A stretch of DNA of 64,000 nt, taken from Labilibaculum manganireducens. Its GTDB lineage: Bacteria; Bacteroidota; Bacteroidia; Bacteroidales; Marinifilaceae. Below the pieces are notes generated by a model. The model saw only the letters and a list, made by a program, of their open reading frames with translations, was not told where the DNA came from and made no database searches. Positions within the stretch are counted from its first letter, which is position 1. Each line of letters starts with the position of its first letter. The translations under genes were made by a program, and so were the position numbers. Shown here piece by piece: positions 1-64,000 of this stretch. Location: the NCBI RefSeq assembly GCF_002843385.1, contig NZ_MVDE01000012.1:62001-126000 (forward strand), in the 5' to 3' direction.

Positions 1-689
1 ATAAAATTGATGAATCAGGAAACGAAGTTGATGATGAAGTAGAAGGTTTACTTTACACAGGGTTACAACCATATTTAAATGGAGCTTCTAAAACTGATTT
101 CCTTGAGAACAATAGAAAGATGTCGCAAAAAGTGGGACCTACTATTGCTGATGATATTCGTCAGTCTGCTGTTTGGTCAATCTTGTTTGCTCTTATCGTG
201 ATTTTCCTTTACATTATGGTTCGTTTCTCGAACTGGCAGTATGGTTTAGGTGCGATTGTTGCTTTGGCTCACGATTCAATCATTGTATTGGGTATCTTCT
301 CATTGTGTTACGGATGGCTGCCATTCTCACTTGAGGTGGATCAGGCATTTATTGCAGCAATACTTACTGTGGTGGGTTATTCTATTAATGATACTGTGGT
401 TGTATTTGACCGTATCCGTGAGTATATTGGATTGCATCCAAAACGTGATCGTGTTGAGGTTGTGGATAGTGCTTTGAATAGTACATTACGTCGTACTTTT
501 AGTACTTCATTATCTACTATGGTTGTTTTGTTAGCCATCTTCCTTTTCGGGGGAACTTCAATCCAAGGATTTACATTTGCATTGTTGGTAGGGGTAATTG
601 TCGGAACCTATTCTTCACTATTTATTGCAACTCCAATTTCTTATGACACAAGTTTACGTGTATCTAAAGTGATTGCGAAAAAGAAATAA
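1..689 (+). CDS. secDF: SecDF/SecF protein-export subunit, C-terminal part (5' truncated)
   Basis: This is the membrane part of SecF, which with SecD uses the proton gradient to help pull proteins through SecYEG. The frame is open to the left edge (codons start at position 3), so the visible methionine at 120 is internal and the gene starts outside the window. Seen directly: the SecF signature VGPTIADDI, several hydrophobic segments, and the motif SINDTVVVFDRIRE typical of SecF TM4/5. In Bacteroidota SecD and SecF are usually one fused chain of about 1000 residues; that this one is fused is inference from the family. The acidic linker before VGPTIADDI fits the SecF periplasmic domain. A strong terminator follows directly. 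Confidence 0.93.
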   Translation, partial: KIDESGNEVDDEVEGLLYTGLQPYLNGASKTDFLENNRKMSQKVGPTIADDIRQSAVWSILFALIVIFLYIMVRFSNWQYGLGAIVALAHDSIIVLGIFSLCYGWLPFSLEVDQAFIAAILTVVGYSINDTVVVFDRIREYIGLHPKRDRVEVVDSALNSTLRRTFSTSLSTMVVLLAIFLFGGTSIQGFTFALLVGVIVGTYSSLFIATPISYDTSLRVSKVIAKKK

Positions 690-711
690 TTAGAAATTAA
701 TTATAAAATTG

Positions 712-745
712 TCCCCCGGATCGTATGGTTCGGGGGATTTTTTTT
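712..745 (+). terminator. Rho-independent terminator after secDF
   Basis: An inverted repeat, TCCCCCG...CGGGGGA with a short loop, is followed by a run of nine T. It ends the secDF transcript before the tatA promoter. Confidence 0.9.
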
Positions 746-797
746 GCTCAGGTTCAAATCGAATGCAATCTACCTTCATGATTTAAAATTTCTTCGG

Positions 798-805
798 TAT
801 ATTTG
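798..805 (+). promoter_or_regulatory. Probable -7 box (TATATTTG) of tatA
   Basis: TATATTTG matches the Bacteroidota sigma-ABfr -7 element TAnnTTTG and lies 17 bases before the tatA ATG. No clear TTTG was found at the -33 position, so the call rests on the -7 box and on the terminator just upstream. Confidence 0.5.
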
Positions 806-822
806 TTTAAAATTTGAATCAA

Positions 823-1050
823 ATGGATAATATTCTTTTATTTATTAGTGGCGGTGAAATTGTTGTCGTACTAGTTGTTATTCTGCTGTTGTTCGGATCG
901 AAAAAGATTCCTGAATTGGCTCAAGGCTTGGGGAAAGGAATGAAAGAATTCAAACGGGCGACGGAAGATATTAAATCCGAGATCAGAAAGGAAACAGAAG
1001 TTCTTGATCATATCAAGGAATTTAAGGATGACCTTACTAAGAAGCTGTAA
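823..1050 (+). CDS. tatA: Twin-arginine translocase subunit TatA/E
   Basis: TatA forms the size-adaptable pore that exports folded proteins with twin-arginine signals. The 75-residue product has the standard plan: a short hydrophobic N-terminal helix (about residues 5-20), the hinge [16 protein letters not shown], then an amphipathic helix and a charged tail rich in Lys and Glu. An upstream TTG at 814 would add three residues; ATG 823 is preferred because the TatA N-terminus is short and the TATATTTG box is well placed. tatC is not in the window. A likely client is the epimerase encoded at 57713, which carries an RRKFLG signal. Confidence 0.95.
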
Positions 1051-1111
1051 TCCCATATTCTAGGTTTAATCATTCCACCAATATACAGTGTGGAATTTTT
1101 TTTTACATTCA

Positions 1112-2047
1112 ATGGACTATTTGTATCTCTTTGTTGGTTTCGTTATTCTTTTATATAGCGGAAATTTGTTGGTAAAAGGAGGAGTGGCCTTATCTTCTCA
1201 TTTTAAGGTTTCTACACTTGTGGTTGGAGTTACTGTAGTTGCTTTTGGAACATCGGCACCAGAGCTTTTTGTGAGTCTGGGAGCAGCTCTTCATGGCAGC
1301 CCTGATATTGCTATCGGCAATGTTATTGGCTCTAATATTGCAAATATTGCCCTCGTTCTTGGTTTTACAGCTATATTGATGCCTTTGCCTGTTCGCAGTA
1401 ATTCCATAAAGTTCGATTGGCCTTTTATGATGGGCGCATCCTTACTGTTTTATGTGTTTATTTTAAATCAGAAATTAGAGTACTATGAAGGAATTGTTTT
1501 TGTAATTCTTTTGATCGTATTTATGGTGTGGACGGTTTGGAAATCAAGAAAGGAAAACAGAGATGTAATAATAGGATTTAAAACAGCCGAGCATTCAATG
1601 TTTGTTGCAGTACTACTAATTCTTGCTGCCTCGGTTGGCTTGTATTTTGGAGCTGATATTTTGGTTGGCAGTGCAAAAAATATCGCTCTCGACTTTGGAG
1701 TAAGTGAGCGTGTAGTCGGATTGACTTTGGTGGCTTTCGGCACATCAGTACCCGAATTAGCTACTTCTGCTGTAGCAGCTTATAAGAAGGAGATGGATAT
1801 CTCTATTGGAAATATTATTGGCTCTAATATATTCAATATTTTAGGAGTGTTGGGAGTTACATCAATTATCAAAAATATTTTCATTAGTCAGCCAATCATA
1901 TCTTTTGATATACTTATTATGCTGGGGGTGTCTTTTCTTCTGTTTTTATTGATTTTGCCTTTGAATAATGGGAAACTTCACCGATGGAAGGGATTTTTAC
2001 TGTTTGCAGTTTATCTGATTTATGTATATTTGGTTTTCACAAAGTAA
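1112..2047 (+). CDS. Calcium/sodium antiporter, YrbG-like (CaCA superfamily)
   Basis: This is an inner-membrane exchanger that probably expels Ca2+ against Na+ (or K+-dependent Na+). The protein has two inverted alpha repeats. The first carries GTSAPELF (near residue 46) and GNVIGSNIANI; the second carries GTSVPELA (near residue 210) and GNIIGSNIFNI. These repeats hold the ion-binding Glu/Asn residues of the family, and both are intact. About ten hydrophobic segments are visible. An upstream GTG at 1088 would add eight residues; ATG 1112 is chosen because the hydrophobic first helix begins right after it. Ion specificity cannot be read from sequence. Confidence 0.9.
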   Translation: MDYLYLFVGFVILLYSGNLLVKGGVALSSHFKVSTLVVGVTVVAFGTSAPELFVSLGAALHGSPDIAIGNVIGSNIANIALVLGFTAILMPLPVRSNSIKFDWPFMMGASLLFYVFILNQKLEYYEGIVFVILLIVFMVWTVWKSRKENRDVIIGFKTAEHSMFVAVLLILAASVGLYFGADILVGSAKNIALDFGVSERVVGLTLVAFGTSVPELATSAVAAYKKEMDISIGNIIGSNIFNILGVLGVTSIIKNIFISQPIISFDILIMLGVSFLLFLLILPLNNGKLHRWKGFLLFAVYLIYVYLVFTK

Positions 2048-2056
2048 TTCACCTGT

Positions 2057-2716
2057 ATGATAACTGCTGATCAAATCAAAAAAAGTTTTGGAACGGTTAA
2101 TGTTCTTAAAGGAATCGACCTGAATATTACAAAAGGAGAAATTGTTTCTGTTGTTGGCGCCAGTGGTGCAGGCAAAACTACACTTCTGCAAATACTTGGG
2201 ACATTGGACCGACCCGATTCAGGAAAAGTGTTTTTTGATGGTGTTGACATCACTTCATACAATGAGAAAGAATTATCTGCATTTCGAAATTCGAATATTG
2301 GTTTTGTATTCCAGTTTCATCATTTGCTTCCTGAATTTACAGCTTTAGAGAATGTTTGCATTCCAGCATATATTGCAAAAAAATCGAGATCGGAAGCCAT
2401 TGCGAAGGCAAAGGAATTGCTCGAAATGCTGAATTTGGGTCATAGAATGGATCATAAACCTTCCGAACTTTCGGGTGGTGAGAAGCAACGGGTTGCAGTA
2501 GCAAGGGCTCTGATTAATGATCCAATTGTAATTTTGGCTGATGAACCTTCCGGTAATTTAGATTCTAAAACGCGTCAGGAGCTTCACGAATTATTTTTTA
2601 CTTTACGCGACCGTTTCAATCAAACATTTGTGATCGTAACTCACGATATGGAATTGGCGGATATGTCGGATCGGAAGATTAGTATTTCAGATGGACTGAT
2701 CGATGGGCATGACTAA
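2057..2716 (+). CDS. lolD: ABC transporter ATP-binding protein, LolD-type
   Basis: This is the ATPase subunit of a LolCDE-like complex that releases lipoproteins from the inner membrane; related MacB-type exporters share this fold. All motifs are present: Walker A GASGAGKT (residues 34-41), Q-loop [10 protein letters not shown], signature LSGGEKQR (about 138-145), Walker B VILADEP and the H-loop THD near 205. The length of 219 residues is normal for LolD. No permease gene is adjacent, so the partner must be encoded elsewhere, as is common in Bacteroidota. It overlaps the next gene by 14 bases, which suggests co-transcription and translational coupling. Confidence 0.88.
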
Positions 2717-3485
2717 TTTTTCATTTGCCGGTTTAAAGGAATTTTTGGATGAAAAATACGATTTATACAATCGTGAATCTTTCATTACCACTGATCCGAT
2801 ACAAATACCACGATCTTTTTCGAAAAAAGAAGATGTTGAAATAGCCGGTTTCTTAAGTGCAAGTATTGCCTGGGGGCAAAGACCTACAATTATTCGAAAC
2901 GCGAAATGGCTGGTCGAAAGAATGGATCAAGAACCTCATGAGTTTATTCTGAACGCATCCAATCTTGATTTGGAAGTTTTTAAGCAATTTAAACATCGCA
3001 CGTTTAATGGTGATGATTGTATCTTTTTTTTAAAATCACTGCAGAATATTTATCGGAATCATGGCGGGTTGGAAGATGTTTTCGCGAAGGGAGCAAATGA
3101 TTCAGGTACTGTAAAAGGTGCATTGGCCTATTTTAGGGAAGTGTTTTTCAAGACTGAGCATTTGGACAGAAGTCAGAAACACATCTCGAATGTATTGAAA
3201 AAATCTACGGCAAAGCGATTGAATATGTATTTGCGATGGATGGTGCGGAAAGATGACCGGGGAGTAGATTTTGGCTTGTGGAATCAACTTTCATCGGCAG
3301 ACTTGTATTTGCCTTTGGATGTTCATACTGGAAATGTTGGTCGTAAACTGGGTTTGCTAACCAGAAAACAGAATGATTGGCAGGCTGTTGAAGAAATTAC
3401 CGAAAACCTTAGGAAATTAGATCCCAAAGATCCTGTGAAATATGACTATGCCTTATTTGGTTTGGGTGCTTTTGAGAAATTTTAA
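2703..3485 (+). CDS. TIGR02757 family protein (DUF2400)
   Basis: This 260-residue soluble protein belongs to the TIGR02757/DUF2400 family of Bacteroidota, whose biochemical role is not established. Recognisable family stretches are [14 protein letters not shown] near the N-terminus, [33 protein letters not shown] and [16 protein letters not shown]. The last two resemble the helix-hairpin-helix region of base-excision glycosylases, so a DNA- or nucleic-acid-related role is possible but is inference. It sits between lolD and trmN6 with a 14-base overlap on one side and a 5-base gap on the other, so the three form an operon. Confidence 0.85.
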
Positions 3486-3490
3486 GAAGA

Positions 3491-4210
3491 ATGGCAAATA
3501 ATTATTTTGAGTTCAAGCAATTTAGGGTCGATCAGAATGGCTCTGCAATGAAGGTTGGAACCGATGGTGTTCTATTGGGGGCTTGGGTGGATATTTCCAA
3601 AGCCAATCGGATATTGGATATTGGAACCGGAACCGGATTGATTGCCATGATGATGGGACAGAGAACCAATTCCGATGTGAAAATTGATGCCGTTGAGATT
3701 GAATTGTCTTCTTATCAACAAGCTGTTAATAACTTCGCAAATTGCCCGTGGACTTCAAAACTGAATGCATTTCATCTTTCTTTTCAGGAATTTTGCCAGA
3801 TTACAACGGTTAGATATGATTTGATTGTAAGCAATCCGCCTTATTTTCTAAATGGTTTAAAAGCGAAATGCGAAACACGGACACAGGCTCGCCATGCAGA
3901 TTATTTGCCTTTTGAGGATTTGTTGAACGGAGCCATGAATTTATTAACAGAATCAGGAGTTTTATCTGTTGTTCTGCCTGTTGATGAAGGAGAATATTTT
4001 CAGAGATTGGCTGGATTAACAGGCTTTTATTTGAAAAGAAAGATTTCAGTTCTGCCTAATCCCGGGAAGCCTGCCAAGCGTTATTTGTTTGAATTTTGTT
4101 TGCAGAAATGCGAGGCTCAATTCGCTGAATTAATAGTGGAAAATGGACAGAGACATGTCTATTCTCCTGAATATATAAATCTGACAAAAGACTTTTATTT
4201 AAAATTTTAA
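3491..4210 (+). CDS. trmN6: tRNA1(Val) A37 N6-methyltransferase TrmN6
   Basis: It transfers a methyl group from S-adenosylmethionine to N6 of adenosine 37 next to the anticodon of tRNA-Val. The class I fold is clear: SAM-binding ILDIGTGTGLIAMMM (about residues 41-55), an acidic strand-2 end VEIELSS, and the N6-adenine catalytic motif NPPY at residues 115-118. The N-terminus FEFKQFRVDQNGSAMKVGTDGVLLGAW is typical of the YfiC/TrmN6 branch. Length 239 is usual. It is the last gene of the lolD operon and converges on the lipoprotein gene with only 10 bases between them. Confidence 0.9.
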   Translation: MANNYFEFKQFRVDQNGSAMKVGTDGVLLGAWVDISKANRILDIGTGTGLIAMMMGQRTNSDVKIDAVEIELSSYQQAVNNFANCPWTSKLNAFHLSFQEFCQITTVRYDLIVSNPPYFLNGLKAKCETRTQARHADYLPFEDLLNGAMNLLTESGVLSVVLPVDEGEYFQRLAGLTGFYLKRKISVLPNPGKPAKRYLFEFCLQKCEAQFAELIVENGQRHVYSPEYINLTKDFYLKF

Positions 4211-4220
4211 GCTGCTGTTT

Positions 4221-4970
4221 CTACTCTGTAGATATTTTAAAATTTGCCCACCATTCAGTAAGTTCAAATGGAGTTTGATTGTAGCCGGCTTTTAATCTTT
4301 CCATGCGTTTGTTAATGTATTCTTTACTGCTTAAAGCTGAGTGATATTCCTCATTTGCTTCATTGATACTTGCAACTCCAATGCTTATTATTTCATTGCC
4401 CGACAGGTTTTTGGAGTAAAATTCACTCATTGGTATTCGAAGATGATAACTAAACAGAACTTCATTTTTCGAACTTATCTTTACCTGATAGGTATCGTCT
4501 TCCTGCAGAGTACTAATAGAAAGACTTTCATTTTTTTTCACGTTAACAACCTCGAAAATCTGAAAACGATCCAAAAATTCTTCATTTAATTCTGTTAGTG
4601 AAAAACGGGATAAATAATTTTCAAATTTTTCTGCAGTAAAAGGAAATTTAGCAGGCATTGGAAAGTTAATGGCAAAACTGTTTTTAAATTTTGCTTCTGG
4701 ATCGATCCAGACACTAAGTCCAAGATTGTATATTTTCCTTAATGTATTTGTAGAATTTGTCTCAAGAATAATATCGATAAATTTATCGTTGTTGAAAACC
4801 TTAACACTTATTTGATCTTCGGCATTGTAATAGTTGGCCTCTGTTGTTGAATATATTTCGGAACTGAAATCTCTCTCATTCTGCCAATAGGTTGATATTT
4901 GATTTTTTACTGAACACGAATTAAGAGTGAAAAGACTTATTAAAAAAGCAAATTGAATTATTCGGGACAT
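4221..4970 (-). CDS. Predicted lipoprotein of unknown function
   Basis: I do not recognise the family. The 249-residue product starts with a lipoprotein signal, a hydrophobic stretch ending in the lipobox LNSC at about residues 16-19, so it should be anchored in the outer membrane or the outer leaflet of the inner membrane. The rest is hydrophilic with mixed beta-type patterning, including LSVWIDPEAKFKNSFAINFP, a phrase seen in small Bacteroidota periplasmic proteins of unknown role. It converges with trmN6, and its ATG lies about 1.4 kb from the saccharopine dehydrogenase start with that gene's end in between, so it is probably its own unit or the tail of that one. Confidence 0.75.
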   Translation of the reverse strand: MSRIIQFAFLISLFTLNSCSVKNQISTYWQNERDFSSEIYSTTEANYYNAEDQISVKVFNNDKFIDIILETNSTNTLRKIYNLGLSVWIDPEAKFKNSFAINFPMPAKFPFTAEKFENYLSRFSLTELNEEFLDRFQIFEVVNVKKNESLSISTLQEDDTYQVKISSKNEVLFSYHLRIPMSEFYSKNLSGNEIISIGVASINEANEEYHSALSSKEYINKRMERLKAGYNQTPFELTEWWANFKISTE

Positions 4971-5055
4971 GTATTTTCGTATAATTAATGCAGATCAAAA
5001 ATATAAAAAAGAGAATGATCTTAGGCGAAAAACGCAATTAATTATGCTGAAGTGC

Positions 5056-6387
5056 TTACAAAACAATTTCTTCTTCAATAAATTTTATGCCCAAATTGTC
5101 AAGTTCAGTAAGAATTGGTTTGTAAAGTTCAGGCAAGGTTGGGATATGAACTCCTTTCAAATGGATCTTATCTTTGGCCAATAGTTTTGTTGCTATCGCT
5201 AAAGGAGTTCCAACTGTATACGACATTGCTGTGTGTTCGCGGTCGGTTCCTTCATAAGTCATCGAAGAAGTAATTCTTTTCCTTTCTCCGTTGATTTCAA
5301 AATCAAACAAATGCTGCATAACCAGTAAATCTCTGTCGGTAGGCTCCAGAGCCCATTTTTGTTCCAGAATTTTCTGAAGAATCATGGCTGGAGTAGCATT
5401 TCTTAAACCAACAGCTTCATCAGAAAACAAGCCAAGCCATTTCAGTTTTGTCATTATTACAGAGTTGACATCGATGTGTGTAAAATCGGCTAAGTTTTCC
5501 TCTGTGGATTTTTCACTATCGGGCAGAAAACTCAATAAATAATCGAGATAAGTTAACTTGTGAGAGTCCTTCATTATATACGTGTCATCGGTGCAGCCCA
5601 ATTGAACCAGAACATTCCAGGCCTCCGAATAACCAGGTCTTCGCATGGTTCCCCGCATAATAGTTGGAATGTTATTCAGTCCGTATAATTCACAATATTG
5701 CAGCGAATCCCTGTTTGGATACACTTCAAAATCGCCATAACCTGTAATTTGAGTTTTGGTAAGAGTTGAGAACAATTTGTGATAGGGAATGTATTTGTAA
5801 TGGTTATTTTCTTTAAACTGTGCTGTTCCTTGTCCCGCAACAACTACATTTCTTGGATTCCAAGAAAATTTATAATTCCAGGGATTGTTGTCGCAGCCGG
5901 GAGCTACCAGGCCACCGCAAAACGATTTAAATGTTTTAATTTTTCCACCACGTTCCTTTATCTGATCAATAATTTTCATGGCCGACATGTGATCCAATCC
6001 AGGATCAACACCGAGTTCATTCAGGAAACACAGCCCTTTTTCTTTGGCTTCTTCATCCAATTCCATCATTTCAGAAGAAACATATGATGGCGTTAGCAGG
6101 TGTTTTCTATGGCGCAAACACTCTTTCGCAACAATTATGTGCATAGAGGCCGGAACCATACTTACAACGATATCTGCCGCCGAAATTTCTTCAGCTCTTT
6201 GTTCCAGATCTTTTAAATTAAACCGAAGTGCTATTCCGTTGGGATGGTTGTTGATTTTCTTTTGAGCAGATTCTAACGACATATCGCCAACTGTAATTTT
6301 CCAATTGTTTTTTTCCGAATGCTTTAATAAATATTGTATTAAGCTGGTTGATGAAAGACCTGCGCCAATAATTAGAATATTTTTCAT
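5056..6387 (-). CDS. Saccharopine dehydrogenase-like oxidoreductase (LYS9 type)
   Basis: The family oxidises saccharopine with NAD(P) to glutamate and aminoadipate semialdehyde, a step in lysine breakdown or, in reverse, in the aminoadipate route. The N-terminal Rossmann motif IIGAGLSS is at residues 6-13, followed by a second nucleotide-binding strand. The stretch FCGGLVAPGCDNNPWNYKFSW matches the substrate-domain signature of yeast Lys9 (SYCGGLPAPE...NPLGYKFSW), and the length of 443 is close to the 446 of Lys9. No other lysine genes are beside it. Related proteins in this superfamily act on carboxynorspermidine, so the substrate is a prediction. Confidence 0.82.
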   Translation of the reverse strand: MKNILIIGAGLSSTSLIQYLLKHSEKNNWKITVGDMSLESAQKKINNHPNGIALRFNLKDLEQRAEEISAADIVVSMVPASMHIIVAKECLRHRKHLLTPSYVSSEMMELDEEAKEKGLCFLNELGVDPGLDHMSAMKIIDQIKERGGKIKTFKSFCGGLVAPGCDNNPWNYKFSWNPRNVVVAGQGTAQFKENNHYKYIPYHKLFSTLTKTQITGYGDFEVYPNRDSLQYCELYGLNNIPTIMRGTMRRPGYSEAWNVLVQLGCTDDTYIMKDSHKLTYLDYLLSFLPDSEKSTEENLADFTHIDVNSVIMTKLKWLGLFSDEAVGLRNATPAMILQKILEQKWALEPTDRDLLVMQHLFDFEINGERKRITSSMTYEGTDREHTAMSYTVGTPLAIATKLLAKDKIHLKGVHIPTLPELYKPILTELDNLGIKFIEEEIVL

Positions 6388-6700
6388 TTGAGTGTCGTTA
6401 GTTAGTGTGTTCTGCGTCTCATAAATTTATAATAAAGTGGCTAAAAAACGATAAATAGTTGATTGTTTTTTATGAAGGAATTTTTGGAATGTGAATCCTA
6501 AATTAAAGATGCTAAATGGATTGTTGCTTTTAGACGCTTGGTTTAAAGGTATAGACTCTTTCTATATGTGAATTAAGAAAATGTCATCTACAAAAATTAT
6601 GAGATTTGTTATGATTTTTATTTTCTGATCTCTAAAACGGAATGATTATATTTGTTCGGGAAAGATAAAAAATTGCGTAACCTCTAAATATATTAACTCC
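6388..6700. other. Divergent intergenic region, saccharopine dehydrogenase / mutS
   Basis: This stretch of 313 bases has no credible gene. TATATTTG at 6647-6654 fits a TAnnTTTG -7 box for mutS and would put the transcript start around 6660, some 40 bases before the TTG start of mutS. The rest is AT-rich without a clear repeat or hairpin. Confidence 0.5.
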
Positions 6701-9316
6701 TTGGTACAAGCTAGAAAAGCCGTTGAAACCCCATTAATGAAGCAGTATTATCAGATGAAGGATAAACATCCTGATGCTATTTTGCTGTTTAGGGTTGGTG
6801 ACTTTTACGAAACATTTTCTGATGATGCCATTCGTACTTCTGAAATTTTAGGCATTACACTGACTAAGCGTGCAAACGGATCGGCATCCCATGTTGAGTT
6901 GGCGGGATTTCCACATCATTCTATAGATACTTATCTACCTAAATTGGTGCGGGCAGGCATGCGTGTGGCCATATGTGAGCAATTGGAAGATCCGAAGAAA
7001 ACCAAAACCTTGGTTAAACGTGGCATTGTAGAATTGGTAACTCCAGGGGTATCCTATAATGACAACGTTTTGGAGCATCGGGAGAATAATTTTCTTGCCT
7101 GTATTCATATGGAGAAAAATTCAGCCGGAATTGCATTTTTAGATGCCTCAACGGGTGAGTTTTTAACTGCCGAAGGAAGTTTTGAGTATATCGATAAATT
7201 ACTGGGCAATTTTCAGCCAAAAGAGGTTTTGTATCAGAGAGGTAAGGAGAAAATCTTCCATGAATTATTTGGTGGCAAGTTTTACACTTTCACTATGGAT
7301 GACTGGGTTTTTACCGAAAGTGCGGCTAAGGACAGGTTGCTTCGTCATTTTGAGACAAGTTCGTTGAAAGGATTTGGAGTTCAGACTTTACGCAATGGAA
7401 TCATTGCTTCGGGTGCCGTTTTGCATTATCTGGATATCACAAAACACAGTCAGGCAGCTCATGTAACTCAGCTTTCGCGGATAGAGGAAGACAAATACGT
7501 GTGGCTGGATAAATTTACAGTTCGGAATTTAGAGCTGTTTGGAGCCTTAAACGATGGCGCAAGTACACTTTCGGGTGTAATGGATAAAACCTTATCGCCA
7601 ATGGGAGCGCGCCTTTTAAAAAGGTGGATTGCTCTTCCCTTAAAGGATTCGGCGAGTATCAATGATCGCCTGCGTGTTGTGAATCATTTTTACGGGAATG
7701 AAAAGGTTTCTCATTCCATAGGGGATGAAATTCAGCAGATTGGAGATTTGGAGCGGATTATTTCCAAGGTTGCTGTGGGCAGAGTCAGTCCTCGGGAAGT
7801 TGTTCAGCTAAAAAATGCCCTGATTGCCATCGAACCTATCCGAAACTATTGTTTGAGTAGTGGAAATGAAGGTTTGCTAAAAATAGGAGATCAACTGAAT
7901 CCTTGTGTTTCGGTTCGGGAAAAGATTGAAAAGGAAATTCATGCTGATCCGCCAAACATGGTTAGCAAAGGTGGTGTAATTGCTGATGGGGTTTGCGAAG
8001 AGTTGGATGATTTAAGGAAGATATCGTTCTCGGGTAAAGATTATTTACTGCAAATGCAGATGCGTGAGATTGAAAGAACAGGTATAACTTCTCTTAAAAT
8101 TGCGTTTAATAATGTGTTTGGATACTATATTGAGGTAAGAAACACCCATAAGGACAAGGTTCCTGAAGAATGGATCAGAAAACAAACTTTAGTTAGTGCT
8201 GAGCGCTACATTACGCAGGAATTAAAAGATTACGAAGAGAAAATATTGGGAGCCGAAGAAAAAATACTGGCTTTGGAAACCCGTTTGTATAACGAATTGG
8301 TTCTTGGTATTGCTGATTATATTTCTACCATTCAGTTAAACGCGGCCATGATAGCGCGACTGGATTGTTTGCTGTCTTTTGCGAAACTGGCGAGAGAGAA
8401 CCACTACAATTGTCCAGGTATCAATGATTCTGAAATTATCGATATTAAACAGGGAAGACATCCGGTTATTGAAAAGCAATTGCCAATCGACGAAAAATAC
8501 ATTGCAAATGATGTTTATCTGGACAATGAATCGCAGCAGGTAATCATTATTACAGGGCCAAATATGGCGGGTAAGTCGGCTCTTCTCCGACAAACTGCAC
8601 TAATTGTTTTAATGGCGCAAATTGGAAGTTTTGTGCCGGCTAAGGAGGCAAATATTGGTTGTGTCGATAAGATTTTCACCCGTGTGGGTGCTTCGGATAA
8701 CATTTCATTGGGAGAATCTACTTTTATGGTGGAAATGAATGAAGCAGCAAGTATTCTTAACAACCTTTCATCAAGGAGTTTGATTTTGTTTGATGAATTG
8801 GGACGGGGAACCAGTACTTATGATGGAATTTCCATTGCTTGGTCGATTGTTGAATACATTCACGAGAACAGTAACAGCAGAGCTAAAACATTATTTGCAA
8901 CTCACTATCATGAGTTAAACGAAATGGAGAAATCATTCTCCAGAGTGAAGAATTTTAATGTTTCGGTAAAAGAAGTCAACAATAAGGTTATTTTCCTGAG
9001 AAAGTTAGTTCCCGGAGGATCCAATCACAGCTTTGGTATTCATGTGGCACGTATGGCCGGAATGCCCAAATCTGTTGTGAAACGAGCGGATGAAATATTA
9101 CTTCAGTTGGAAGGAAAACAAAATGGAGAATCGCTGGCCAAACCAGTTGGTGAGATAGCGCAACAACGCGAAGGGTATCAAATGAGCTTTTTTCAACTCG
9201 ACGATCCGGTACTTCTGCAAATCAGAAATGAAATTTCAGATCTGGATATTAATAATCTGACACCAATTGAGGCTCTAAATAAGTTGAATGAGATTAAAAA
9301 GATATCCGGATTGTAA
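6701..9316 (+). CDS. mutS: DNA mismatch repair protein MutS
   Basis: MutS binds base mismatches and small loops and starts methyl-independent or MutL-guided repair. The 871-residue product has the mismatch-reading motif [10 protein letters not shown] near the N-terminus, the connector, lever and clamp domains, and an ABC-type ATPase with Walker [14 protein letters not shown], the MutS signature and Walker [17 protein letters not shown], then the helix-turn-helix dimer region. The start is TTG at 6701: no ATG lies upstream in frame, and the first ATG (6737) falls inside the conserved ETPLMKQY block. TTG with the TATATTTG box at 6647 is therefore the best start. It is transcribed alone. Confidence 0.95.
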
Positions 9317-9453
9317 AAAAAGATAAAAAATGTGAGTGTCCCATATACAAAGGCTTTTGATGTGTAGTGCCTGAATTTCAGGGAGTCAGATTCAGGATCC
9401 TAGTAATGTCTTTTATGATGATTGAAAAAAAATGAGTCAAAAGGTTTTTTTCC

Positions 9454-9484
9454 TTTGCAGAATCAAAAAATACGCATATATTTG
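9454..9484 (+). promoter_or_regulatory. Promoter of the tRNA-Gly/tRNA-Leu unit
   Basis: TTTG at 9454-9457, a 19-base spacer and TATATTTG at 9477-9484 form a full Bacteroidota promoter. Transcription would begin about 35 bases before tRNA-Gly. Confidence 0.85.
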
Positions 9485-9527
9485 CATCGCAATTGAGAGA
9501 ACAACGGTTCTCTTTTAAAAGCACAAT

Positions 9528-9600
9528 GCGAGAATAGCTCAGTTGGTAGAGCACAACCTTGCCAAGGTTGGGGTCGCGAGTTCGAGTCTCGTTTCTCGCT
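9528..9600 (+). tRNA. tRNA-Gly (anticodon GCC)
   Basis: The 73-base cloverleaf has acceptor GCGAGAA pairing with TTCTCGC, D arm GCTC...GAGC, anticodon stem CAACC/GGTTG with loop TTGCCAA giving anticodon GCC, and T arm GCGAG-TTCGAGT-CTCGT. The discriminator is T. CCA is not encoded. Confidence 0.97.
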
Positions 9601-9616
9601 CAAAATCCGAAAGGAT

Positions 9617-9700
9617 GCCCAGGTGGTGGAATTGGTAGACACGCTGGACTTAAAATCCAGTGGCTTCACGGCCGTGCGGGTTCAAGTCCCGCCCCGGGTA
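9617..9700 (+). tRNA. tRNA-Leu (anticodon TAA)
   Basis: The 84-base tRNA has a long variable arm, as expected of a class II tRNA. Anticodon stem CTGGA/TCCAG encloses CTTAAAA, anticodon TAA. The T arm is GCGGG-TTCAAGT-CCCGC. Acceptor GCCCAGG against CCCGGGT leaves a G1-U72 wobble and an A5-C68 mismatch, which is unusual but leaves five normal pairs. It lies 16 bases after tRNA-Gly in the same unit. Confidence 0.95.
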
Positions 9701-9704
9701 CAAT

Positions 9705-9748
9705 AACCCTCTTAAACAGCAATGTTTAGGAGGGTTTTGTTTTTTTTG
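9705..9748 (+). terminator. Terminator of the tRNA-Gly/Leu unit
   Basis: AACCCTC...GAGGGTT form a stem with an inner TTAAAC/GTTTAG pairing, and a T-rich tract with a run of eight T follows. Confidence 0.88.
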
Positions 9749-9801
9749 GGAACGAATGGGGGAACGCAGGGTTATTAAAATCTGGATCAAGTCGAAAATA
9801 A

Positions 9802-11002
9802 TTAGTGGATGGGTAAAACAAAGTAAAACTGAGATCCTTTTCCTTTTACTGATTCGACCCTTATTCTACCTCCAAGTATTTTGACGTATTCTTTAACAAT
9901 CGTTAAGCCTAAGCCAGCTCCTTCATAAATTATTTCTCTTCCATTATCAATACGGTAAAAATGCTCAAAAATAAGTTCTTGGTCTTCCGCAGAAATACCA
10001 ACGCCTGTGTCTTTAATATAAAATTGAATCTCGTTTGTTTTGGTTTTAAAATCAAAACCAAATTTTACACTTCCTTTGTTTGTATATTTAATAGCATTTG
10101 AAATCAACTTACTAAGTATTATTTCTATCTTTTCTTTGTCCGAGAAAATAATTATTTCTTTCGCCTTATGATTATTTTCATAAGAAAATTCAATGCCTTT
10201 AGCATCAGCTTCAGATTTATACAGAACATACATGTCCTCAATTACATCCTCAACATTCACGTCTTCAATATAGATGTCCAGACAATCAGCATCTAACTTT
10301 GACATTTGAATAAGCTCATCTATTGTATTTAACATTCTGATAGAACTTTGCTGAATAGCACCAATATATTTCAGATGATCTTCTTTTGATAAAACGGAGT
10401 CTTCAAGCAATTCTGCAAACCCAAGAATACTATTCATTGGCGTTCGGATTTCATGATTCATATTTGTTAAAAAAGCTGATTTTAACTTGCTGGCCTCTTC
10501 CGCTTCCTGTGCAGCCTTAATTAACTTCATTTGGGTCAGTTTAAAATCTGTAATGTTATCAACATAACCATCGTATCTAACGATTCTGCCGGTAACATTC
10601 CGTACTGCACGAGCACCTTCTTTTACATAAATAACATCACCCTCTTTTGTGTACCATTCAGATTGAAAATTAATTACTTCACCTTTTTCTTCCAGTATCT
10701 TCTTGAAATTTTCTCTCTTATTATTGTCTGCATAACATCCCTTTGACAGTTTTTTTTTAGCTAAGTCTTCCAACGAATCATACTTCAGCATTTTTAAAAT
10801 TGCTTGATTTGCATAGATGATTTGCATAGATGATTTGCCCTTCTGGTGTTGTTTGATACAAACCCACCAAAGAGTTTTTTACCAAATCCAAATAGAGACG
10901 ATTATTTTCCCAGGTTCTGTTTTTTAGAATTCGGGATATGGAAAAGATCTCACCCAACGGTTTAGATAAGATCTTCTTAAGGGAGTTAAAAATCATTGCC
11001 AT
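9802..11002 (-). pseudogene. PAS-domain sensor histidine kinase, frameshifted by a 13-bp duplication
   Basis: Two overlapping reading frames make one kinase. The 5' frame (from ATG 11002) holds a short N-terminus and the beginning of a PAS domain, ending ...TPEGQIIYAN and then shifting out of frame. The 3' frame starts again at ...QIIYANQAILKML and carries the rest of PAS, a PAC-like strand, the HisKA phosphorylation site NMNHEIRTPMNS, and a HATPase domain (SNAIKYT, KDTGVGIS, GAGLGLTIVKEYV). The junction is an exact tandem copy of 13 bases. Removing one copy leaves 1188 bases, a clean 395-codon frame plus stop. The product had no obvious membrane segment, so it would be a cytosolic sensor. 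No response regulator is adjacent. It is either a recent pseudogene or an off state of a slippage-prone gene. Confidence 0.88.
10806..10838. repeat. 13-bp direct repeat (2.5 copies) causing the kinase frameshift
   Basis: GATTTGCATAGAT occurs at 10806-10818 and again at 10819-10831, followed by the first seven bases GATTTGC. The second copy shifts the kinase frame by one base. Confidence 0.95.
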
Positions 11003-11208
11003 ATTCTAATTTATAAATAAATTCTTATTTATCAAGCTGATTTTCATTGCTGTAAAATAGGCATGTTAACGTAAAATAATTTTTATATGGTGGAGTTTTG
11101 AACTAGTCTGTAGAAATCTATGCGATGCTTTTTATTTTTAATTGCGCCCAATTCTTAAATAAACACCATGAGATTCATTTCTATTTTTTCTGCTCGAGAG
11201 ATATTTGC

Positions 11209-12474
11209 TTATTTCACATCTTCAATGCTTGGCGCTTTCCATTTTACGCTTTCAACTTTTCTGTCTAAGGCTATATTTATGGCCATAGTGTTTCGGTACT
11301 TGTCGTAAATCATTGCACAAGTCATAATTAAACTGGTTCCAATAATTACACAAAGTAATATTCCCGGCTCAAAATCTTCAATTTGTGCTTCGGAAGGTAT
11401 GCTGTAAAATAAAAGTACGGTGATTAAGCCACGAGGAGCAACAAATAATTGTGGCAGTATATCCTTTCCTGCAAAAATTCGCAGTATAATGTATCGTATT
11501 GTATAAATCGAAATCAAAATCAGAAAGCTTACTATTGTTACGTTTAAACTCAGTAAGGAAGAAATGGCAATCGAAAGACCGAAAATTACAAAGAAAAAGG
11601 TTCGGACAACAAAGGCTGTTTCTGCTGTGATTGTATGCAACTCATTATAGATATGATGTGCTTTTTCGAAATCAATTAATTTTGAGAGCTTTCCTTTGAA
11701 AAAAAGTTTCATGTTCGCAATTACTAATCCAAATATCAGGATAATAATAAGCGAAGAAAGGTGCATTTTTTTGCCCAGTGCATATAGCAGTAACAGTATG
11801 GCTATCAGTAAAAAGAGTTTTACCTTGCTTTTTATGCGTTGAAAAATTAAAATAATTGCATAGCTGGCTATCAGGGAGATAATGATGGTGAGCAGAATGT
11901 TTCCTGCAAAACCTGTTACGCCGCTGTCTTCGGCAGGATTTAATTTTCCGGTTAAAAAATAGAACATCATAATGCCCATGATATCCGAAAAAGTACTTTC
12001 GTAGATATGAAATTCTTTTTTGCCGGCATTTAAACCTGATACGCTTGGTATGATAATGGCACTGGATAGTATGGACAATGGAGTTGCGTAAAGCCAGGCC
12101 GATTCCATGGTCATTCCGGGAATGAAATTGTAGAGAATCAATACAACAGCCCAAGTTGATAAAATAAGGCCGGTTAAGGCAACAGTAAATGATTTTAGGA
12201 TGGGGACTAATTTCTCTCTTTTCAGTTCCAGTTCAAGAGCCGCCTCCAGCACAATCATAATTAATCCGACAATTCCCAAAACTTCAAGAATAGGAAAGAA
12301 ATTTAATGTTTCTGCATTGAAATATTTAAGTATGTATTGGCAGCCAACCCCCAGTACGATAAGCATCAGTACTGCTGGGATATTTGTTTTTCTGGACAAT
12401 CCATTGAATAAAAAAGATAAAATGATGATTATGGATACTTCAATAATCAAATTATAGGATGAAATGATTTCCAT
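11209..12474 (-). CDS. Cation/proton antiporter (CPA superfamily)
   Basis: This 421-residue polytopic protein resembles Na+(or K+)/H+ exchangers of the monovalent cation:proton antiporter superfamily. About twelve hydrophobic segments are visible. LEAALELELKREKL resembles the TM region with the family LELD-type motif, and FHIYESTFSDIMG sits where CPA1 members have ES..ND. The pair of acidic residues expected in the transport core is not obvious to me, so ion and coupling are uncertain. It is the third gene of a minus-strand operon after the AAA ATPase and the MscS-like protein, with 5 bases between it and the latter. This context suggests ion or volume homeostasis under ATPase control. Confidence 0.8.
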   Translation of the reverse strand: MEIISSYNLIIEVSIIIILSFLFNGLSRKTNIPAVLMLIVLGVGCQYILKYFNAETLNFFPILEVLGIVGLIMIVLEAALELELKREKLVPILKSFTVALTGLILSTWAVVLILYNFIPGMTMESAWLYATPLSILSSAIIIPSVSGLNAGKKEFHIYESTFSDIMGIMMFYFLTGKLNPAEDSGVTGFAGNILLTIIISLIASYAIILIFQRIKSKVKLFLLIAILLLLYALGKKMHLSSLIIILIFGLVIANMKLFFKGKLSKLIDFEKAHHIYNELHTITAETAFVVRTFFFVIFGLSIAISSLLSLNVTIVSFLILISIYTIRYIILRIFAGKDILPQLFVAPRGLITVLLFYSIPSEAQIEDFEPGILLCVIIGTSLIMTCAMIYDKYRNTMAINIALDRKVESVKWKAPSIEDVK

Positions 12475-12479
12475 GGTTG

Positions 12480-13193
12480 TTACTTAAAATTGTTTGTTAC
12501 ACTTGTTTCAATCTGTATTTCATGTAAAAAGGCAGTTAAATCTTCAGTGGCAGCACCATTTTCGAGTGTGTACTGAAATTTAAATACCTGAGGAATTTCA
12601 CTGTTCTTTATGGTAGGTTTTTGTCCGAAATCTAAAATTGGATTGTCAAAAATCAGATTTAAAACCTGTTCTTTTGTTAATTGTGTACGCAGGTAAAGTG
12701 TTTGTCTTAATTTGGTATTTACATTTGAGTTGATCGCAAATCCTAAATTTTCAATTTCGGTATAATTAATAAACCGTTCTCCATATTCGGCATTAATGAT
12801 TAATCCGAAGGATTGCAGACTCTTAACTTCTCCCTTAAAATCCCCAATTGTGATAAATGCGTCTTTGCTTACCAAGGGGTTTGCCCTGAAAAAAATTCCG
12901 CTCACGAAGTTTTTGATATAGTAGAAACCAAAAAGACTTATAAAAACCAAAAGAATACTGTGTGTAATGTAATTGATAGATATAAAATCGAGTAGTAAAA
13001 AGGATATTGCAACAGGTTTGTAAAACAACATGCCTTTTTTTAAAAAGCTTATTATTTTTTTGTTGGTTACGTTTTTTTTAGCAAATCGCTCTCCAATGTA
13101 TGTTAGCAGCTTTAGTATCCAATAACAGACTGCCAGCAGTACAAGCAGGCCTAGTAAACCGCTCCAGGTGTATAATGTTTCGATATTTTCCAT
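12480..13193 (-). CDS. MscS-like small membrane protein
   Basis: The 237-residue protein has a lone N-terminal transmembrane helix, a basic stretch, two more helices (about residues 55-95) and then a soluble beta domain. The junction FVSGIFFRANPLVSKDAFITIGDFKGEVKS resembles MscS channels, where a pore-lining helix leads into a small beta barrel (usual form: NLISGI...PF.VGD.I.IG...G.V). The line INAEYGERFINYTEI matches the next MscS strand pair (DG..I.IPN). The tail is shorter than in full MscS. Its ATG directly abuts the stop of the upstream ATPase gene (TAAATG), which implies tight coupling. Mechanosensitivity is not shown; it may be a regulatory partner of the antiporter. Confidence 0.65.
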   Translation of the reverse strand: MENIETLYTWSGLLGLLVLLAVCYWILKLLTYIGERFAKKNVTNKKIISFLKKGMLFYKPVAISFLLLDFISINYITHSILLVFISLFGFYYIKNFVSGIFFRANPLVSKDAFITIGDFKGEVKSLQSFGLIINAEYGERFINYTEIENLGFAINSNVNTKLRQTLYLRTQLTKEQVLNLIFDNPILDFGQKPTIKNSEIPQVFKFQYTLENGAATEDLTAFLHEIQIETSVTNNFK

Positions 13194-15632
13194 TTAGTTG
13201 AGTGTTCCTCTGTATTTTAGAATTTCACGAATATTGTGGTACAATACTTGGTTTAAAACAAGATTTCCCTCTGTGTTTCGCAGAAATACTTTGGTGTTTG
13301 TTAAACGTTTTAATCCTGATTTATAGGAGATGTTGTATCGATTGCCCAAAAGGGTTTTCAATACAATTTCGTTAATGTGCTTGTATAATAATACATATTT
13401 AAGAATAATAACTTCTTCGGGAGTGAAAAAGTCTTCAAAATCATACTCCTTTTCTTCAAACACTACTTTATGATCATCAGAAGTAGTAATTGCATAGGTC
13501 CATGCCTGCAATACTTCGCCCATATTATTGCCGTAATTTTTACACAACTTTTGTACGTAAAGCTCCAGTTGTTTATTGAGCAGGGGAAGTCCTTTTTCTG
13601 TCACCAAACTTCGGTGCGAGGCACCATGCCGCAATAGTATGGCTTTGTGTATTTCGTCAGTTTTTGCTTTGTTAACATCAATAACAGAGCTGAACGAATT
13701 GGAAAAAGGAAGTCTTTTATCCAAATGAGACTGCATGGCATTTGAAGTAGTCATGATAACGAAAACCTGATCGGATTCCGATTCCACGAATTCTATGGCG
13801 GCTCTTACATTATCTAATAAACTGTGATTTTTGTCTCTCCAGAGTTCCAGATTATCAATTACCAATAACGGACGGAAATTATAGGTGTGTTTCTTAATAT
13901 GCTGAAGAGCCTCTGCAAGGTTTTTTGTGCTTGTAAATTTTCTTCCTTCAACGGAAATAGTACTGTCAGGTTCGAGAAAAATACTTTGTTTGTCAAAATG
14001 ATCTTTCGCAGCACTTTCAATAAAAGTAGATTTCCCGCTTAAACTATTTCCTACAACAAGAACCGCTTTGTTGTGTCCTTTTTTCCACAGATTTAAGGTT
14101 TCCTGTAGTTTTTGTTTTTCGGTTTCGCGCGGAACGAAGAATAAGTCTCCAATAAAATTCTTATTTAAAAAAAGAGTATCGTAATGAACGTTAGATGCTT
14201 TAAATGTTCTGTATTCAATGCATTTTGATGATGCCTCTAATTTCATAAACGGATTATCAGCGGTACTGATTTCATATGTCCTGCTAAAAAAGGAAAGGGT
14301 GTTTTTAAATTTTTTTTCTACTTCAAGTAAGAATTTGTTTTTTGAAGATGTGAGTTGAGTTATTGATGATTGCAAAGAAACTTTCAGAAAATCTTCTGAG
14401 TGATAAATATTTGAGACTAAGAATTCGGTACTAAATTTTTCTTGTACCAGACCAATTATCTTCCTCTGCAAATTTTCATTTGTATTGGCTGAGCGCAGTA
14501 AGTTTTGTATGCTTTGAACCTGAGAAGGCAGTGTTTCAAGTGTGTTGTTGTTTTTTAGTAAAGTTAAACTGCTCTTTAAATTTAGTAAACTGTGTTTATA
14601 AAAAGCAAGCAGATTTGTCCTGTTTTGCCACAGCTCGATCATATCGGGGAGCAACATATAATTCAGCCACTTTTTAGCCGATTTGTTAAAGTCTATTTTT
14701 TTTATGAGTAATAAACCATCTTCACTTGCAACAGGAATGCTGCTTTCTTCGAGCGAAGCAATTTTTAATTCAATATCAAAGGCATAGGTTTCTTGTTTTG
14801 TATTTGTTACCTCTAAATCATCCAGAATATCTTCAATTAATGAAATGGTGTCTGCAGTTTTAACAATTTCATCCAAATTCTGAACAGAATCCAACACTTT
14901 GCTTATGGTTTGTTTCGCATTTTCAAGTTCACTGATAAGTGTTGCGCAAATGTTTTGGGTATGATTTTTAATATCCTTAAAAACAAGAATGATATTGGAT
15001 AAAGTTTGAGTTGATTTTTCAATTTCCTTGACTTGATTTTGCACCGTAAGAAATTGATTTTTGTAAACTTCCCAAGGATTTTGCTGGTGTTTGGTTTTGG
15101 AAATATGTTTCTTTCTTTTTTTATTGGTTTGCTGAACCGGATTTAGTTCTGCGCTAATTTTCTGAGCAAAGGAGTTGGTTGCTTTTTCTAAAATTGCTTT
15201 GGATTCTTTTAGATGATGCTGAACAGTCTGATCATCGACCAGAGATTCTTGTTTTTTATTTTTTGAAATTTGAAGCTGTAACAATACATCGCGGTGTATC
15301 AGCATCGTATTCTTAAACGACTCCGGCAAAAGATAATTCAGAATATATATTGTTGTAAAATCCGGATTTTTATCGGTTTGTGCTTTGTTGTATTCCTGAT
15401 CACCAATAGAAATAAAGAAATCGCTTACTTCTGTAAATTCTTTTAGAACAAGCTGAGAAAGGCCTTCTGTTGTCAGGCTTTGTTCCAATAGGTTCAGATA
15501 GTCCTCTAAATGTTTGTTTAAAACCTCTAAAACGCTCAAGGTTTTGGTTGTTATATCTTTCTCTTTATCAGACTTCATGTGTTTTAAATCTTTATTATTC
15601 ATGGCAAACGTTATGCAATATAAGAATTCCAT
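13194..15632 (-). CDS. Large AAA-type ATPase of unknown function
   Basis: I do not recognise a named family. The product is up to 812 residues. Residues 20-500 look almost wholly helical and hydrophilic with coiled-coil-like stretches and a basic patch KKRKKH near 171-176. An ATPase module follows: Walker A GNSLSGKST (about 528-536), Walker B LLVIDN (about 589-594), and a sensor-1-like VIMTTSN (about 625-631). The last 80 residues look like a winged-helix domain. No membrane segment is seen. The start may be ATG 15632, 15602 or 15578; the later ones drop only a short, poorly conserved-looking leader. It heads the operon with the MscS-like and antiporter genes. Confidence 0.7.
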   Translation of the reverse strand: MEFLYCITFAMNNKDLKHMKSDKEKDITTKTLSVLEVLNKHLEDYLNLLEQSLTTEGLSQLVLKEFTEVSDFFISIGDQEYNKAQTDKNPDFTTIYILNYLLPESFKNTMLIHRDVLLQLQISKNKKQESLVDDQTVQHHLKESKAILEKATNSFAQKISAELNPVQQTNKKRKKHISKTKHQQNPWEVYKNQFLTVQNQVKEIEKSTQTLSNIILVFKDIKNHTQNICATLISELENAKQTISKVLDSVQNLDEIVKTADTISLIEDILDDLEVTNTKQETYAFDIELKIASLEESSIPVASEDGLLLIKKIDFNKSAKKWLNYMLLPDMIELWQNRTNLLAFYKHSLLNLKSSLTLLKNNNTLETLPSQVQSIQNLLRSANTNENLQRKIIGLVQEKFSTEFLVSNIYHSEDFLKVSLQSSITQLTSSKNKFLLEVEKKFKNTLSFFSRTYEISTADNPFMKLEASSKCIEYRTFKASNVHYDTLFLNKNFIGDLFFVPRETEKQKLQETLNLWKKGHNKAVLVVGNSLSGKSTFIESAAKDHFDKQSIFLEPDSTISVEGRKFTSTKNLAEALQHIKKHTYNFRPLLVIDNLELWRDKNHSLLDNVRAAIEFVESESDQVFVIMTTSNAMQSHLDKRLPFSNSFSSVIDVNKAKTDEIHKAILLRHGASHRSLVTEKGLPLLNKQLELYVQKLCKNYGNNMGEVLQAWTYAITTSDDHKVVFEEKEYDFEDFFTPEEVIILKYVLLYKHINEIVLKTLLGNRYNISYKSGLKRLTNTKVFLRNTEGNLVLNQVLYHNIREILKYRGTLN

Positions 15633-15828
15633 GTTCAGTTTTTTAAATTTTTTTAATACTTTTTATGATGACTTTCAAATGAAAAGAAGGAAAGAGCTAT
15701 CGTATTGAAAGCATTTTAGAGATAAGATTAACAATGAAATTAACATCATTTTAGTGATTGATATCTAGTTTGTATTTGAATAGACAGGCATTTATTATTA
15801 CTTTTCGGTTGAATAAAAATTTTTCCCG

Positions 15829-17253
15829 ATGTTCCGAAATATATCATTCCTTATTTTTTTTGTTGTTAATCTAAGTGTGAATGCGCAAAAGGTAGATTTA
15901 TTGTACTTCACAGATGCACATCAGATTTTTCCGGTAGACGATGTTGATGGAGGACGAGGTGGTGTTGCCCGATTAAAAACTATTGCAGATGAGGTGCGAA
16001 AGGTTAATCCAAACACATTGGTAATTCATGGAGGTGATTTGTGTGGTGGTGTTCTGTTTGGCGGCATGTACAAAGGAGAGCCTATGATTGAAGCCTTCAA
16101 TGATATTCCTGTGGATATCTGCAATTTCGGACAGCATGAATTTGATTTTGGGGCACAACATACCATTCAGCTTTTATCTAAATCCAAATCGCAGTGGTTT
16201 AGTTCCAATCTTAAAAACAGAGATGGTGGTGTGTTTGGGAATTTGCCTGCTTTTCTAGTGAAAAAAATTGGAGGTTTGCGAATTGGATTTATCGGCCTGA
16301 CCGACGCTATGAACACAAGTATTCATGATGATTTGGTGGTTCAGGAAGATTTATTTGTTTCTGTTTCTAAGCTTCAGCCTGAAATGGGGAATGTTGATTT
16401 TTTGGTACTTATAACCCAAACAGATTTGGAAACCAATCGGAAATTGTTGGAGCAGTTTCCTGAAATTGATTTGATTTTAACTGAGGAGCAGTTCGAGCAC
16501 GAAAGCAATATTTTTTACAAAGGCAGTGTTCCGATTGTTGCTACTGCCGGAAACATGAGTTCAGTTGCTAAATTGAGCCTGGAAAAGAATAAAAAACCGC
16601 TCGTTGAAATTATTCCTTTAACAAGTGATGTGACTTCCGAGAAGTATATGAGAGATATGGAGCTGTATTATAAAAAGGATATGGAATTGCAGTTGTCCGA
16701 AAAGATTGGTCGGTTGGAAGTTCCTCTTCGTTTTAAAGATGGGATTACCGGCGAAAGTCTTGCCGGAAATTTAATTGCTGATGCTTTTAAAGAATGGCAC
16801 AGTTCCAATGTGGGAATTATTAATGGTGGTGGAATAAGAGCTGATGTGTCTGTTGGAGATTTTACTTTAAAATCTGTTCGCTCACTGCTGCCTTTTGGAA
16901 ATAGAATTTGTCAAATTCTGATTAAAGGGAAGGTGTTGAAACAGTTTTTAAAAGAGAATGCTGCAGATAAAAATGGTCAGTTGCTTCAGGTTTCAGGGAT
17001 TAGTTACAAATATTCTTTTGTCGACAATAGTATATTTGTTGAGAGGGACGGGAAAGAGTTGGACGATGAGGAATTATTGACGGTTTCATTGAACAACTAT
17101 TGTTTGGGGAAATTAACCGGAGAGTTTGAAGTTTTGGTTGATGAATTGAATCCCAAGGCAATTGAGGATTTTGAAGTGCTGAAAGCATACTGTAAAAAAT
17201 TAAAACTTGTAAAGCCGGTTTTGGAAGGACGGATTGTGCTATTGGGAGAGTGA
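15829..17253 (+). CDS. Exported 5'-nucleotidase/UshA-like protein with altered active site
   Basis: The 474-residue protein has a signal peptide (cleavage near VNAQ), a metallophosphoesterase domain and a 5'-nucleotidase C-terminal domain with the substrate motif GIINGGGIRADV near residue 330. Family members hydrolyse nucleotides or UDP-sugars in the periplasm. Motif I (FTDAHQ) and motif II (HGGD) are kept. The usual GNHEFD is GQHEFD, the LTHxG histidine is replaced (ITQTD), and the GHxH/GHSQ pair reads TEEQFEHE. Several metal ligands known from UshA are therefore missing, and dinuclear metal catalysis is doubtful. It converges on the TonB receptor gene and is divergent from the ATPase operon. 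Confidence 0.85.
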   Translation: MFRNISFLIFFVVNLSVNAQKVDLLYFTDAHQIFPVDDVDGGRGGVARLKTIADEVRKVNPNTLVIHGGDLCGGVLFGGMYKGEPMIEAFNDIPVDICNFGQHEFDFGAQHTIQLLSKSKSQWFSSNLKNRDGGVFGNLPAFLVKKIGGLRIGFIGLTDAMNTSIHDDLVVQEDLFVSVSKLQPEMGNVDFLVLITQTDLETNRKLLEQFPEIDLILTEEQFEHESNIFYKGSVPIVATAGNMSSVAKLSLEKNKKPLVEIIPLTSDVTSEKYMRDMELYYKKDMELQLSEKIGRLEVPLRFKDGITGESLAGNLIADAFKEWHSSNVGIINGGGIRADVSVGDFTLKSVRSLLPFGNRICQILIKGKVLKQFLKENAADKNGQLLQVSGISYKYSFVDNSIFVERDGKELDDEELLTVSLNNYCLGKLTGEFEVLVDELNPKAIEDFEVLKAYCKKLKLVKPVLEGRIVLLGE

Positions 17254-17260
17254 AAATATA

Positions 17261-17290
17261 CCGATTGAATCACATATGTCATTCAATCGG
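17261..17290. terminator. Hairpin between convergent genes
   Basis: CCGATTGAAT and ATTCAATCGG form a perfect 10-bp stem with a 10-base loop. T-runs are weak on both sides, so the terminator role for the two convergent genes is likely but not certain. Confidence 0.55.
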
Positions 17291-17303
17291 CACATTTGAT
17301 TAA

Positions 17304-19544
17304 TTACATCAAGCTAATTGCCAGAGTTAGATAAAAACTACGCCCGGGAGCATAAATTGCCTTGTTGCTGCCTTTTACCGACCTGTTTAAATGCTCGTAG
17401 TACGCTTCGTCAAAAAGATTTCTTACGCCACCAATTAATCTGATTTTATCGGAAAAATCGTAAGATGCTTTAATATCAGCAATAGTAAAAGCAGGTGTTT
17501 TGCTTTCTCCATAATTATTTGATATTCTATTTTGCTTTAAAGCATGTCGGATCATTATTTCCGGATGAAACTTATTCCTGAAAAAGGAAGCTCCCAATGC
17601 ATATCTGATATCAAGAGGAGGAACTTCAGGCAAGGGCTGATTGAAATCTATATTCTTTCCATAAGTATAGGCAATATTTACTTTGTGATAAATGGAAGAT
17701 GTGATTTTCTGATACCAGGAAAATTCAAAGCCACGCATAACTGCTTTATCGATGTTGTAATATTGTTTTACACCGGGAGCAGTGGCTAGTCTCGGCGATA
17801 AATCAGGTCTGATTTCAGCACTGATGTAATCTCTTAGCATGGATGCAAAAAGGGTGATGTTCAATTCAGATTGATCAGTTTTCCAGATAAAATTATAGTC
17901 TAACTGATAGTTTACCTCCGATTTCAGTTTTGCGTTTCCAATTCTTTCGTACGGGTCAACATCAACTGCCAAATAGTTGATGAAGCGTTCGGTTAAGCTT
18001 CCGCTGCGTTCGGCTCTTCCCAGCCACAATCCCATTCTAATCTGTTTCGAGAAATCGTGGGTGGCTCCAAAACTTGCCGAAACATTTAGTTTGTCAGATG
18101 GACTTTCAGGGTTGGCATTTATAAATTCAGTGGTTAGTTCTCTACTCTTGGCACTGTTGTGTTCCAAGCGGGTAGAGGCAACAAAATAGACCTCTTGCAG
18201 TGCAAAATGATATTCTCCAAACAATGCAGCTTTTGAAATTTTACTGTCCTGCCAAAGGTCATCGAAAAAGGTAGTCCCGGTTTTCGGACCCATCAGCATT
18301 TTGCGGGAACGTGTTCCTTCTGCTTCTTCTGCTTTGTAGTCGATTCCCGCAAAAAGAGAACTGTTCTTAAATTGAAAACTTGCCTCCGATCTTCCACCAT
18401 AGTTTTTGGTTTTGGCTAAAGTGATTGCATTCACCGTTCTCGGATTCAAATCTTTTGTCAGGTTGTCCATGCTGTGATCAACAAAAGAGCCGTAAAATGA
18501 AGTGGATAGGGAACTAATGCTTGTGCTCTTAAAGTTGATTTTGTGAGTCAGATTAAACAGCCAGGTATCATCTTCCCGCAAATCCATATTTAGAGCAGGA
18601 AAATCGACATCCTTGGCAAAGTTGTTATTTGCCGACAGCTTGATGCTCTGATAATCAGATAATTTAAAGACGCTGCTCATTCCGATGTTGCGCCGGTTAA
18701 ATCCAGAAGGTGTTTTGTTGCCGTTTCCATCTTCGTAATTGTCACCTTCGCTGTAGGCTCCGTAAATGCCAAAGTTATAGAACTTCCCTTTTGCTCCGGC
18801 CATGGCTTCTGTGCGGAAAATATTTCCATTGCTTTCGTAACTGCCGCTTGCCCTGCCAAATGCTTTTGCGGTTTGGCTAAAACTTGCAGGTGCCGACTTA
18901 AAATGGATACTGCCACCAAAAGCATTTCCAAATCGCAGTGAATGCGGACCTTTTACAATTTCTACCCGATCGACCATACTCATCGGAATTTGACTTGCGG
19001 GAGGATCCATTCGGTTTGGACAAGCTGCCGTTGCGCTCATTCCATTGTCCATAATGAGGTTTAACTGATCGTATTTAAAGCCACGAAGAACAGGATCGAA
19101 ACCATAACTTCCGCTTTTTCGGATGCCTCCAATCATGGCACTCTGACTCAAAAAATCACCTGCATCGTGCGATAGTTTATCACTGATGCGGACTTTCATG
19201 ATATCACTTTTAGCAGAGCTGTTTGCTCTTGCAATTACAGTTGTTGGCAGTAAAGAAATGTATGATTGGGTGAGGCTTAATACTCCAATTTTTATTGCTT
19301 CCTGCAGTCTGCCGCTTGATATTTCAAGTTTGCCATAGTTTACATGCGAAATTTGAAGTTTTTCTGCAGCGATAAATTTGATTGATATTTCTCCTTCGGG
19401 AGTGCTTGTCCCTTTCTGATTCTGATATAGGTAATGGGCATACTGGATTGGATCGCCGGTTTCAGTATCTTTCAGTATTATAGCTTGTTGCGAATGTGCT
19501 TGTATCCCAATGAACAGGAAACAAACGATTAGAATATTTTTCAT
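17304..19544 (-). CDS. TonB-dependent receptor, predicted copper type (OprC/NosA-like)
   Basis: This is an outer-membrane receptor of 746 residues when started at ATG 19544, where a signal peptide begins (MKNILIVCFLFIGIQAHSQ); the frame is open upstream but the extra 54 residues look non-coding. Order: signal, carboxypeptidase-regulatory-like beta domain, plug (about 100-215), beta barrel ending in Met after an aromatic-rich last strand. The plug carries CPNRMDPP with C175 and M179, and the barrel carries HSM with H357 and M359. Pseudomonas OprC binds copper through a CxxxM and HxM pair (C143, M147, H323, M325) with almost the same spacing (182 against 180). Copper as substrate is therefore a motivated inference. 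The small Cys/His protein upstream probably belongs to the same unit. Confidence 0.85.
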   Translation of the reverse strand: MKNILIVCFLFIGIQAHSQQAIILKDTETGDPIQYAHYLYQNQKGTSTPEGEISIKFIAAEKLQISHVNYGKLEISSGRLQEAIKIGVLSLTQSYISLLPTTVIARANSSAKSDIMKVRISDKLSHDAGDFLSQSAMIGGIRKSGSYGFDPVLRGFKYDQLNLIMDNGMSATAACPNRMDPPASQIPMSMVDRVEIVKGPHSLRFGNAFGGSIHFKSAPASFSQTAKAFGRASGSYESNGNIFRTEAMAGAKGKFYNFGIYGAYSEGDNYEDGNGNKTPSGFNRRNIGMSSVFKLSDYQSIKLSANNNFAKDVDFPALNMDLREDDTWLFNLTHKINFKSTSISSLSTSFYGSFVDHSMDNLTKDLNPRTVNAITLAKTKNYGGRSEASFQFKNSSLFAGIDYKAEEAEGTRSRKMLMGPKTGTTFFDDLWQDSKISKAALFGEYHFALQEVYFVASTRLEHNSAKSRELTTEFINANPESPSDKLNVSASFGATHDFSKQIRMGLWLGRAERSGSLTERFINYLAVDVDPYERIGNAKLKSEVNYQLDYNFIWKTDQSELNITLFASMLRDYISAEIRPDLSPRLATAPGVKQYYNIDKAVMRGFEFSWYQKITSSIYHKVNIAYTYGKNIDFNQPLPEVPPLDIRYALGASFFRNKFHPEIMIRHALKQNRISNNYGESKTPAFTIADIKASYDFSDKIRLIGGVRNLFDEAYYEHLNRSVKGSNKAIYAPGRSFYLTLAISLM

Positions 19545-19671
19545 TCCTGAGTATTTTATGTAATTACTAGATATGAGTAGTCTGCATTGATCGTGTAAAA
19601 CCAATGCAAGCCTCCCAATAAAGTATGATATACAGTGAATTATCAATTGGGGATTGATAATAAGTAATTGA

Positions 19672-20049
19672 TCAGAATTTGATTTTTGGCGGATGAAAAA
19701 TATCAAAATAATGTTGTACAGGATGCAATGGTTCCGTGTAAGCTAATCGTTTATCTGAAATAAGAATTGGAGGCTCATTTTTTAGGATATTTATACCCTG
19801 AATGAATAATTGGTCTTCTTTTTCGGTGATTTGTTTGTCCTTCGAAGACTCTTCCTTTTCGTGTTGCTGTATTTGTTTTTTTAAGTGACACTTTCCATTG
19901 CACTTCATTTCAGGTTTGTCTTTATTGGTGCAGATTGACGCAAAAAAATCCTGATTTATTTTAAAGTTCACCGTGATTAATACCACTTCAAAACTTTGAA
20001 ATGAGAAAGTTAAAAGGAGTAGGTATGCAAAGATTCTATTCAGGAACAT
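19672..20049 (-). CDS. Small Cys/His-rich exported protein next to the TonB receptor
   Basis: The product is 125 residues from ATG 20049; the reading frame runs on upstream to 20301, but that part is an intergenic repeat. It has a hydrophobic N-terminal helix (residues 5-25), then CTNKDKPEMKCNGKCHLKKQ, a charged glutamine/lysine/glutamate stretch and a C-terminal HPVQHYFDIFHPP. The three Cys and several His residues suggest metal binding. Proteins with a CNGKC(H/Y)LKKQ motif commonly precede copper- or iron-type TonB receptors in Bacteroidota as far as I recall; the function is not known. Cotranscription with the receptor across a 127-base gap is likely. Confidence 0.7.
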   Translation of the reverse strand: MFLNRIFAYLLLLTFSFQSFEVVLITVNFKINQDFFASICTNKDKPEMKCNGKCHLKKQIQQHEKEESSKDKQITEKEDQLFIQGINILKNEPPILISDKRLAYTEPLHPVQHYFDIFHPPKIKF

Positions 20050-20188
20050 AAATAAAGACAATTGTGTATTAAATATACAAAGCTTTATGTAATATGTTGT
20101 TGTTGTGGATAGAAAATCAGAGAAGAAGTAATAATATGTCCAAGCAAAAAGATATCTTACGGGAGAGTTCTGGAAGCTGAAAATAAAA

Positions 20189-20320
20189 GAGGGTGTCCAA
20201 AAAGGAATATTTTGTACTCGATTGTCATGTTGAGCGAAGTCGAAACATCTGTTTTTCAAAGTGAAAGATTCTTCGACAAGCTCAGAATGACAATAGAACA
20301 ATACTTTTTGGACATCCTCT
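20189..20320. repeat. Long inverted repeat (intergenic hairpin element)
   Basis: AGAGGGTGTCCAAAAAG at 20189-20205 is mirrored by CTTTTTGGACATCCTCT at 20304-20320. Inside are a second pair, ATTGTCATGTTGAGCGAAG and CTTCGACAAGCTCAGAATG. Translated, it gives the HSELVEES...FDFAQHD phrase seen in many Bacteroidota intergenic repeats. It lies between selD/yedF and the small Cys protein and may end one transcript. Confidence 0.8.
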
Positions 20321-20342
20321 TGCTTTATATTATGGGAATGAA

Positions 20343-20684
20343 TTATAAGTTGATCACTTTATCGGCATCAGCCTGAAGGGTGATAATATCAGGCATACTT
20401 CCAACGGTTCCTACTTTTATTTGATCAGATAAATTAAAATAATCCAAACAGGTTTTGCAGGCAAGAAGCTGTACTCCTTTTTTGCTTAGATTTTGTAAAG
20501 ATTCCAAAGCAGGAGAGTTTTCACAAATTAATTTTACTCCTGCGTTGTAAAAAACAATGATTTTAGGTGTTCGCCCATCAGCATCCAGAAGTTTAAAGTA
20601 ATTGGTAATTAATTTCAAACCCAATTCTTCGCTACCGGTTCCCATTCCATTCTGAGTAACCTGAATTAATGTATTTCTTTGCAT
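20343..20684 (-). CDS. YedF-like selenium-metabolism protein (DsrE fold)
   Basis: The 113-residue soluble protein has the DsrE-like stretch VTQNGMGTGSEELGLKLITNYF and the later CKTCLDYF and VGTVGSM segments typical of the C-terminal half of YedF. The usual N-terminal TusA-like domain (CPxP) is absent, so this is the DsrE part only. YedF-type proteins travel with selD in genomes that use selenium, and here the gene follows selD by 6 bases on the same strand. The two conserved Cys could carry persulfide or selenium, which is inference. Confidence 0.8.
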   Translation of the reverse strand: MQRNTLIQVTQNGMGTGSEELGLKLITNYFKLLDADGRTPKIIVFYNAGVKLICENSPALESLQNLSKKGVQLLACKTCLDYFNLSDQIKVGTVGSMPDIITLQADADKVINL

Positions 20685-20690
20685 ATGTTT

Positions 20691-21731
20691 TTATTTAATG
20701 CTGATGTAAGGAGCATCTGAATCTGTACGCTCTACCATTTTTCCAATCGGATTTAGATCAAAACCTTCACTTTTGGACAGAGCAATGAACTCGTCGATGT
20801 GATTATCGTCTACTGCTACCAAAAGGCCGCCGCTTGTTTGCGGATCACAAAGCAGTGATTTCTGATCTTCGTTAATCGCTCCAATTAAATGTCCGTACGA
20901 AGCCCAGTTTCTTCTGGTTCCGCCAGGTGTGCATCCTTGTTTAATTAATTCTTCCACACCCTCAATTTTAGGAACGGCTGCATAATCAATTTCAGCATTT
21001 ACATTACTGCCTTCGCAGATTTCACCCAAATGACCCAATAAACCAAAACCGGTAACATCAGTCATCGATTTGATATAGGCTTGCTCACCAAAAACAATTC
21101 CAGCCTTATTTAGAGTGCACATTAAATCAACAACAATTTTATTGTTTTCGTGTGCTATTAATTTCTTTTTTTCGGCAGTGGTTAGTACACCAATACCCAG
21201 TGGTTTTGTAAGGAAAAGCGTGCAGTTTGGAGTTGCAGTGTTGTTTTTCTTTACCCGATCGGCAGCAACAAGTCCGTTCACCGAAAGTCCAAAAACAGGA
21301 TCACTAATATCGATGGAATGACCGCCGGCCAATTGAATTCCTGCATCAGCACAAACATCCCGTGCGCCTTCCACCACTTTTTGAGCAATATCAGTAGATA
21401 ATTTTTCCAAAGGCCAGGCTAAAATTGCCAAAGCCATAATTGGTTTACCGCCCATGGCATAAATATCACTGATGGCATTGGTTGCCGCAATTCGACCAAA
21501 ATCGTAAGGATCATCAACAATAGGAGTAAAAAAATCGGTGGTGCTGATTAAAGCTTGTCCATTTCCCAAATCGTAAACTGCAGCATCATCCTTTGTATCG
21601 TTACCTACCAGCATTTTTGGATTTGGAATAAGCGGACTGCTGCTTTTTAAAATGCATTCCAAGTCTTTAGGAGATATTTTGCACCCACAGCCTGCTCCAG
21701 GACTAAATTGGGTTAATTTTTTTGTTTCCAT
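20691..21731 (-). CDS. selD: Selenide, water dikinase (selenophosphate synthase)
   Basis: SelD makes selenophosphate from selenide and ATP for selenouridine in tRNA or for selenocysteine. The 346-residue product has the catalytic N-terminus GAGCGCK with Cys where some species use selenocysteine, the glycine-rich ATP loop, the metal-binding [26 protein letters not shown], and GGHSIDI. ATG 21731 is chosen over ATG 21761 because [17 protein letters not shown] is the normal N-terminus. CAAAGATA at 21759 on the plus strand reads TATCTTTG on the minus strand and fits a -7 box. No selA, selB or mnmH is in the window, so which selenium route it feeds is open. Confidence 0.95.
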
Positions 21732-21889
21732 ATTGTTTTTGAATCTATTAAAACGGTGCAAAGATATTACTTTTTCTGCTTCCGGCCTTGTAATGGGCTT
21801 GCTTTATTGTTAAAATTGGAATTTTGATTCGTCAGGAATTTCAGACCTGTTTTCAGCTTCTGTATCTATCAGTAAAGAGTTTGAAATTA

Positions 21890-22110
21890 AATCTAGACCA
21901 AAGAGGTCCCTGAGGTTCACTGAGTTTTTTGTTTTTTTCTCTGTGTCACTTTGTGTTCTCTGTGGTATTCTTTTGAAATGCTGTATTCGTGTTTCGATGA
22001 GGTATTCGTGAGTGGAAAGTAAAAAAATCTAACCACCGAGTACACTGAGGTTCACAGAACTTTCTTGTTGTTTTTTATTCTTAGTGCCACTTTGTGTTCA
22101 CTGTGGTTAA
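21890..22110. repeat. Two solitary copies of the ACCACAGAG-type palindrome
   Basis: Two diverged copies lie in the 450-base gap before the histidine phosphatase gene, one at about 21893-21973 and one at about 22031-22110. Each has arms of the type ACCAnnGAGnnCnCTGAGGTTCAC and CnCTTTGTGTTCnCTGTGGT around an AT-rich middle. They are relatives of the tandem array at 40.7-42.6 kb. Nothing else was seen in this gap apart from the selD promoter region. Confidence 0.75.
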
Positions 22111-22183
22111 TTTTAAAAGGGCACCTTCTTATATCAACTAATAATTGTTAATTTTGGTTTTACATCATTTTAAAATCAGAAAC

Positions 22184-22960
22184 TTGGTAGCGTTTAAAAA
22201 GATCATAAAAACACTTATAATAGTCGTTCTGGTATTTTTCCTTTTGGGATGTTCTGCTCAAAGTAATTTGCAGAAGGAGAAAATGCCGCTTGAACAGATT
22301 GCTAAAACTAAATGTGAGACGTTTACCTGCATTTCGGAGGTTGATTCGACACTTCAGGCAGATCTGAAGAGGCAAGGAAAAAGGATGCTTCAAATCTATT
22401 TAATTCGTCATGCAAAGCCCAATGTGAAAAAGAACTGGTTTTATTCTGCTGATGAGGCTAAACAGTATGTACTTGATTACAATTCGGTGCCAATTATCCC
22501 TTTCGATTCTTCGCTTGTGGCAGTCAATTTACGACCTAATCATATTATTTATTGCTCCAGTTTACCTCGTGCGCAGGAAACGGCATTAAAAATTTTTGGA
22601 GATAATTACACCATTGTTTCTGATTCTGTTTTTCGTGAGTTTGAAATTCGAATGATATCTGCGAGTAGCCTTTTAAAAATGCCATTGGGAATTTGGCAGG
22701 TCTTCAGCCGGGGCAGTTGGATGCTGGGTTTTAATCATCGGGGCATCGAGAGCCGTAAAGAAGCAAGACTTCGAGCCAGACAAGCATCTGAAAATTTAAT
22801 TAAAGTTGCTTACGATGAGGAAACCGCCGTTTTAGTTGCCCATGGTATGCTGAATGGTACAATTGCCAAAGAATTGCAGAAGAAAGGATGGCAACTGATT
22901 CAAAAGAAGAGCCACCTAAACTTAGGTGCTACTATCCTTGTTAAGATTGTGGATCTTTAA
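22184..22960 (+). CDS. Histidine phosphatase superfamily lipoprotein
   Basis: The fold of phosphoglycerate mutase/SixA-like phosphatases is shown by the catalytic RHAKP motif, the second-basic-residue region CSSLPRAQETAL, an acidic FREFEIR and the last histidine VLVAHGM. A hydrophobic N-terminus ends in LLGCS, a lipobox, so the enzyme should be membrane-anchored outside the cytoplasm. No ATG is available near the signal; TTG 22184 gives MVAFKKIIKTLIIVV..., a proper lipoprotein signal, and TTG 22145 would add 13 residues. The substrate cannot be told. It is transcribed alone and converges with the O-methyltransferase. Confidence 0.78.
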   Translation: MVAFKKIIKTLIIVVLVFFLLGCSAQSNLQKEKMPLEQIAKTKCETFTCISEVDSTLQADLKRQGKRMLQIYLIRHAKPNVKKNWFYSADEAKQYVLDYNSVPIIPFDSSLVAVNLRPNHIIYCSSLPRAQETALKIFGDNYTIVSDSVFREFEIRMISASSLLKMPLGIWQVFSRGSWMLGFNHRGIESRKEARLRARQASENLIKVAYDEETAVLVAHGMLNGTIAKELQKKGWQLIQKKSHLNLGATILVKIVDL

Positions 22961-23014
22961 TTTCAGAGTTAGTAATGCAATTTAACTTTCACCTTTTTAC
23001 TTTTTCCCTTTTGC

Positions 23015-23656
23015 TTACTTTTTCCTGATCATCATTAATCCGTGACGTATGGGAAGAATCAGGTTCTCGACTCTGGAATCTTCCTGAATAAAATGATTGA
23101 AATTTATTATCCCCTGAGTTTGTTTGTCGTTGTTTTCGATTTCTTCTACAACTTTTCCATCCCACAAAACATCGTCGGCCAAAACAAAACCGCCTTTATT
23201 TAGCTTCGGAAACACAGCCTCAAAATATTCTATGTATTGGCGCTTATCAGCATCGATAAAAACCAAATCGAAACATTCTTCAAGTTGAGGAATAATTTTC
23301 AGAGCATCTCCAATGTGAAATTGAATACGATTTTCAAATCCCGATCGCTTAATGTATTTACGGGTAAATTGTTCCAGTTCGTCGTTGCAGTCAATGGTGT
23401 GAATGATACAATCCTCATTGGTTCCCATTGCCATACTTATGGCGGAATATCCTGTATAGGTTCCAATCTCTAAAATGCGCAACGGGCGTATCATCTGACA
23501 AGTCATCTTTAGGAATTTCCCCTGAAGATGCCCCGACAACATTCTTGGGCGCAGCATCTTCACGTGAGTTTCACGGGTAAGATCTTTCAATACCAAATCT
23601 TCTGTTTCGGTGTGCTTCAGTATATAATCTTCAAGTTCTTTATTAACTTCTATCAT
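23015..23656 (-). CDS. Class I O-methyltransferase (catechol/caffeoyl-CoA type)
   Basis: The 213-residue SAM-dependent enzyme has the family's EIGTYTGYSAISMA SAM loop, the acidic IHTIDCND strand, the metal/substrate motif LVFIDADKRQYIEYFE and the late ADDVLWDGKV. These are the marks of O-methyltransferase family 3, which methylate hydroxyls on small aromatics or on tRNA wobble uridines (TrmR-like members). The true substrate is open; bacterial members of this length are often tRNA 5-hydroxyuridine methyltransferases. It lies 2 bases after the M16 peptidase stop, so both are on one transcript. Confidence 0.85.
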   Translation of the reverse strand: MIEVNKELEDYILKHTETEDLVLKDLTRETHVKMLRPRMLSGHLQGKFLKMTCQMIRPLRILEIGTYTGYSAISMAMGTNEDCIIHTIDCNDELEQFTRKYIKRSGFENRIQFHIGDALKIIPQLEECFDLVFIDADKRQYIEYFEAVFPKLNKGGFVLADDVLWDGKVVEEIENNDKQTQGIINFNHFIQEDSRVENLILPIRHGLMMIRKK

Positions 23657-23658
23657 GC

Positions 23659-24879
23659 TTATTTGTACATCAAAGTGGTTAACAGATCTTTATTTAGAAT
23701 TTCGTTGGCAACTTCGAGCAATTCGTCAGCTGTAATACTCTCCACCTTTTGGTACAATTCCTCTAATGAGTCAATACGATTGTACAGCAAAAAGCTTTTA
23801 CCAATGCTGAGCATCAGGTTTTCATTGTTTTCCGAAGAAATGGCAATCTGACCAATCATCTGATTTTTAGCTCGTTTTAATTGTCCGGAGCCAAGCTTAT
23901 GAGTGCAGAGTAAGTTCATTTCTTTATTGATCAAACTAAGACACTTATCCAAATTGCCTTTGTCGGTACCAAAGTAGATGCTAAAAACACCAGTATCAGC
24001 ATAAGGCGTGTAATTTGCTTCAATATTATAGGCCAATCCGTGTCGTTCCCGAAGAGTTAAATTCAAACGGGAATTCATGCCCGGACCACCCAAAATATTG
24101 GTGAGTAATGATAAGGGAATTCGTTTTTCATCATTTAAGTCATAGGCTATATTCCCCATCACACAATGCCTCTGATAAGTTTTCTTTATCATGGTTTGTG
24201 TGCGGGCTTCATACGAATTTGGCTTTTTTCTCTTGGTTGTGCGAATATTCTCAGGGATATGCCCAAAGTACTTCTCTACCATTTTTACCAATTTGCTGAA
24301 TTTAATGTTCCCAACCGAACTAATTACCATTTGGTCTGTGTGGTAATTGTTCTTAATGAAATTCAATATATCATCACGTTTGAACTTTTTTACATGTTTT
24401 GGAGTTCCCAAAATATTCCGTCCAATGGGATCATCTTTGAAAATTAGTTCCTCAAAATCATCAAAGATTAATTCCGAAGGAGAATCCTTATACGAATTGA
24501 TTTCATCCAGAATAACTTCCTTTTCTTTCTCTAATTCCTTTTCAGGGAAAACAGAATTGAAAGTGATATCGCTGATTAGTTCTAAAGCTCTCTTGTAGTC
24601 TTTGTCCAGAAAAGTAGCGTAAATACAGGTTTCCTCCTTGGTTGTGTATGCGTTTAATTCTCCGCCTACATCTTCCATTCTACTCAGAATATGGTATGCC
24701 TTCCGTTTAGTTGTACCTTTAAACACAACATGCTCTATGTAGTGAGCAATTCCCCATTCCTCCTCTTTTTCATCACGGGAACCGGTATTTAAAATAATTC
24801 CGCAGTGTGCAACATTTGCGTTCACAGCATGGTGAATTAGTCGTATACCATTTGATAATGTGTGAGTTTCGAATACCAT
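23659..24879 (-). CDS. M16 family zinc peptidase (processing-peptidase type)
   Basis: This is a pitrilysin/insulinase-family metallopeptidase of 406 residues. The inverted zinc motif HYIEH is at residues 46-50, with the distal Glu in the following helix region (EKEVILDEINSY). The second half is the non-catalytic domain, recognisable by the Arg/Tyr segment GPGMNSRLNLTLRERHGLAYNIEA. No signal peptide is seen, so it is probably cytosolic, like the YmxG/PqqL-like single-chain members. CAAAGGTA at 24899-24906 reads TACCTTTG on the minus strand, a good -7 box. It heads a two-gene unit with the O-methyltransferase. Confidence 0.9.
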   Translation of the reverse strand: MVFETHTLSNGIRLIHHAVNANVAHCGIILNTGSRDEKEEEWGIAHYIEHVVFKGTTKRKAYHILSRMEDVGGELNAYTTKEETCIYATFLDKDYKRALELISDITFNSVFPEKELEKEKEVILDEINSYKDSPSELIFDDFEELIFKDDPIGRNILGTPKHVKKFKRDDILNFIKNNYHTDQMVISSVGNIKFSKLVKMVEKYFGHIPENIRTTKRKKPNSYEARTQTMIKKTYQRHCVMGNIAYDLNDEKRIPLSLLTNILGGPGMNSRLNLTLRERHGLAYNIEANYTPYADTGVFSIYFGTDKGNLDKCLSLINKEMNLLCTHKLGSGQLKRAKNQMIGQIAISSENNENLMLSIGKSFLLYNRIDSLEELYQKVESITADELLEVANEILNKDLLTTLMYK

Positions 24880-24956
24880 ATATTTTTTTATTAGGTCGCA
24901 AAGGTAATAAGAAGTTTAGATTCCTTTAAAATTCCTCTCTAATTTTATTGATTTTA

Positions 24957-24987
24957 TTTGGTGATTTTATTTTTTTGCGTACTTTTG
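24957..24987 (+). promoter_or_regulatory. Promoter of the tandem tRNA-Phe genes
   Basis: TTTG at 24957-24960, a 19-base spacer, then TACTTTTG at 24980-24987, an exact TAnnTTTG match. It sits 18 bases before the first tRNA-Phe. Confidence 0.85.
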
Positions 24988-25005
24988 CATCGCTCAAGTA
25001 AAGAG

Positions 25006-25078
25006 GGTACCATAGCTCAGTTGGTAGAGCAATGGACTGAAAATCCATGTGTCCCTGGTTCGATTCCAGGTGGTACCA
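25006..25078 (+). tRNA. tRNA-Phe (anticodon GAA), copy 1
   Basis: The 73-base cloverleaf has acceptor GGTACCA/TGGTACC, D arm GCTC...GAGC, anticodon stem ATGGA/TCCAT with loop CTGAAAA (anticodon GAA), and T arm CCTGG-TTCGATT-CCAGG. Discriminator A; CCA is not encoded. Confidence 0.97.
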
Positions 25079-25106
25079 CATCCTTTTTCTTTGAGTACAC
25101 CAATAG

Positions 25107-25179
25107 GGTACCATAGCTCAGTTGGTAGAGCAATGGACTGAAAATCCATGTGTCCCTGGTTCGATTCCAGGTGGTACCA
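25107..25179 (+). tRNA. tRNA-Phe (anticodon GAA), copy 2
   Basis: Identical in all 73 bases to copy 1 and 28 bases downstream of it, in the same transcript. Confidence 0.97.
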
Positions 25180-25180
25180 C

Positions 25181-25219
25181 AAAAAGAGAGAAAAACGCAA
25201 TGTTTTTCTCTCTTTTTTG
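25181..25219 (+). terminator. Terminator after tRNA-Phe copies 1 and 2
   Basis: AAAAAGAGAGAAAAAC and GTTTTTCTCTCTTTTTT form a long A/T-rich stem with a short loop. The symmetry also suits termination of the S41 peptidase gene coming from the other side. Confidence 0.85.
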
Positions 25220-25239
25220 TTTTGTGAAAATCACTAATT

Positions 25240-26529
25240 TTAGAAAGCATCAATCAGCTCTTCCAATCCTTTCTTCTTAAATTCCCGTTCGTTTGTTGAT
25301 AAAGCTTTTGCTGCAGTTATAACTGGGAATTTTTTATTCTTAATATATTCCAGAGCAGCTTTAAGATTTGATTCATCAATATCCCCAAAGTCATGACTTA
25401 AATCGTCAGATATTTCATAGTTAACCGGAATACCATCAAAATACCCACCTTCATTAAGTGCATTGGTAATTGAAAAACTGATTGGCACGATGGCCAAATT
25501 CAAAGCTTTCTCCTCAAACACGTACATGCCAACTGGCTTCCCGTGGGTTTTACTGCCTATTAAAATTACATTATCTTCACCCAAGTATGGTTTTAATCCA
25601 TTAATAACCATCTCGCTTGCCGAAGCAGTTCCGGACGTAGTAATTACGAAGACTCTTTCGAAACCATAGGCTGAGGCTTGTGATTCAAATGCTTCGGTGA
25701 AATTTTCACTTGTCTTTGAATTGTTATGTGATACTTTTGAGTAAACTTCACCAACGTATGCATTGCCGGTTATTAAATCTGCCAATTGGTTGGATATGTA
25801 TGTGCTGCCACCTCCGTTGTATCTTAAATCCAATACAAGTTCTTTTGCATTTTGTTCTTTAAAATAGGTAAAGGCTTCGTTCAATTCATCTTCCGATTTG
25901 CCCAAAAAGCTGTCAAATGCCAGATAGGCGACTTGAGTTCCTTCGTAGGGAATAACTTCTCTTTTTAATACTGTGTTTTGATTCAGTACCTTTTGAGAAG
26001 CGGTGATTTCTTTTTGCTCACCGGCATTGTTTTCAAAAATGAAAATTCCGCTTGATTTATCAAGTTCATTTAATATTTGTTCTTCGCTTAAGTTTGAAAT
26101 TGCCAATTGGTTAATGTTTACCAGTTTCCATCCACGGGTAATTCCTTCTGCAGCCAAAGGTGATTCATCAAATATAAGTTTTACTCTTAAATCATTATTG
26201 CTGTCAAATTTGAAAGATAAACCATAACCTGTGTAGGTGCCATTCTCAAAATAAGCCAATAATTCATCAAGGTTGGCAATATAGCTCCATCGATCTTGAT
26301 CGGCAAGTAGTGCTTCAAAATAGTCGTTTGCCGATGAGTAATTGGCTGAACTAATATCCGGTAAATCTTCATTCCACAAATACCACTCCTGCATCGTTTT
26401 ATCAATAACTTCATAGGCTGTTTTATTAGTACCCGATCGTGGCAATATATTATTATCATCGCTGCACGATAGAAATAAGGATGCCAGAATTACTACAAGT
26501 GAATATTTATTGAGAATTGAGAATTTCAT
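25240..26529 (-). CDS. S41 family C-terminal-processing-type peptidase, lipoprotein
   Basis: The 429-residue protein has a lipoprotein signal ending SLFLSCSDDN, an N-terminal helical domain (EWYLWNEDLPDI), a PDZ-like domain (YTGYGLSF...VNINQLAISNLSEEQILNEL) and the S41 catalytic domain. The serine nucleophile is in TSGTASASEMV and the general-base Lys is in the GSKTHGKPVGMYV stretch. It should cleave unfolded or tagged proteins in the periplasm. Related lipoproteins are common in Bacteroidota. It lies alone between tRNA-Phe copies 2 and 3 on the opposite strand. Confidence 0.9.
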   Translation of the reverse strand: MKFSILNKYSLVVILASLFLSCSDDNNILPRSGTNKTAYEVIDKTMQEWYLWNEDLPDISSANYSSANDYFEALLADQDRWSYIANLDELLAYFENGTYTGYGLSFKFDSNNDLRVKLIFDESPLAAEGITRGWKLVNINQLAISNLSEEQILNELDKSSGIFIFENNAGEQKEITASQKVLNQNTVLKREVIPYEGTQVAYLAFDSFLGKSEDELNEAFTYFKEQNAKELVLDLRYNGGGSTYISNQLADLITGNAYVGEVYSKVSHNNSKTSENFTEAFESQASAYGFERVFVITTSGTASASEMVINGLKPYLGEDNVILIGSKTHGKPVGMYVFEEKALNLAIVPISFSITNALNEGGYFDGIPVNYEISDDLSHDFGDIDESNLKAALEYIKNKKFPVITAAKALSTNEREFKKKGLEELIDAF

Positions 26530-26889
26530 GCGATTATAATTTTAAATTTTTGCATATGGTTCCGAAAGTTTTCGGGATTACCAAGCTGGAATAATTATCC
26601 CTGTGTGTCAATTTATCTTGACAATTAATCAGCTCGATATTGTAATTTATTGAAAAAACAAGACAGTTTAAGCCTAACAAAAACCATACCTAAGGTTTCT
26701 TTAACGGGCAAAATCGTCATCTATTGTTTAATTTTTAGCAAAACAATCTATAGAATCAATCTAAATAACATTGTGAAAAAATTGATACTTAATCATATTG
26801 ACATTTTATATCTGCTATTTATACTCGATGTGGTCTGCTTTGTTTTGCGAAGTACAAATTTTCTTTACATTTGTAACACCAAAATAAAG
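26530..26889. other. Intergenic region before tRNA-Phe copy 3
   Basis: These 360 bases contain no credible gene. A short open frame from 26650 runs into the tRNA and is spurious. The tRNA-Phe copy 3 promoter occupies 26844-26873. The S41 gene's promoter must also lie here but no clear TAnnTTTG was found on the minus strand. Confidence 0.5.
26844..26873 (+). promoter_or_regulatory. Promoter of tRNA-Phe copy 3
   Basis: TTTG at 26844-26847, an 18-base spacer and TACATTTG at 26866-26873. The tRNA starts 16 bases later. Confidence 0.8.
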
Positions 26890-26962
26890 GGTACCATAGC
26901 TCAGTTGGTAGAGCAATGGACTGAAAATCCATGTGTCCCTGGTTCGATTCCAGGTGGTACCA
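26890..26962 (+). tRNA. tRNA-Phe (anticodon GAA), copy 3
   Basis: Identical to copies 1 and 2 across all 73 bases, but it has its own promoter and terminator 1.7 kb away. Confidence 0.97.
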
Positions 26963-26966
26963 CAAA

Positions 26967-26994
26967 AAAGCCGATCATATGATCGGCTTTTTTT
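26967..26994 (+). terminator. Terminator of tRNA-Phe copy 3
   Basis: AAAGCCGATCAT and ATGATCGGCTTT form a perfect stem followed by further T residues. Confidence 0.92.
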
Positions 26995-27177
26995 ATGCTT
27001 TTGAATGTAGAAATCCATTCGGAATGTTAAAGTTTGAATAAATTACAAAAAACAAACGTTTTCGATCTAAAATAAAGAAATTCAAGTCTCTAACTAATTT
27101 TTTTATTTGAATTAATACGATATTTTTGTAACACTTAGACCAAGTAATAAAGAATTTAAGATATAAAATACTTCAAA

Positions 27178-28707
27178 ATGACAAATAGTAAAAAAGCTTT
27201 ATTGATGATCCTTGACGGATGGGGGATTGGTGATAAATCAAAATCAGATGTAATTTCTTCAGTAGCTACTCCATACATGGATAGTCTGTTGGCAAAATAC
27301 CCTAATTCTCAGTTGCAGGCCGCAGGTAGATTTGTTGGTCTGCCTGACGGACAAATGGGAAACTCAGAAGTGGGTCATTTAAATATTGGTGCCGGTCGTG
27401 TTGTTTATCAGGATTTGGTAAAAATAAACATGGCGGTAGAGCAGGACACCCTTAAAGAAAATGAGCAGGTTGTGAAAGCTTTTACTCATGCCAAAACGAA
27501 TGGTAAGAAAGTTCACTTGATTGGTTTGATTGGCAATGGCGGCGTTCACTCATTAAGTTCTCATGCAATTGCTCTTTGCGATGCGGCTCAGGCTTTTGGA
27601 TTAAAAGATGTATTTGTTCATGGATTAACGGATGGACGTGATACTGATCCTAAATCAGGATTAGGATTCGTAAAAGAATTTGTTGAAGCAATTGAAACTA
27701 CAGGATCAGCAAAATTTGCATCTCTTATTGGCCGTTACTACGGAATGGATAGAGACAGCAACTGGGAACGAGTAAAGCTTGCTTACAATTTATACACAAA
27801 AGGTGAAGGTGTACCGGCTTCAAACGTTGTTACTGCAATGGAAAAATCGTATGCAGAAGGCGTAACAGATGAATTTATCAAGCCAATTGTAATGGTTGAT
27901 GAGTCAGGAGCCCCTATTGCTATGATTGAAGAAGGTGATGTAGTTATTTGTTTTAACTTCCGTACTGATCGTTTGCGTCAAATGACAACTGTGTTTACTC
28001 AGGAAGACAAGAAGGAGTTCGGAATGCATACCATGGATGTAGAATGGTATACCATGACTTGTTACAACTCTAACTTTAAGGGAGTGAATGTGATCTACGA
28101 TAAAGATAACGTTCAAAATACAATGGGTGAGGTTGTATCTAAAGCTGGAAAAAAACAGATTCGTATTGCTGAAACAGAAAAGTATGCTCACGTAACTTTC
28201 TTTTTCTCAGGTGGTAGAGAAGCTGAATTCGAAGGCGAAAGAAGATTAATGGTTCCATCTCCAAAAGTGGCAACTTACGACTTGCAACCAGAAATGTCTG
28301 CGCCGGCTGTTGCTGATATGATTACTGCTGAATTGAATGCTCAATCGGCTGATTTTGTTTGTTTGAACTTCGCCAATGGCGATATGGTTGGACACACAGG
28401 AGTTTATGAAGCAATCTCGAAAGCAGTTCAGGCTGTTGATAAATGTGTTGAGCAGGTGGTTGAGGCTGCTAAAGCAAATGGATATGATGTAATTATTATT
28501 GCAGATCATGGAAATGCGGATTTTGCTGTAAATGCTGATGGTTCTCCAAATACTGCTCACTCCTTAAATCCTGTTCCTTGCATTTGGGTGACTGAAAATT
28601 CCAAAGGAATTGAGAATGGTATTCTTGCCGATGTTGCTCCAACTTTATTGGATATCATGGGGATTGAGAAGCCTGCGGATATGACCGGTAAATCTTTGAT
28701 AAAATAG
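27178..28707 (+). CDS. gpmI: 2,3-bisphosphoglycerate-independent phosphoglycerate mutase
   Basis: GpmI interconverts 3- and 2-phosphoglycerate in glycolysis using two manganese ions. The 509-residue protein begins [11 protein letters not shown] (metal-binding Asp), has the phosphoserine nucleophile in [15 protein letters not shown] at Ser63, [10 protein letters not shown], the Arg-rich [22 protein letters not shown], and the C-terminal metal ligands [21 protein letters not shown] and TAHSLNPVP. All expected catalytic residues are there. TATTTTTG at 27121-27128 is a good -7 box 50 bases upstream. It is monocistronic, with a strong terminator. Confidence 0.97.
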
Positions 28708-28732
28708 AAGATTGTAACTGAAAATATAAGTT

Positions 28733-28769
28733 TCCGTATTATCTTTGCCGATAATACGGATTTTTTTTT
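28733..28769 (+). terminator. Terminator after gpmI
   Basis: TCCGTATTAT and ATAATACGGA form a 10-bp stem followed by nine T. Confidence 0.93.
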
Positions 28770-28809
28770 CTTAAATCCACGAAAGTAGAAATTGTAAAAG
28801 AATAGCATT

Positions 28810-29391
28810 GTGTTACAGATAGGAAAAGCCATAGTAAGTTTAGACGTGATCGAAAAGAAATTCATTTGTGATATTTCAAAATGTTGCGGGGCTTGTTGTG
28901 TAGAGGGAGATTCGGGTGCTCCGTTAGAGGAAGAAGAAAAGCAGATTATTGAGGAGATTTATCCTGTGATAGAAGAATATCTTACCGAAAAAGGCATTGA
29001 AGAAATAGAAAAACAAGGGAAAACTGTAATTGATTCGGATGGTGACCTGGTAACTCCTATCATCAACAATAAAGAATGTGTTTATACTGTTTTTGAAAAT
29101 GGATCGGCACAATGTGGTATCGAAAAAGCTTTTTTCGATGGAAAAATAAACTTTCGCAAACCAATTTCCTGTCAGCTATACCCGATTCGAATTCAGAAGT
29201 ATGAAGAGTTTGATGCGGTGAATTATAACAAATGGGATATTTGCAAACCTGCCAGAGAATTAGGATTTAAAAACGGAACTCCGGTTTATGTTTTTTTAAA
29301 AGAACCATTAATCAGAAAATATGGTGAAGAATGGTATAAAGAGCTTCAGTATGCAGCTGAACACATTGATGAAATCATGAAAAAAATGTAG
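28810..29391 (+). CDS. DUF3109 family cysteine-rich protein
   Basis: The 193-residue soluble protein starts at GTG 28810 and carries the DUF3109 cysteine pattern: CDISKCCGACCVEGDSGAP near residues 19-37, KECVYTVFENGSAQCGIEKAF, CQLYPIR and WDICKPARELG. The pattern resembles the YkgJ family of putative Zn/Fe-chelating proteins. The molecular job is unknown. Cysteine spacing suggests a metal or iron-sulfur site. It stands alone between the gpmI terminator and its own terminator. Confidence 0.85.
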   Translation: MLQIGKAIVSLDVIEKKFICDISKCCGACCVEGDSGAPLEEEEKQIIEEIYPVIEEYLTEKGIEEIEKQGKTVIDSDGDLVTPIINNKECVYTVFENGSAQCGIEKAFFDGKINFRKPISCQLYPIRIQKYEEFDAVNYNKWDICKPARELGFKNGTPVYVFLKEPLIRKYGEEWYKELQYAAEHIDEIMKKM

Positions 29392-29440
29392 ATGACAAAG
29401 TATCAAATGTAAGGGTAAGAGTATCACGAAATTATATTGT

Positions 29441-29470
29441 AAACAGTAACCGTTTGGTTGCTGTTTTTTT
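29441..29470 (+). terminator. Terminator after DUF3109 gene
   Basis: AACAGTAACC and GGTTGCTGTT pair with one mismatch and are followed by a T-run. Confidence 0.8.
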
Positions 29471-29616
29471 ATGCTCTTCCGTCTGTTTATTTGGTTTGTG
29501 ATTTGATGGGTGTTGATATTTAGAGGTTGTAAATCTCTATTTGATGAAGACTGAAAGCTAATTTCAAATTACTATATTTACGTTTCAAATTACTTAAATC
29601 CAATAAACACACTATT

Positions 29617-30987
29617 ATGGATAATATTAAAGCATATATTGAAGAGAACAAAGAGAGATTTTTAGAGGAATTGTTTGGACTGATTCGAATTCCATCGATT
29701 AGTTCGATTGAAGCAAATAAACCAGAGATGTATAAAGCTGCCGAATACTGGAAGCAGTTGATGTTGAATGCAGGTGCTGATAAGGCGGTGGTAATGGAGA
29801 CAGAAGGAAATCCTGTTACTTATGGCGAGAAAATTATCGATCCAAAATTGCCGACAGTTATGGTTTACGGACATATGGATGTAATGCCGGTTGATCCAAT
29901 TAATTTGTGGAATACTGATCCTTTTGAGCCGGTAATTAAAGATGGTAAAATTTGGGCCCGTGGTGCTGATGATGATAAAGGTCAGGCATTTATGCACGCA
30001 AAGGCTTTCGAATATATGGTGAAAAATAATTGTCTTCCTTGTAACGTGAAGTTCATGATTGAAGGGGAAGAAGAAGTGGGATCACCTAATCTGCCTAAAT
30101 TTTGTGAAGAGCACAAAGAAATGTTGCAGGCAGATGTGATTTTAGTTTCTGATACCGGAATGATTGCTCCGGATATACCATCTATTACAACGGGATTACG
30201 TGGATTGATGTATTGGGAGGTTGAAGTGACCGGTCCTAATCGCGATCTTCATTCGGGATTGTTTGGTGGTGCTGTAGCAAATCCAATTAATGTATTGGCT
30301 AAAATGATTACTCAGATGGTAGATGATAACGGTCATATTACCATTCCTGGATTTTACGATGATGTAATTGAAGTTACTAAGGAAGAAAGAGTAATGATGG
30401 CTGAAGCTCCTTTCGATGTTGAGGAGTACAAAAAAGCAATCGACGTAAAAGAGTTAGCTGGCGAGAAAGGTTATACTCCTTCTGAACATACAGGAATTCG
30501 CCCTTCGTTTGATGTTTGTGGTATTTGGGGTGGATATATTGGCGAAGGTGCTAAAACAGTTCTTCCTTCAAAAGCAACTGCAAAAATTTCAACCCGTTTG
30601 GTTCCGAATCAAAACTGGGAAAAAATTTCAGTTCTATTTAAAGAGCATTTCGAAGCAATTGCTCCGGATTGTGTAAAAGTAGTTGTTACTCCGTTGCATG
30701 GTGGACAAGGATATGTTTGTCCGATTGATTTCCCGGCGTACATTGCGGCAGATAAAGCGTATACCGAAGTTTATGGAAAACGTCCCGTGCCTGTTCGCAG
30801 TGGTGGAAGTATTCCAATTATTTCTTCTTTCGAAGAGATTTTAGGAATTAAATCTGTACTCATGGGATTTGGATTGGAAAGTGATGCGATTCACTCACCA
30901 AATGAGAATTTCCCTTTGGAACAATTCTTCAATGGAATCAACACAATTCCATTGTTTTATAAGTATTTTGCCGAATTGAAAAAGTAA
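29617..30987 (+). CDS. M20 family dipeptidase
   Basis: This is a cytosolic zinc dipeptidase of 456 residues. Metal ligands and catalytic residues of the M20 family are visible: VYGHMDVMP (His and catalytic Asp), RGADDDKGQ (bridging Asp), EGEEEVGSPN (catalytic and metal Glu), and a C-terminal SDAIHSPNE (metal His). The dimerisation lid domain lies in between with GPNRDLHSGLFGG. No signal peptide. It probably hydrolyses general dipeptides; acting on dipeptides freed from muropeptides is possible given the regulator and mur genes that follow, but no operator was found before it. Confidence 0.9.
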   Translation: MDNIKAYIEENKERFLEELFGLIRIPSISSIEANKPEMYKAAEYWKQLMLNAGADKAVVMETEGNPVTYGEKIIDPKLPTVMVYGHMDVMPVDPINLWNTDPFEPVIKDGKIWARGADDDKGQAFMHAKAFEYMVKNNCLPCNVKFMIEGEEEVGSPNLPKFCEEHKEMLQADVILVSDTGMIAPDIPSITTGLRGLMYWEVEVTGPNRDLHSGLFGGAVANPINVLAKMITQMVDDNGHITIPGFYDDVIEVTKEERVMMAEAPFDVEEYKKAIDVKELAGEKGYTPSEHTGIRPSFDVCGIWGGYIGEGAKTVLPSKATAKISTRLVPNQNWEKISVLFKEHFEAIAPDCVKVVVTPLHGGQGYVCPIDFPAYIAADKAYTEVYGKRPVPVRSGGSIPIISSFEEILGIKSVLMGFGLESDAIHSPNENFPLEQFFNGINTIPLFYKYFAELKK

Positions 30988-31013
30988 TAATTCGTAATTC
31001 AAATATAAGTTGG

Positions 31014-31046
31014 AAAGGGTATTCTAGTGCAGAGTACCCTTTTTTA
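31014..31046 (+). terminator. Terminator after the M20 dipeptidase
   Basis: AAAGGGTATTCT and AGAGTACCCTTT form a stem with one mismatch, followed by T residues. The rest of the 316-base gap (30988-31303) holds only the GntR gene's upstream region with its operator-like site. Confidence 0.9.
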
Positions 31047-31272
31047 GGCAAATATATGTTTTGGTATGATCAGTTTAAAGATTGATTGGGATTTGTCTTA
31101 CTTCCTGATTTTTCGGGAGGATAATTATTATTTTATTTCATTGACACTTCGGAATCGTTTAAAATAAAGCTTAAACCTTGAAAATCGGTATTTTTCTGGT
31201 TATGTTTGTATTTGGGTTTAATTGCATGGTTTTTTGACGGAATACAGACTAATTGCTGTATATTTCGTAACA

Positions 31273-31286
31273 GATCATACAAGTTG
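31273..31286 (-). promoter_or_regulatory. Operator-like site upstream of the GntR gene (autoregulation)
   Basis: On the minus strand this reads CAACTTGTATGATC. It matches the shared word AACATGTATGA (found before the murK, nagB and namZ operons) at 10 of 11 positions. It ends 17 bases before the regulator's ATG, a place suited to autorepression. Confidence 0.6.
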
Positions 31287-31303
31287 AAGTAAATTTGCAG
31301 TTC

Positions 31304-32023
31304 ATGGATGAAATTTTTGGAAAAATAGGATCAGCTCAAACTCTTAGTCAGAAGATTGAGCGCCGAATAGAAGAGGCTATTCGCCAGAAGAAATTGCTGG
31401 TGGGAGCTAAACTTCCTTCGGAGCGGGAATTATGCGAGATGTTTGCAGTTAGTCGGACTGCATTACGCGAAGCTTTGCGTAGACTTAGTGCCCGGGGCTT
31501 AATTGAGATCAAAAAGGGTAGTGGCATGTATGTTAGTGAATTGAAGATCAAAGATGCCATTGATTCTTTGAATTTGTATTATGATTTAAGTTTTGATAGT
31601 AACCTGATTCCTCAAATTATTGAAGTGAGGCGCGTTTTTGAACCGGAAATTGCCCGGATGGCAGCAAATAACCGAAGGGATAAGGATTTGGACTTATTGC
31701 TTAAGAATATTTCGGATTTGGAAGATTGTGATCCGGATAATACCCAAATGGAAGCAGATATCATCAATAAATTTCATTTGAATGTTGCTAAGGCCTCATG
31801 CAATCCGATTGTGATTATTACTATGGAGCCAATCTATTCTCTTTTGCCGCGCATGCGAAATTTGATTTATGCCAATGTGGATGGAGAGAAAGATTTTACA
31901 ATTAAAGCTCATCGTACCATTTATGAAGCTATTCGGGATAAGGATGCAGATAAAGCTTTTGAAGCAATGGTTGGACAGATAAACAGAACTCTTGAGATTT
32001 ACACACAGTATTTGAAAAAATAA
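31304..32023 (+). CDS. GntR-family transcriptional regulator, FadR subfamily
   Basis: The 239-residue regulator has an N-terminal winged helix-turn-helix (LSQKIERRIEEAIRQ...KLPSERELCEMFAVSRTALREALRRLSARGLIEIKKGSGMYV, about residues 11-75) and a C-terminal all-helical FCD ligand domain with the metal-site residues of that fold (EVRRVFEPEIARMA, FHLNVAKASCNP, HRTIYEAI). ATG 31304 is preferred to the TTG at 31295. It is adjacent to the convergent murQ-murK operon. It probably senses an amino-sugar or muropeptide metabolite and binds TAACATGTATGA-type sites; both statements are inference from context. Confidence 0.9.
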   Translation: MDEIFGKIGSAQTLSQKIERRIEEAIRQKKLLVGAKLPSERELCEMFAVSRTALREALRRLSARGLIEIKKGSGMYVSELKIKDAIDSLNLYYDLSFDSNLIPQIIEVRRVFEPEIARMAANNRRDKDLDLLLKNISDLEDCDPDNTQMEADIINKFHLNVAKASCNPIVIITMEPIYSLLPRMRNLIYANVDGEKDFTIKAHRTIYEAIRDKDADKAFEAMVGQINRTLEIYTQYLKK

Positions 32024-32040
32024 GAACTGTATTTTCAATA

Positions 32041-32078
32041 AAAAACGGAGATTGATGATTCAATCTCCGTTTTTTTTT
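32041..32078. terminator. Bidirectional terminator between the GntR gene and murQ
   Basis: AAAAACGGAGATTGA and TCAATCTCCGTTTTT form a perfect stem with a four-base loop, A-run on one side and T-run on the other. It serves both convergent genes. Confidence 0.93.
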
Positions 32079-32096
32079 ATTGTTTTAAAATAATAT

Positions 32097-32948
32097 TTAT
32101 TTGTAAGCCTCAATGGCCTTTTTTACTGAGCCATGTTTTAACAGTAAGCTTTTAGCAACTTCTTTTTCAAGTTTTAATTCTTCCATAATCATTTTGGTTC
32201 CTCGTTCAATCAACTTTTTGTTGGTTAGCTGCATGTTAACCATTCTGTTGCCCTGAACTCTTCCCAACTTAATCATCAAGCTGGTGGTGATCATGTTTAG
32301 AATCATTTTTTGAGCAGTTCCGGCTTTTAGTCTGGTACTTCCGGTAACAAATTCGGGACCAACAATTGCCTCAATTACAATTTCTGATTCTTGCGAAACG
32401 GGAGCTTCAGGATTGCATGTAATACAAGCAGTAAGCAAACCATTTTCGCGGGCTTTTTTTACACCGCCAATAACATAAGGAGTTGTGCCCGAAGCAGCAA
32501 TTCCCAATACCGTATCATTCTGATTAAAACCATGTTCCTGTATCTCTTCCCAAGCTTTGTTCCAATCATCTTCGGCCGATTCAACGGCATTTCGTAAGGC
32601 CTTTTCTCCTCCTGCAATCAATCCAATTACAATATTTCCCGGAACTCCAAAAGTTGGCGGTAATTCCGAAGCATCCAATACGCCAAGTCTGCCACTTGTT
32701 CCAGCTCCAATATAAAATAATCGGCCTCCGGCTTTAACGCGGTCAACAAGTAGGGAAACAAATTTCCCGATTTCTGGAATCGCGCGATTTACTGCTAAAT
32801 GAACTTGTCCGTCTTCCTGATTAATTCCAATAAGTAGTTCATTAACCGACATCTTTTCCAAATTGGAAAAGTTAGAAGGTGATTCTGTTATTTTGTTTGA
32901 AGTTTTCTGGTTACCTGCTTTATTCATTATTTTGTTTTTATTTACCAA
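32097..32948 (-). CDS. murQ: N-acetylmuramic acid 6-phosphate etherase
   Basis: MurQ splits the lactyl ether of MurNAc-6-phosphate to GlcNAc-6-phosphate and lactate, the key step that commits cell-wall muramic acid to general metabolism. The SIS domain is plain: FYIGAGTSGRLGVLDASELPPTFG, then AGGEKALRNAVESAEDD with the catalytic Glu, GIAASGTTPYVIGG and TGSTRLKAGTAQKMILNMITT. The product is 283 residues from ATG 32948 or 276 from ATG 32927. The first start overlaps the kinase gene by 11 bases, which indicates coupled expression with it. Confidence 0.95.
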   Translation of the reverse strand: MVNKNKIMNKAGNQKTSNKITESPSNFSNLEKMSVNELLIGINQEDGQVHLAVNRAIPEIGKFVSLLVDRVKAGGRLFYIGAGTSGRLGVLDASELPPTFGVPGNIVIGLIAGGEKALRNAVESAEDDWNKAWEEIQEHGFNQNDTVLGIAASGTTPYVIGGVKKARENGLLTACITCNPEAPVSQESEIVIEAIVGPEFVTGSTRLKAGTAQKMILNMITTSLMIKLGRVQGNRMVNMQLTNKKLIERGTKMIMEELKLEKEVAKSLLLKHGSVKKAIEAYK

Positions 32949-33768
32949 GATGGTACTGAATCAATCCTTCCAATGGGCTTTGCTCAATTTTTCCAAGACG
33001 TAAACCGGTCTTGGCTGCGACCATTTCCAACTCATTTTTAAAGTAGTATGCAATACTTCCAATAAAGTGAATGGGCAGGTTGATGTGATTATTGTATTGT
33101 TTAATATTTCTTTCGAAAAATTCACCGAAGCTATTTTTTACAAGCTCTGATATATATGGTGATTGAATGTTCTCAGAAAGAAAGACTGTAAATTGAGCAA
33201 GAAAACGGCTGGGAGCTTCCTCTTTGTATACTTTGTTTATAATATCTGCATATTCCAGATTGTATTTCTGATAGAATGCACTTTTTATTTCAGCAGGAGC
33301 AATATTTTTAAGAATATCAGCCAGCAATTTTTTACCCATAACAGCTCCGCTGCCTTCGTCACCCAATATGTAGCCCAAGGGAGGAACGTTGTGTTCAATG
33401 TTTTCCCCATCGTATAAGCAGGAATTAGATCCTGTTCCAATGATACACGCTATGCCTTTTTCTTTTCCGCAAACCGATCGGGCTGCAGCTAAAACGTCGC
33501 TGTTAATTTCGCAATTTGCATCTGGAAAAATTTGTAGTAAGGAGTCTTTAATGATTTTCTTCTTATCATCAACAGCACAACCGGCACCGTAAAAAAAGAT
33601 CTGGGTAACTGAACCAAAATCATCAAGTGAGCTAATTATTTTAATTATCGAACTCGTATTTTGATGGTATGGGTTAATTCCCAAAGTCTGTTGGCGTTTA
33701 GTTACGCCTTTACTTCCGAGAAGAACCCAGTCGGTTTTGGTTGATCCGCTCTCTGCAATTAATATCAT
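32938..33768 (-). CDS. murK: BadF/BadG-type amino-sugar kinase (MurNAc/GlcNAc kinase)
   Basis: A 276-residue ASKHA-fold kinase. The phosphate-1 motif is LIAESGSTKTDWVL at the N-terminus, followed by ACIIGTGSNSCLYDG (phosphate-2 region) and LGDEGSGAVMGKKLL, with IHFIGSIAYYF near the C-terminus. Kinases of this family phosphorylate GlcNAc or, next to murQ in Tannerella and Clostridium, MurNAc (MurK). Because it is the first gene of an operon with murQ, MurNAc 6-kinase is the best guess; the symbol rests on that context. An operator-like site begins 14 bases upstream of its ATG. Confidence 0.82.
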   Translation of the reverse strand: MILIAESGSTKTDWVLLGSKGVTKRQQTLGINPYHQNTSSIIKIISSLDDFGSVTQIFFYGAGCAVDDKKKIIKDSLLQIFPDANCEINSDVLAAARSVCGKEKGIACIIGTGSNSCLYDGENIEHNVPPLGYILGDEGSGAVMGKKLLADILKNIAPAEIKSAFYQKYNLEYADIINKVYKEEAPSRFLAQFTVFLSENIQSPYISELVKNSFGEFFERNIKQYNNHINLPIHFIGSIAYYFKNELEMVAAKTGLRLGKIEQSPLEGLIQYHLGK

Positions 33769-33781
33769 GATTTTATTTTTA

Positions 33782-33796
33782 TAACATGTATGATGA
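33782..33796. promoter_or_regulatory. Operator-like site before murK (TAACATGTATGA)
   Basis: TAACATGTATGATGA. The first 12 bases are identical to sites at 33956 and 53441. Inside lies GTATGAT, close to the GT-N3-AC core that FadR-subfamily GntR operators use (t.GTa.tAC.a). It is close to the murK start, as expected for a repressor site. Confidence 0.7.
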
Positions 33797-33955
33797 ATGT
33801 TAATTTAAAATGAATTTACAAATAAATAAATTAATATTGAATTTGTATTTTTCCATTTTCATTCCTTCTACATTGCTTAATATCCTTATTGTACGGGTGA
33901 ATTTATTTTCACGTTACAAATATATAAAAATTAAACATTTGTAAAAAGTATTATA

Positions 33956-33970
33956 TAACATGTATGACCA
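33956..33970. promoter_or_regulatory. Operator-like site before the nagB fusion (TAACATGTATGA)
   Basis: TAACATGTATGACCA, with the core GTATGAC. It lies just upstream of the -33 box of the nagB-fusion promoter. Confidence 0.7.
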
Positions 33971-33972
33971 AT

Positions 33973-34004
33973 TTTGGAAAATATGATTTTCTGTTCTATT
34001 TTTG
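33973..34004 (+). promoter_or_regulatory. Promoter of the nagB fusion operon
   Basis: TTTG at 33973-33976, a 20-base spacer and TATTTTTG at 33997-34004 fit the Bacteroidota promoter. The gene starts 33 bases downstream. Confidence 0.75.
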
Positions 34005-34037
34005 ATCCGAAAGTAATTTAAATCAGGAGATAGCAAA

Positions 34038-36020
34038 ATGGAGAATCAGATACTGCAATTTAGGGAAGAGCTTGATGAAGCCAAGTTGTATTACCAACCT
34101 TCAGATGAGTTCGACAGAACAGTGAAAACCCGGTATGAGAAAATGCCGGCAGATATTTTTTCAACTGCTGAAAAGGCAGCCAAGTGGGTTGCAGGTGAAA
34201 TTGCAAATGAAATTAAGCAAAAACAAAAGCTTGGCGAAATGTGTGTTGTAGGATTAGCTACCGGAGCAACGCCATTGGGAGTGTATTCCGAACTGATTCG
34301 TCTGCACAAAGAAGAAGGCTTGTCATTTCTGAATGTGGTTACTTTTAATTTGGATGAGTATTATCCGATGTTGAAATTGAGCGCACAAAGCTATAATCAT
34401 TACATGAATGATGTTCTGTTTAATCATATCGATATTCCTCAAAATCAAATTCATGTACCAAATGGTGAGGTAAGCAAGGTCACAATTACCGGATACTGCA
34501 ATGAGTATGAAAGACTGATTGATTCTTTTGGGGGATTGGATTTGCAAATACTTGGAATTGGTCGTACAGGGCATATTGGGTTTAATGAACCAGGTTCACA
34601 ATTGGATTCGATAACCCGTTTGATTATGCTCGATTCTTTGACCAGACGAGATGCTGCCAAAGATTTTAATGGCTTAAATAATGTGCCTAAGGCAGCTGTA
34701 ACAATGGGTGTTGGTACCATATTTAAAGCCAAAAGGGTTATTTTAATGGCTTGGGGCGAAGGAAAAGCGGCGATTGTAAAAAAAGCATTGGAAGAAAGTC
34801 AGTGTGATGCTGTTCCTGCCAGTTATTTGCAACGACATACCGATGTGAAGTTCGTTTTGGATGTGCCGGCAGCAAGTGAATTGACAAGAGTAAAAAATCC
34901 TTGGCTGGTTGGAAGTATTGAGTGGGACCGTTATTGGATTCGGAAAGCGGCTGTTTGGTTGTGTAATAAATTGCAAAAACCAATTTTGAAACTGACTAAT
35001 CGTGATTATAATGATAATGGATTGAGTGAGTTACTTGCTTTATATGGTTCGGCTTACGAGGTAAATATTAAGGTATTTAATGATTTGCAGCACACCATAA
35101 CCGGTTGGCCTGGAGGAAAGCCAAATGCTGATGATTCTCATCGTCCGGAGAGAGCAGAACCGGCAAGTAAAAGAGTTTTGGTTTTTAGTCCGCACCCTGA
35201 TGATGATGTAATTTCGATGGGAGGAACTTTGAAGCGATTGGTGGATCAAAACCATGAAGTTCATGTTGCATACCAAACTTCAGGAAATATTGCTGTTGCC
35301 GATGATGAGGCGGTGAGATATCTTTCTTTTGTAAAAAGTTTTTCGAGAACTCATGATACAAACGAGGGCAATCTTCAGTGTGTAATTGAAGACATTCAAA
35401 AATTTCTTTTGGAAAATAAAAAGCCGGGAGGAATGGATACAGCTGAAGTGCGCAATATGAAAGCCTTAATCAGGAGAGGAGAGGCAAAAGCTGCCTGTCG
35501 TTTTGTAGGTATTCGATCTAAGAACCTTCATTTTTTGGATCTTCCTTTTTATGAGACGGGTACGGTTAAGAAAAATCCGTTGGGAGAAGAGGATGTTCGT
35601 ATTTTGGTGAACCTGCTTCGAAGGATAAAACCTCATCAAATTTTTGCCGCGGGTGATTGGTCTGATCCTCATGGAACGCATCGCGTATGTTGGGAAGGAA
35701 TTTACCAGGCACTGAAAATTGTGAAGGATGAGGAATGGATGAAGGATTGTTATGTGTGGCTGTATCGTGGAGCATGGCAAGAGTGGGATCTGGATGAAAT
35801 CCAAATGGCAGTACCAGTTAGTCCTGAGGAATTGCAGCACAAACGAAATGCAATACTGCGTCATCAATCACAAATGGAGAGTGCTCCGTTTTTGGGGAAT
35901 GATTCGAGATTGTTTTGGCAAAGATCAGAAGAACGAAATAGGGCTACAGCCGATTTATTTAACAAATTGGGCTTGGCAGAATACGAGGCAATTGAAGCTT
36001 TTGTCAGGTTTATTGTTTAG
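34038..36020 (+). CDS. nagB: Glucosamine-6-phosphate deaminase fused to a PIG-L (LmbE) deacetylase domain
   Basis: The 660-residue protein joins two domains. Residues about 25-310 are NagB-like: VGLATGATPLGVY phosphate loop, FNLDEYY with the catalytic Asp106, and LGIGRTGHIGFNEPGS with His179. Residues about 375-655 are PIG-L/LmbE: FSPHPDDDVISMGG with zinc ligands His386/Asp389, and GDWSDPHGTHRVC with another zinc His. NagB makes fructose-6-P from GlcN-6-P; the second domain could remove the acetyl group from GlcNAc-6-P or a related sugar, so that one chain would do both NagA- and NagB-type steps. That role is inference. No separate nagA is in the window, and the operon follows murK/murQ divergently. 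Confidence 0.9.
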   Translation: MENQILQFREELDEAKLYYQPSDEFDRTVKTRYEKMPADIFSTAEKAAKWVAGEIANEIKQKQKLGEMCVVGLATGATPLGVYSELIRLHKEEGLSFLNVVTFNLDEYYPMLKLSAQSYNHYMNDVLFNHIDIPQNQIHVPNGEVSKVTITGYCNEYERLIDSFGGLDLQILGIGRTGHIGFNEPGSQLDSITRLIMLDSLTRRDAAKDFNGLNNVPKAAVTMGVGTIFKAKRVILMAWGEGKAAIVKKALEESQCDAVPASYLQRHTDVKFVLDVPAASELTRVKNPWLVGSIEWDRYWIRKAAVWLCNKLQKPILKLTNRDYNDNGLSELLALYGSAYEVNIKVFNDLQHTITGWPGGKPNADDSHRPERAEPASKRVLVFSPHPDDDVISMGGTLKRLVDQNHEVHVAYQTSGNIAVADDEAVRYLSFVKSFSRTHDTNEGNLQCVIEDIQKFLLENKKPGGMDTAEVRNMKALIRRGEAKAACRFVGIRSKNLHFLDLPFYETGTVKKNPLGEEDVRILVNLLRRIKPHQIFAAGDWSDPHGTHRVCWEGIYQALKIVKDEEWMKDCYVWLYRGAWQEWDLDEIQMAVPVSPEELQHKRNAILRHQSQMESAPFLGNDSRLFWQRSEERNRATADLFNKLGLAEYEAIEAFVRFIV

Positions 36021-36036
36021 ATTTATCTGAGAATTT

Positions 36037-36069
36037 CCGAATTCGACAGCTTGAATTCGGGCTTCTCTT
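36037..36069 (+). terminator. Hairpin between the nagB fusion and the amidase-like gene
   Basis: CCGAATTC and GAATTCGG form an 8-bp stem around an 8-base loop; only a weak pyrimidine tract follows, so it may attenuate rather than end transcription. Confidence 0.45.
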
Positions 36070-36096
36070 TAACTGTTTCATTTTAACGTAAAAACA

Positions 36097-39000
36097 ATGT
36101 TTTCCATGTCTGGATTTTTTCTAAATATCCGTTTTTTTAGAATGCTTTGTGTAATCTCTGTATTGTTGTTCTCAAATTTTAATTTGATAGCAGCTAAGAA
36201 ATCGGACCGATTAACTCGAAAAGCCGACAAAGCAGCACAGAGTTTTGTTGAGCAAGCTTCAAAGGAATTTGTTTACACATTTAAGTACGATAGTTTGCAA
36301 ATAGATTCAGGGCAAAAAGAAATTACATTGTATATGAATCCGGTGTTTTCGTACATCCCGTTTCGCCTGGAATCTGTACAGAGATATAAGAAAGATTTCA
36401 AGGAAGAATTGGGGCGTAGATTTCGGAATTATTCCATCCGAATGGAAAGTATGGGACAGGAAATAAGTGATTTAATTCCTAATTTCTATCGAAATGGAAG
36501 TGTTGTTTTGGATTCAAATCGTTTGAACAAGAACTCGGAAGTCGCACATCCGTTGGTGCGAAGAGTAAACACAGGGAACGATACAAAACTTGGATTGGAA
36601 AATAAACACATTGCTCTTTGGCACTCTCATGGCTGGTATTATGAAAATACACTGGACAGATGGGAGTGGCAGCGGGCAAGAGTTTACACTACGGTGGAAG
36701 ATTTGTGGACCATGGAATTTGTTGTTCCATATATTGCTCCCATGCTCGAAAAGGCTGGAGCTAATGTGTTGTTTCCCCGTGAAAGAGATGTTCAGAGAAA
36801 TGAGGTGATAGTAGATGCTGATTGGTCATCGGAAGGATCGGAATATCTTGTATCAGATTCTGTTTGGGAACTGAATTCTCAAGCGGGTTTTGCAAACAAA
36901 TATCCCTTTTATATTGAAGGAGAAAATCCGTTTGAACTGGGAAGCAGCTATCAGACTGAGGCAGGTACTGACGTATCTGCTAAAGTACAATACATTCCTT
37001 GTTTTCCTGAAAAAGGAGAATATGCAGTATCTGTTTCTTATTCTGATGACGAGGATAATGTGAATGATGCGCACTATACCGTGAATCATGCAGGAGGTAA
37101 AACTGAATTTTTGGTGAATCAGAGCATGGGTGGTAAAACCTGGATTTATTTGGGGACTTTTCTTTTTGATAAAGGGAAGAATCCCGAAAAGGGAATGGTT
37201 GAACTGACTAACGAAAGTAAGGAGCCTGGAAAGTGGATTTCGGCTGATGCAATACGATTTGGCGGAGGAATGGGAAACATTGCCCGTGGAAATCCTGAAG
37301 AATTGGATGAGCTGAAGAAACAAAGAGCAGAGCTTGGTTTTAAATTGGACTCCTGTGTTTGGCAAAAATATACGAGTAATCGGCCAAGATATCAGGAGGC
37401 AGCACGTTACTATCTTCAGTATGCAGGCATGCCCGATTCGTTGGTGTACAGCATCAATAAAGATTACAAAGCAGATTACAGCAATCGCGGAAAAGATGCA
37501 GCTAAGTTTCAGAAAAGAGAAATTGGCAAAACCGACTACAAGGATGATTATATGAGTCGTGGAGAGTGGGTGGACTATTTACTAGGAGCACCTGCAGGAC
37601 CAACTAAAAATGTTGACGCAAAAGGTTTGGGTATTCCTATTGATATGGCCCTGGCTTTTCATACCGATGCCGGTTTTACACCAAATGATTCCATTATTGG
37701 AAGTTTGGCTATTTATTCGACCACCCGGGATGAGGATTATTTTCCAAACGGACAATCGAAATGGGCAAGCCGCGATTTAACGGATATTGTTCAAACGCAG
37801 GTAGTGGAAGATATTCGAAAAAAGTATGAACCAAAATGGACGCGCAGAGGGATGTGGAACAAGCAATACTCAGAAGCGTACCGTCCAAAAGTTCCTACTA
37901 TGTTGTCTGAATTGTTATCGCACCATAATTTTGCAGATATGTATCAGGGGATGGATCCTAAATTTAAATTCGATATCAGCAGAGCTTATTACAAAGGCAT
38001 TTTAAAGTTTTTGTCATCGCAGGATGGACGGGATTATGTGGTGCAGCCTTTGCCGGTTGATCATTTTCAAATCAGGGAAACTGAAAACGGAATTGTTCTT
38101 TCATGGAAACCAGTAATAGATCAATTGGAGCCTACGGCAGTTTCTGAATCATACAAGGTTTACACAAGAATTGAAGATGGTGGGTTTGATAACGGGATAG
38201 TTGTCCCCAATTCAGAATATAGAATTACGAATTGCCAACCTGGTGTGATTTATAGTTTTAAGGTGACAGCACTAAACAAAGGCGGTGAAAGTTTTGATTC
38301 GGAAATTTTAGCCTGTTGCAAATCAGAAAATGGTAAAAAGCCTGTTTTAATTGTAAATGGATTTGATCGTGTTTCGGCTCCTCAGGGATTTGATGATGGG
38401 AAGTTCGCCGGTTTTATAAGTTCGGAAGATGAGGGTGTCGCATACAAAAGAAATATTGCCTGTGTGGGTGATCAGTACGATTTCGATCGAAAATCGAAAT
38501 GGTTGGACGATGATGCTTCTGGACATGGAAGCTCATATGCCGATCAGGAAGAACGAATAATTCCGGGTAATAGTTTCGATTATCCTTTTGTGCACGGACA
38601 AGCGATTCGGGATAATGGCTTTGGATTTGTATCGATGAGTGATGAGGCCTTTGAAGAATTGAATTGGGAGGCGAAGGATTATTCTGTGTTGGATTTGATT
38701 TTTGGAGAGGAAAAAACCACAAAGAGAATCTACGGAAAAGAAAATAAAGATTTTACAATTTACACGCCCGAAATGAGAGAGGCGATTCGAAAATACATAA
38801 GCTGCGAAAATGCAAATTTGATATTGACGGGAGCTTATGTGGGAACTGATTTGGAGTTGTGCGGCGATAGTCTGGCAAAATCTTTTGCTGAGAATGATTT
38901 GCATTATCAGTTCAGAACCAATCATGCGAGCAAATTGGGGAAAGTATCGCATACAAACGAAGTGAGAAATAATTTCACGGGAGAATATCAATTTGAAACG

Positions 39001-39225
39001 GAATATTCAGCCGATATATATAAGGTAGAAGCACCCGATGCAATTGAACCTAAAGGGGATGGCGCAAAAGTTCTTCTTCGTTATTCAGGAAATAATAAAA
39101 GTGCCGGTGTAGTGTATGATGGAAACTATCAATCTGTAATTTTAGGATTTCCATTTGAAACACTGGAAACGAAAGAGCATCGAAATAAATTGATGAAACA
39201 GATGCTTCAATTTTTTAATCAGTAA
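36097..39225 (+). CDS. Large exported amidase_3-like protein with golvesin-type domain
   Basis: The 1042-residue protein has a signal peptide (first 35 residues), a helical/beta N-terminal region, and a discontinuous domain that matches N-acetylmuramoyl-L-alanine amidase (amidase_3): HSHGWYYE with His176, WTMEF with Glu207, FHTDAGF with His522, and a last Glu605 in PTMLSELLSHHN, the His-Glu-His-Glu zinc set of that family. Between the second and third ligands a beta domain is inserted (about 285-395) with YTVNHAGGKTEFLVNQ and ADAIRFGGGMG, the golvesin/xanthan-lyase-type binding fold. A fibronectin type III segment (about 650-745) and a C-terminal flavodoxin/amidotransferase-like region follow. 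Homologues are often labelled xanthan lyase. Cleaving peptides from glycan strands is the favoured role. Confidence 0.72.
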   Translation: MFSMSGFFLNIRFFRMLCVISVLLFSNFNLIAAKKSDRLTRKADKAAQSFVEQASKEFVYTFKYDSLQIDSGQKEITLYMNPVFSYIPFRLESVQRYKKDFKEELGRRFRNYSIRMESMGQEISDLIPNFYRNGSVVLDSNRLNKNSEVAHPLVRRVNTGNDTKLGLENKHIALWHSHGWYYENTLDRWEWQRARVYTTVEDLWTMEFVVPYIAPMLEKAGANVLFPRERDVQRNEVIVDADWSSEGSEYLVSDSVWELNSQAGFANKYPFYIEGENPFELGSSYQTEAGTDVSAKVQYIPCFPEKGEYAVSVSYSDDEDNVNDAHYTVNHAGGKTEFLVNQSMGGKTWIYLGTFLFDKGKNPEKGMVELTNESKEPGKWISADAIRFGGGMGNIARGNPEELDELKKQRAELGFKLDSCVWQKYTSNRPRYQEAARYYLQYAGMPDSLVYSINKDYKADYSNRGKDAAKFQKREIGKTDYKDDYMSRGEWVDYLLGAPAGPTKNVDAKGLGIPIDMALAFHTDAGFTPNDSIIGSLAIYSTTRDEDYFPNGQSKWASRDLTDIVQTQVVEDIRKKYEPKWTRRGMWNKQYSEAYRPKVPTMLSELLSHHNFADMYQGMDPKFKFDISRAYYKGILKFLSSQDGRDYVVQPLPVDHFQIRETENGIVLSWKPVIDQLEPTAVSESYKVYTRIEDGGFDNGIVVPNSEYRITNCQPGVIYSFKVTALNKGGESFDSEILACCKSENGKKPVLIVNGFDRVSAPQGFDDGKFAGFISSEDEGVAYKRNIACVGDQYDFDRKSKWLDDDASGHGSSYADQEERIIPGNSFDYPFVHGQAIRDNGFGFVSMSDEAFEELNWEAKDYSVLDLIFGEEKTTKRIYGKENKDFTIYTPEMREAIRKYISCENANLILTGAYVGTDLELCGDSLAKSFAENDLHYQFRTNHASKLGKVSHTNEVRNNFTGEYQFETEYSADIYKVEAPDAIEPKGDGAKVLLRYSGNNKSAGVVYDGNYQSVILGFPFETLETKEHRNKLMKQMLQFFNQ

Positions 39226-39252
39226 GAAAATAATAAAAACACAATAATTACT

Positions 39253-40713
39253 ATGAACGAAAAGGTGACATGTTTTATTCCTTTTGGAACAAAGGAAGAG
39301 ACCGAAATAACAATCAATGAGCTGATAAAATCAGATTTAGTAGCTGCGATTTATGTTGTTGGTGGCGATGCTCAACTGGAGGCTGAAGGTGTTAATGTAT
39401 TAACATCGGAAAGCTTATCGCACGGGAAAACGATTCATGCAATTGCTGAAAAATCAGATTCTGAATATGTTTTTATCTACACAAAAACAAGTGCCTTAAC
39501 TTTGGGACAATTGGCTTTGGATCGGTTTATGAAGGTAGCCAAGGATACAAATAGTGGCTTGGTGTATTCAAATTATCGTGCAATTAAAGAGGGAGTGGTT
39601 GAAAATTGCCCGGTAATTGATTATCAGGAAGGAAGTTTGAGAGATGATTTTAATTTTGGATCGGTGCTTTTTTATGATGCGAAAGTGTTAAAAGAGGCAG
39701 TAAAGGATGTAGATACTACCTTTCGTCATGCAGGATTGTATGAATTGCGCTTGGCAGTAGCGGCGCGTTCTGAATTTATGAGAATTCCGGAAGTGTTGTA
39801 CACCGAAGAAGAAATGGATACAAGAAAATCGGGAGAGAAAATTTTCGATTACGTTGATCCTAAGAATCGTGCCGTGCAAATTGAAATGGAGATTGCCTGC
39901 ACTGAGCATTTGAAAAGAATTGGAGCTTTTTTAGCACCAAAATTTGATCATGTTGCTTTTGATGAAGGTGATTTTAAGATAGAAGCTTCTGTTGTGATTC
40001 CGGTTCGGGATCGTGTAAAAACCATCGAGGATGCGATTAAATCGGTATTGGCTCAGAAAGCAAATGTTGATTTCAATTTAATTATTGTGGATAACTACTC
40101 TACGGATGGAACGACTGAAATTATTCAGAAATATGCTGCCTTGGACAAACGTATCATTCACATTATTCCGGAACGAAAAGATTTGGGTATTGGTGGTTGT
40201 TGGAATGAAGCTGTAGCACATGAGTCTTGTGGTAAATTCGCAATTCAGTTGGATAGTGATGATTTATATGCCGATGAAACCACTGTGCAGAAAGTTGTAG
40301 ATGCATTTTACAGTCAAAATTGTGCTATGGTTGTTGGAACTTATCAGATGGTGAACTTTGCTTTGGAAGAAATTCCTCCTGGAATAATCGATCACAAAGA
40401 GTGGACACCTGAAAATGGACGGAACAATGCGCTTCGCATTAACGGATTGGGTGCGCCTCGTGCATTCTATACTCCTGTATTGCGCAAGAATCCGATTCCA
40501 AATGTAAATTATGGTGAGGATTATGCTTTGGGATTGGCAATTTCGCGTAATTACCAGATTGGTAGAATTTACGATTCAATTTATTTGTGTCGTCGCTGGG
40601 ATGATAATTCTGATGCTTCTTTGGATATCGAAAAAATGAATGCTCACAATACTTACAAAGATCGCATTCGTACCATCGAATTGAAAGCTAGAAAACTGTT
40701 GGGCCAAAAATAG
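39253..40713 (+). CDS. Family 2 glycosyltransferase with two GT-A-like halves
   Basis: The C-terminal half (about 245-470) is a typical GT2: ASVVIPVRDRVKTIEDAIKSVLAQ, LIIVDNYSTDGTTEII, then the DxD-type FAIQLDSDDLY. The N-terminal half (1-230) has weaker similarity to the same fold, with CFIPFGTKEETEITINELIKS and a possible YSNYRAI region, and may be a degenerate or second transferase domain. No signal or membrane helix is seen, so it acts in the cytosol. It lies 27 bases after the amidase-like gene and is probably the end of the nagB operon. Sugar donor and acceptor are unknown; a biosynthetic enzyme in a catabolic unit is notable. Confidence 0.82.
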   Translation: MNEKVTCFIPFGTKEETEITINELIKSDLVAAIYVVGGDAQLEAEGVNVLTSESLSHGKTIHAIAEKSDSEYVFIYTKTSALTLGQLALDRFMKVAKDTNSGLVYSNYRAIKEGVVENCPVIDYQEGSLRDDFNFGSVLFYDAKVLKEAVKDVDTTFRHAGLYELRLAVAARSEFMRIPEVLYTEEEMDTRKSGEKIFDYVDPKNRAVQIEMEIACTEHLKRIGAFLAPKFDHVAFDEGDFKIEASVVIPVRDRVKTIEDAIKSVLAQKANVDFNLIIVDNYSTDGTTEIIQKYAALDKRIIHIIPERKDLGIGGCWNEAVAHESCGKFAIQLDSDDLYADETTVQKVVDAFYSQNCAMVVGTYQMVNFALEEIPPGIIDHKEWTPENGRNNALRINGLGAPRAFYTPVLRKNPIPNVNYGEDYALGLAISRNYQIGRIYDSIYLCRRWDDNSDASLDIEKMNAHNTYKDRIRTIELKARKLLGQK

Positions 40714-40738
40714 ATGTAGATTAAAATACTTGATTTAG

Positions 40739-42595
40739 TCTCTGTGTAACTCAGTGCTCCGTGGTAAAAAAAAAAGTTTAACCACAGAGAGCACAGAGTT
40801 GCACAGAGAAAAAAAAGGGAATACAGGGGTGATTCGTAAAATGTTAATTTGGTGTAATTTAATCGTGCCAATAATTTGTTAAACCTTTCTAAATATCTGC
40901 GGTTAAGACTCTGTGTAAACAGTGATCTCCGTGGTAAAAAAAAAGTTTAACCACAGAGAGCACAGAGTTACACAGAGAAAAAAAGGGAATGCAGGTGTGA
41001 TTTGTAAAATGTTAATTCGGTGTAATTTAATCGTGCCAATAGTTTGTAAATACCTGCGGTTAAGACTCTGTGTAAACAGTGTTCTCCGTGGTAAAAAAAA
41101 GTTTAACCACAGAGAGCACAGAGTTACACAGAGAAAAAAAGGGAATGCAGGTGTGATTTGTAAAATGTTAATTCGGTGTAATTTAATCGTGCCAATAGTT
41201 TGTAAATACCTGCGGTTAAGACTCTGTGTAAACAGTGTTCTCCGTGGTAAAAAAAAGTTTAACCACAGAGAGCACAGAGTTACACAGAGAAAAAAAGGGA
41301 ATGCAGGTGTGATTTGTAAAATGTTAATTCGGTGTAATTTAATCGTGCCAATAGTTTGTAAATACCTGCGGTTAAGACTCTGTGTAAACAGTGTTCTCCG
41401 TGGTAAAAAAAAAGTTTAACTACAGGGAGTACTGAGAATCACAGAGAAAATAAATAGGAATGCAGGTGTGATTTGTAAAATGTTAATTCGGTGTAATTTA
41501 ATCGTGCCAATAGTTTGTTAAACCTTTCTAAATATCTGCGGTTAAGACTCTGTGTAAACAGTGATCTCCGTGGTAAAAAAAAGTTTAACCACAGAGAGCA
41601 CAGAGTTGCACAGAGAAAAAAAAGGGAATAGAGGGGTGATTCGTAAAATGTTAATTTGGTGTAATTTGATCGTGCCAATAGTTTGTTAAACCTTTGTAAA
41701 TACCTGCGGTTAAGACTCTGTGAATCTCAGTAATCTCCGTGGTAAAAAAAAGTTTAACCACAGGGAGTACTGAGAATCACAGAGAAAAAAAGGGAATGCA
41801 GGTATGATTTGTAAAATGTTAATTCGGTGTAATTTAATCGTGCCAATAGTTTGTAAATCCCTGCGATTGCTACTCTGTGAATCTCAGTAATCTCAGGGGT
41901 AAAAAAAGTTTAACCACAGAGAGCACAGAGGTTCACAGAGAAAAAAAAGGAATGCAGGTGTGATTTGTAAAATGTTAATTCGGTGTAATTTAATCGTGCC
42001 AATAGTTTGTAAATCCCTGCGATTGCTACTCTGTGAATCTCAGTAATCTCAGGGGTAAAAAAAGTTTAACCACAGAGAGCACAGAGGTTCACAGAGAAAA
42101 AAAAGGAATGCAGGTGTGATTTGTAAAATGTTAATTTGGTGTAATTTAATCGTGCCAGCAGTTTGTAAATACCTGCGGTTAAGACTCTGTGTAACTCAGT
42201 GATCTCCGTGGTAAAAAAAAGTTTAATCACAGAGAGCACAGAGGTTCACAGAGAAAAAAAGGGAATGCAGGTATGATTTGTAAAATGTTAATTCGGTGTA
42301 ATTTAATCGTGCCAATAGTTTGTAAATACCTGCGATTGCTACTCTGTGTAAACAGTGATCTCCGTGGTAAAAAAAAGTTTAACCACAGAGAGCACAGAGG
42401 TTCACAGAGAAAAAAAGGGAATGCAGGTGTGATTTGTAAAATGTTAATTTGGTATAATTTGATCGTGCCAATAGTTTGTTAAACCTTTGTAAATACCTGC
42501 GGTTAAGACTCTGTGTAAACAGTGATCTCCGTGGTAAAAAAAAAGTTTAACCACAGAGAGCACAGAGGTTCACAGAGAAAAAAAGGAATACAGGT
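40739..42595. repeat. Tandem array of about 12 palindrome-bearing units (156-170 bp)
   Basis: The unit starts near CTCTGTGTAA, with starts at about 40739, 40908, 41065, 41221, 41377, 41547, 41715, 41872, 42028, 42184, 42341 and 42508 (spacings 156-170). Each unit has a dyad, CTCTGTG...TCTCCGTGGT then A-run, GTTT and AACCACAGAGAGCACAGAG...CACAGAG, which can fold into a hairpin of nearly 30 bp. A linker of about 85 bases follows, with GGTGTAATTTAATCGTGCCA. Some units differ by a 13-base insertion (TTAAACCTTTsTAAATA type). The last unit lacks the linker. Units of 156 bases (52 codons) create a false 165-residue frame at 40922-41419. No gene was found inside. The array separates the GT2 gene from the DUF1460 gene. 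Confidence 0.95.
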
Positions 42596-42632
42596 GTTAT
42601 TTTAGTGAGAAACCTGATAAAACATAAGAAGT

Positions 42633-43511
42633 ATGAAGCAATTTTTTCAAATTTTAGTGGTGTTGCTTATTTCTCTAAGCTCTTGCCAGGGAAAGCAATC
42701 CCAACAAGAAGTAAGGAAAGAAATTCAACTTTCAGATTCTACGGATCAGGAAATCTTTAATTCCATTCGGGAAATAGCAGGATCGATGTCTATCGATTCC
42801 TTGCCATTGAATGATCGGGTAATTGAAGTGGCAAAAATGTTTATGCAAACAGACTATGTTGGTGGTACTTTGGATGGGAATGAGAAAGAACAGATGGTCG
42901 TTAATTTCCGGGAGTTGGATTGCACAACTTATTTGGAGAATGTTGTGGCCTTGTCAAAAGTATTATCCAACGATTCGCTTACAACTGATGATTTTTTGAA
43001 AGAGCTTGAAAATTTGCGTTACCGAAATGGTAAATTAACTGATTATGCCTCTCGCTTGCATTATTTTTCCGATTGGATATATGAAAATGAAAAAAAGGGA
43101 ATCGTAAAAAATATTACGTGTGAAATTGGTGGTGAAAAGTACAATAAAACAATCAATTTTATGAGTACGCATGTCGATTCTTATCCTGCATTAAAAGTGG
43201 ATGTTTCATTGGTAGAAGAGATACGGAAGACCGAAAATGAAATCAATAAAAGAGAATTGTTTTTTATTCCCGAAAACAATATTAAAAACTTGGAAAATAA
43301 AATTCAAAATGGCGATTTAATTGCCATTACTACTAAAATAGAAGGTCTGGACATATCTCATGTTGGGATTGCGATTCATGTGAATAACCGACTGCACTTG
43401 ATGCATGCCTCGAGCAAAGCTAAAAAAGTAGTGATTTCGGATATTCCTTTAGCAGAGATGCTCATGCAAAGTAAATATCAATCGGGAATAATAGTTGCTA
43501 GGTTAAAATAA
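42633..43511 (+). CDS. DUF1460 (N-acetylmuramoyl-L-alanine amidase-like) lipoprotein
   Basis: This 292-residue lipoprotein (lipobox SLSSC near residue 18) belongs to PF07313/DUF1460, an NlpC/P60-related fold. The likely catalytic Cys is in FRELDCTTYLENVVAL and the His in IEGLDISHVGIAIH, followed by the polar HLMHASSKAKKVVIS. Family structures support amidase or endopeptidase action on peptidoglycan stems. It is placed directly after the palindrome array and before the DUF4922 gene with an intervening hairpin, so it may be transcribed from within or beyond the array. Its neighbours downstream (SpoIID, AmpG-like) fit cell-wall turnover. Confidence 0.85.
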   Translation: MKQFFQILVVLLISLSSCQGKQSQQEVRKEIQLSDSTDQEIFNSIREIAGSMSIDSLPLNDRVIEVAKMFMQTDYVGGTLDGNEKEQMVVNFRELDCTTYLENVVALSKVLSNDSLTTDDFLKELENLRYRNGKLTDYASRLHYFSDWIYENEKKGIVKNITCEIGGEKYNKTINFMSTHVDSYPALKVDVSLVEEIRKTENEINKRELFFIPENNIKNLENKIQNGDLIAITTKIEGLDISHVGIAIHVNNRLHLMHASSKAKKVVISDIPLAEMLMQSKYQSGIIVARLK

Positions 43512-43540
43512 CCTGACAGAGTCGAAGACCTGTCAGCGTT
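43511..43540. repeat. Short intergenic inverted repeat
   Basis: CTGACAG at 43513-43519 and CTGTCAG at 43530-43536 enclose GTCGAAGAC-type sequence. It has no T-run and looks like a scattered genomic repeat rather than a terminator. Confidence 0.5.
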
Positions 43541-43586
43541 TAAATAGTGTTATAAAGAATATACTTTGTCAAGATATTGGAAAACA

Positions 43587-44594
43587 ATGAATGTAAACAG
43601 CATAAATAAATTAGAGAATTTATTGGAGGAGAAATCTTCCACTCAAATATTAGGTGATTTTTTGAACGATCAGCTTATAAATTGGCCTTTGGCAACAGGA
43701 AATTACAAGGGATTGGAAAAAGTGGAAGAAAAAGAATTTCAATTTGATGGCTATACAATAAAAGTTCAGTTCAATCCGGAAAGAATCAGATCGTCAGCTG
43801 CGAAAGTAGATCAAAAGAGCATCGAGAATCGTGCGTGTTTTTTGTGTCTCGATAAACTTCCTAAAGAACAAGCTGGTATTGCTCAAGGCGATGATTTTGT
43901 GATTCTGGTGAATCCGTTTCCAATTATTCCTCAGCATTTTACCATTCCAAAAGTCGATCATGTCGATCAGAGTTTTGAAGAGAATGTTTCAGGAATGTTG
44001 TCTTTGGCTAAAAATATGCAAGGATATACTTTGTTTTATAACGGACCAAAGTGTGGAGCGTCAGCTCCCGATCATATGCATTTTCAGGCAGGCAATAAAG
44101 ATTTTATGCCAGTGGAAACAGAGTATGCAGTTTTAAAAAATTTGCAGTCGGAACTTTTGAGTAATTCAAATCAATTTGAGATGCGTGCTTTTTCGAATTA
44201 TTTAAGGAAAATGATTTCCATCGAGTCGGAAAGTGAAATTGAAATGATGAAGGCTGTTTCTGTTTTTTATCAGACTTTTTCTGTCATGCAGCCAGAAGAA
44301 AAAGAGCCAATGCTCAATGCAATCTGCTCTTTTGTCGATGGCAAATATAGTATGCATTTGTTTCCTCGAAAATTACATCGTCCATCGCAATATTTTGCCG
44401 AAGGCGATCAGCAATTGCTCATAAGCCCTGCATCAGTCGATTTTGGCGGTGTATTTATAACGCCACGCAGAGAAGATTTTGAGAAAATCACATCGGATGA
44501 TATTGTAGATATTTTCAAACAAGTAAGTGTTGACGATGAGTTTTTTCAATCACTTTGTAAGAAGTTAAGAGTTAATTTGGGGCTCTCACTTTAA
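43587..44594 (+). CDS. DUF4922 protein, HIT/GalT-like nucleotidyl transferase or phosphorylase
   Basis: The 335-residue cytosolic protein has a CFLCLDKLPKEQ segment, NPFPIIPQHFTIPKVDH and CGASAPDHMHFQAG. HMHFQ is the HxHxQ active-site form used by GalT and Ap4A phosphorylase-type members of the histidine-triad superfamily, which move nucleoside monophosphates between sugar phosphates or diphosphates. DUF4922 itself has no settled function as far as I know. ATG 43587 is preferred to the TTG at 43566. The stop codon lies in the middle of a perfect palindrome. It precedes GNAT, SpoIID and AmpG-like genes and could activate or degrade a nucleotide sugar in that pathway. Confidence 0.72.
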   Translation: MNVNSINKLENLLEEKSSTQILGDFLNDQLINWPLATGNYKGLEKVEEKEFQFDGYTIKVQFNPERIRSSAAKVDQKSIENRACFLCLDKLPKEQAGIAQGDDFVILVNPFPIIPQHFTIPKVDHVDQSFEENVSGMLSLAKNMQGYTLFYNGPKCGASAPDHMHFQAGNKDFMPVETEYAVLKNLQSELLSNSNQFEMRAFSNYLRKMISIESESEIEMMKAVSVFYQTFSVMQPEEKEPMLNAICSFVDGKYSMHLFPRKLHRPSQYFAEGDQQLLISPASVDFGGVFITPRREDFEKITSDDIVDIFKQVSVDDEFFQSLCKKLRVNLGLSL

Positions 44595-44644
44595 GTGAGA
44601 TTCCCAATAATTAGGAACTATTGGGAATCCGACTTTAAGTCGGA
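44584..44644. repeat. Cluster of three hairpins at the end of the DUF4922 gene
   Basis: TCTCACTT-T-AAGTGAGA (44584-44600, includes the DUF4922 stop codon), ATTCCCAATA...TATTGGGAAT (44600-44628) and TCCGACTT-T-AAGTCGGA (44628-44644) follow one another. The first and third share ACTTTAAGT. They look like a compound intergenic repeat. Confidence 0.85.
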
Positions 44645-44661
44645 ATACCAAATTTACATAA

Positions 44662-44905
44662 GGAAACGAACTGTACTCTAAGACAAGGGAAATGAATTGT
44701 ACGTTGAGGGAATGCGATTGTAAGAGAAAGTAATGCAAATGTAGGTCTTGGGACTTAAAATGTAACAAAAGGGAGCATGAATGCAGGTCGAGGGACTGTG
44801 AATGTAACAAAAGGGAATCAAAATGTAAGTTGTGGGACTGCAAATGTAAGTTGCGGAACTGCAAATGTAATTGAAGGGAATGAGAAAGTAAGTAGAAACA
44901 ATACA
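44662..44905. repeat. 21-bp-period degenerate tandem array
   Basis: About eleven units of exactly 21 bases, each starting near GGGAATG or GGGACTG and containing AATGTAA, for example GGGACTTAAAATGTAACAAA at 44750. Phase is kept across the array (starts at 44687, 44708, 44729, 44750, 44771 and on). On the minus strand it reads as seven-residue repeats rich in Leu, His and Ser (LHLQSHN, LHFDSLL, LHSQSLD). No promoter or homologue supports translation. The 360-base gap 44595-44954 holds only this array and the hairpins before it. Confidence 0.85.
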
Positions 44906-44954
44906 ATTGTATAGAGTCTTACATCAAATTAAACTCTAAGTAATTAAAAGAAAC

Positions 44955-45869
44955 ATGACCCATACGATACGACAATATCTGGATAAGGATTTTGATGAAG
45001 TTTTCACTCTTTGTCAAAACGCATACAAGTTCGATTCTTTTACCAAAGAATTGCTTCACGAAAAAATCTACGACGATCCTTTTTTCAATCCTGAAATAAT
45101 TTGGCTTGCAGAGGAAGGAACTACTATTGTAGGATTTTTAATGGGAACCTGCCGAATGGATATTCGGGGAGTGAATTATGGCTACGTAAAATTAATGGCG
45201 GTAAGCGAAACTCATCAGCGAAAGGGAATTGCCAGGAGCATGTATGAATTGCTCGAAAAGGAGTTGCGTTCGCGAAAGGTCGATGTGATGCGTTTGGGTG
45301 ATGTGCCAATGAATTATTTCATGCCGGGAATTGATCCCAGATACACCCCGGCACTTTGTTTTGCCATGCGAATGGGATTCAATCGATTTATGGATACTTC
45401 CAATCTTGTAGTCGATTTGTCTGATCGGGAATGGTCTGATGAAAAGAAAATAATGGCTTTAAAATCTGATGATATTGAAGTTTGTCGTGCAACAGCAGAA
45501 GACAAGGATGAATTGATGGATTTTGTTGCTGAAGAATGGAAGCTATGGCAGTATGAATTGGAGATGGCCTGCAAATCGAATCCGATTGCCATTCATGTTG
45601 CAAAGTTGAATGGGAAAATAAAAGCATTCTCGGCACACAGCGCTAATAATAAAGGCTTGTCATGGTTTGGTCCAATGGGAACACATCCCGATTTGCGTGG
45701 GAAAGGCATGGGAAAAGTGTTGCTGTATCGCTGCTTGGAAGATTTGAAAAATACAGGCTTCAAAACAGCAATAATTCCATGGGTAGGACCAATCGATTTT
45801 TATTCTCATCATGCAGGAGCTGTGGTCGAAAGAGTATTTTGGCGATATGAGAAAAAACTGACTGAATAA
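44955..45869 (+). CDS. Tandem GNAT acetyltransferase
   Basis: The 304-residue protein carries two GNAT domains. The first (about 5-150) has the acetyl-CoA loop KLMAVSETHQRKGIARSMYELL. The second (about 165-300) has MGTHPDLRGKGMGKVLLYRCLEDL. Both loops follow the R/Q-x-x-G-x-G/A rule, so both could bind acetyl-CoA. It resembles mycothiol-synthase-like double GNATs in plan only. No signal peptide. The acceptor is unknown; amino sugars or peptides from cell-wall turnover are candidates by context. Confidence 0.85.
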   Translation: MTHTIRQYLDKDFDEVFTLCQNAYKFDSFTKELLHEKIYDDPFFNPEIIWLAEEGTTIVGFLMGTCRMDIRGVNYGYVKLMAVSETHQRKGIARSMYELLEKELRSRKVDVMRLGDVPMNYFMPGIDPRYTPALCFAMRMGFNRFMDTSNLVVDLSDREWSDEKKIMALKSDDIEVCRATAEDKDELMDFVAEEWKLWQYELEMACKSNPIAIHVAKLNGKIKAFSAHSANNKGLSWFGPMGTHPDLRGKGMGKVLLYRCLEDLKNTGFKTAIIPWVGPIDFYSHHAGAVVERVFWRYEKKLTE

Positions 45870-45980
45870 ATTGATAAGAACTAAGATGGGAAAGATGAGA
45901 TAATAAAAGTTGAGTTCCGGATAGTTTGGAGCTGTAAATAATCTATTGTCTAGGATCTAATATCTAAAATCTATTAAAAA

Positions 45981-47306
45981 ATGAACGAACCACAACTACG
46001 TGTAGGCATCATGTATGAGCCTAAAATTTCATTCACATTAAATGGAATTTACATACTTCAGCAAAATGGAAAAGAATATACAGGAAAGCAAGATGCCTGC
46101 TATGTCGATGATAATATAGCCTTTGATGGCCTGGTAGATGAAGAATTGGTTTTCTATCCAAAATATTACGAAGAAGCATCTTTCGATCTTTTTGATGTGA
46201 CAATTGGAATAAAATTCCATTGGGAGCGAAAGGAAGATCAGCGCTTCAAAGGTGCTTTGCACTTTATTTGCGAAGATGAAAAATTAACTGCCATCAATGT
46301 TCTTTCTTTAGAGGATTATTTGGTAAGTGTTATTTCATCTGAAATGAGTGCAACAAGCAGCATGGAACTGTTGAAAGCTCATGCAATTATTTCCCGTTCA
46401 TGGTTAATCGCGCAGGTAATAAAAGGGGCTGAATTGCAAAAATCAGAAACCAATTATCAGAGTATTGTTGAAACCGATGAGCAATATATTCGTTGGTACG
46501 ATCGCGAAGATCATGTGAATTTTGATGTTTGTGCCGATGATCATTGTCAGCGTTATCAAGGCATTACCAAACAATCGACCAAACTGGTAGTCGATGCAAT
46601 AGATGCAACTCGTGGACTGGTGCTTACCAGTGAGGGTGAAGTTTGCGATGCCCGTTTCTCGAAATGTTGTGGTGGCGTTGCCGAGACATTTGAAAATGTA
46701 TGGGAACCTAAAAATCATAAATACCTGCAGGCGGTTATCGATAATCCGAAAGTTCCTGCTGGATACGATATGAATTTGAAAAATGAAACAGCAGCAGTGA
46801 AATGGATTAGTACTTCGCCTGAAGCATTTTGCAATACCACCGATAAAGAAATTTTGTCGCAGGTTTTGAATGATTACGATCAGGAAACCATGGATTTTTA
46901 TCGTTGGAAGGTAGAATACGAACAAGATGTAATTTCAGAATTAATAGCACGTAAAACGGGTAAAGATTTTGGACAGATTCTGGATTTAATTCCTGTTGAA
47001 AGAGGAGAGTCTGGGCGCTTAATCAAATTGAAAATTGTAGGTTCGAAACGAAGTTTGGTGATTGGAAAAGAATTGGAAATCCGTAAAGTGCTTTCCGAAT
47101 CGCATTTGTACAGTTCCGAATTTGTTGTTGATAGAGTAGGTGAAGAGAACGGAGTGCCAGCTAAATTTATTTTGATTGGTGCCGGCTGGGGACATGGGGT
47201 TGGTCTTTGCCAGATTGGAGCCGCAGTAATGGGTGCCAAGGGATACAAATACGATGAAATTTTGCTGCATTATTTCCGTGGAGCGGAATTGGAAAAAAGG
47301 TATTAA
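45981..47306 (+). CDS. SpoIID/LytB domain protein
   Basis: SpoIID-type proteins are lytic transglycosylases that cut glycan strands stripped of stem peptides. The 441-residue product has the family core: SVISSEMSATSSMELLKAHAIISRSWLI with the catalytic-type Glu, DDHCQRYQGI, ARFSKCCGGVAETFENVW, and the closing GWGHGVGLCQIGAAVMGAKGYKYDEIL. The N-terminus (MNEPQLRVGIMYEPKISFTL) shows no signal peptide or membrane helix, so export is not evident. It follows the GNAT gene by 111 bases and precedes an AmpG-like permease, consistent with muropeptide handling. Confidence 0.88.
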   Translation: MNEPQLRVGIMYEPKISFTLNGIYILQQNGKEYTGKQDACYVDDNIAFDGLVDEELVFYPKYYEEASFDLFDVTIGIKFHWERKEDQRFKGALHFICEDEKLTAINVLSLEDYLVSVISSEMSATSSMELLKAHAIISRSWLIAQVIKGAELQKSETNYQSIVETDEQYIRWYDREDHVNFDVCADDHCQRYQGITKQSTKLVVDAIDATRGLVLTSEGEVCDARFSKCCGGVAETFENVWEPKNHKYLQAVIDNPKVPAGYDMNLKNETAAVKWISTSPEAFCNTTDKEILSQVLNDYDQETMDFYRWKVEYEQDVISELIARKTGKDFGQILDLIPVERGESGRLIKLKIVGSKRSLVIGKELEIRKVLSESHLYSSEFVVDRVGEENGVPAKFILIGAGWGHGVGLCQIGAAVMGAKGYKYDEILLHYFRGAELEKRY

Positions 47307-47536
47307 TTATAGAGATGAGATGTTAGAAATGAGGCATGAGAAAAATGGAGTATGCTTTTTTCTAAAGCTGTAAATAATCTCAAATCTCACGACTCAAATT
47401 TATAATCTTAATCAAAAAAATATAAGTATTGAAATAAGATACGTGAATCAGGATTTTTGAAGCTGTAAATAGTCTCAAATCTCTTATCTCAAATCTCACT
47501 TCTCATATCTCAGTTCTCAAATCTAAACAAAAAAGA
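47307..47536. repeat. AT-rich gap with CTCAAATCT-type short repeats
   Basis: Many imperfect copies of CTCATATCTC/CTCAAATCT occur just before the AmpG-like gene, with the reverse type (GAGATGAGATGTTAGAAATGAGG) near 47312. Similar text (TCTAATATCTAAAATCT) precedes the SpoIID gene at about 45950. AGCTGTAAATA recurs at 45930, 47364 and 47462. No gene or clear promoter is visible. Confidence 0.55.
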
Positions 47537-48844
47537 ATGTCAAAAACAAAAACTCGCTCACCATGGGCATGGATTCCATCTCTTTATTTTGCAGAAGGCA
47601 TACCTTACGTTGTGGTGATGACTGTTGCCGTGATCATGTACAAAAAGCTGGGTATTTCAAATACCGATATTGCCTTGTATACCTCTTGGTTGTATTTGCC
47701 TTGGGTGATTAAGCCTTTTTGGAGTCCGATTGTAGATATCGTAAAAAGCAAGCGTTGGTGGATTGTTAGTATGCAGTTGTTGATTGGTGCTGGTTTGGCG
47801 GGTGTTGCTTTTACGGTTCCTACCACATTCTTTTTTCAGTCAACATTGGCCTTTTTCTGGCTGTTGGCTTTTAGTTCGGCAACTCACGATATTGCTGCTG
47901 ATGGTTTTTACATGTATGGAATGGACTCCAATAAGCAGGCCTACTTTATTGGAATACGAAGCACCTTTTATCGCTTAGCCATGATTACCGGTCAAGGACT
48001 TTTAATTATTCTGGCAGGATATTTTGAAACCACAAAACTGTTTGGGAATACCGAAAATAATATTCCATTGGCATGGTCGCTAACCTTTTATATTTTAGCT
48101 GCCGGATTTTTATTGTTTTGCGTTTATCACAAGTTTGCACTTCCGTATCCAAAGGAGGATGAAGACCGGGAGGTAAAAAGCTTTTCCAGTGTATTCGAGG
48201 ATTTTGCTGAGACCTTTGTTTCTTTTTTCATGAAAAAGGATATTTTGAAAATCGTAGGGTTGCTCTTGGTGTATCGTTTGGGCGAATCTCAATTGGTGAA
48301 AATGGCATCTCCTTTTCTTCTCGATCCGAAAGAAGTTGGCGGATTAGGTTTATCTACGGGCGATGTTGGATTGGTTTATGGAACCATAGGAATCATTTTC
48401 TTAACTCTGGGAGGTTTGCTTGGAGGATATCTGGCTTCAAAAAATGGATTGAAATATTGGTTTTGGCCAATGGTAATTGCCATTAACCTGCCAAACCTTG
48501 TGTATGTTTACCTTTCTTACGCATTGCCCGAATCTTTCTTTTTGATTTGTGCCTCGGTGGCCGTAGAGCAATTTGGATACGGTTTTGGCTTTACAGCATA
48601 TATGCTTTATCAGATATATGTATCCGAAGGAAAACACAAAACGGCTCACTTTGCATTTTGTACAGGCTTAATGGCTTTGGGCATGATGTTGCCAGGAATG
48701 ATTTCCGGTTGGCTGCAGGAGTTGTTGGGCTATCAGCACTTCTTTATTTGGGTGATGATTTGTACCATCCCAAGTTTTATAATGATAAAATTGATTGATA
48801 TAGATCCGAAATTTGGTATTAAAACGGGAAAAGATGAAAAATAG
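47537..48844 (+). CDS. AmpG-like major facilitator permease
   Basis: A 435-residue protein with about twelve transmembrane segments. The opening WAWIPSLYFAEGIPYVVVMTVAVIMYKKLGISNTDIALYTSWLYLPWVIKPFWSPIVDI resembles the first helices of the AmpG/peptide-acetyl-CoA transporter branch, including the charged residues after TM2 (PIVDI). AmpG carries GlcNAc-anhydroMurNAc and its peptides across the inner membrane. The neighbours (SpoIID, GDSL, NagX-like, DUF1460) support that, but members of the branch may move free sugars too. It overlaps the next gene by 11 bases. Confidence 0.82.
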   Translation: MSKTKTRSPWAWIPSLYFAEGIPYVVVMTVAVIMYKKLGISNTDIALYTSWLYLPWVIKPFWSPIVDIVKSKRWWIVSMQLLIGAGLAGVAFTVPTTFFFQSTLAFFWLLAFSSATHDIAADGFYMYGMDSNKQAYFIGIRSTFYRLAMITGQGLLIILAGYFETTKLFGNTENNIPLAWSLTFYILAAGFLLFCVYHKFALPYPKEDEDREVKSFSSVFEDFAETFVSFFMKKDILKIVGLLLVYRLGESQLVKMASPFLLDPKEVGGLGLSTGDVGLVYGTIGIIFLTLGGLLGGYLASKNGLKYWFWPMVIAINLPNLVYVYLSYALPESFFLICASVAVEQFGYGFGFTAYMLYQIYVSEGKHKTAHFAFCTGLMALGMMLPGMISGWLQELLGYQHFFIWVMICTIPSFIMIKLIDIDPKFGIKTGKDEK

Positions 48845-49364
48845 AATTGCTTTTTTGGGGGATAGCTTAACCGAGGGAGGATGCTGGGAAGAATACTTTC
48901 CTGCTTATGAGATTTCTAATTTTGGAATATCCGGAGAGCGGTCTGATGAAATCCTTTTTCGATTGGATGAGGTTCTGTTTTGGGAACCTAAAAAGATTTT
49001 TTTGATGATGGGAATTAACGATTTGGGTGAAGGTTTAAGTTCTGAAAAGATTCTTACGAATTATAAAAAAATATTTTCAATAATGAAGGAGCATAAGGAC
49101 ATTGAATTGATCGTTCAAAGTCTTTTACCTACTAATGAGACTCTTTTTAAGAGTGATAATTTTGATGGGTTGAAAATTCTGGAAGTCAATTTTCACTTGA
49201 GAGATTTGTGTGAGAAAGAGAAGATTACTTTCGTGGATTTGTATACCGCTTTTTCAACCTATAAATCCCAAATGATTAAAGATTATACCAATGATGGTTT
49301 GCATTTGAATGAAGCCGGTTATAGGGTATGGCGGAATTGTTTGCAATCTCAAAATCTCATCTAA
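48834..49364 (+). CDS. GDSL/SGNH-family hydrolase
   Basis: The 176-residue protein has block I FLGDSLTEGG (nucleophile Ser), block II NFGISGERSDEIL (Gly), block III LMMGINDLGEG (Asn) and block V DGLHLNEAGY (Asp and His). It is a small esterase of the SGNH fold. ATG 48834, overlapping the permease stop, is preferred to the earlier GTG/ATG frame start at 48813. No signal peptide, so it would act in the cytosol. Removing O-acetyl groups from imported muropeptides is one possible role; it is an inference from the operon. Confidence 0.85.
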   Translation: MKNRIAFLGDSLTEGGCWEEYFPAYEISNFGISGERSDEILFRLDEVLFWEPKKIFLMMGINDLGEGLSSEKILTNYKKIFSIMKEHKDIELIVQSLLPTNETLFKSDNFDGLKILEVNFHLRDLCEKEKITFVDLYTAFSTYKSQMIKDYTNDGLHLNEAGYRVWRNCLQSQNLI

Positions 49365-49374
49365 AATCTAGATA

Positions 49375-50484
49375 ATGAAAAAAACAGAACGTTTAATGGC
49401 TTTGGATGCCTTTCGGGGATTAACCATTGCTGCCATGATTACGGTGAATACTCCAGGAAGTTGGGGACATGTTTATGCTCCATTGCTTCATTCAAAGTGG
49501 AATGGCTGTACGCCAACCGATTTGGTGTTTCCTTTCTTTCTATTTGCTGTTGGTGTTGCCATGTGGTTTGCTTTCGGGAAATTCGATCATAAATTAAGTC
49601 CCGAAGCAGGCAGGAAGATTCTGAAGCGGACTGTAATCATTTTTGGCATAGGTTTGTTATTGAATGCCTTTCCATTTATTCAGGTTGAGTTGGAGAATTT
49701 TCGGATAATGGGAGTTTTGCAGCGAATCGCCTTGGCTTATGGAATAGGAAGTTTGCTTTGTTTGTGGCTGAGTAAAGCTCGTTTGGTAATTGTCTCATTG
49801 GCTATTCTACTGGCATATTGGGGATTGGTTTTTTTCCTTGGTGGCAATCATCCATATAGTTTAGAGGGAAATCCAACAATGGCTTTCGATAGCAAGATTT
49901 TGGGAGCGGATCATCTGTACAAAGGTTTTGGTATTGCTTTCGATCCCGAAGGATTGTTTAGCACTCTTCCTGCAATTGCCACAGTGATTCTTGGATATCT
50001 TGCCGGATATTTAATTGAATCCACCGAGCGAAAGAAGTTGGTTGCAAAGCTATTGATGTTTGGTTCTTTAGGCGTGATTGCTGGTTTAATTTGGAGTTTA
50101 GGATTTCCTATTAATAAACCAATATGGTCTAGTTCTTATGTGGTTTATACCGCAGGTTTAGCACTTTTGGTTTTAGCTGTAATGATTTACCTGATCGATA
50201 TTTTGGAATACAAGAAATGGGCTCATCCTTTTCTTGTTTTCGGAATGAATCCATTATTTATTTATGTTCTTTCAGGAGTTTGGGTAAGAGTGATTATTTA
50301 TTTGGTTCATTTTTCAGATCAGGCAGGAAATTCAACAACCGGATATGTCTGGTTGTGTAAAAATGTATTTGCATCCTGGGCAGGAGATATGAATGGATCT
50401 TTGTTTTTTGCGCTGGCACATATCGTTGTCTATTGGCTCATCGTGCTGTTTCTCTATAAACGGAAGATATTTATTAAAATATAA
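49375..50484 (+). CDS. NagX-like membrane acyltransferase (HGSNAT/DUF5009 type)
   Basis: The 369-residue protein has about ten membrane segments. The N-terminus RLMALDAFRGLTIAAMITVNTPG and HSKWNGCTPTDLVFPFFLFAVGVAM are the marks of the heparan-alpha-glucosaminide N-acetyltransferase-like family (NagX), which moves acetyl groups across the membrane onto glucosamine-type sugars. The family His in the second block is HSKWNG. It is the last gene of the AmpG-GDSL unit and ends in a strong terminator. In other bacteria nagX lies with chitin or GlcNAc genes, which supports an amino-sugar role. Confidence 0.85.
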   Translation: MKKTERLMALDAFRGLTIAAMITVNTPGSWGHVYAPLLHSKWNGCTPTDLVFPFFLFAVGVAMWFAFGKFDHKLSPEAGRKILKRTVIIFGIGLLLNAFPFIQVELENFRIMGVLQRIALAYGIGSLLCLWLSKARLVIVSLAILLAYWGLVFFLGGNHPYSLEGNPTMAFDSKILGADHLYKGFGIAFDPEGLFSTLPAIATVILGYLAGYLIESTERKKLVAKLLMFGSLGVIAGLIWSLGFPINKPIWSSSYVVYTAGLALLVLAVMIYLIDILEYKKWAHPFLVFGMNPLFIYVLSGVWVRVIIYLVHFSDQAGNSTTGYVWLCKNVFASWAGDMNGSLFFALAHIVVYWLIVLFLYKRKIFIKI

Positions 50485-50486
50485 AA

Positions 50487-50519
50487 GAAAAGCTTCGGAT
50501 TTAATCCGAAGCTTTTTTT
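50487..50519. terminator. Bidirectional terminator
   Basis: AAAAGCTTCGGATT and AATCCGAAGCTTTT form a perfect stem, with A and T runs outside. It ends the NagX-like transcript and overlaps the stop codon of the convergent exporter gene. Confidence 0.92.
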
Positions 50520-51025
50520 GAGTCAAATAATTTATTTAGAAATTTGTTTGGTTTAGTTTCTTTTATCGATTTGTTTCGACTGAGTAACATGGGGGCCGAA
50601 ACGCCCAGCGAAAGTGCCGATAATACAAAAAAGGCTTTCAATCCATTGTCAACAGTTTCTTGTAACAACTGCAGAAAAACAGCATGATCATTTTCTCCTG
50701 TTAAATGGATAATTCCCAGCATCATTCGGTAAGTAAATGCACCCGGAACCATTGGGATAACTGCAGGAATAGCAAACACAAAGGGTGGCGAATGTCTTAA
50801 GTGAGCAGCACGGATGCTTAAAAAACCAATTAGTAAAGCGCCCATAAGCGAGCTGAGAATGATATTCATTCCCAGCTTTAGGCAGATCAGTTTTACTGTT
50901 CCGCCCAAAGCACCCATGATGAATATTACCCATAATGTACGGGGAGGAACATTAAAGAGTATTGCAAAACCTGTAGCTGCAAAGCCCAGCCAAATCCATG
51001 TCTCAAAAAATACAATCCACTCCAT
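50501..51025 (-). CDS. Threonine/serine exporter family protein, small subunit (ThrE/DUF3815 part)
   Basis: The 174-residue protein has about five membrane segments and matches the C-terminal ThrE domain (DUF3815): WLGFAATGFAILFNVPPRTL, and AIPAVIPMVPGAFTYRMMLG near the end of TM4. In Corynebacterium both halves are one ThrE chain that exports threonine and serine; here they are split. The stop codon lies in the shared terminator. Confidence 0.88.
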   Translation of the reverse strand: MEWIVFFETWIWLGFAATGFAILFNVPPRTLWVIFIMGALGGTVKLICLKLGMNIILSSLMGALLIGFLSIRAAHLRHSPPFVFAIPAVIPMVPGAFTYRMMLGIIHLTGENDHAVFLQLLQETVDNGLKAFFVLSALSLGVSAPMLLSRNKSIKETKPNKFLNKLFDSKKASD

Positions 51026-51028
51026 ATT

Positions 51029-51799
51029 CTAAATGTTATAAATAAGAATCGCTCCAAGTAAACCCAAAGCAATCGAAAAAGCGATAATTAATCCATTAAG
51101 TCCTCTTACCACTCCGTTTATAATATTTCCATCCAAAAGATCCAGCAGGGAATTAATTAATGGAATTCCAGGAATCAGATATAAAACAGAGGTTGCAAAA
51201 GCATATTCCGGATTGCTGCTAATGTGCAGATTAACTGCAGCTCCCGAAATCATAGCTGATACAAAAGCGGCCAGGAAAATACATAAATAAGGATTAAATT
51301 CTCTTTTTGTGACTTCCTGTCTTACAAATAAGCCAACAAAAGTTGCCACAAAAGCAATTAGCATTTCGATGGCTTCACCACCAAAAATACGGCAGAATGA
51401 GGCACCTGCCAAAGCTACCATCAGCAATGTTACGATCCTAGGATAATGAGGTACAGACTTTAATCGGTCTATTTCATGACGAACCATTTCCAAATCCCAT
51501 TTTTCCTCTATAATGTGCCAGCTCATTCTGCTGAGTCCGCTAACAATTTTGAAATTGACACGATGAGCCGATGTTTGCATCAGCCGGCTAAAGAACAGAT
51601 CAGACTCTTCGTTGTTTATGGTTAACATTAATGCGCGATGGGTAATTAATAATTCTGCATGGTATCCAAAGGCTGAAGCAATACGCATTACGGTAACCCG
51701 AATTCTAAATGTATTTGCTCCGGTTTCCATAAGTAAGGCTCCTACTTCAAGCAGAATTTTACACAGCTCGTTAATCTTCTCTTTTTCGGATAAAACCAT
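51029..51799 (-). CDS. Threonine/serine exporter family protein, large subunit (ThrE/DUF1212 part)
   Basis: The 256-residue protein starts with a soluble region (LCKILLEVGALLMETGANTFRIRVTVMRIASAFG, the DUF1212 signature) and continues with about five membrane segments, including LYLIPGIPLINSLLDLLDG. It is upstream of the small subunit with 3 bases between them, so both are made together. Together they equal one ThrE transporter. Its link to the surrounding cell-wall genes, if any, would be export of excess amino acids, which is speculation. The 283-base gap upstream holds no gene that I can see. Confidence 0.9.
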   Translation of the reverse strand: MVLSEKEKINELCKILLEVGALLMETGANTFRIRVTVMRIASAFGYHAELLITHRALMLTINNEESDLFFSRLMQTSAHRVNFKIVSGLSRMSWHIIEEKWDLEMVRHEIDRLKSVPHYPRIVTLLMVALAGASFCRIFGGEAIEMLIAFVATFVGLFVRQEVTKREFNPYLCIFLAAFVSAMISGAAVNLHISSNPEYAFATSVLYLIPGIPLINSLLDLLDGNIINGVVRGLNGLIIAFSIALGLLGAILIYNI

Positions 51800-52082
51800 A
51801 TTTTTTTATTGTTTTGAAATGATATTAACCTGATTGTTGAATACTTCAAATGAGTTTTTTGTAAACCGATCTATCCGTTACTCTGTGGTTGTATGTTTAG
51901 CAACAAAAACTTGTGTCTTAATTTGTTGTGGTAGTACAAAGTTGTTTAGCTGAAAGGTTTTGTTTCAAAGTAGATTTTATTTTCTCTAAAATAAAGAATA
52001 TATCAGGCAAAAGTAATCATTTTTACAATTTCACATTCTGATACAATGATAAATTATGATTCTAATTTTCATTTTATTGCGA

Positions 52083-53357
52083 TCAATTATAGAGCCAGTA
52101 TTTTTTTGATTTTTCCAAAAATGATTCTCTGGGCGCAAACCAAAGTTCTTTGATGTCACTTACCAGAAAGTTTTCGGTAAATCTCATTCTTATTTCCTTA
52201 CTTCCGCATACTTTGTCGAACATACTTAAGCGTGATGCTTCGCACATTTCAAAAGGATTTTTATTGGGATACAATTTGTGACATTCCTGCATCACATAAA
52301 ATTGAATGAGGGAGATTGGTGCTTTCTGAGTGTCTGTAAAATGCAATTGAACCCCATGAAGCATAAGGCCTTTTCCGACTGAATAGTATGGTTTATAGTG
52401 TACTGGGCGAAAAAGAACACCTGAGATTTGCAGATTATTTAAACTTTCAGCTAAATCGTCAGCATTGATCCATTCGGCAGCAAATAATTCAAATGGCTGA
52501 GTATAACCGACACCAATCGAAATGGTATACAATTCTCCAAGTATGCCCGAAGCTGCATAGTAAACTGCACTTGCTGAGTTCGGGATATGAGGAGATGTTG
52601 GAACCCAAGGCAAGCCGGTTTCCTGAAAAGTCATGTTTCGTTTCCATCCTTCCATTTTCACAACATGTAGTTTACATTTTTTACCATCCTTCAGCAAGCC
52701 TTCTTCATTCAAATAACTAGCCAGTTCGCCGCAAGTTAGTCCGTACACATAGGGTATGGGGAACTGACTCACAAAAGATATTTGTTTAGGTTCAACCAAG
52801 CAACCTTCTATCTTATTTCCTCCAAAAGGATTTGGGCGATCCAATACGATAAATTCAACATTGTTTTCGGCACAAGCCTCCATTAATAATCCCATACTGC
52901 TGATGTATGTATAGGAACGGACGCCAATATCCTGAATGTCGTATACAATAGCATCCAAACCTTTTAGCATTTTAGCATTTGGTTTTTGTTGTCTGCCATA
53001 CAGCGAATAGACTTGAATACCTGTTTTTTTGTCGGTGTAGGTTGCTACTTTCTCACCGGCAGCATGATCTCCCCGTATTCCATGTTCAGGGCTGAATAGA
53101 ACTTTAACATCTACATCATTGCAAGCATGAAGCAGATCGATAGTCGATTCTAAATTTTGATTTACCCCAGTAGGGTTGGTGATGATTCCAATCTTTTTTC
53201 CGGTAAGAAAAGAGTAATTGGTTTTTTGTAGTACATCTATGCCTGTTTTCACTTTTTGGGCAAGGATAGATGTCTGGAAAAATAATATTTGAATGCAGAT
53301 TAAAAGAAGGGAATATCTTAATCCTCTGTAAATACGCAATGTGTTGTTGTTAATCAT
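52083..53357 (-). CDS. namZ: Exo-beta-N-acetylmuramidase NamZ (DUF1343)
   Basis: NamZ (GH171) removes terminal MurNAc from the non-reducing end of peptidoglycan fragments, supplying free MurNAc. The 424-residue protein has a signal peptide (ending near SILAQ) and DUF1343 landmarks: TGIDVLQ, GKKIGIITNPTGVN, LFSPEHGIRGDHAAGEKV, YSLYGRQQKP, IVYDIQDIGVRSYTYISSMG, VLDRPNPFGG and WVPTSPHIPN. The enzyme assignment comes from characterised Bacillus and Tannerella DUF1343 proteins. It reads divergently from the 53.5-63.5 kb operon, and the gap carries a TAACATGTATGA operator-like site. MurNAc released here would suit the MurK-MurQ route at 32-34 kb. Confidence 0.92.
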   Translation of the reverse strand: MINNNTLRIYRGLRYSLLLICIQILFFQTSILAQKVKTGIDVLQKTNYSFLTGKKIGIITNPTGVNQNLESTIDLLHACNDVDVKVLFSPEHGIRGDHAAGEKVATYTDKKTGIQVYSLYGRQQKPNAKMLKGLDAIVYDIQDIGVRSYTYISSMGLLMEACAENNVEFIVLDRPNPFGGNKIEGCLVEPKQISFVSQFPIPYVYGLTCGELASYLNEEGLLKDGKKCKLHVVKMEGWKRNMTFQETGLPWVPTSPHIPNSASAVYYAASGILGELYTISIGVGYTQPFELFAAEWINADDLAESLNNLQISGVLFRPVHYKPYYSVGKGLMLHGVQLHFTDTQKAPISLIQFYVMQECHKLYPNKNPFEMCEASRLSMFDKVCGSKEIRMRFTENFLVSDIKELWFAPRESFLEKSKKYWLYN

Positions 53358-53412
53358 GATGACTGTTTTTTAATTTTTACAATTTAGATACTTGTTTTCT
53401 TTAATTTTTCAT

Positions 53413-53440
53413 TGCAAAACTAATAAATTTTATATTTTTG
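53413..53440 (+). promoter_or_regulatory. Promoter of the 53.5-63.5 kb operon
   Basis: TATTTTTG at 53433-53440 is an exact TAnnTTTG -7 box. A TTG near 53412-53414 may serve as -33 element. The operator-like word begins directly after it, over the expected transcription start. Confidence 0.65.
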
Positions 53441-53455
53441 TAACATGTATGACAA
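53441..53455. promoter_or_regulatory. Operator-like site between namZ and the transglutaminase-like gene (TAACATGTATGA)
   Basis: TAACATGTATGACAA, within TTGTAACATGTATGACAA. The core GTATGAC fits the FadR-subfamily pattern GT-N3-AC. Placed on the start point of the rightward promoter, it could block transcription when bound. Confidence 0.72.
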
Positions 53456-53473
53456 CTTAATAGGTTTTGTGAA

Positions 53474-54907
53474 ATGAATAACTCTTTAAGTCATTATTTT
53501 TTGCTTGCTTTTTGCTTCCTGTTTATTGGCTGTAATGTGTCAAATAAAGGTAAAGCAAATTTAGCCTTTTTAATTGATACAGGTGAGTTCACAATCGCCG
53601 GTCAAATTATTGGGGAGAAACTTTTGGATGGTGACTTGAACGAAAAGCAAAAAAATGATCTTTTGTTTCAAAAGGACATGATGTCGCGCATCGAGAGAGA
53701 GTATGCTTTAACCGAAGCGGATGTACTTGAAAGACTAATGCCTTACTTTTCTGATTCTACGACAATTTACATGGCAAAATGGGAAAAGGAAAAATCGCTT
53801 GAATACAGACTGATTAACGGACAGAAACGTTTTTTTAAAAATGCTGTTCCTAATTTATTCCGTTTGAACGAATTTGCGAAAAACAGAAAAGAAGAAATAA
53901 GTGAAAAAACGATAGATTCTTTAAAGAGTTTTTGTGTGTCTCACACCTTACAATTAATTTCCGAAAGGACTGAAAATGGGGAGTTGGTGAATCCTGTAGA
54001 ATGCACAATGACTTATACAATAAGTGTGAAAGCTGACGCTGTTCCAGCAGGTGAGATTATTCGCTGTTGGATGCCTTATCCTAAAGAATCAAATGCCAGA
54101 CAAACAAATGTTAATTTATTGAGCGTATTTCCTGAAAAATGCATTGTGGCTCCGGATTCATTTGCGCAGAGAAGTATCTATTGCGAGCAGCTTGCAGAGG
54201 CAGGTTTGGAAACAAAATTTTCTGTGAAATTCAGAACGAAAACGTATGCGCAAATATATGATCCTGCTAATATGAATTGTGTAGTATATGATACTGCATC
54301 TGTTTTGTATCAGAAAAATACAAGCGAACGACCATCGCAAATCATTTTTTCCGATCGGATAAAAAATTTAGCTGATGAAATTTGCGGAGGCGAGAAAAAC
54401 CCTGTAAAACAAGTGAGTTTGTTGTATGATTGGATCAATTCAAATATTCCCTGGGCAAGTGCTTTAGAGTATTCCATTGTGCCAAACATTCCTGAATACG
54501 TATTGGAAAATTGGCATGGAGACTGCGGAATGCAGACTCTCCTTTTCTTGACAATGGCTCGTTATCGCGGAATTCCGGTAAAGTGGCAAAGTGGCTGGAT
54601 GCTGCATCCTGGCGAGGTAAACCTTCACGATTGGTGCGAAGTGTATTACGAAGGAATTGGATGGGTTCCATTGGATCAGTCATTTGGTTTGCAGGAAAGT
54701 AAAAATGATAAGGTGCGAAATTTTTACAAAACAAGCATTGATTCTTATCGGTTAATTGTGAATGAAGATTTCTCGCAGGATTTGTTTCCTTCCAAAATCT
54801 GGCCAAGAAGCGAGCCTGTTGATTTTCAAAGAGGAGAACTGGAATGGAAAGGTGGGAACCTTTATTTTGGTGATTGGACATATAAAATGGAAGTAACGTA
54901 TAATTAG
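53474..54907 (+). CDS. Transglutaminase-like lipoprotein
   Basis: The 477-residue protein has a lipoprotein signal (FLFIGCN) and a C-terminal transglutaminase/protease-fold domain with the Cys-His-Asp triad: HGDCGMQTLLFLTMARYRGIPV (Cys near 351), NLHDWCEVYY (His) and VPLDQSFG (Asp). The N-terminal 170 residues are helical and not recognised. Such domains in bacteria are often peptidases or amidases, and by context this one probably works on cell-wall peptides. It is the first gene of a rightward operon and abuts the next gene with 1 base between them. Confidence 0.82.
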   Translation: MNNSLSHYFLLAFCFLFIGCNVSNKGKANLAFLIDTGEFTIAGQIIGEKLLDGDLNEKQKNDLLFQKDMMSRIEREYALTEADVLERLMPYFSDSTTIYMAKWEKEKSLEYRLINGQKRFFKNAVPNLFRLNEFAKNRKEEISEKTIDSLKSFCVSHTLQLISERTENGELVNPVECTMTYTISVKADAVPAGEIIRCWMPYPKESNARQTNVNLLSVFPEKCIVAPDSFAQRSIYCEQLAEAGLETKFSVKFRTKTYAQIYDPANMNCVVYDTASVLYQKNTSERPSQIIFSDRIKNLADEICGGEKNPVKQVSLLYDWINSNIPWASALEYSIVPNIPEYVLENWHGDCGMQTLLFLTMARYRGIPVKWQSGWMLHPGEVNLHDWCEVYYEGIGWVPLDQSFGLQESKNDKVRNFYKTSIDSYRLIVNEDFSQDLFPSKIWPRSEPVDFQRGELEWKGGNLYFGDWTYKMEVTYN

Positions 54908-54908
54908 T

Positions 54909-56384
54909 ATGAGTAAAAAAGGATTTATAGGATTGTTATTGCTGTTGATTGCCTTTGGTGCAATGGCGAAAAATAAATCGCCGAAAAGAGAGATGCGTGC
55001 AGTTTGGGTAGCAACAGTCGATAATATTGACTGGCCATCGAAAGCAGGTCTTTCTGTTGAGGAACAAAAGAAAGAAATGACAACTCTTTTGGATCAGCAC
55101 AAAAAAAATGGAATGAATACCATTGTATTTCAGATTCGTCCGGCTGCCGACGCTTTTTACCAATCACCTTACGAACCTTGGTCGCAATGGTTGAATGGTG
55201 AGCAGGGAATTGCGCCTGATCCGTTTTACGATCCGCTTCAGTTTGCTGTTGAAGAGTGTCATAAAAGAGCTATGGAACTTCATGCCTGGATGAATCCGTA
55301 CAGAGCCGTTTTTCTTTATCAGGAAACAGAAACAGATCCTGAACACATAACGAATCAGCATCCTGAATGGTTCTTAACTTACGGAAAGCACAAGTATTTT
55401 AATCCGGGATTGCAGGAAACCAGAGATTATGTGTCCAAAATTGTCGGTGATGTTGTTCGCCGGTATGATGTTGACGCCATCCATTTTGATGATTATTTCT
55501 ATCCATACAAAATAGCCGGAGAACCATTTCCAGATTCCTTAAGCTTCGCTCAAAATGGAGGTGAATTTTATCCGAACCGAATTGATGATTGGCGAAGAGA
55601 TAATGTGAATCGTGTGATTAAGCAAATTAATGATACCATCAAATCGATTAAGCCGTGGATGCCTTTTGGGATTTCTCCTTTTGGAGTCTGGCGCAATAAG
55701 GATATGGATAAATCCGGATCGAGAACCAAAGCTGGTCAAACCAATTATGATGATTTATATGCTGATGTTTTGTTGTGGTTAAAAAACGATTGGATTGATT
55801 ATGTGACACCTCAAATTTATTGGCACATTGGAAAAAAAGTTGCCGATTATAGAAAAATTGCGAAATGGTGGCGAAACAATTCTTATGGTAAGCCTTGCTA
55901 TATTGGGCAAGGTGCTTATCGTCTGGACTCTGCTTCAAAAACGAAAGCGTGGCAGACTTCTGATCAAATTATCCGGCAAATAAAACTGAATCGTCGTTTG
56001 AAAGGATTAAAAGGCAGCATGTTTTTTTGTTCGAAGAATTTCACCGAAAACCGATTAGGAATTAATGAAGCCTTACAAACAGAGGTATATCAGAGTCCTG
56101 CACTTAATTTGGAAAACAGCAATTATCAAGCGACCAAATTGGACGCGCCAAAATTGCAAATAAAGGAAAGTGTGCTGACTTGGAATGCTGTTGAAGGAGC
56201 CATTTACTATGTCGTATATCAGTCATCTGGAAAATCAATTAAAAACAATAAAGTATTTTGTATTACAACTTTATTGGAATTTAAAATACCAAAACAAGGA
56301 GAAAGGATGTTTTACTCGCTTAAATCAGTGAATAGAGGCCATTTTGAAAGTGTTGCCAGTAATTGGGTAAAGGCAGGTAAATAA
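54909..56384 (+). CDS. GHL10/YngK-type glycoside hydrolase (DUF187)
   Basis: The 491-residue protein has a signal peptide (first 20 residues) and a TIM-barrel domain of the GHL10 family: EMRAVWVATVDNIDWPSKAG, MNTIVFQIRPAADAFY, ELHAWMNPYRA, VDAIHFDDYFYPY (probable catalytic acids) and DWIDYVTPQIYWHIG. A beta-sandwich tail resembling fibronectin type III follows (about 410-490). Bacterial relatives include YngK. The glycan substrate is not known for certain; here a link to peptidoglycan is inferred from the operon. Confidence 0.88.
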   Translation: MSKKGFIGLLLLLIAFGAMAKNKSPKREMRAVWVATVDNIDWPSKAGLSVEEQKKEMTTLLDQHKKNGMNTIVFQIRPAADAFYQSPYEPWSQWLNGEQGIAPDPFYDPLQFAVEECHKRAMELHAWMNPYRAVFLYQETETDPEHITNQHPEWFLTYGKHKYFNPGLQETRDYVSKIVGDVVRRYDVDAIHFDDYFYPYKIAGEPFPDSLSFAQNGGEFYPNRIDDWRRDNVNRVIKQINDTIKSIKPWMPFGISPFGVWRNKDMDKSGSRTKAGQTNYDDLYADVLLWLKNDWIDYVTPQIYWHIGKKVADYRKIAKWWRNNSYGKPCYIGQGAYRLDSASKTKAWQTSDQIIRQIKLNRRLKGLKGSMFFCSKNFTENRLGINEALQTEVYQSPALNLENSNYQATKLDAPKLQIKESVLTWNAVEGAIYYVVYQSSGKSIKNNKVFCITTLLEFKIPKQGERMFYSLKSVNRGHFESVASNWVKAGK

Positions 56385-56523
56385 ATAGATGTCTATTTGT
56401 TAAATTTAAATATGTTCACTCGCATGATAAGTGTGTGTTTTTAAACATGTTGAACCGTTATTGGAAATCAACGGATGTGTTTAAATTTGGAATCATGTAA
56501 GATGTAATACCAATTAAATTAAA

Positions 56524-57699
56524 ATGAGAAATAAAGTTTGGTTAGTGATTATTTTTATTGGTTTTGCTTGTAGTAATGATTCAAAATTGTTGCAGCAGGC
56601 AAACCAAATTTCTCATGCTGTAAAGTTGCAGATTGCACCGGATAGTAGAGAAGCAATTTTTAATCCTGCTTTTTCTATCAATAAGGACAATGGAATAGTT
56701 GTTAGTGGAGAAACATCTCTGCCGGAGGCAAAGTTAGCTTTGTTCTCAGCTCTGGAAGCCTTGGAAGTTCATTTGGTAGATAGCTTGATTGTACTTCCTG
56801 AGAAAAAATTAGGGGATAAAACTTGGGGAGTAATCAACTTAAGTGTTGTGAACTTAAGAGCTTACCCAAAGCATTCGGCAGAGCTTGTTTCGCAATCAAT
56901 AATGGGCACGCCGGTCAGGCTTTTAAAAGAAGAGAATGGCTGGTATCAACTACAGACTCCGGACAAATATATTGCCTGGGTTGACGGCGCTGCAATTGCT
57001 CAAAAAACAGAGTCTGAAATGAAGGCTTGGAGGAATTCAAACAGAGTAATCTTTCTTCCTGATTTCGAAGTCGTAAAAGATCCGGAACAAAATGAGGTGG
57101 TGACCGATTTGGTTGCAGGGGCAATTCTCGAAGTTGAGAAAGAGCATCAGAACAGTTATGATTTGACTTTGCCTGATGGAAGAAGAATACAAGTTGAAAA
57201 ATCGAATTGCGAGTTGCTTTCTGATTGGAAAACATGGGAGTTGAAAGATGTATCTATTTTAACCAAAACAGCAAAAGAATTTCTTGGTCGTCCTTATTTG
57301 TGGGGCGGAACTTCAGTAAAGGGGGTAGATTGCAGTGGGTTTGTCAAATCAGTTTATTTTATAAATGGGATTATTTTAGCGCGTGATGCATCATTGCAGT
57401 TTCTTCACGGAGATACCATTTCTCCCGCGCAAGGTTTTTTAAAGTTGGCAGAGGGAGATTTGGTTTTTTTTGGAAGAGCTAAGACTGATGAGAAACCAAT
57501 GAAAGTTACTCATGTGGGAATGTATATGAGTCATGGAGAATATATTCATTCTTCAGGCCGGGTTAGGATTAATAGTTTTGAGCCTGAAGCCGAAAATTAT
57601 AATGATTACAGGTCGATTACCTGGTTGGGTGGACGACGGGTTTTAAATAGAATTGGAGAGTCTGGAATTTGCAGGGTTTCCGAGCATCCATGGTATTAA
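56524..57699 (+). CDS. NlpC/P60 endopeptidase with SH3 domains, lipoprotein
   Basis: This is a C40 peptidase that likely cuts the gamma-D-Glu-diamino acid bond in wall peptides, as YkfC does. The 391-residue protein has a short signal ending FACS, two SH3-like domains (about 95-165, NLRAYPKHSAELVSQSIMGTPVRLL, and 175-240) and the catalytic domain with YLWGGTSVKGVDCSGFVKSVYF (Cys270), VTHVGMYM (His330) and YIHSSGRV (His342). The order SH3-SH3-NlpC matches YkfC. YkfC-type enzymes need a free N-terminal L-Ala, and their L-Ala-gamma-D-Glu product is the substrate of the epimerase encoded next. Confidence 0.92.
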   Translation: MRNKVWLVIIFIGFACSNDSKLLQQANQISHAVKLQIAPDSREAIFNPAFSINKDNGIVVSGETSLPEAKLALFSALEALEVHLVDSLIVLPEKKLGDKTWGVINLSVVNLRAYPKHSAELVSQSIMGTPVRLLKEENGWYQLQTPDKYIAWVDGAAIAQKTESEMKAWRNSNRVIFLPDFEVVKDPEQNEVVTDLVAGAILEVEKEHQNSYDLTLPDGRRIQVEKSNCELLSDWKTWELKDVSILTKTAKEFLGRPYLWGGTSVKGVDCSGFVKSVYFINGIILARDASLQFLHGDTISPAQGFLKLAEGDLVFFGRAKTDEKPMKVTHVGMYMSHGEYIHSSGRVRINSFEPEAENYNDYRSITWLGGRRVLNRIGESGICRVSEHPWY

Positions 57700-57712
57700 G
57701 AGAGTAAAGGAA

Positions 57713-58852
57713 ATGGCAATAGACAGAAGAAAATTTTTAGGAAATACTGGTTTGTTGGCTGGAGCTGCATTTTTGCTTCCGGCAATGAATTCTTGCGGAG
57801 GAACAGGAACAGGTAAATCAAAACATTCAGGAACCGGATTGAAACTTAGTTTCGAACCTTATGAGTTGCAGCTGAAACATGTATTTACCATTGCATCTTT
57901 TTCCAGAACAACCACCCCGGTAATGCTTACCAAAATTGAGTGGGATGGAGTTGTTGGTTATGGCGAAGCTTCCATGCCTCCTTATTTGGGAGAATCCCAC
58001 GAAACAGCCGCCAAATTTTTAAGCAGTTTAAATTTGAGACAATTCTCTGATCCGTTTCGGTTGAATGAAATATTAAGCTATGTAGATGCTGTTGCTGAAG
58101 GAAATTGTGCAGCAAAGGCGTCAATTGATATCGCTTTGCATGATCTGATTGGAAAATTATTGGAAAAACCATGGTTTAAAATCTGGGGGTACAATCAGGA
58201 AAATACTCCGCTGACCACATTTACCATTGGGATGGATAAACCTGATGTGGTAATTGAAAAAGTGAAAGAAGCTTCTCCTTATAAAATGCTAAAAGTGAAA
58301 ATTGGGAGGGGTACCGATGAGGAGATGATTAATACAATTCGAAAAATTACAGATGTGCCTTTGTGTGTTGATGTGAATCAGGGATGGAAAGACAAACAAG
58401 AGGCTTTAGATAAAATTCATTGGTTAAAAGAACAAGGAGTTGTTTTTGTTGAGCAGCCAATGGACAAGCACAATTTTGATGATATGGCTTGGCTGACTCA
58501 GCATAGTCCCTTGCCTACAATTGCAGATGAAGCCATTCAGCGATTGGATGATGTGGCAAAATTACATGGAGTTTATTCCGGAATCAATATCAAATTGATG
58601 AAGTGTACCGGAATGCGCGAAGCTCATAAAATGATGAATGTGGCCCGTTCATTGGAAATGAAAGTGATGATTGGATGCATGACGGAAACGTCTTGTGGTG
58701 TTAGTGCGGCAGCCCAACTGTCGCCTATGGTTGATTGGGCCGATTTGGATGGAAACTTATTAATATCAAATGATCCTTTTAAAGGAATTGAGATTGTCGG
58801 CGGGAAAGTAATTTTACCGAACCGTGCGGGAATTGGAGTCATAAAAATATAA
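57713..58852 (+). CDS. L-Ala-D/L-Glu (dipeptide) epimerase with Tat lipoprotein signal
   Basis: An enolase-superfamily enzyme that converts L-Ala-D-Glu from peptidoglycan to L-Ala-L-Glu so that ordinary peptidases can use it. Catalytic groups are present: KVKIG (Lys of the KxK pair), CVDVNQGW, FVEQPM and IADEAI (Asp/Glu metal ligands), and INIKLMKCTG (second Lys). The start ATG 57713 gives DRRKFLGNTGLLAGAAFLLPAMNSCGG, a twin-arginine signal followed by a Cys that may be lipidated. An earlier in-frame start at 57653 overlaps the peptidase gene and would bury the signal. Known members (E. coli YcjG, Bacillus YkfB) are cytosolic, so export is unusual. It follows NlpC/P60 by 13 bases. Confidence 0.9.
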   Translation: MAIDRRKFLGNTGLLAGAAFLLPAMNSCGGTGTGKSKHSGTGLKLSFEPYELQLKHVFTIASFSRTTTPVMLTKIEWDGVVGYGEASMPPYLGESHETAAKFLSSLNLRQFSDPFRLNEILSYVDAVAEGNCAAKASIDIALHDLIGKLLEKPWFKIWGYNQENTPLTTFTIGMDKPDVVIEKVKEASPYKMLKVKIGRGTDEEMINTIRKITDVPLCVDVNQGWKDKQEALDKIHWLKEQGVVFVEQPMDKHNFDDMAWLTQHSPLPTIADEAIQRLDDVAKLHGVYSGINIKLMKCTGMREAHKMMNVARSLEMKVMIGCMTETSCGVSAAAQLSPMVDWADLDGNLLISNDPFKGIEIVGGKVILPNRAGIGVIKI

Positions 58853-58892
58853 GTAATTTTTAATTATTTCTTGCTAATCTAAATTAAACACT

Positions 58893-61800
58893 ATGAGAAA
58901 AATTGCATGCTTTACGTTAATCATGCTTCTTGGCTGGCAGGTATCCTGGGCACAGGATTTGCTGGTTAAAGGTGTGGTTATCGGTGCAGAAGACGGGTTA
59001 ACTATCCCGGGCGTTTCGGTTGTAGTAAAAGGTACAACCAATGGAACAACTACCGATTTTGATGGAAAATATGAAATCAAAGTGGAAACGAATGCCATTT
59101 TGGTATTCACTTACATTGGAATGAAATCATTTGAGACCGCAGTTGGTACTCAAGCAGAATTAAATGTGGTGCTTCAAGCCGATAATTTCGCAATGGACGA
59201 AGTTGTGGTTGTTGGCTATGGCGTTCAAAAGAAAAGTGATATTACGGGTGCGGTTGCTTCAGTTGATTTTGAGGACTTGGAATCACAACCGATTAATACT
59301 GTTAGTGACGCATTGAAAGGTAGAATCGCTGGGGTTTCAGTAGTTTCGAACAGCGGGGCTCCAGGAGGATCAATTTCTATTCGTGTTCGAGGCATTGGAA
59401 CTGTTAATAATGCAGATCCATTGTATGTGGTTGATGGAATTCCAACAACTGATATTAATTTCTTGAATCCTAACGATATTGCTTCTATTGAAGTATTAAA
59501 AGATGCTTCTTCATCTGCAATTTATGGTTCTCGTGGGGCGAATGGGGTTGTTTTAGTTTCAACAAAAAGTGGAAAATCAAATACAGCACCAAGAGTTGAC
59601 GTTGATGCATACTATGGAGTAAAAGAGGTGATTAATAATTGGGAAACAACTTCTGGTTCCGAATGGTATTCTATTCAGGAAGAAATGAATAAAACCAGAA
59701 CTTCTCCTCTTGATTTATCTCAGGTTGATAAAAATGTAAATACCGATTGGTTTGATGAAATTACTCGATCAGCAACCGTGCAAGATTATAACGTTAGTGT
59801 TTCTGGTGGTTCCGATAAGCTTACCTATATCTTAGGTGCAGGTTATTATGACGAAGAAGGTACCGTAAAGGGATCTGATTACGAAAGAATTACTACTCGA
59901 TTGAAAACAGATTATCAGGCTAAAGAATACCTGAAAATTGGAACAAATATCAACATTCAAAGCAATAAGAGAAGTTCTATTACTGAAGGTAGCTACCACA
60001 CAGGTGTTATTAATACAGCAATTAAATTGGAGCCTGTTATTCCTGTTTGGATCAATGAAGCTGAAGGAAAATACGATTATTCAAAATTTACGGATTATCC
60101 TAACCCTGTTGCTCAAATTGCTTACGATAATTACAGAACAGAGCAGTTTCGTTTGTTAGGAAATGTTTTTGCAGAATTGGAAATTATTAAAGATTTAAAA
60201 TTAAAAACCAGTTATGGTTTAAACAGAAGTGTGACCGATACCTATGATTTTGATCCAGTGTATTTTGTAAACACAAACCAAAATAACGGAGTGAATAAGG
60301 TGTACAGAGGGTATGATCGTTCTGTTTATCAGACATGGGAGAATACCTTAGCCTACAATAAAACAATTGGCAAACACGATGTTGGAGCTTTGGTTGGTTT
60401 TACTAAAGAGAAAAGTCGTTACGAATGGTTGACAGGAAGTAAAACAAACGTTCCTAATGAAGATGAGGCTCTTTGGTATTTGAATGGAGCTGCCGATGGC
60501 GATCTTACTACAGGATCAGCTGAAGAATATACTTTAATGTCGTATTTGGGACGTATCAATTACTCTTACGATAACAAATATTTGATGACTGTTAACTTCC
60601 GTGCCGATGGATCTTCCAGATTTGCAGATGGAAATCGTTGGGGATATTTTCCTTCGGTTGCCTTGGGATGGAAACTTTCCGAAGAAAATTTCATGCAAGA
60701 TATTGACTGGCTTTCTATCTTAAAACTTCGTGGAGGTTGGGGACAAATTGGTAACCAGAACATTGGAATTTATCCATACCAAACAACCATGAATGGTAGT
60801 GCACAGTATCGTTATATCTTTGGCAATGATGAAGCTATAAACCAAGGATATGTTGTGACTTCAATGAAGGATCGTGATATCAAGTGGGAAACAGTGGAGT
60901 CTCTAAATATTGGTTTTGATGCTGCACTATTTGATGCTCGTTTGGAAGTTTCTTTTGACTGGTTCAATAAAGATACGAAAGACATGTTGCTTTCAGTTCC
61001 AATTCCTTACTATTATGGATATGAATCTGGTCCAGTTGTAAATGTTGGAGAAGCAAACAATAAAGGAATTGAGGTTTCTTTAGGTTGGAGAGATCAGATT
61101 GGTAAAGATTTTAGCTATAACATTGGGTTGAATGTTTCTACCTATAAAAATGAAATGAAAAGTCTTGGTTCAGGACAACCAATTATTGGTGGAGCCTATT
61201 ATTTAGGTAATGCAACCAAAACTGAAGAAGGAGAATCCATTGGTTATTTCTACGGTTACAAAACAGATGGCGTATTTCAAACTCAAGCTGAAATTGATGC
61301 ACATGCAACACAGGGAAATAATTCTTTGTTGCAACCAGGTGATATGAAGTTCGTTGATGTAACCGGTGATGGTGTAGTGGATGGTGATGACAGAACCAAA
61401 ATTGGAAGTCCGGATCCTGATTATACTTATGGTATTAATTTGGGCGCACAATATAAAAATTGGGAAATTAGTGCTTTCATTCAAGGATCTAAAGGAAATG
61501 AGATTTTCAATGCGATGAAAACTCACCTTTATAAATTTGATGAGACAAATAAGCATAAGGACATGTTGAATTCATGGACTCCAACCAATACCAATACCAA
61601 TATGCCCCGACTTACTGGTTATGACAGAAATGATACAAACCGTACTTCTGATCGATTTGTGGAGGATGGGTCGTATATGCGTTTGAAAAATCTGATGGTT
61701 GCATATAACTTTCCTAAACGTTGGTTGAATCGTGCTAAATTGAGTTCAGCAAAATTATATTTCTCCGGACAAAATTTATGGACTATAACTGATTATACTG

Positions 61801-61916
61801 GTGCAGATCCTGAAATCGGACAGATTTCTTCTACCAACTATTTAAGCCGTGGGGTAGATATAGGAACTTATCCGCAGGCTAAAACTTATGTTGTAGGTGT
61901 TAAACTAGGCTTCTAA
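58893..61916 (+). CDS. susC: SusC/RagA-type TonB-linked outer-membrane transporter
   Basis: The 1007-residue protein has a signal peptide (to about SWAQ), a carboxypeptidase-D regulatory-like domain (GVSVVVKGTTNGTTTDFDGKYEI), the SusC marker MDEVVVVGYGVQKKSDITGAV, a TonB plug (VDGIPTTDINFLNPNDIASIEVLKDASSSAIYGSRGANGVVLV) and a long beta barrel ending in YVVGVKLGF. With its SusD partner it forms a bivalve-like uptake complex. From its operon partners the cargo is probably a glycan or peptide fragment of peptidoglycan; this is inference. It follows the epimerase by 40 bases. Confidence 0.95.
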   Translation: MRKIACFTLIMLLGWQVSWAQDLLVKGVVIGAEDGLTIPGVSVVVKGTTNGTTTDFDGKYEIKVETNAILVFTYIGMKSFETAVGTQAELNVVLQADNFAMDEVVVVGYGVQKKSDITGAVASVDFEDLESQPINTVSDALKGRIAGVSVVSNSGAPGGSISIRVRGIGTVNNADPLYVVDGIPTTDINFLNPNDIASIEVLKDASSSAIYGSRGANGVVLVSTKSGKSNTAPRVDVDAYYGVKEVINNWETTSGSEWYSIQEEMNKTRTSPLDLSQVDKNVNTDWFDEITRSATVQDYNVSVSGGSDKLTYILGAGYYDEEGTVKGSDYERITTRLKTDYQAKEYLKIGTNINIQSNKRSSITEGSYHTGVINTAIKLEPVIPVWINEAEGKYDYSKFTDYPNPVAQIAYDNYRTEQFRLLGNVFAELEIIKDLKLKTSYGLNRSVTDTYDFDPVYFVNTNQNNGVNKVYRGYDRSVYQTWENTLAYNKTIGKHDVGALVGFTKEKSRYEWLTGSKTNVPNEDEALWYLNGAADGDLTTGSAEEYTLMSYLGRINYSYDNKYLMTVNFRADGSSRFADGNRWGYFPSVALGWKLSEENFMQDIDWLSILKLRGGWGQIGNQNIGIYPYQTTMNGSAQYRYIFGNDEAINQGYVVTSMKDRDIKWETVESLNIGFDAALFDARLEVSFDWFNKDTKDMLLSVPIPYYYGYESGPVVNVGEANNKGIEVSLGWRDQIGKDFSYNIGLNVSTYKNEMKSLGSGQPIIGGAYYLGNATKTEEGESIGYFYGYKTDGVFQTQAEIDAHATQGNNSLLQPGDMKFVDVTGDGVVDGDDRTKIGSPDPDYTYGINLGAQYKNWEISAFIQGSKGNEIFNAMKTHLYKFDETNKHKDMLNSWTPTNTNTNMPRLTGYDRNDTNRTSDRFVEDGSYMRLKNLMVAYNFPKRWLNRAKLSSAKLYFSGQNLWTITDYTGADPEIGQISSTNYLSRGVDIGTYPQAKTYVVGVKLGF

Positions 61917-61926
61917 GCTACTAAAC

Positions 61927-63477
61927 ATGAAAAGAATGAAATTATATAATAAATCAATTAGCAAGTTGCTTCTGGTTTTGGCTGCAAGTGTAGTCTTGAC
62001 CAATTGCAGCGATGATTACCTTGATCAGGTAAAGTTGGGGCAGGAAACTTCAGATGTTTACTTTAATAGTCAGGAAAAAGCTGTAGCTTCAGTGACGGCT
62101 GCTTATTCAGACCTGAAAGATTATCGCTTTGGCTGGTTTCTTTGGGCCTTTGGTGAAACAATGAGTGACAATGCTATTTATAGTGGTAGTGATGGCGATA
62201 ATGCAGGATTTGAACCGTTAAAGACTTTTAATGGTACTGCTGATATGTTTCAGGTTCGTTACAAATGGGATTTGTGCTATCGCGGAATCAATAAGTCAAG
62301 TCAGGCAATCGAAGGAATTGAAGGAATGCCCGATGAACTGTTTGAATCGACAATATTCAAAAACCGTTTAATTGCAGAAGCGAAAGTGTTGAGAGCTTTT
62401 TATCATTTTGAATTGGTGCGTGCATTTAATCGAATTCCAATCTTAGATCATTTGATCAAAGGCGCTGGCGAGAAAATTGGACAATCTGATGCTGCTGATG
62501 TTTATGCATTTATTATTACTGAAGTGGAAGCTGTAGAACCAAATTTACCTGTTAAAAGTGCTTACAGTTCTAGTGATTTAGGTCGGGTTACCAAAGGCTT
62601 TGCACAAGGATTTTTGGCTAAGGTAAATCTTTATGCTGAAAATTTTGCTGATGCAAAAGTCTGGGCCAAAAAAGTAATAGATTCTAAAGAATATCAGTTA
62701 GATCCAGATTTTGCTCATGTTTTTTCTTTTGATGGCGAAAATGGAATTGAATCTTTGTTTGAAATCAATTTTATTGAATCGCTAACAGAATCTGGAGCTA
62801 CAACGAATAATGGTAACTTTCAAACCTTATTCCAGATTCCAAGAAATATAACTTACGGTTACGGGATTAACCAACCTACTCAAGATTTGGCTGACGCATT
62901 TGATGCTGCGGGAGATGTTATTCGTAAAGCTGCAACTTTGCTGACAACTGATGAGGTTTATGCAAATGAAATTCCTCAAGGCGTTTGGGATTGGTACAAC
63001 GCTCAGACTGATTTACAGGTTGCTAATGATTCGTTAGATCAGTGGAAAGCTAAATTGACCTTCAATAGAACTGGCTACTATCAGCAGAAAATTTATGTAG
63101 GACCAGATGACCGATCAACTGAGATTCGTAACAATCCAAACAATACTCGGATTATGAGATATGCCGAAGTGCTTTTGACTTATGCTGAGGCTTGCTACAA
63201 AACTACCGATGAGGGGAATGCTAGAATCGCTTTAAATGAAGTGCGTGATCGCGCAGGTTTAAATGATGTTACTGCATCTGGAACGGCTTTGCTTGATGCA
63301 ATTTATGCCGAACGTCGTCTTGAATTAGCAGGAGAGAATGACCGTTACCATGAATTACTTCGCACGAATAGGGCTAACATTTTGCCATATTATTCAGAAG
63401 CACATAAATATTGGCCCGTACCACAGGCTGAAATTGATAGAACCACAGGTGAAATTGAACAAAATCCTGGATACTAA
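61927..63477 (+). CDS. susD: SusD/RagB-type surface lipoprotein
   Basis: The 516-residue lid protein has a lipoprotein signal with lipobox LTNCSDDYLDQ (Cys near 27). SusD hallmarks are SVTAAYSDL, ...AEAKVLRAFYHFELVRAFNRIPILDH in the TPR-like region, LGRVTKGFAQGFLAKVNLY, RYAEVLLTYAEACYKTTDEGNARIALNEVRDRAG and the final ERRLELAGENDRYHELLRT...WPVPQAEIDRT. It binds the incoming ligand above the SusC barrel. It lies 10 bases after susC, is the last gene of the operon and ends in a terminator. Confidence 0.95.
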   Translation: MKRMKLYNKSISKLLLVLAASVVLTNCSDDYLDQVKLGQETSDVYFNSQEKAVASVTAAYSDLKDYRFGWFLWAFGETMSDNAIYSGSDGDNAGFEPLKTFNGTADMFQVRYKWDLCYRGINKSSQAIEGIEGMPDELFESTIFKNRLIAEAKVLRAFYHFELVRAFNRIPILDHLIKGAGEKIGQSDAADVYAFIITEVEAVEPNLPVKSAYSSSDLGRVTKGFAQGFLAKVNLYAENFADAKVWAKKVIDSKEYQLDPDFAHVFSFDGENGIESLFEINFIESLTESGATTNNGNFQTLFQIPRNITYGYGINQPTQDLADAFDAAGDVIRKAATLLTTDEVYANEIPQGVWDWYNAQTDLQVANDSLDQWKAKLTFNRTGYYQQKIYVGPDDRSTEIRNNPNNTRIMRYAEVLLTYAEACYKTTDEGNARIALNEVRDRAGLNDVTASGTALLDAIYAERRLELAGENDRYHELLRTNRANILPYYSEAHKYWPVPQAEIDRTTGEIEQNPGY

Positions 63478-63489
63478 TTCAGGTACTAT

Positions 63490-63510
63490 GTAGTAGTAGT
63501 AGTAGTAGTG
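63490..63510. repeat. GTA trinucleotide microsatellite
   Basis: Six GTA units followed by GTG, between the susD stop and its terminator. Length could vary by slippage; it is outside coding sequence. Confidence 0.9.
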
Positions 63511-63511
63511 T

Positions 63512-63544
63512 AACAGGGATTCTTCGGGATCCCTGTTTTTTTTT
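63512..63544 (+). terminator. Terminator after susD
   Basis: AACAGGGAT and ATCCCTGTT form a 9-bp stem with a short loop, followed by T residues. Confidence 0.92.
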
Positions 63545-63729
63545 GTATGTAAAAGCTTCATTAATTTTTTACTATCTTCATAAGATGCCATCACAGTTCG
63601 TATTCGAACACCTGCTGTGTTAATTACGGACAGTTAACTCTTTCTCATTTTTTAAAATATTGGTTTAGTTTTTGATTTAAAGAGATATAGTAATTTTGGT
63701 ATTTGATTTGAATAAGAAAAATAGATGAT

Positions 63730-64000
63730 ATGTATCGAAGGGTTAAGTTTTATAAATATGTAATTGTATTATTCCTGGCTGTAATTAATTTATGGTCATT
63801 CAATGTGGAAGCACAAGAAAAGAAGAATGAATTAAGCTCAGGTGCATTTTCATCTTACGATAAGGTTTTTAATGGAAATATTCAGGATCTTAACTTGGCA
63901 GACTACTCTGATGGGCCGCATTTTTTCTGGCTCGACAATAAAACTGTGAAGTTGTGGTATATCAATCATAAAAAAGAAGGAAATACCATTGATATCCGGG
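63730..64000 (+). CDS. Exported protein, N-terminal fragment (3' truncated by window end)
   Basis: The frame from ATG 63730 stays open to the window edge (90 codons). It starts with basic residues (MYRRVKFYKY), a hydrophobic helix and a probable cleavage site at VEAQ. The remainder, with LADYSDGPHFFWLDNKTVKLWYINHKKEG, resembles the N-terminal region of some exported Bacteroidota metallophosphoesterases, but the catalytic part lies outside the window, so I leave the function open. It begins about 185 bases after the susD terminator and is probably a separate transcript. Confidence 0.65.
   Translation, partial: MYRRVKFYKYVIVLFLAVINLWSFNVEAQEKKNELSSGAFSSYDKVFNGNIQDLNLADYSDGPHFFWLDNKTVKLWYINHKKEGNTIDIR

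Follow-up and report, generated by a model that had tools for sequence, protein, structure and literature searches.

A predicted operator motif ties a FadR-type GntR regulator to muropeptide salvage genes in a Labilibaculum locus

The GntR-family protein encoded at 31304 probably coordinates muropeptide and MurNAc salvage, binding five operators within 25 kb and acting by repression and ligand release. The motif, the sites, their conservation and both co-occurrences described below were computed; from them we infer direct binding, repression and the ligand. In the proposed circuit, a GntR dimer would occupy an operator of ~20-24 bp (about TTTGTAASATGTATKACAAA), seated on its GT-N3-AC core and also touching the TTGTAA half-site upstream, and would hinder RNA polymerase until a pathway intermediate, most likely MurNAc-6-phosphate, releases it. 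The controlled genes would provide cutting enzymes (namZ, transglutaminase-GHL10, nlpC), probable outer-membrane import (the SusC/SusD-like genes after nlpC) and cytoplasmic conversion (murK-murQ, nagB), with gntR itself under the same control.

The features of the window, the whole 64-kb stretch of DNA that was analysed, are listed in Table 1. The name murK rests on gene context and on the naming in the original prediction; the protein domain search returned no Pfam match for this kinase. Close spacing suggests that the nlpC, epimerase-like, SusC-like and SusD-like genes are probably one unit. The -7 boxes are matches to the consensus TAnnTTTG, as given in a passage of PMC7366714, and not mapped transcription starts.

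Table 1. Predicted operators, -7 boxes and genes of the window
Feature	Position	Strand	Basis
Predicted operator before gntR (autoregulation)	31262..31285	-	matrix score 16.9
gntR, winged-helix and FCD regulator, predicted binder	31304..32023	+	Pfam GntR and FCD
murQ, MurNAc-6-phosphate etherase	32097..32927	-	TIGR00274, 313 bits against a cut-off of 302
Sugar kinase (murK-like), first gene ahead of murQ	32938..33768	-	weak NagK_SO3507 NCBIfam match below cut-off
Predicted operator adjoining murK start, holds the 33782 word	33776..33799	+	matrix score 17.0
Predicted -7 box TATATTTG, murK-murQ	33917..33924	-	match to TAnnTTTG
Predicted operator common to divergent murK/nagB promoters, holds the 33956 word	33950..33973	+	matrix score 17.4
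Predicted -7 box TATTTTTG, nagB	33997..34004	+	consensus match
nagB/PIG-L fusion, glucosamine-6-phosphate deaminase-like	34038..36020	+	PRK02122, 1048 bits
namZ, exo-beta-N-acetylmuramidase family	52083..53357	-	Pfam NamZ_N and NamZ_C
Predicted -7 box TAGTTTTG, namZ	53415..53422	-	consensus match
Predicted -7 box TATTTTTG, transglutaminase gene, overlaps operator	53433..53440	+	consensus match
Predicted operator between divergent namZ/transglutaminase genes, holds the 53441 word	53435..53458	+	matrix score 23.9
Transglutaminase-like lipoprotein gene	53474..54907	+	Pfam Transglut_core
GHL10 gene, after transglutaminase-like gene	54909-56384		Pfam GHL10
Predicted -7 box TAAATTTG, nlpC	56482..56489	+	consensus match
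Predicted operator before nlpC	56492..56515	+	matrix score 19.8
NlpC/P60 gene	56524..57699	+	Pfam
Epimerase-like gene, closely after nlpC	57713-58852		Pfam
SusC-like gene	58893-61916		named by eye from translation
SusD-like gene	61927-63477		named by eye from translation

The original prediction had reported an identical 12-mer at three promoters, and an exact search of the window returned TAACATGTATGA on the + strand at 33782-33793, 33956-33967 and 53441-53452, as claimed. A 10/11 match had also been placed before gntR at 31273; the match is real but the position is not, since it lies at 31275-31285 on the - strand, where the 12-mer as a whole spans 31275-31286 with two mismatches. The statement that such a word is not expected even once by chance in 64 kb holds: a first-order Markov model gives 0.011 expected exact copies, and base composition 0.024. 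For the 5.32-Mb Labilibaculum-like genome the expectation is 0.95 to 2.0, and three exact copies were found, all within this locus. The 13 GntR genomes carry 32 of their 35 exact copies at the orthologous locus, and the reversed control gave 8 copies there in all. In the remaining 46 genomes the word occurs 12 times, versus 21 for the reversed control. Exact copies in the genome and its relatives cluster at the cell-wall salvage locus, and the 13-genome comparison found the word kept at the corresponding promoters of the sister genomes. Loose matching was dropped as evidence, its counts being near expectation or control both in the window (12 matches with two mismatches versus 8.1 expected, no enrichment) and genome-wide (31 matches with one mismatch, the three exact ones included, versus 36 for a reversed-pattern control, no excess). 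Support for the 12-mer rests on exact matches, position and conservation.

The 12-mer is only part of a longer predicted operator, in which a half-site lies upstream of the FadR-type core. A motif was sought de novo in 85 upstream regions of murK and gntR, from loci whose GntR is at most 72% identical. It reached a log-likelihood of 283, compared with 74-79 in three shuffled sets, and was found in 27/28 murK regions and 29/57 gntR regions, with core positions G10 T11 and A15 C16. The five highest hits of this distant-locus matrix in the window were the promoters of gntR, murK, nagB, namZ/transglutaminase and nlpC, the last of which had been missed by the original prediction. The highest score in ten Markov windows was 16.1, and of 40 matrices with permuted columns, 37 yielded no hit at 16.5. 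That the repeated word arose by chance would be compatible with the one to two exact copies expected per genome, but the three copies all lie at one locus, they are kept in sister genomes, and the motif was found again from distant loci. Given the cross-genome conservation, the de novo motif and the matrix ranking of the window, we regard a chance repeat as refuted, with practically no probability left to it. The same conservation in 13 genomes and recovery of the motif from more distant loci support the proposed shared set of cell-wall salvage promoters.

Conservation differed among the five sites. The operator between namZ and the transglutaminase gene was kept in 12/12 sister genomes. Those shared by murK and nagB and preceding nlpC were each kept in 11/12, and that adjoining the murK start scored at least 14 in 11/12. 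In the alignment of orthologous promoters, the namZ set comprises 12 genomes, G014 having been left out by a start-codon filter. The gntR site, aligned in 13 genomes, was the least conserved of the five, scoring at least 14 in 7/12 sister genomes and below 14 in 5/12. Within the nagB site the core reads GTATGAC, GTATTAC or GTAATAC across relatives, and the constancy of GT and AC upholds the GT-N3-AC form that had been proposed. The nagB -7 box was unchanged in 13/13 aligned genomes.

Outside the window, 68 distant loci, near relatives included, held 68 sites scoring at least 17, with none in one Markov control. Sixty-six of these were upstream of homologues of window genes, four of them before SusC-like genes, which are not necessarily cell-wall genes. 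Only 19 sites, those before NagX, transglutaminase, SusC, NamZ, GHL10 and MurQ homologues, fell outside the promoter kinds used in training, and 20/68 distant GntR loci had no site of at least 17 within the locus stretch examined. A profile scan of genome G000 gave no site outside the locus stronger than those of the window, with 150 of 2491 first-look candidates scored, a coverage at which a further weak site might escape notice. Six profile matches lay outside the locus; among the five examined, those on C10, C18, C14 and C8 were rejected as lying inside reading frames, and the one on C4 either immediately precedes a small HTH-like gene or coincides with its start. A degenerate core, TMANATGTATKAY, matched 13 times in G000 and not at all as a reversed control; its ten matches outside the locus scored at most 6.8 with the matrix and were set aside.

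The comparison of genomes bears on which protein binds the site. murQ was present in 9/9 GntR genomes versus 60/247 in the order sample (p 1.8e-6), and among murQ-bearing genomes outside the family the site was associated with GntR presence (p 2e-5), although many of the compared genomes are related and these p-values ignore kinship. A site of at least 15 lay in a promoter in 5/8 GntR-bearing murQ genomes outside the family, and 0/44 murQ-bearing genomes that lack GntR, many of which keep the same genes, had any site of that score near murQ. These 44 are 42 of the 51 GntR-less murQ genomes of the order sample (G053 and G049 among them) together with G045 and G030. The count is 5/8 and not 6/8 because G044 has a single match, scoring 16.7, and it falls within a SpoIID-like reading frame; G103 and G153 have GntR and murQ with no site in the stretches examined. 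Training loci L177 and L153 probably come from G204 and G103. For G262, the contig with gntR is probably that of training locus L126, while the contig with murK was outside training; for G041, G151 and G245 no counterpart was seen among the training loci.

Since the presence of the site tracks that of GntR among murQ-bearing genomes, GntR is very probably the binder, and this comparative evidence supports the original proposal of control by the local GntR with probable autoregulation. A different regulator, with gntR merely a neighbour and target, might be imagined as FadR-type sites resemble other AT-rich palindromes. We consider this improbable given the 0/44 result, the agreement of the core with the FadR-subfamily form described in a section of PMC4494728, and G262, in which the murK site and gntR are on different contigs, so that close linkage does not explain the pairing. 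It is also very unlikely that the 12-mer belongs to a -7/-33 box and so acts as a promoter element: the site does overlap the -7 box at the transglutaminase gene and at several distant gntR promoters, but it lies ~40 bp from the box at murK and nagB and is missing near murQ in all 44 GntR-less genomes.

The regulator shares 84-100% identity with its counterparts in 12 further genomes of the bacterial family. It has an N-terminal PF00392 winged helix (E 1e-21, 76.8 bits, cut-off 27) and a C-terminal PF07729 FCD domain (E 2.8e-19, 70.2 bits, cut-off 24.3). MurR of E. coli, which controls MurNAc catabolism including murQ and has MurNAc-6-phosphate as its ligand, belongs to the RpiR family and has an unrelated fold; a Pfam search of the present regulator matched only GntR and FCD, with no RpiR helix-turn-helix or SIS domain. 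NagR/YvoA of B. subtilis governs an amino-sugar regulon and shares the GntR winged helix, but as a HutC-subfamily protein it carries a C-terminal UTRA domain where the present protein has FCD, and in the profile its structures align with residues 17-91 only; this identity was rejected. The computed core has the GT-N3-AC form of the FadR/FCD subfamily. For that subfamily (FadR, LldR, GlcC, PdhR), the relevant part of PMC4494728 describes the same winged helix and all-helical FCD, GT and AC 3 nt apart in the core and an additional half-site 7-12 nt away from the centre, all as here, whereas the gene set here is one of MurNAc/muropeptide salvage; the survey table, as excerpted from that paper, holds 0 FadR-subfamily proteins from Bacteroidetes. 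The best NCBIfam match was to NanR, the E. coli sialic acid regulator (137.3 bits, below the NanR cut-off of 260). NanR is likewise tied to amino-sugar catabolism and is a repressor, but it binds GGTATA direct repeats according to a portion of PMC8012715, unlike the predicted motif, and on both grounds this assignment too was rejected.

In the open-access literature searched, no paper seemed to describe MurNAc catabolism in Bacteroidetes under the control of a GntR/FadR regulator. GppX of Tannerella forsythia is the one muropeptide-gene regulator of this group met in the literature searched; in the text drawn from PMC5388701 it controls the murTKQ/ampG muropeptide operon, but is a hybrid two-component activator with an AraC-like domain and no GntR. 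Unrelated regulator families would serve the same pathway: RpiR in E. coli, a two-component system in Tannerella and, probably, GntR/FCD here. The regulator-site pairing recurs in related bacteria and predicts control of cell-wall sugar salvage in the group. Its operator, gene set and phylogenetic range are defined, and it offers a directly testable salvage circuit in marine and sediment Bacteroidales. The operator can also point to additional salvage genes; it did so for nlpC here and, in sister genomes, for those surrounding anmK.

At sites that overlie a start region, repression is the likely mode. The operator shared by murK and nagB lies upstream of both predicted -7 boxes (41 bp for murK, 39 bp for nagB), so geometry alone is not proof of repression there. 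FadR of E. coli is a dual regulator, and GntR might similarly repress gntR, the transglutaminase gene and nlpC from start-region sites, and the shared site, which lies upstream of the -33 region, might serve to activate murK-murQ and nagB; we regard this dual mode as possible but rather unlikely. Relative to the -7 box, site centres fall at +10 in the window transglutaminase promoter and in 10/13 box-bearing gntR promoters of distant loci, at -38 to -43 in 27/33 box-bearing murK promoters of distant loci, and at -41 (murK) and -39 (nagB) in the window. However, namZ (-28), NagX (-21) and the window gntR (about -20, nearest box) are between these classes, the boxes are consensus matches rather than mapped starts, and repression, the mode we favour overall, agrees with the weaker second murK site next to the start codon. 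A helical-phase argument for a loop joining the two murK sites was abandoned: among the loci listed, the sites are 172-175 bp apart in 12 from Marinifilaceae and 83-157 bp apart in 9 others with a (weak) second site.

Only tentatively would we extend this across a broad section of the Bacteroidales, where an undescribed FadR-type protein would regulate peptidoglycan salvage. Start-region operators may let it repress its own gene along with the scavenging enzymes, and it may activate or poise the cytoplasmic MurNAc pathway from a fixed operator that the divergent murK/nagB promoters share, ~40 bp upstream of the -7 box. Elsewhere, the divergent partner of the murK promoter is a golvesin-domain gene in place of nagB.

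The window carries a cell-wall salvage cluster comprising murQ, a murK-like kinase gene, a nagB/PIG-L fusion and genes for NamZ, transglutaminase-like, GHL10, NlpC/P60, epimerase-like, AmiA-like, SpoIID-like, AmpG-like and NagX-like proteins. Comparative computation supports the regulon of the original prediction, in which the GntR regulator encoded at 31304 (+) would act on the murK-murQ, nagB and namZ/transglutaminase operons and on its own gene through predicted sites, and likewise supports a sharper putative operator and extension of the regulon by one predicted site, at 56492. The domains of the regulator place it in the FadR/FCD subfamily. It scores below the curated NanR cut-off and is therefore not NanR; MurR (RpiR) and YvoA-like identities were also rejected. 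PMC5388701 presents GppX as a muropeptide regulator, and a search of open-access literature listed no description of a GntR-type regulator of this pathway.

Searching named genomes for gntR recovered Labilibaculum, Marinifilum and many Marinilabiliales/Bacteroidales, and among the best 80 of 268 candidate loci, which were the ones studied, 57 contain murQ and 52 a murK homologue. The regulator is present in 15 of the 59 genomes searched, own genome counted; 13 of these carriers, own included, belong to the same family and have it at 84-100% identity, and the other two at 62-63%. All 15 carriers have murQ, against 19/59 among relatives (p 1e-10), as do 9/9 GntR genomes against 60/247 in the order sample (p 1.8e-6).

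A window search confirmed three exact copies of the 12-mer TAACATGTATGA, at 33782, 33956 and 53441 as originally claimed. The near-match reported before gntR exists, but at 31275-31285 of the minus strand. Chance expectation for the exact word is 0.011-0.024 per 64 kb and 0.95-2.0 per genome, and the 5.32-Mb genome holds three copies, every one at the salvage locus. Inexact matches were not enriched, either with two mismatches in the window (12 vs 8.1 expected) or with one in the genome (31 vs 36 in the reversed control). The 13 family GntR genomes contain 35 exact copies, 32 at the orthologous locus, compared with 8 for the reversed pattern; the other 46 genomes contain 12, compared with 21.

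An operator matrix was learned from 68 more distant loci, with GntR at most 72% identical to that of the window, using 85 deduplicated upstream regions (28 murK, 57 gntR). Expectation maximisation at width 16 gave a log-likelihood of 283, versus 74-79 in three shuffled sets, with sites contributed by 27/28 murK and 29/57 gntR regions, some of the latter weak or located in the murQ end. In the matrix, a GT-N3-AC core occupies positions 10-11 and 15-16, and its centre is preceded by a second GT at a distance of ~9-10 nt, in agreement with the core and extra half-sites at 7-12 nt described for FadR-subfamily operators in PMC4494728. The operator sequences fit an inverted-repeat reading, TTGTAA-N6-TTACAA, equally well. 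In six loci of the gntR search that lack murQ (L166, L170, L172, L176, L178 and L180), the half-sites are arranged differently, as TGTATGATAGCATACA, upstream of a Prolixibacteraceae-type gntR.

Predicted operators in the window, scored with the matrix from distant loci
Downstream gene	Position	Strand	Score	Rank in window
namZ/transglutaminase	53435		23.9	1
nlpC (absent from the original prediction)	56492		19.8	2
murK/nagB	33950		17.4	3
murK	33776		17.0	4
gntR	31262	minus	16.9	5

The highest score in ten Markov windows was 16.1. Of 40 column-permuted matrices, three matched the window once or twice at 16.5 or above and the remaining 37 did not. Across the 68 distant loci (1.157 Mb) there are 68 sites scoring at least 17, of which 66 precede homologues of window genes (SusC-like in four cases), one is inside a reading frame and one elsewhere; 20 loci have no such site. 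One Markov control of these loci yielded zero sites at this threshold, and ten permuted matrices 0-5 matches each versus 70 unmerged real ones. In a genome scan, four of the five sites were the top four and the fifth ranked sixth; the profile contained the window's own sites, so what this ranking tells is limited to the absence of stronger competitors.

Among murQ-bearing genomes, presence of the site tends to follow that of the regulator. No site of at least 15 was found around murQ in 44 murQ-bearing GntR-less genomes (best 14.3), many of which keep murK, AmpG, NamZ, SpoIID or a golvesin-domain gene beside murQ. Eight genomes outside the family have both murQ and GntR, and promoter sites occur in five of them: G041 (24.9), G151 (24.9), G204 (24.4 and 24.1), G245 (25.7) and G262 (20.9 and 20.6), the last with its murK site and gntR on different contigs. 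G103 and G153 showed none in the stretches read, and G044 was rejected as site-bearing, its sole match lying within a SpoIID-like frame. The association (0/44 vs 5/8) has a Fisher p of 2e-5, uncorrected for kinship. Loci L294, L306, L309 and L314 hold much the same cluster (AmpG, NamZ, MurK, MurQ, golvesin-domain gene) with neither GntR nor site.

Within the family, in alignments of 13 genomes (nagB, gntR) or 12 (namZ), the sites are invariant, as are some promoter boxes, and much of the sequence around them has drifted. The nagB site varies as GTATGAC, GTATTAC and GTAATAC, with GT and AC kept in all. Of 12 sister genomes, a site of at least 14 is present at namZ/transglutaminase in 12, at murK in 11, at nagB in 11, at nlpC in 11 and at gntR in 7. 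Far upstream of gntR, TTTTGGTATGAT (31059-31076) and a following TTT stretch are unchanged in 13 aligned genomes; this element scores below 9 with the operator matrix.

Relatives add further candidate sites. Between GHL10 and nlpC, G002 encodes a sodium:solute symporter, an anhydro-MurNAc kinase and a beta-lactamase-domain protein (Pfam); an AnmK (PF03702) search of the whole Labilibaculum manganireducens genome gave no match, whereas G002 has AnmK at the orthologous place. Genes alike by eye occupy this place in G014, G016 and G026, where the kinase-like and beta-lactamase-like genes flank a site scoring 19-23, and G002, G017 and G028 have a site of 18-20 upstream of genes of the interval. 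In G012 (Marinifilum group), a near-perfect operator-like palindrome (20.8; locus L200, 469-492) precedes a C25-type peptidase gene by ~270 bp.

Site positions were measured from site centre to the nearest match to the Bacteroidetes -7 box, TAnnTTTG in PMC7366714; the boxes were called by consensus rather than from mapped starts. Of 13 distant gntR promoters with a box, 10 have the centre at +10, as do 2/2 transglutaminase promoters and that of the transglutaminase gene in the window; at nlpC it is at ~+18. The centre lies at -38 to -43 in 27/33 distant murK promoters with a box and, in the window, at -41 (murK), -39 (nagB), -28 (namZ) and ~-20 (gntR). For the +10 class, repression through occlusion is expected. 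Sites of the -40 class sit just upstream of the -33 region, a position used by activators and repressors alike, and the regulator is probably a ligand-released repressor rather than a dual regulator. As the metabolite on which the murK and anmK products converge and which murQ uses up, MurNAc-6-phosphate would be the obvious candidate ligand.

A SusC-like gene (58893-61916) follows the epimerase-like gene and is 91% identical in G004. The same-place match is only 28-51% identical in nine other sister genomes, unlike neighbouring genes, which suggests that transporters may have been swapped. A tandem array of a 156-bp unit (40740-42602; ~10.8 copies, 89% matches) separates the GT2 and AmiA-like genes, and the repeated reading frame at 40922-41419 is a spurious product of this array.
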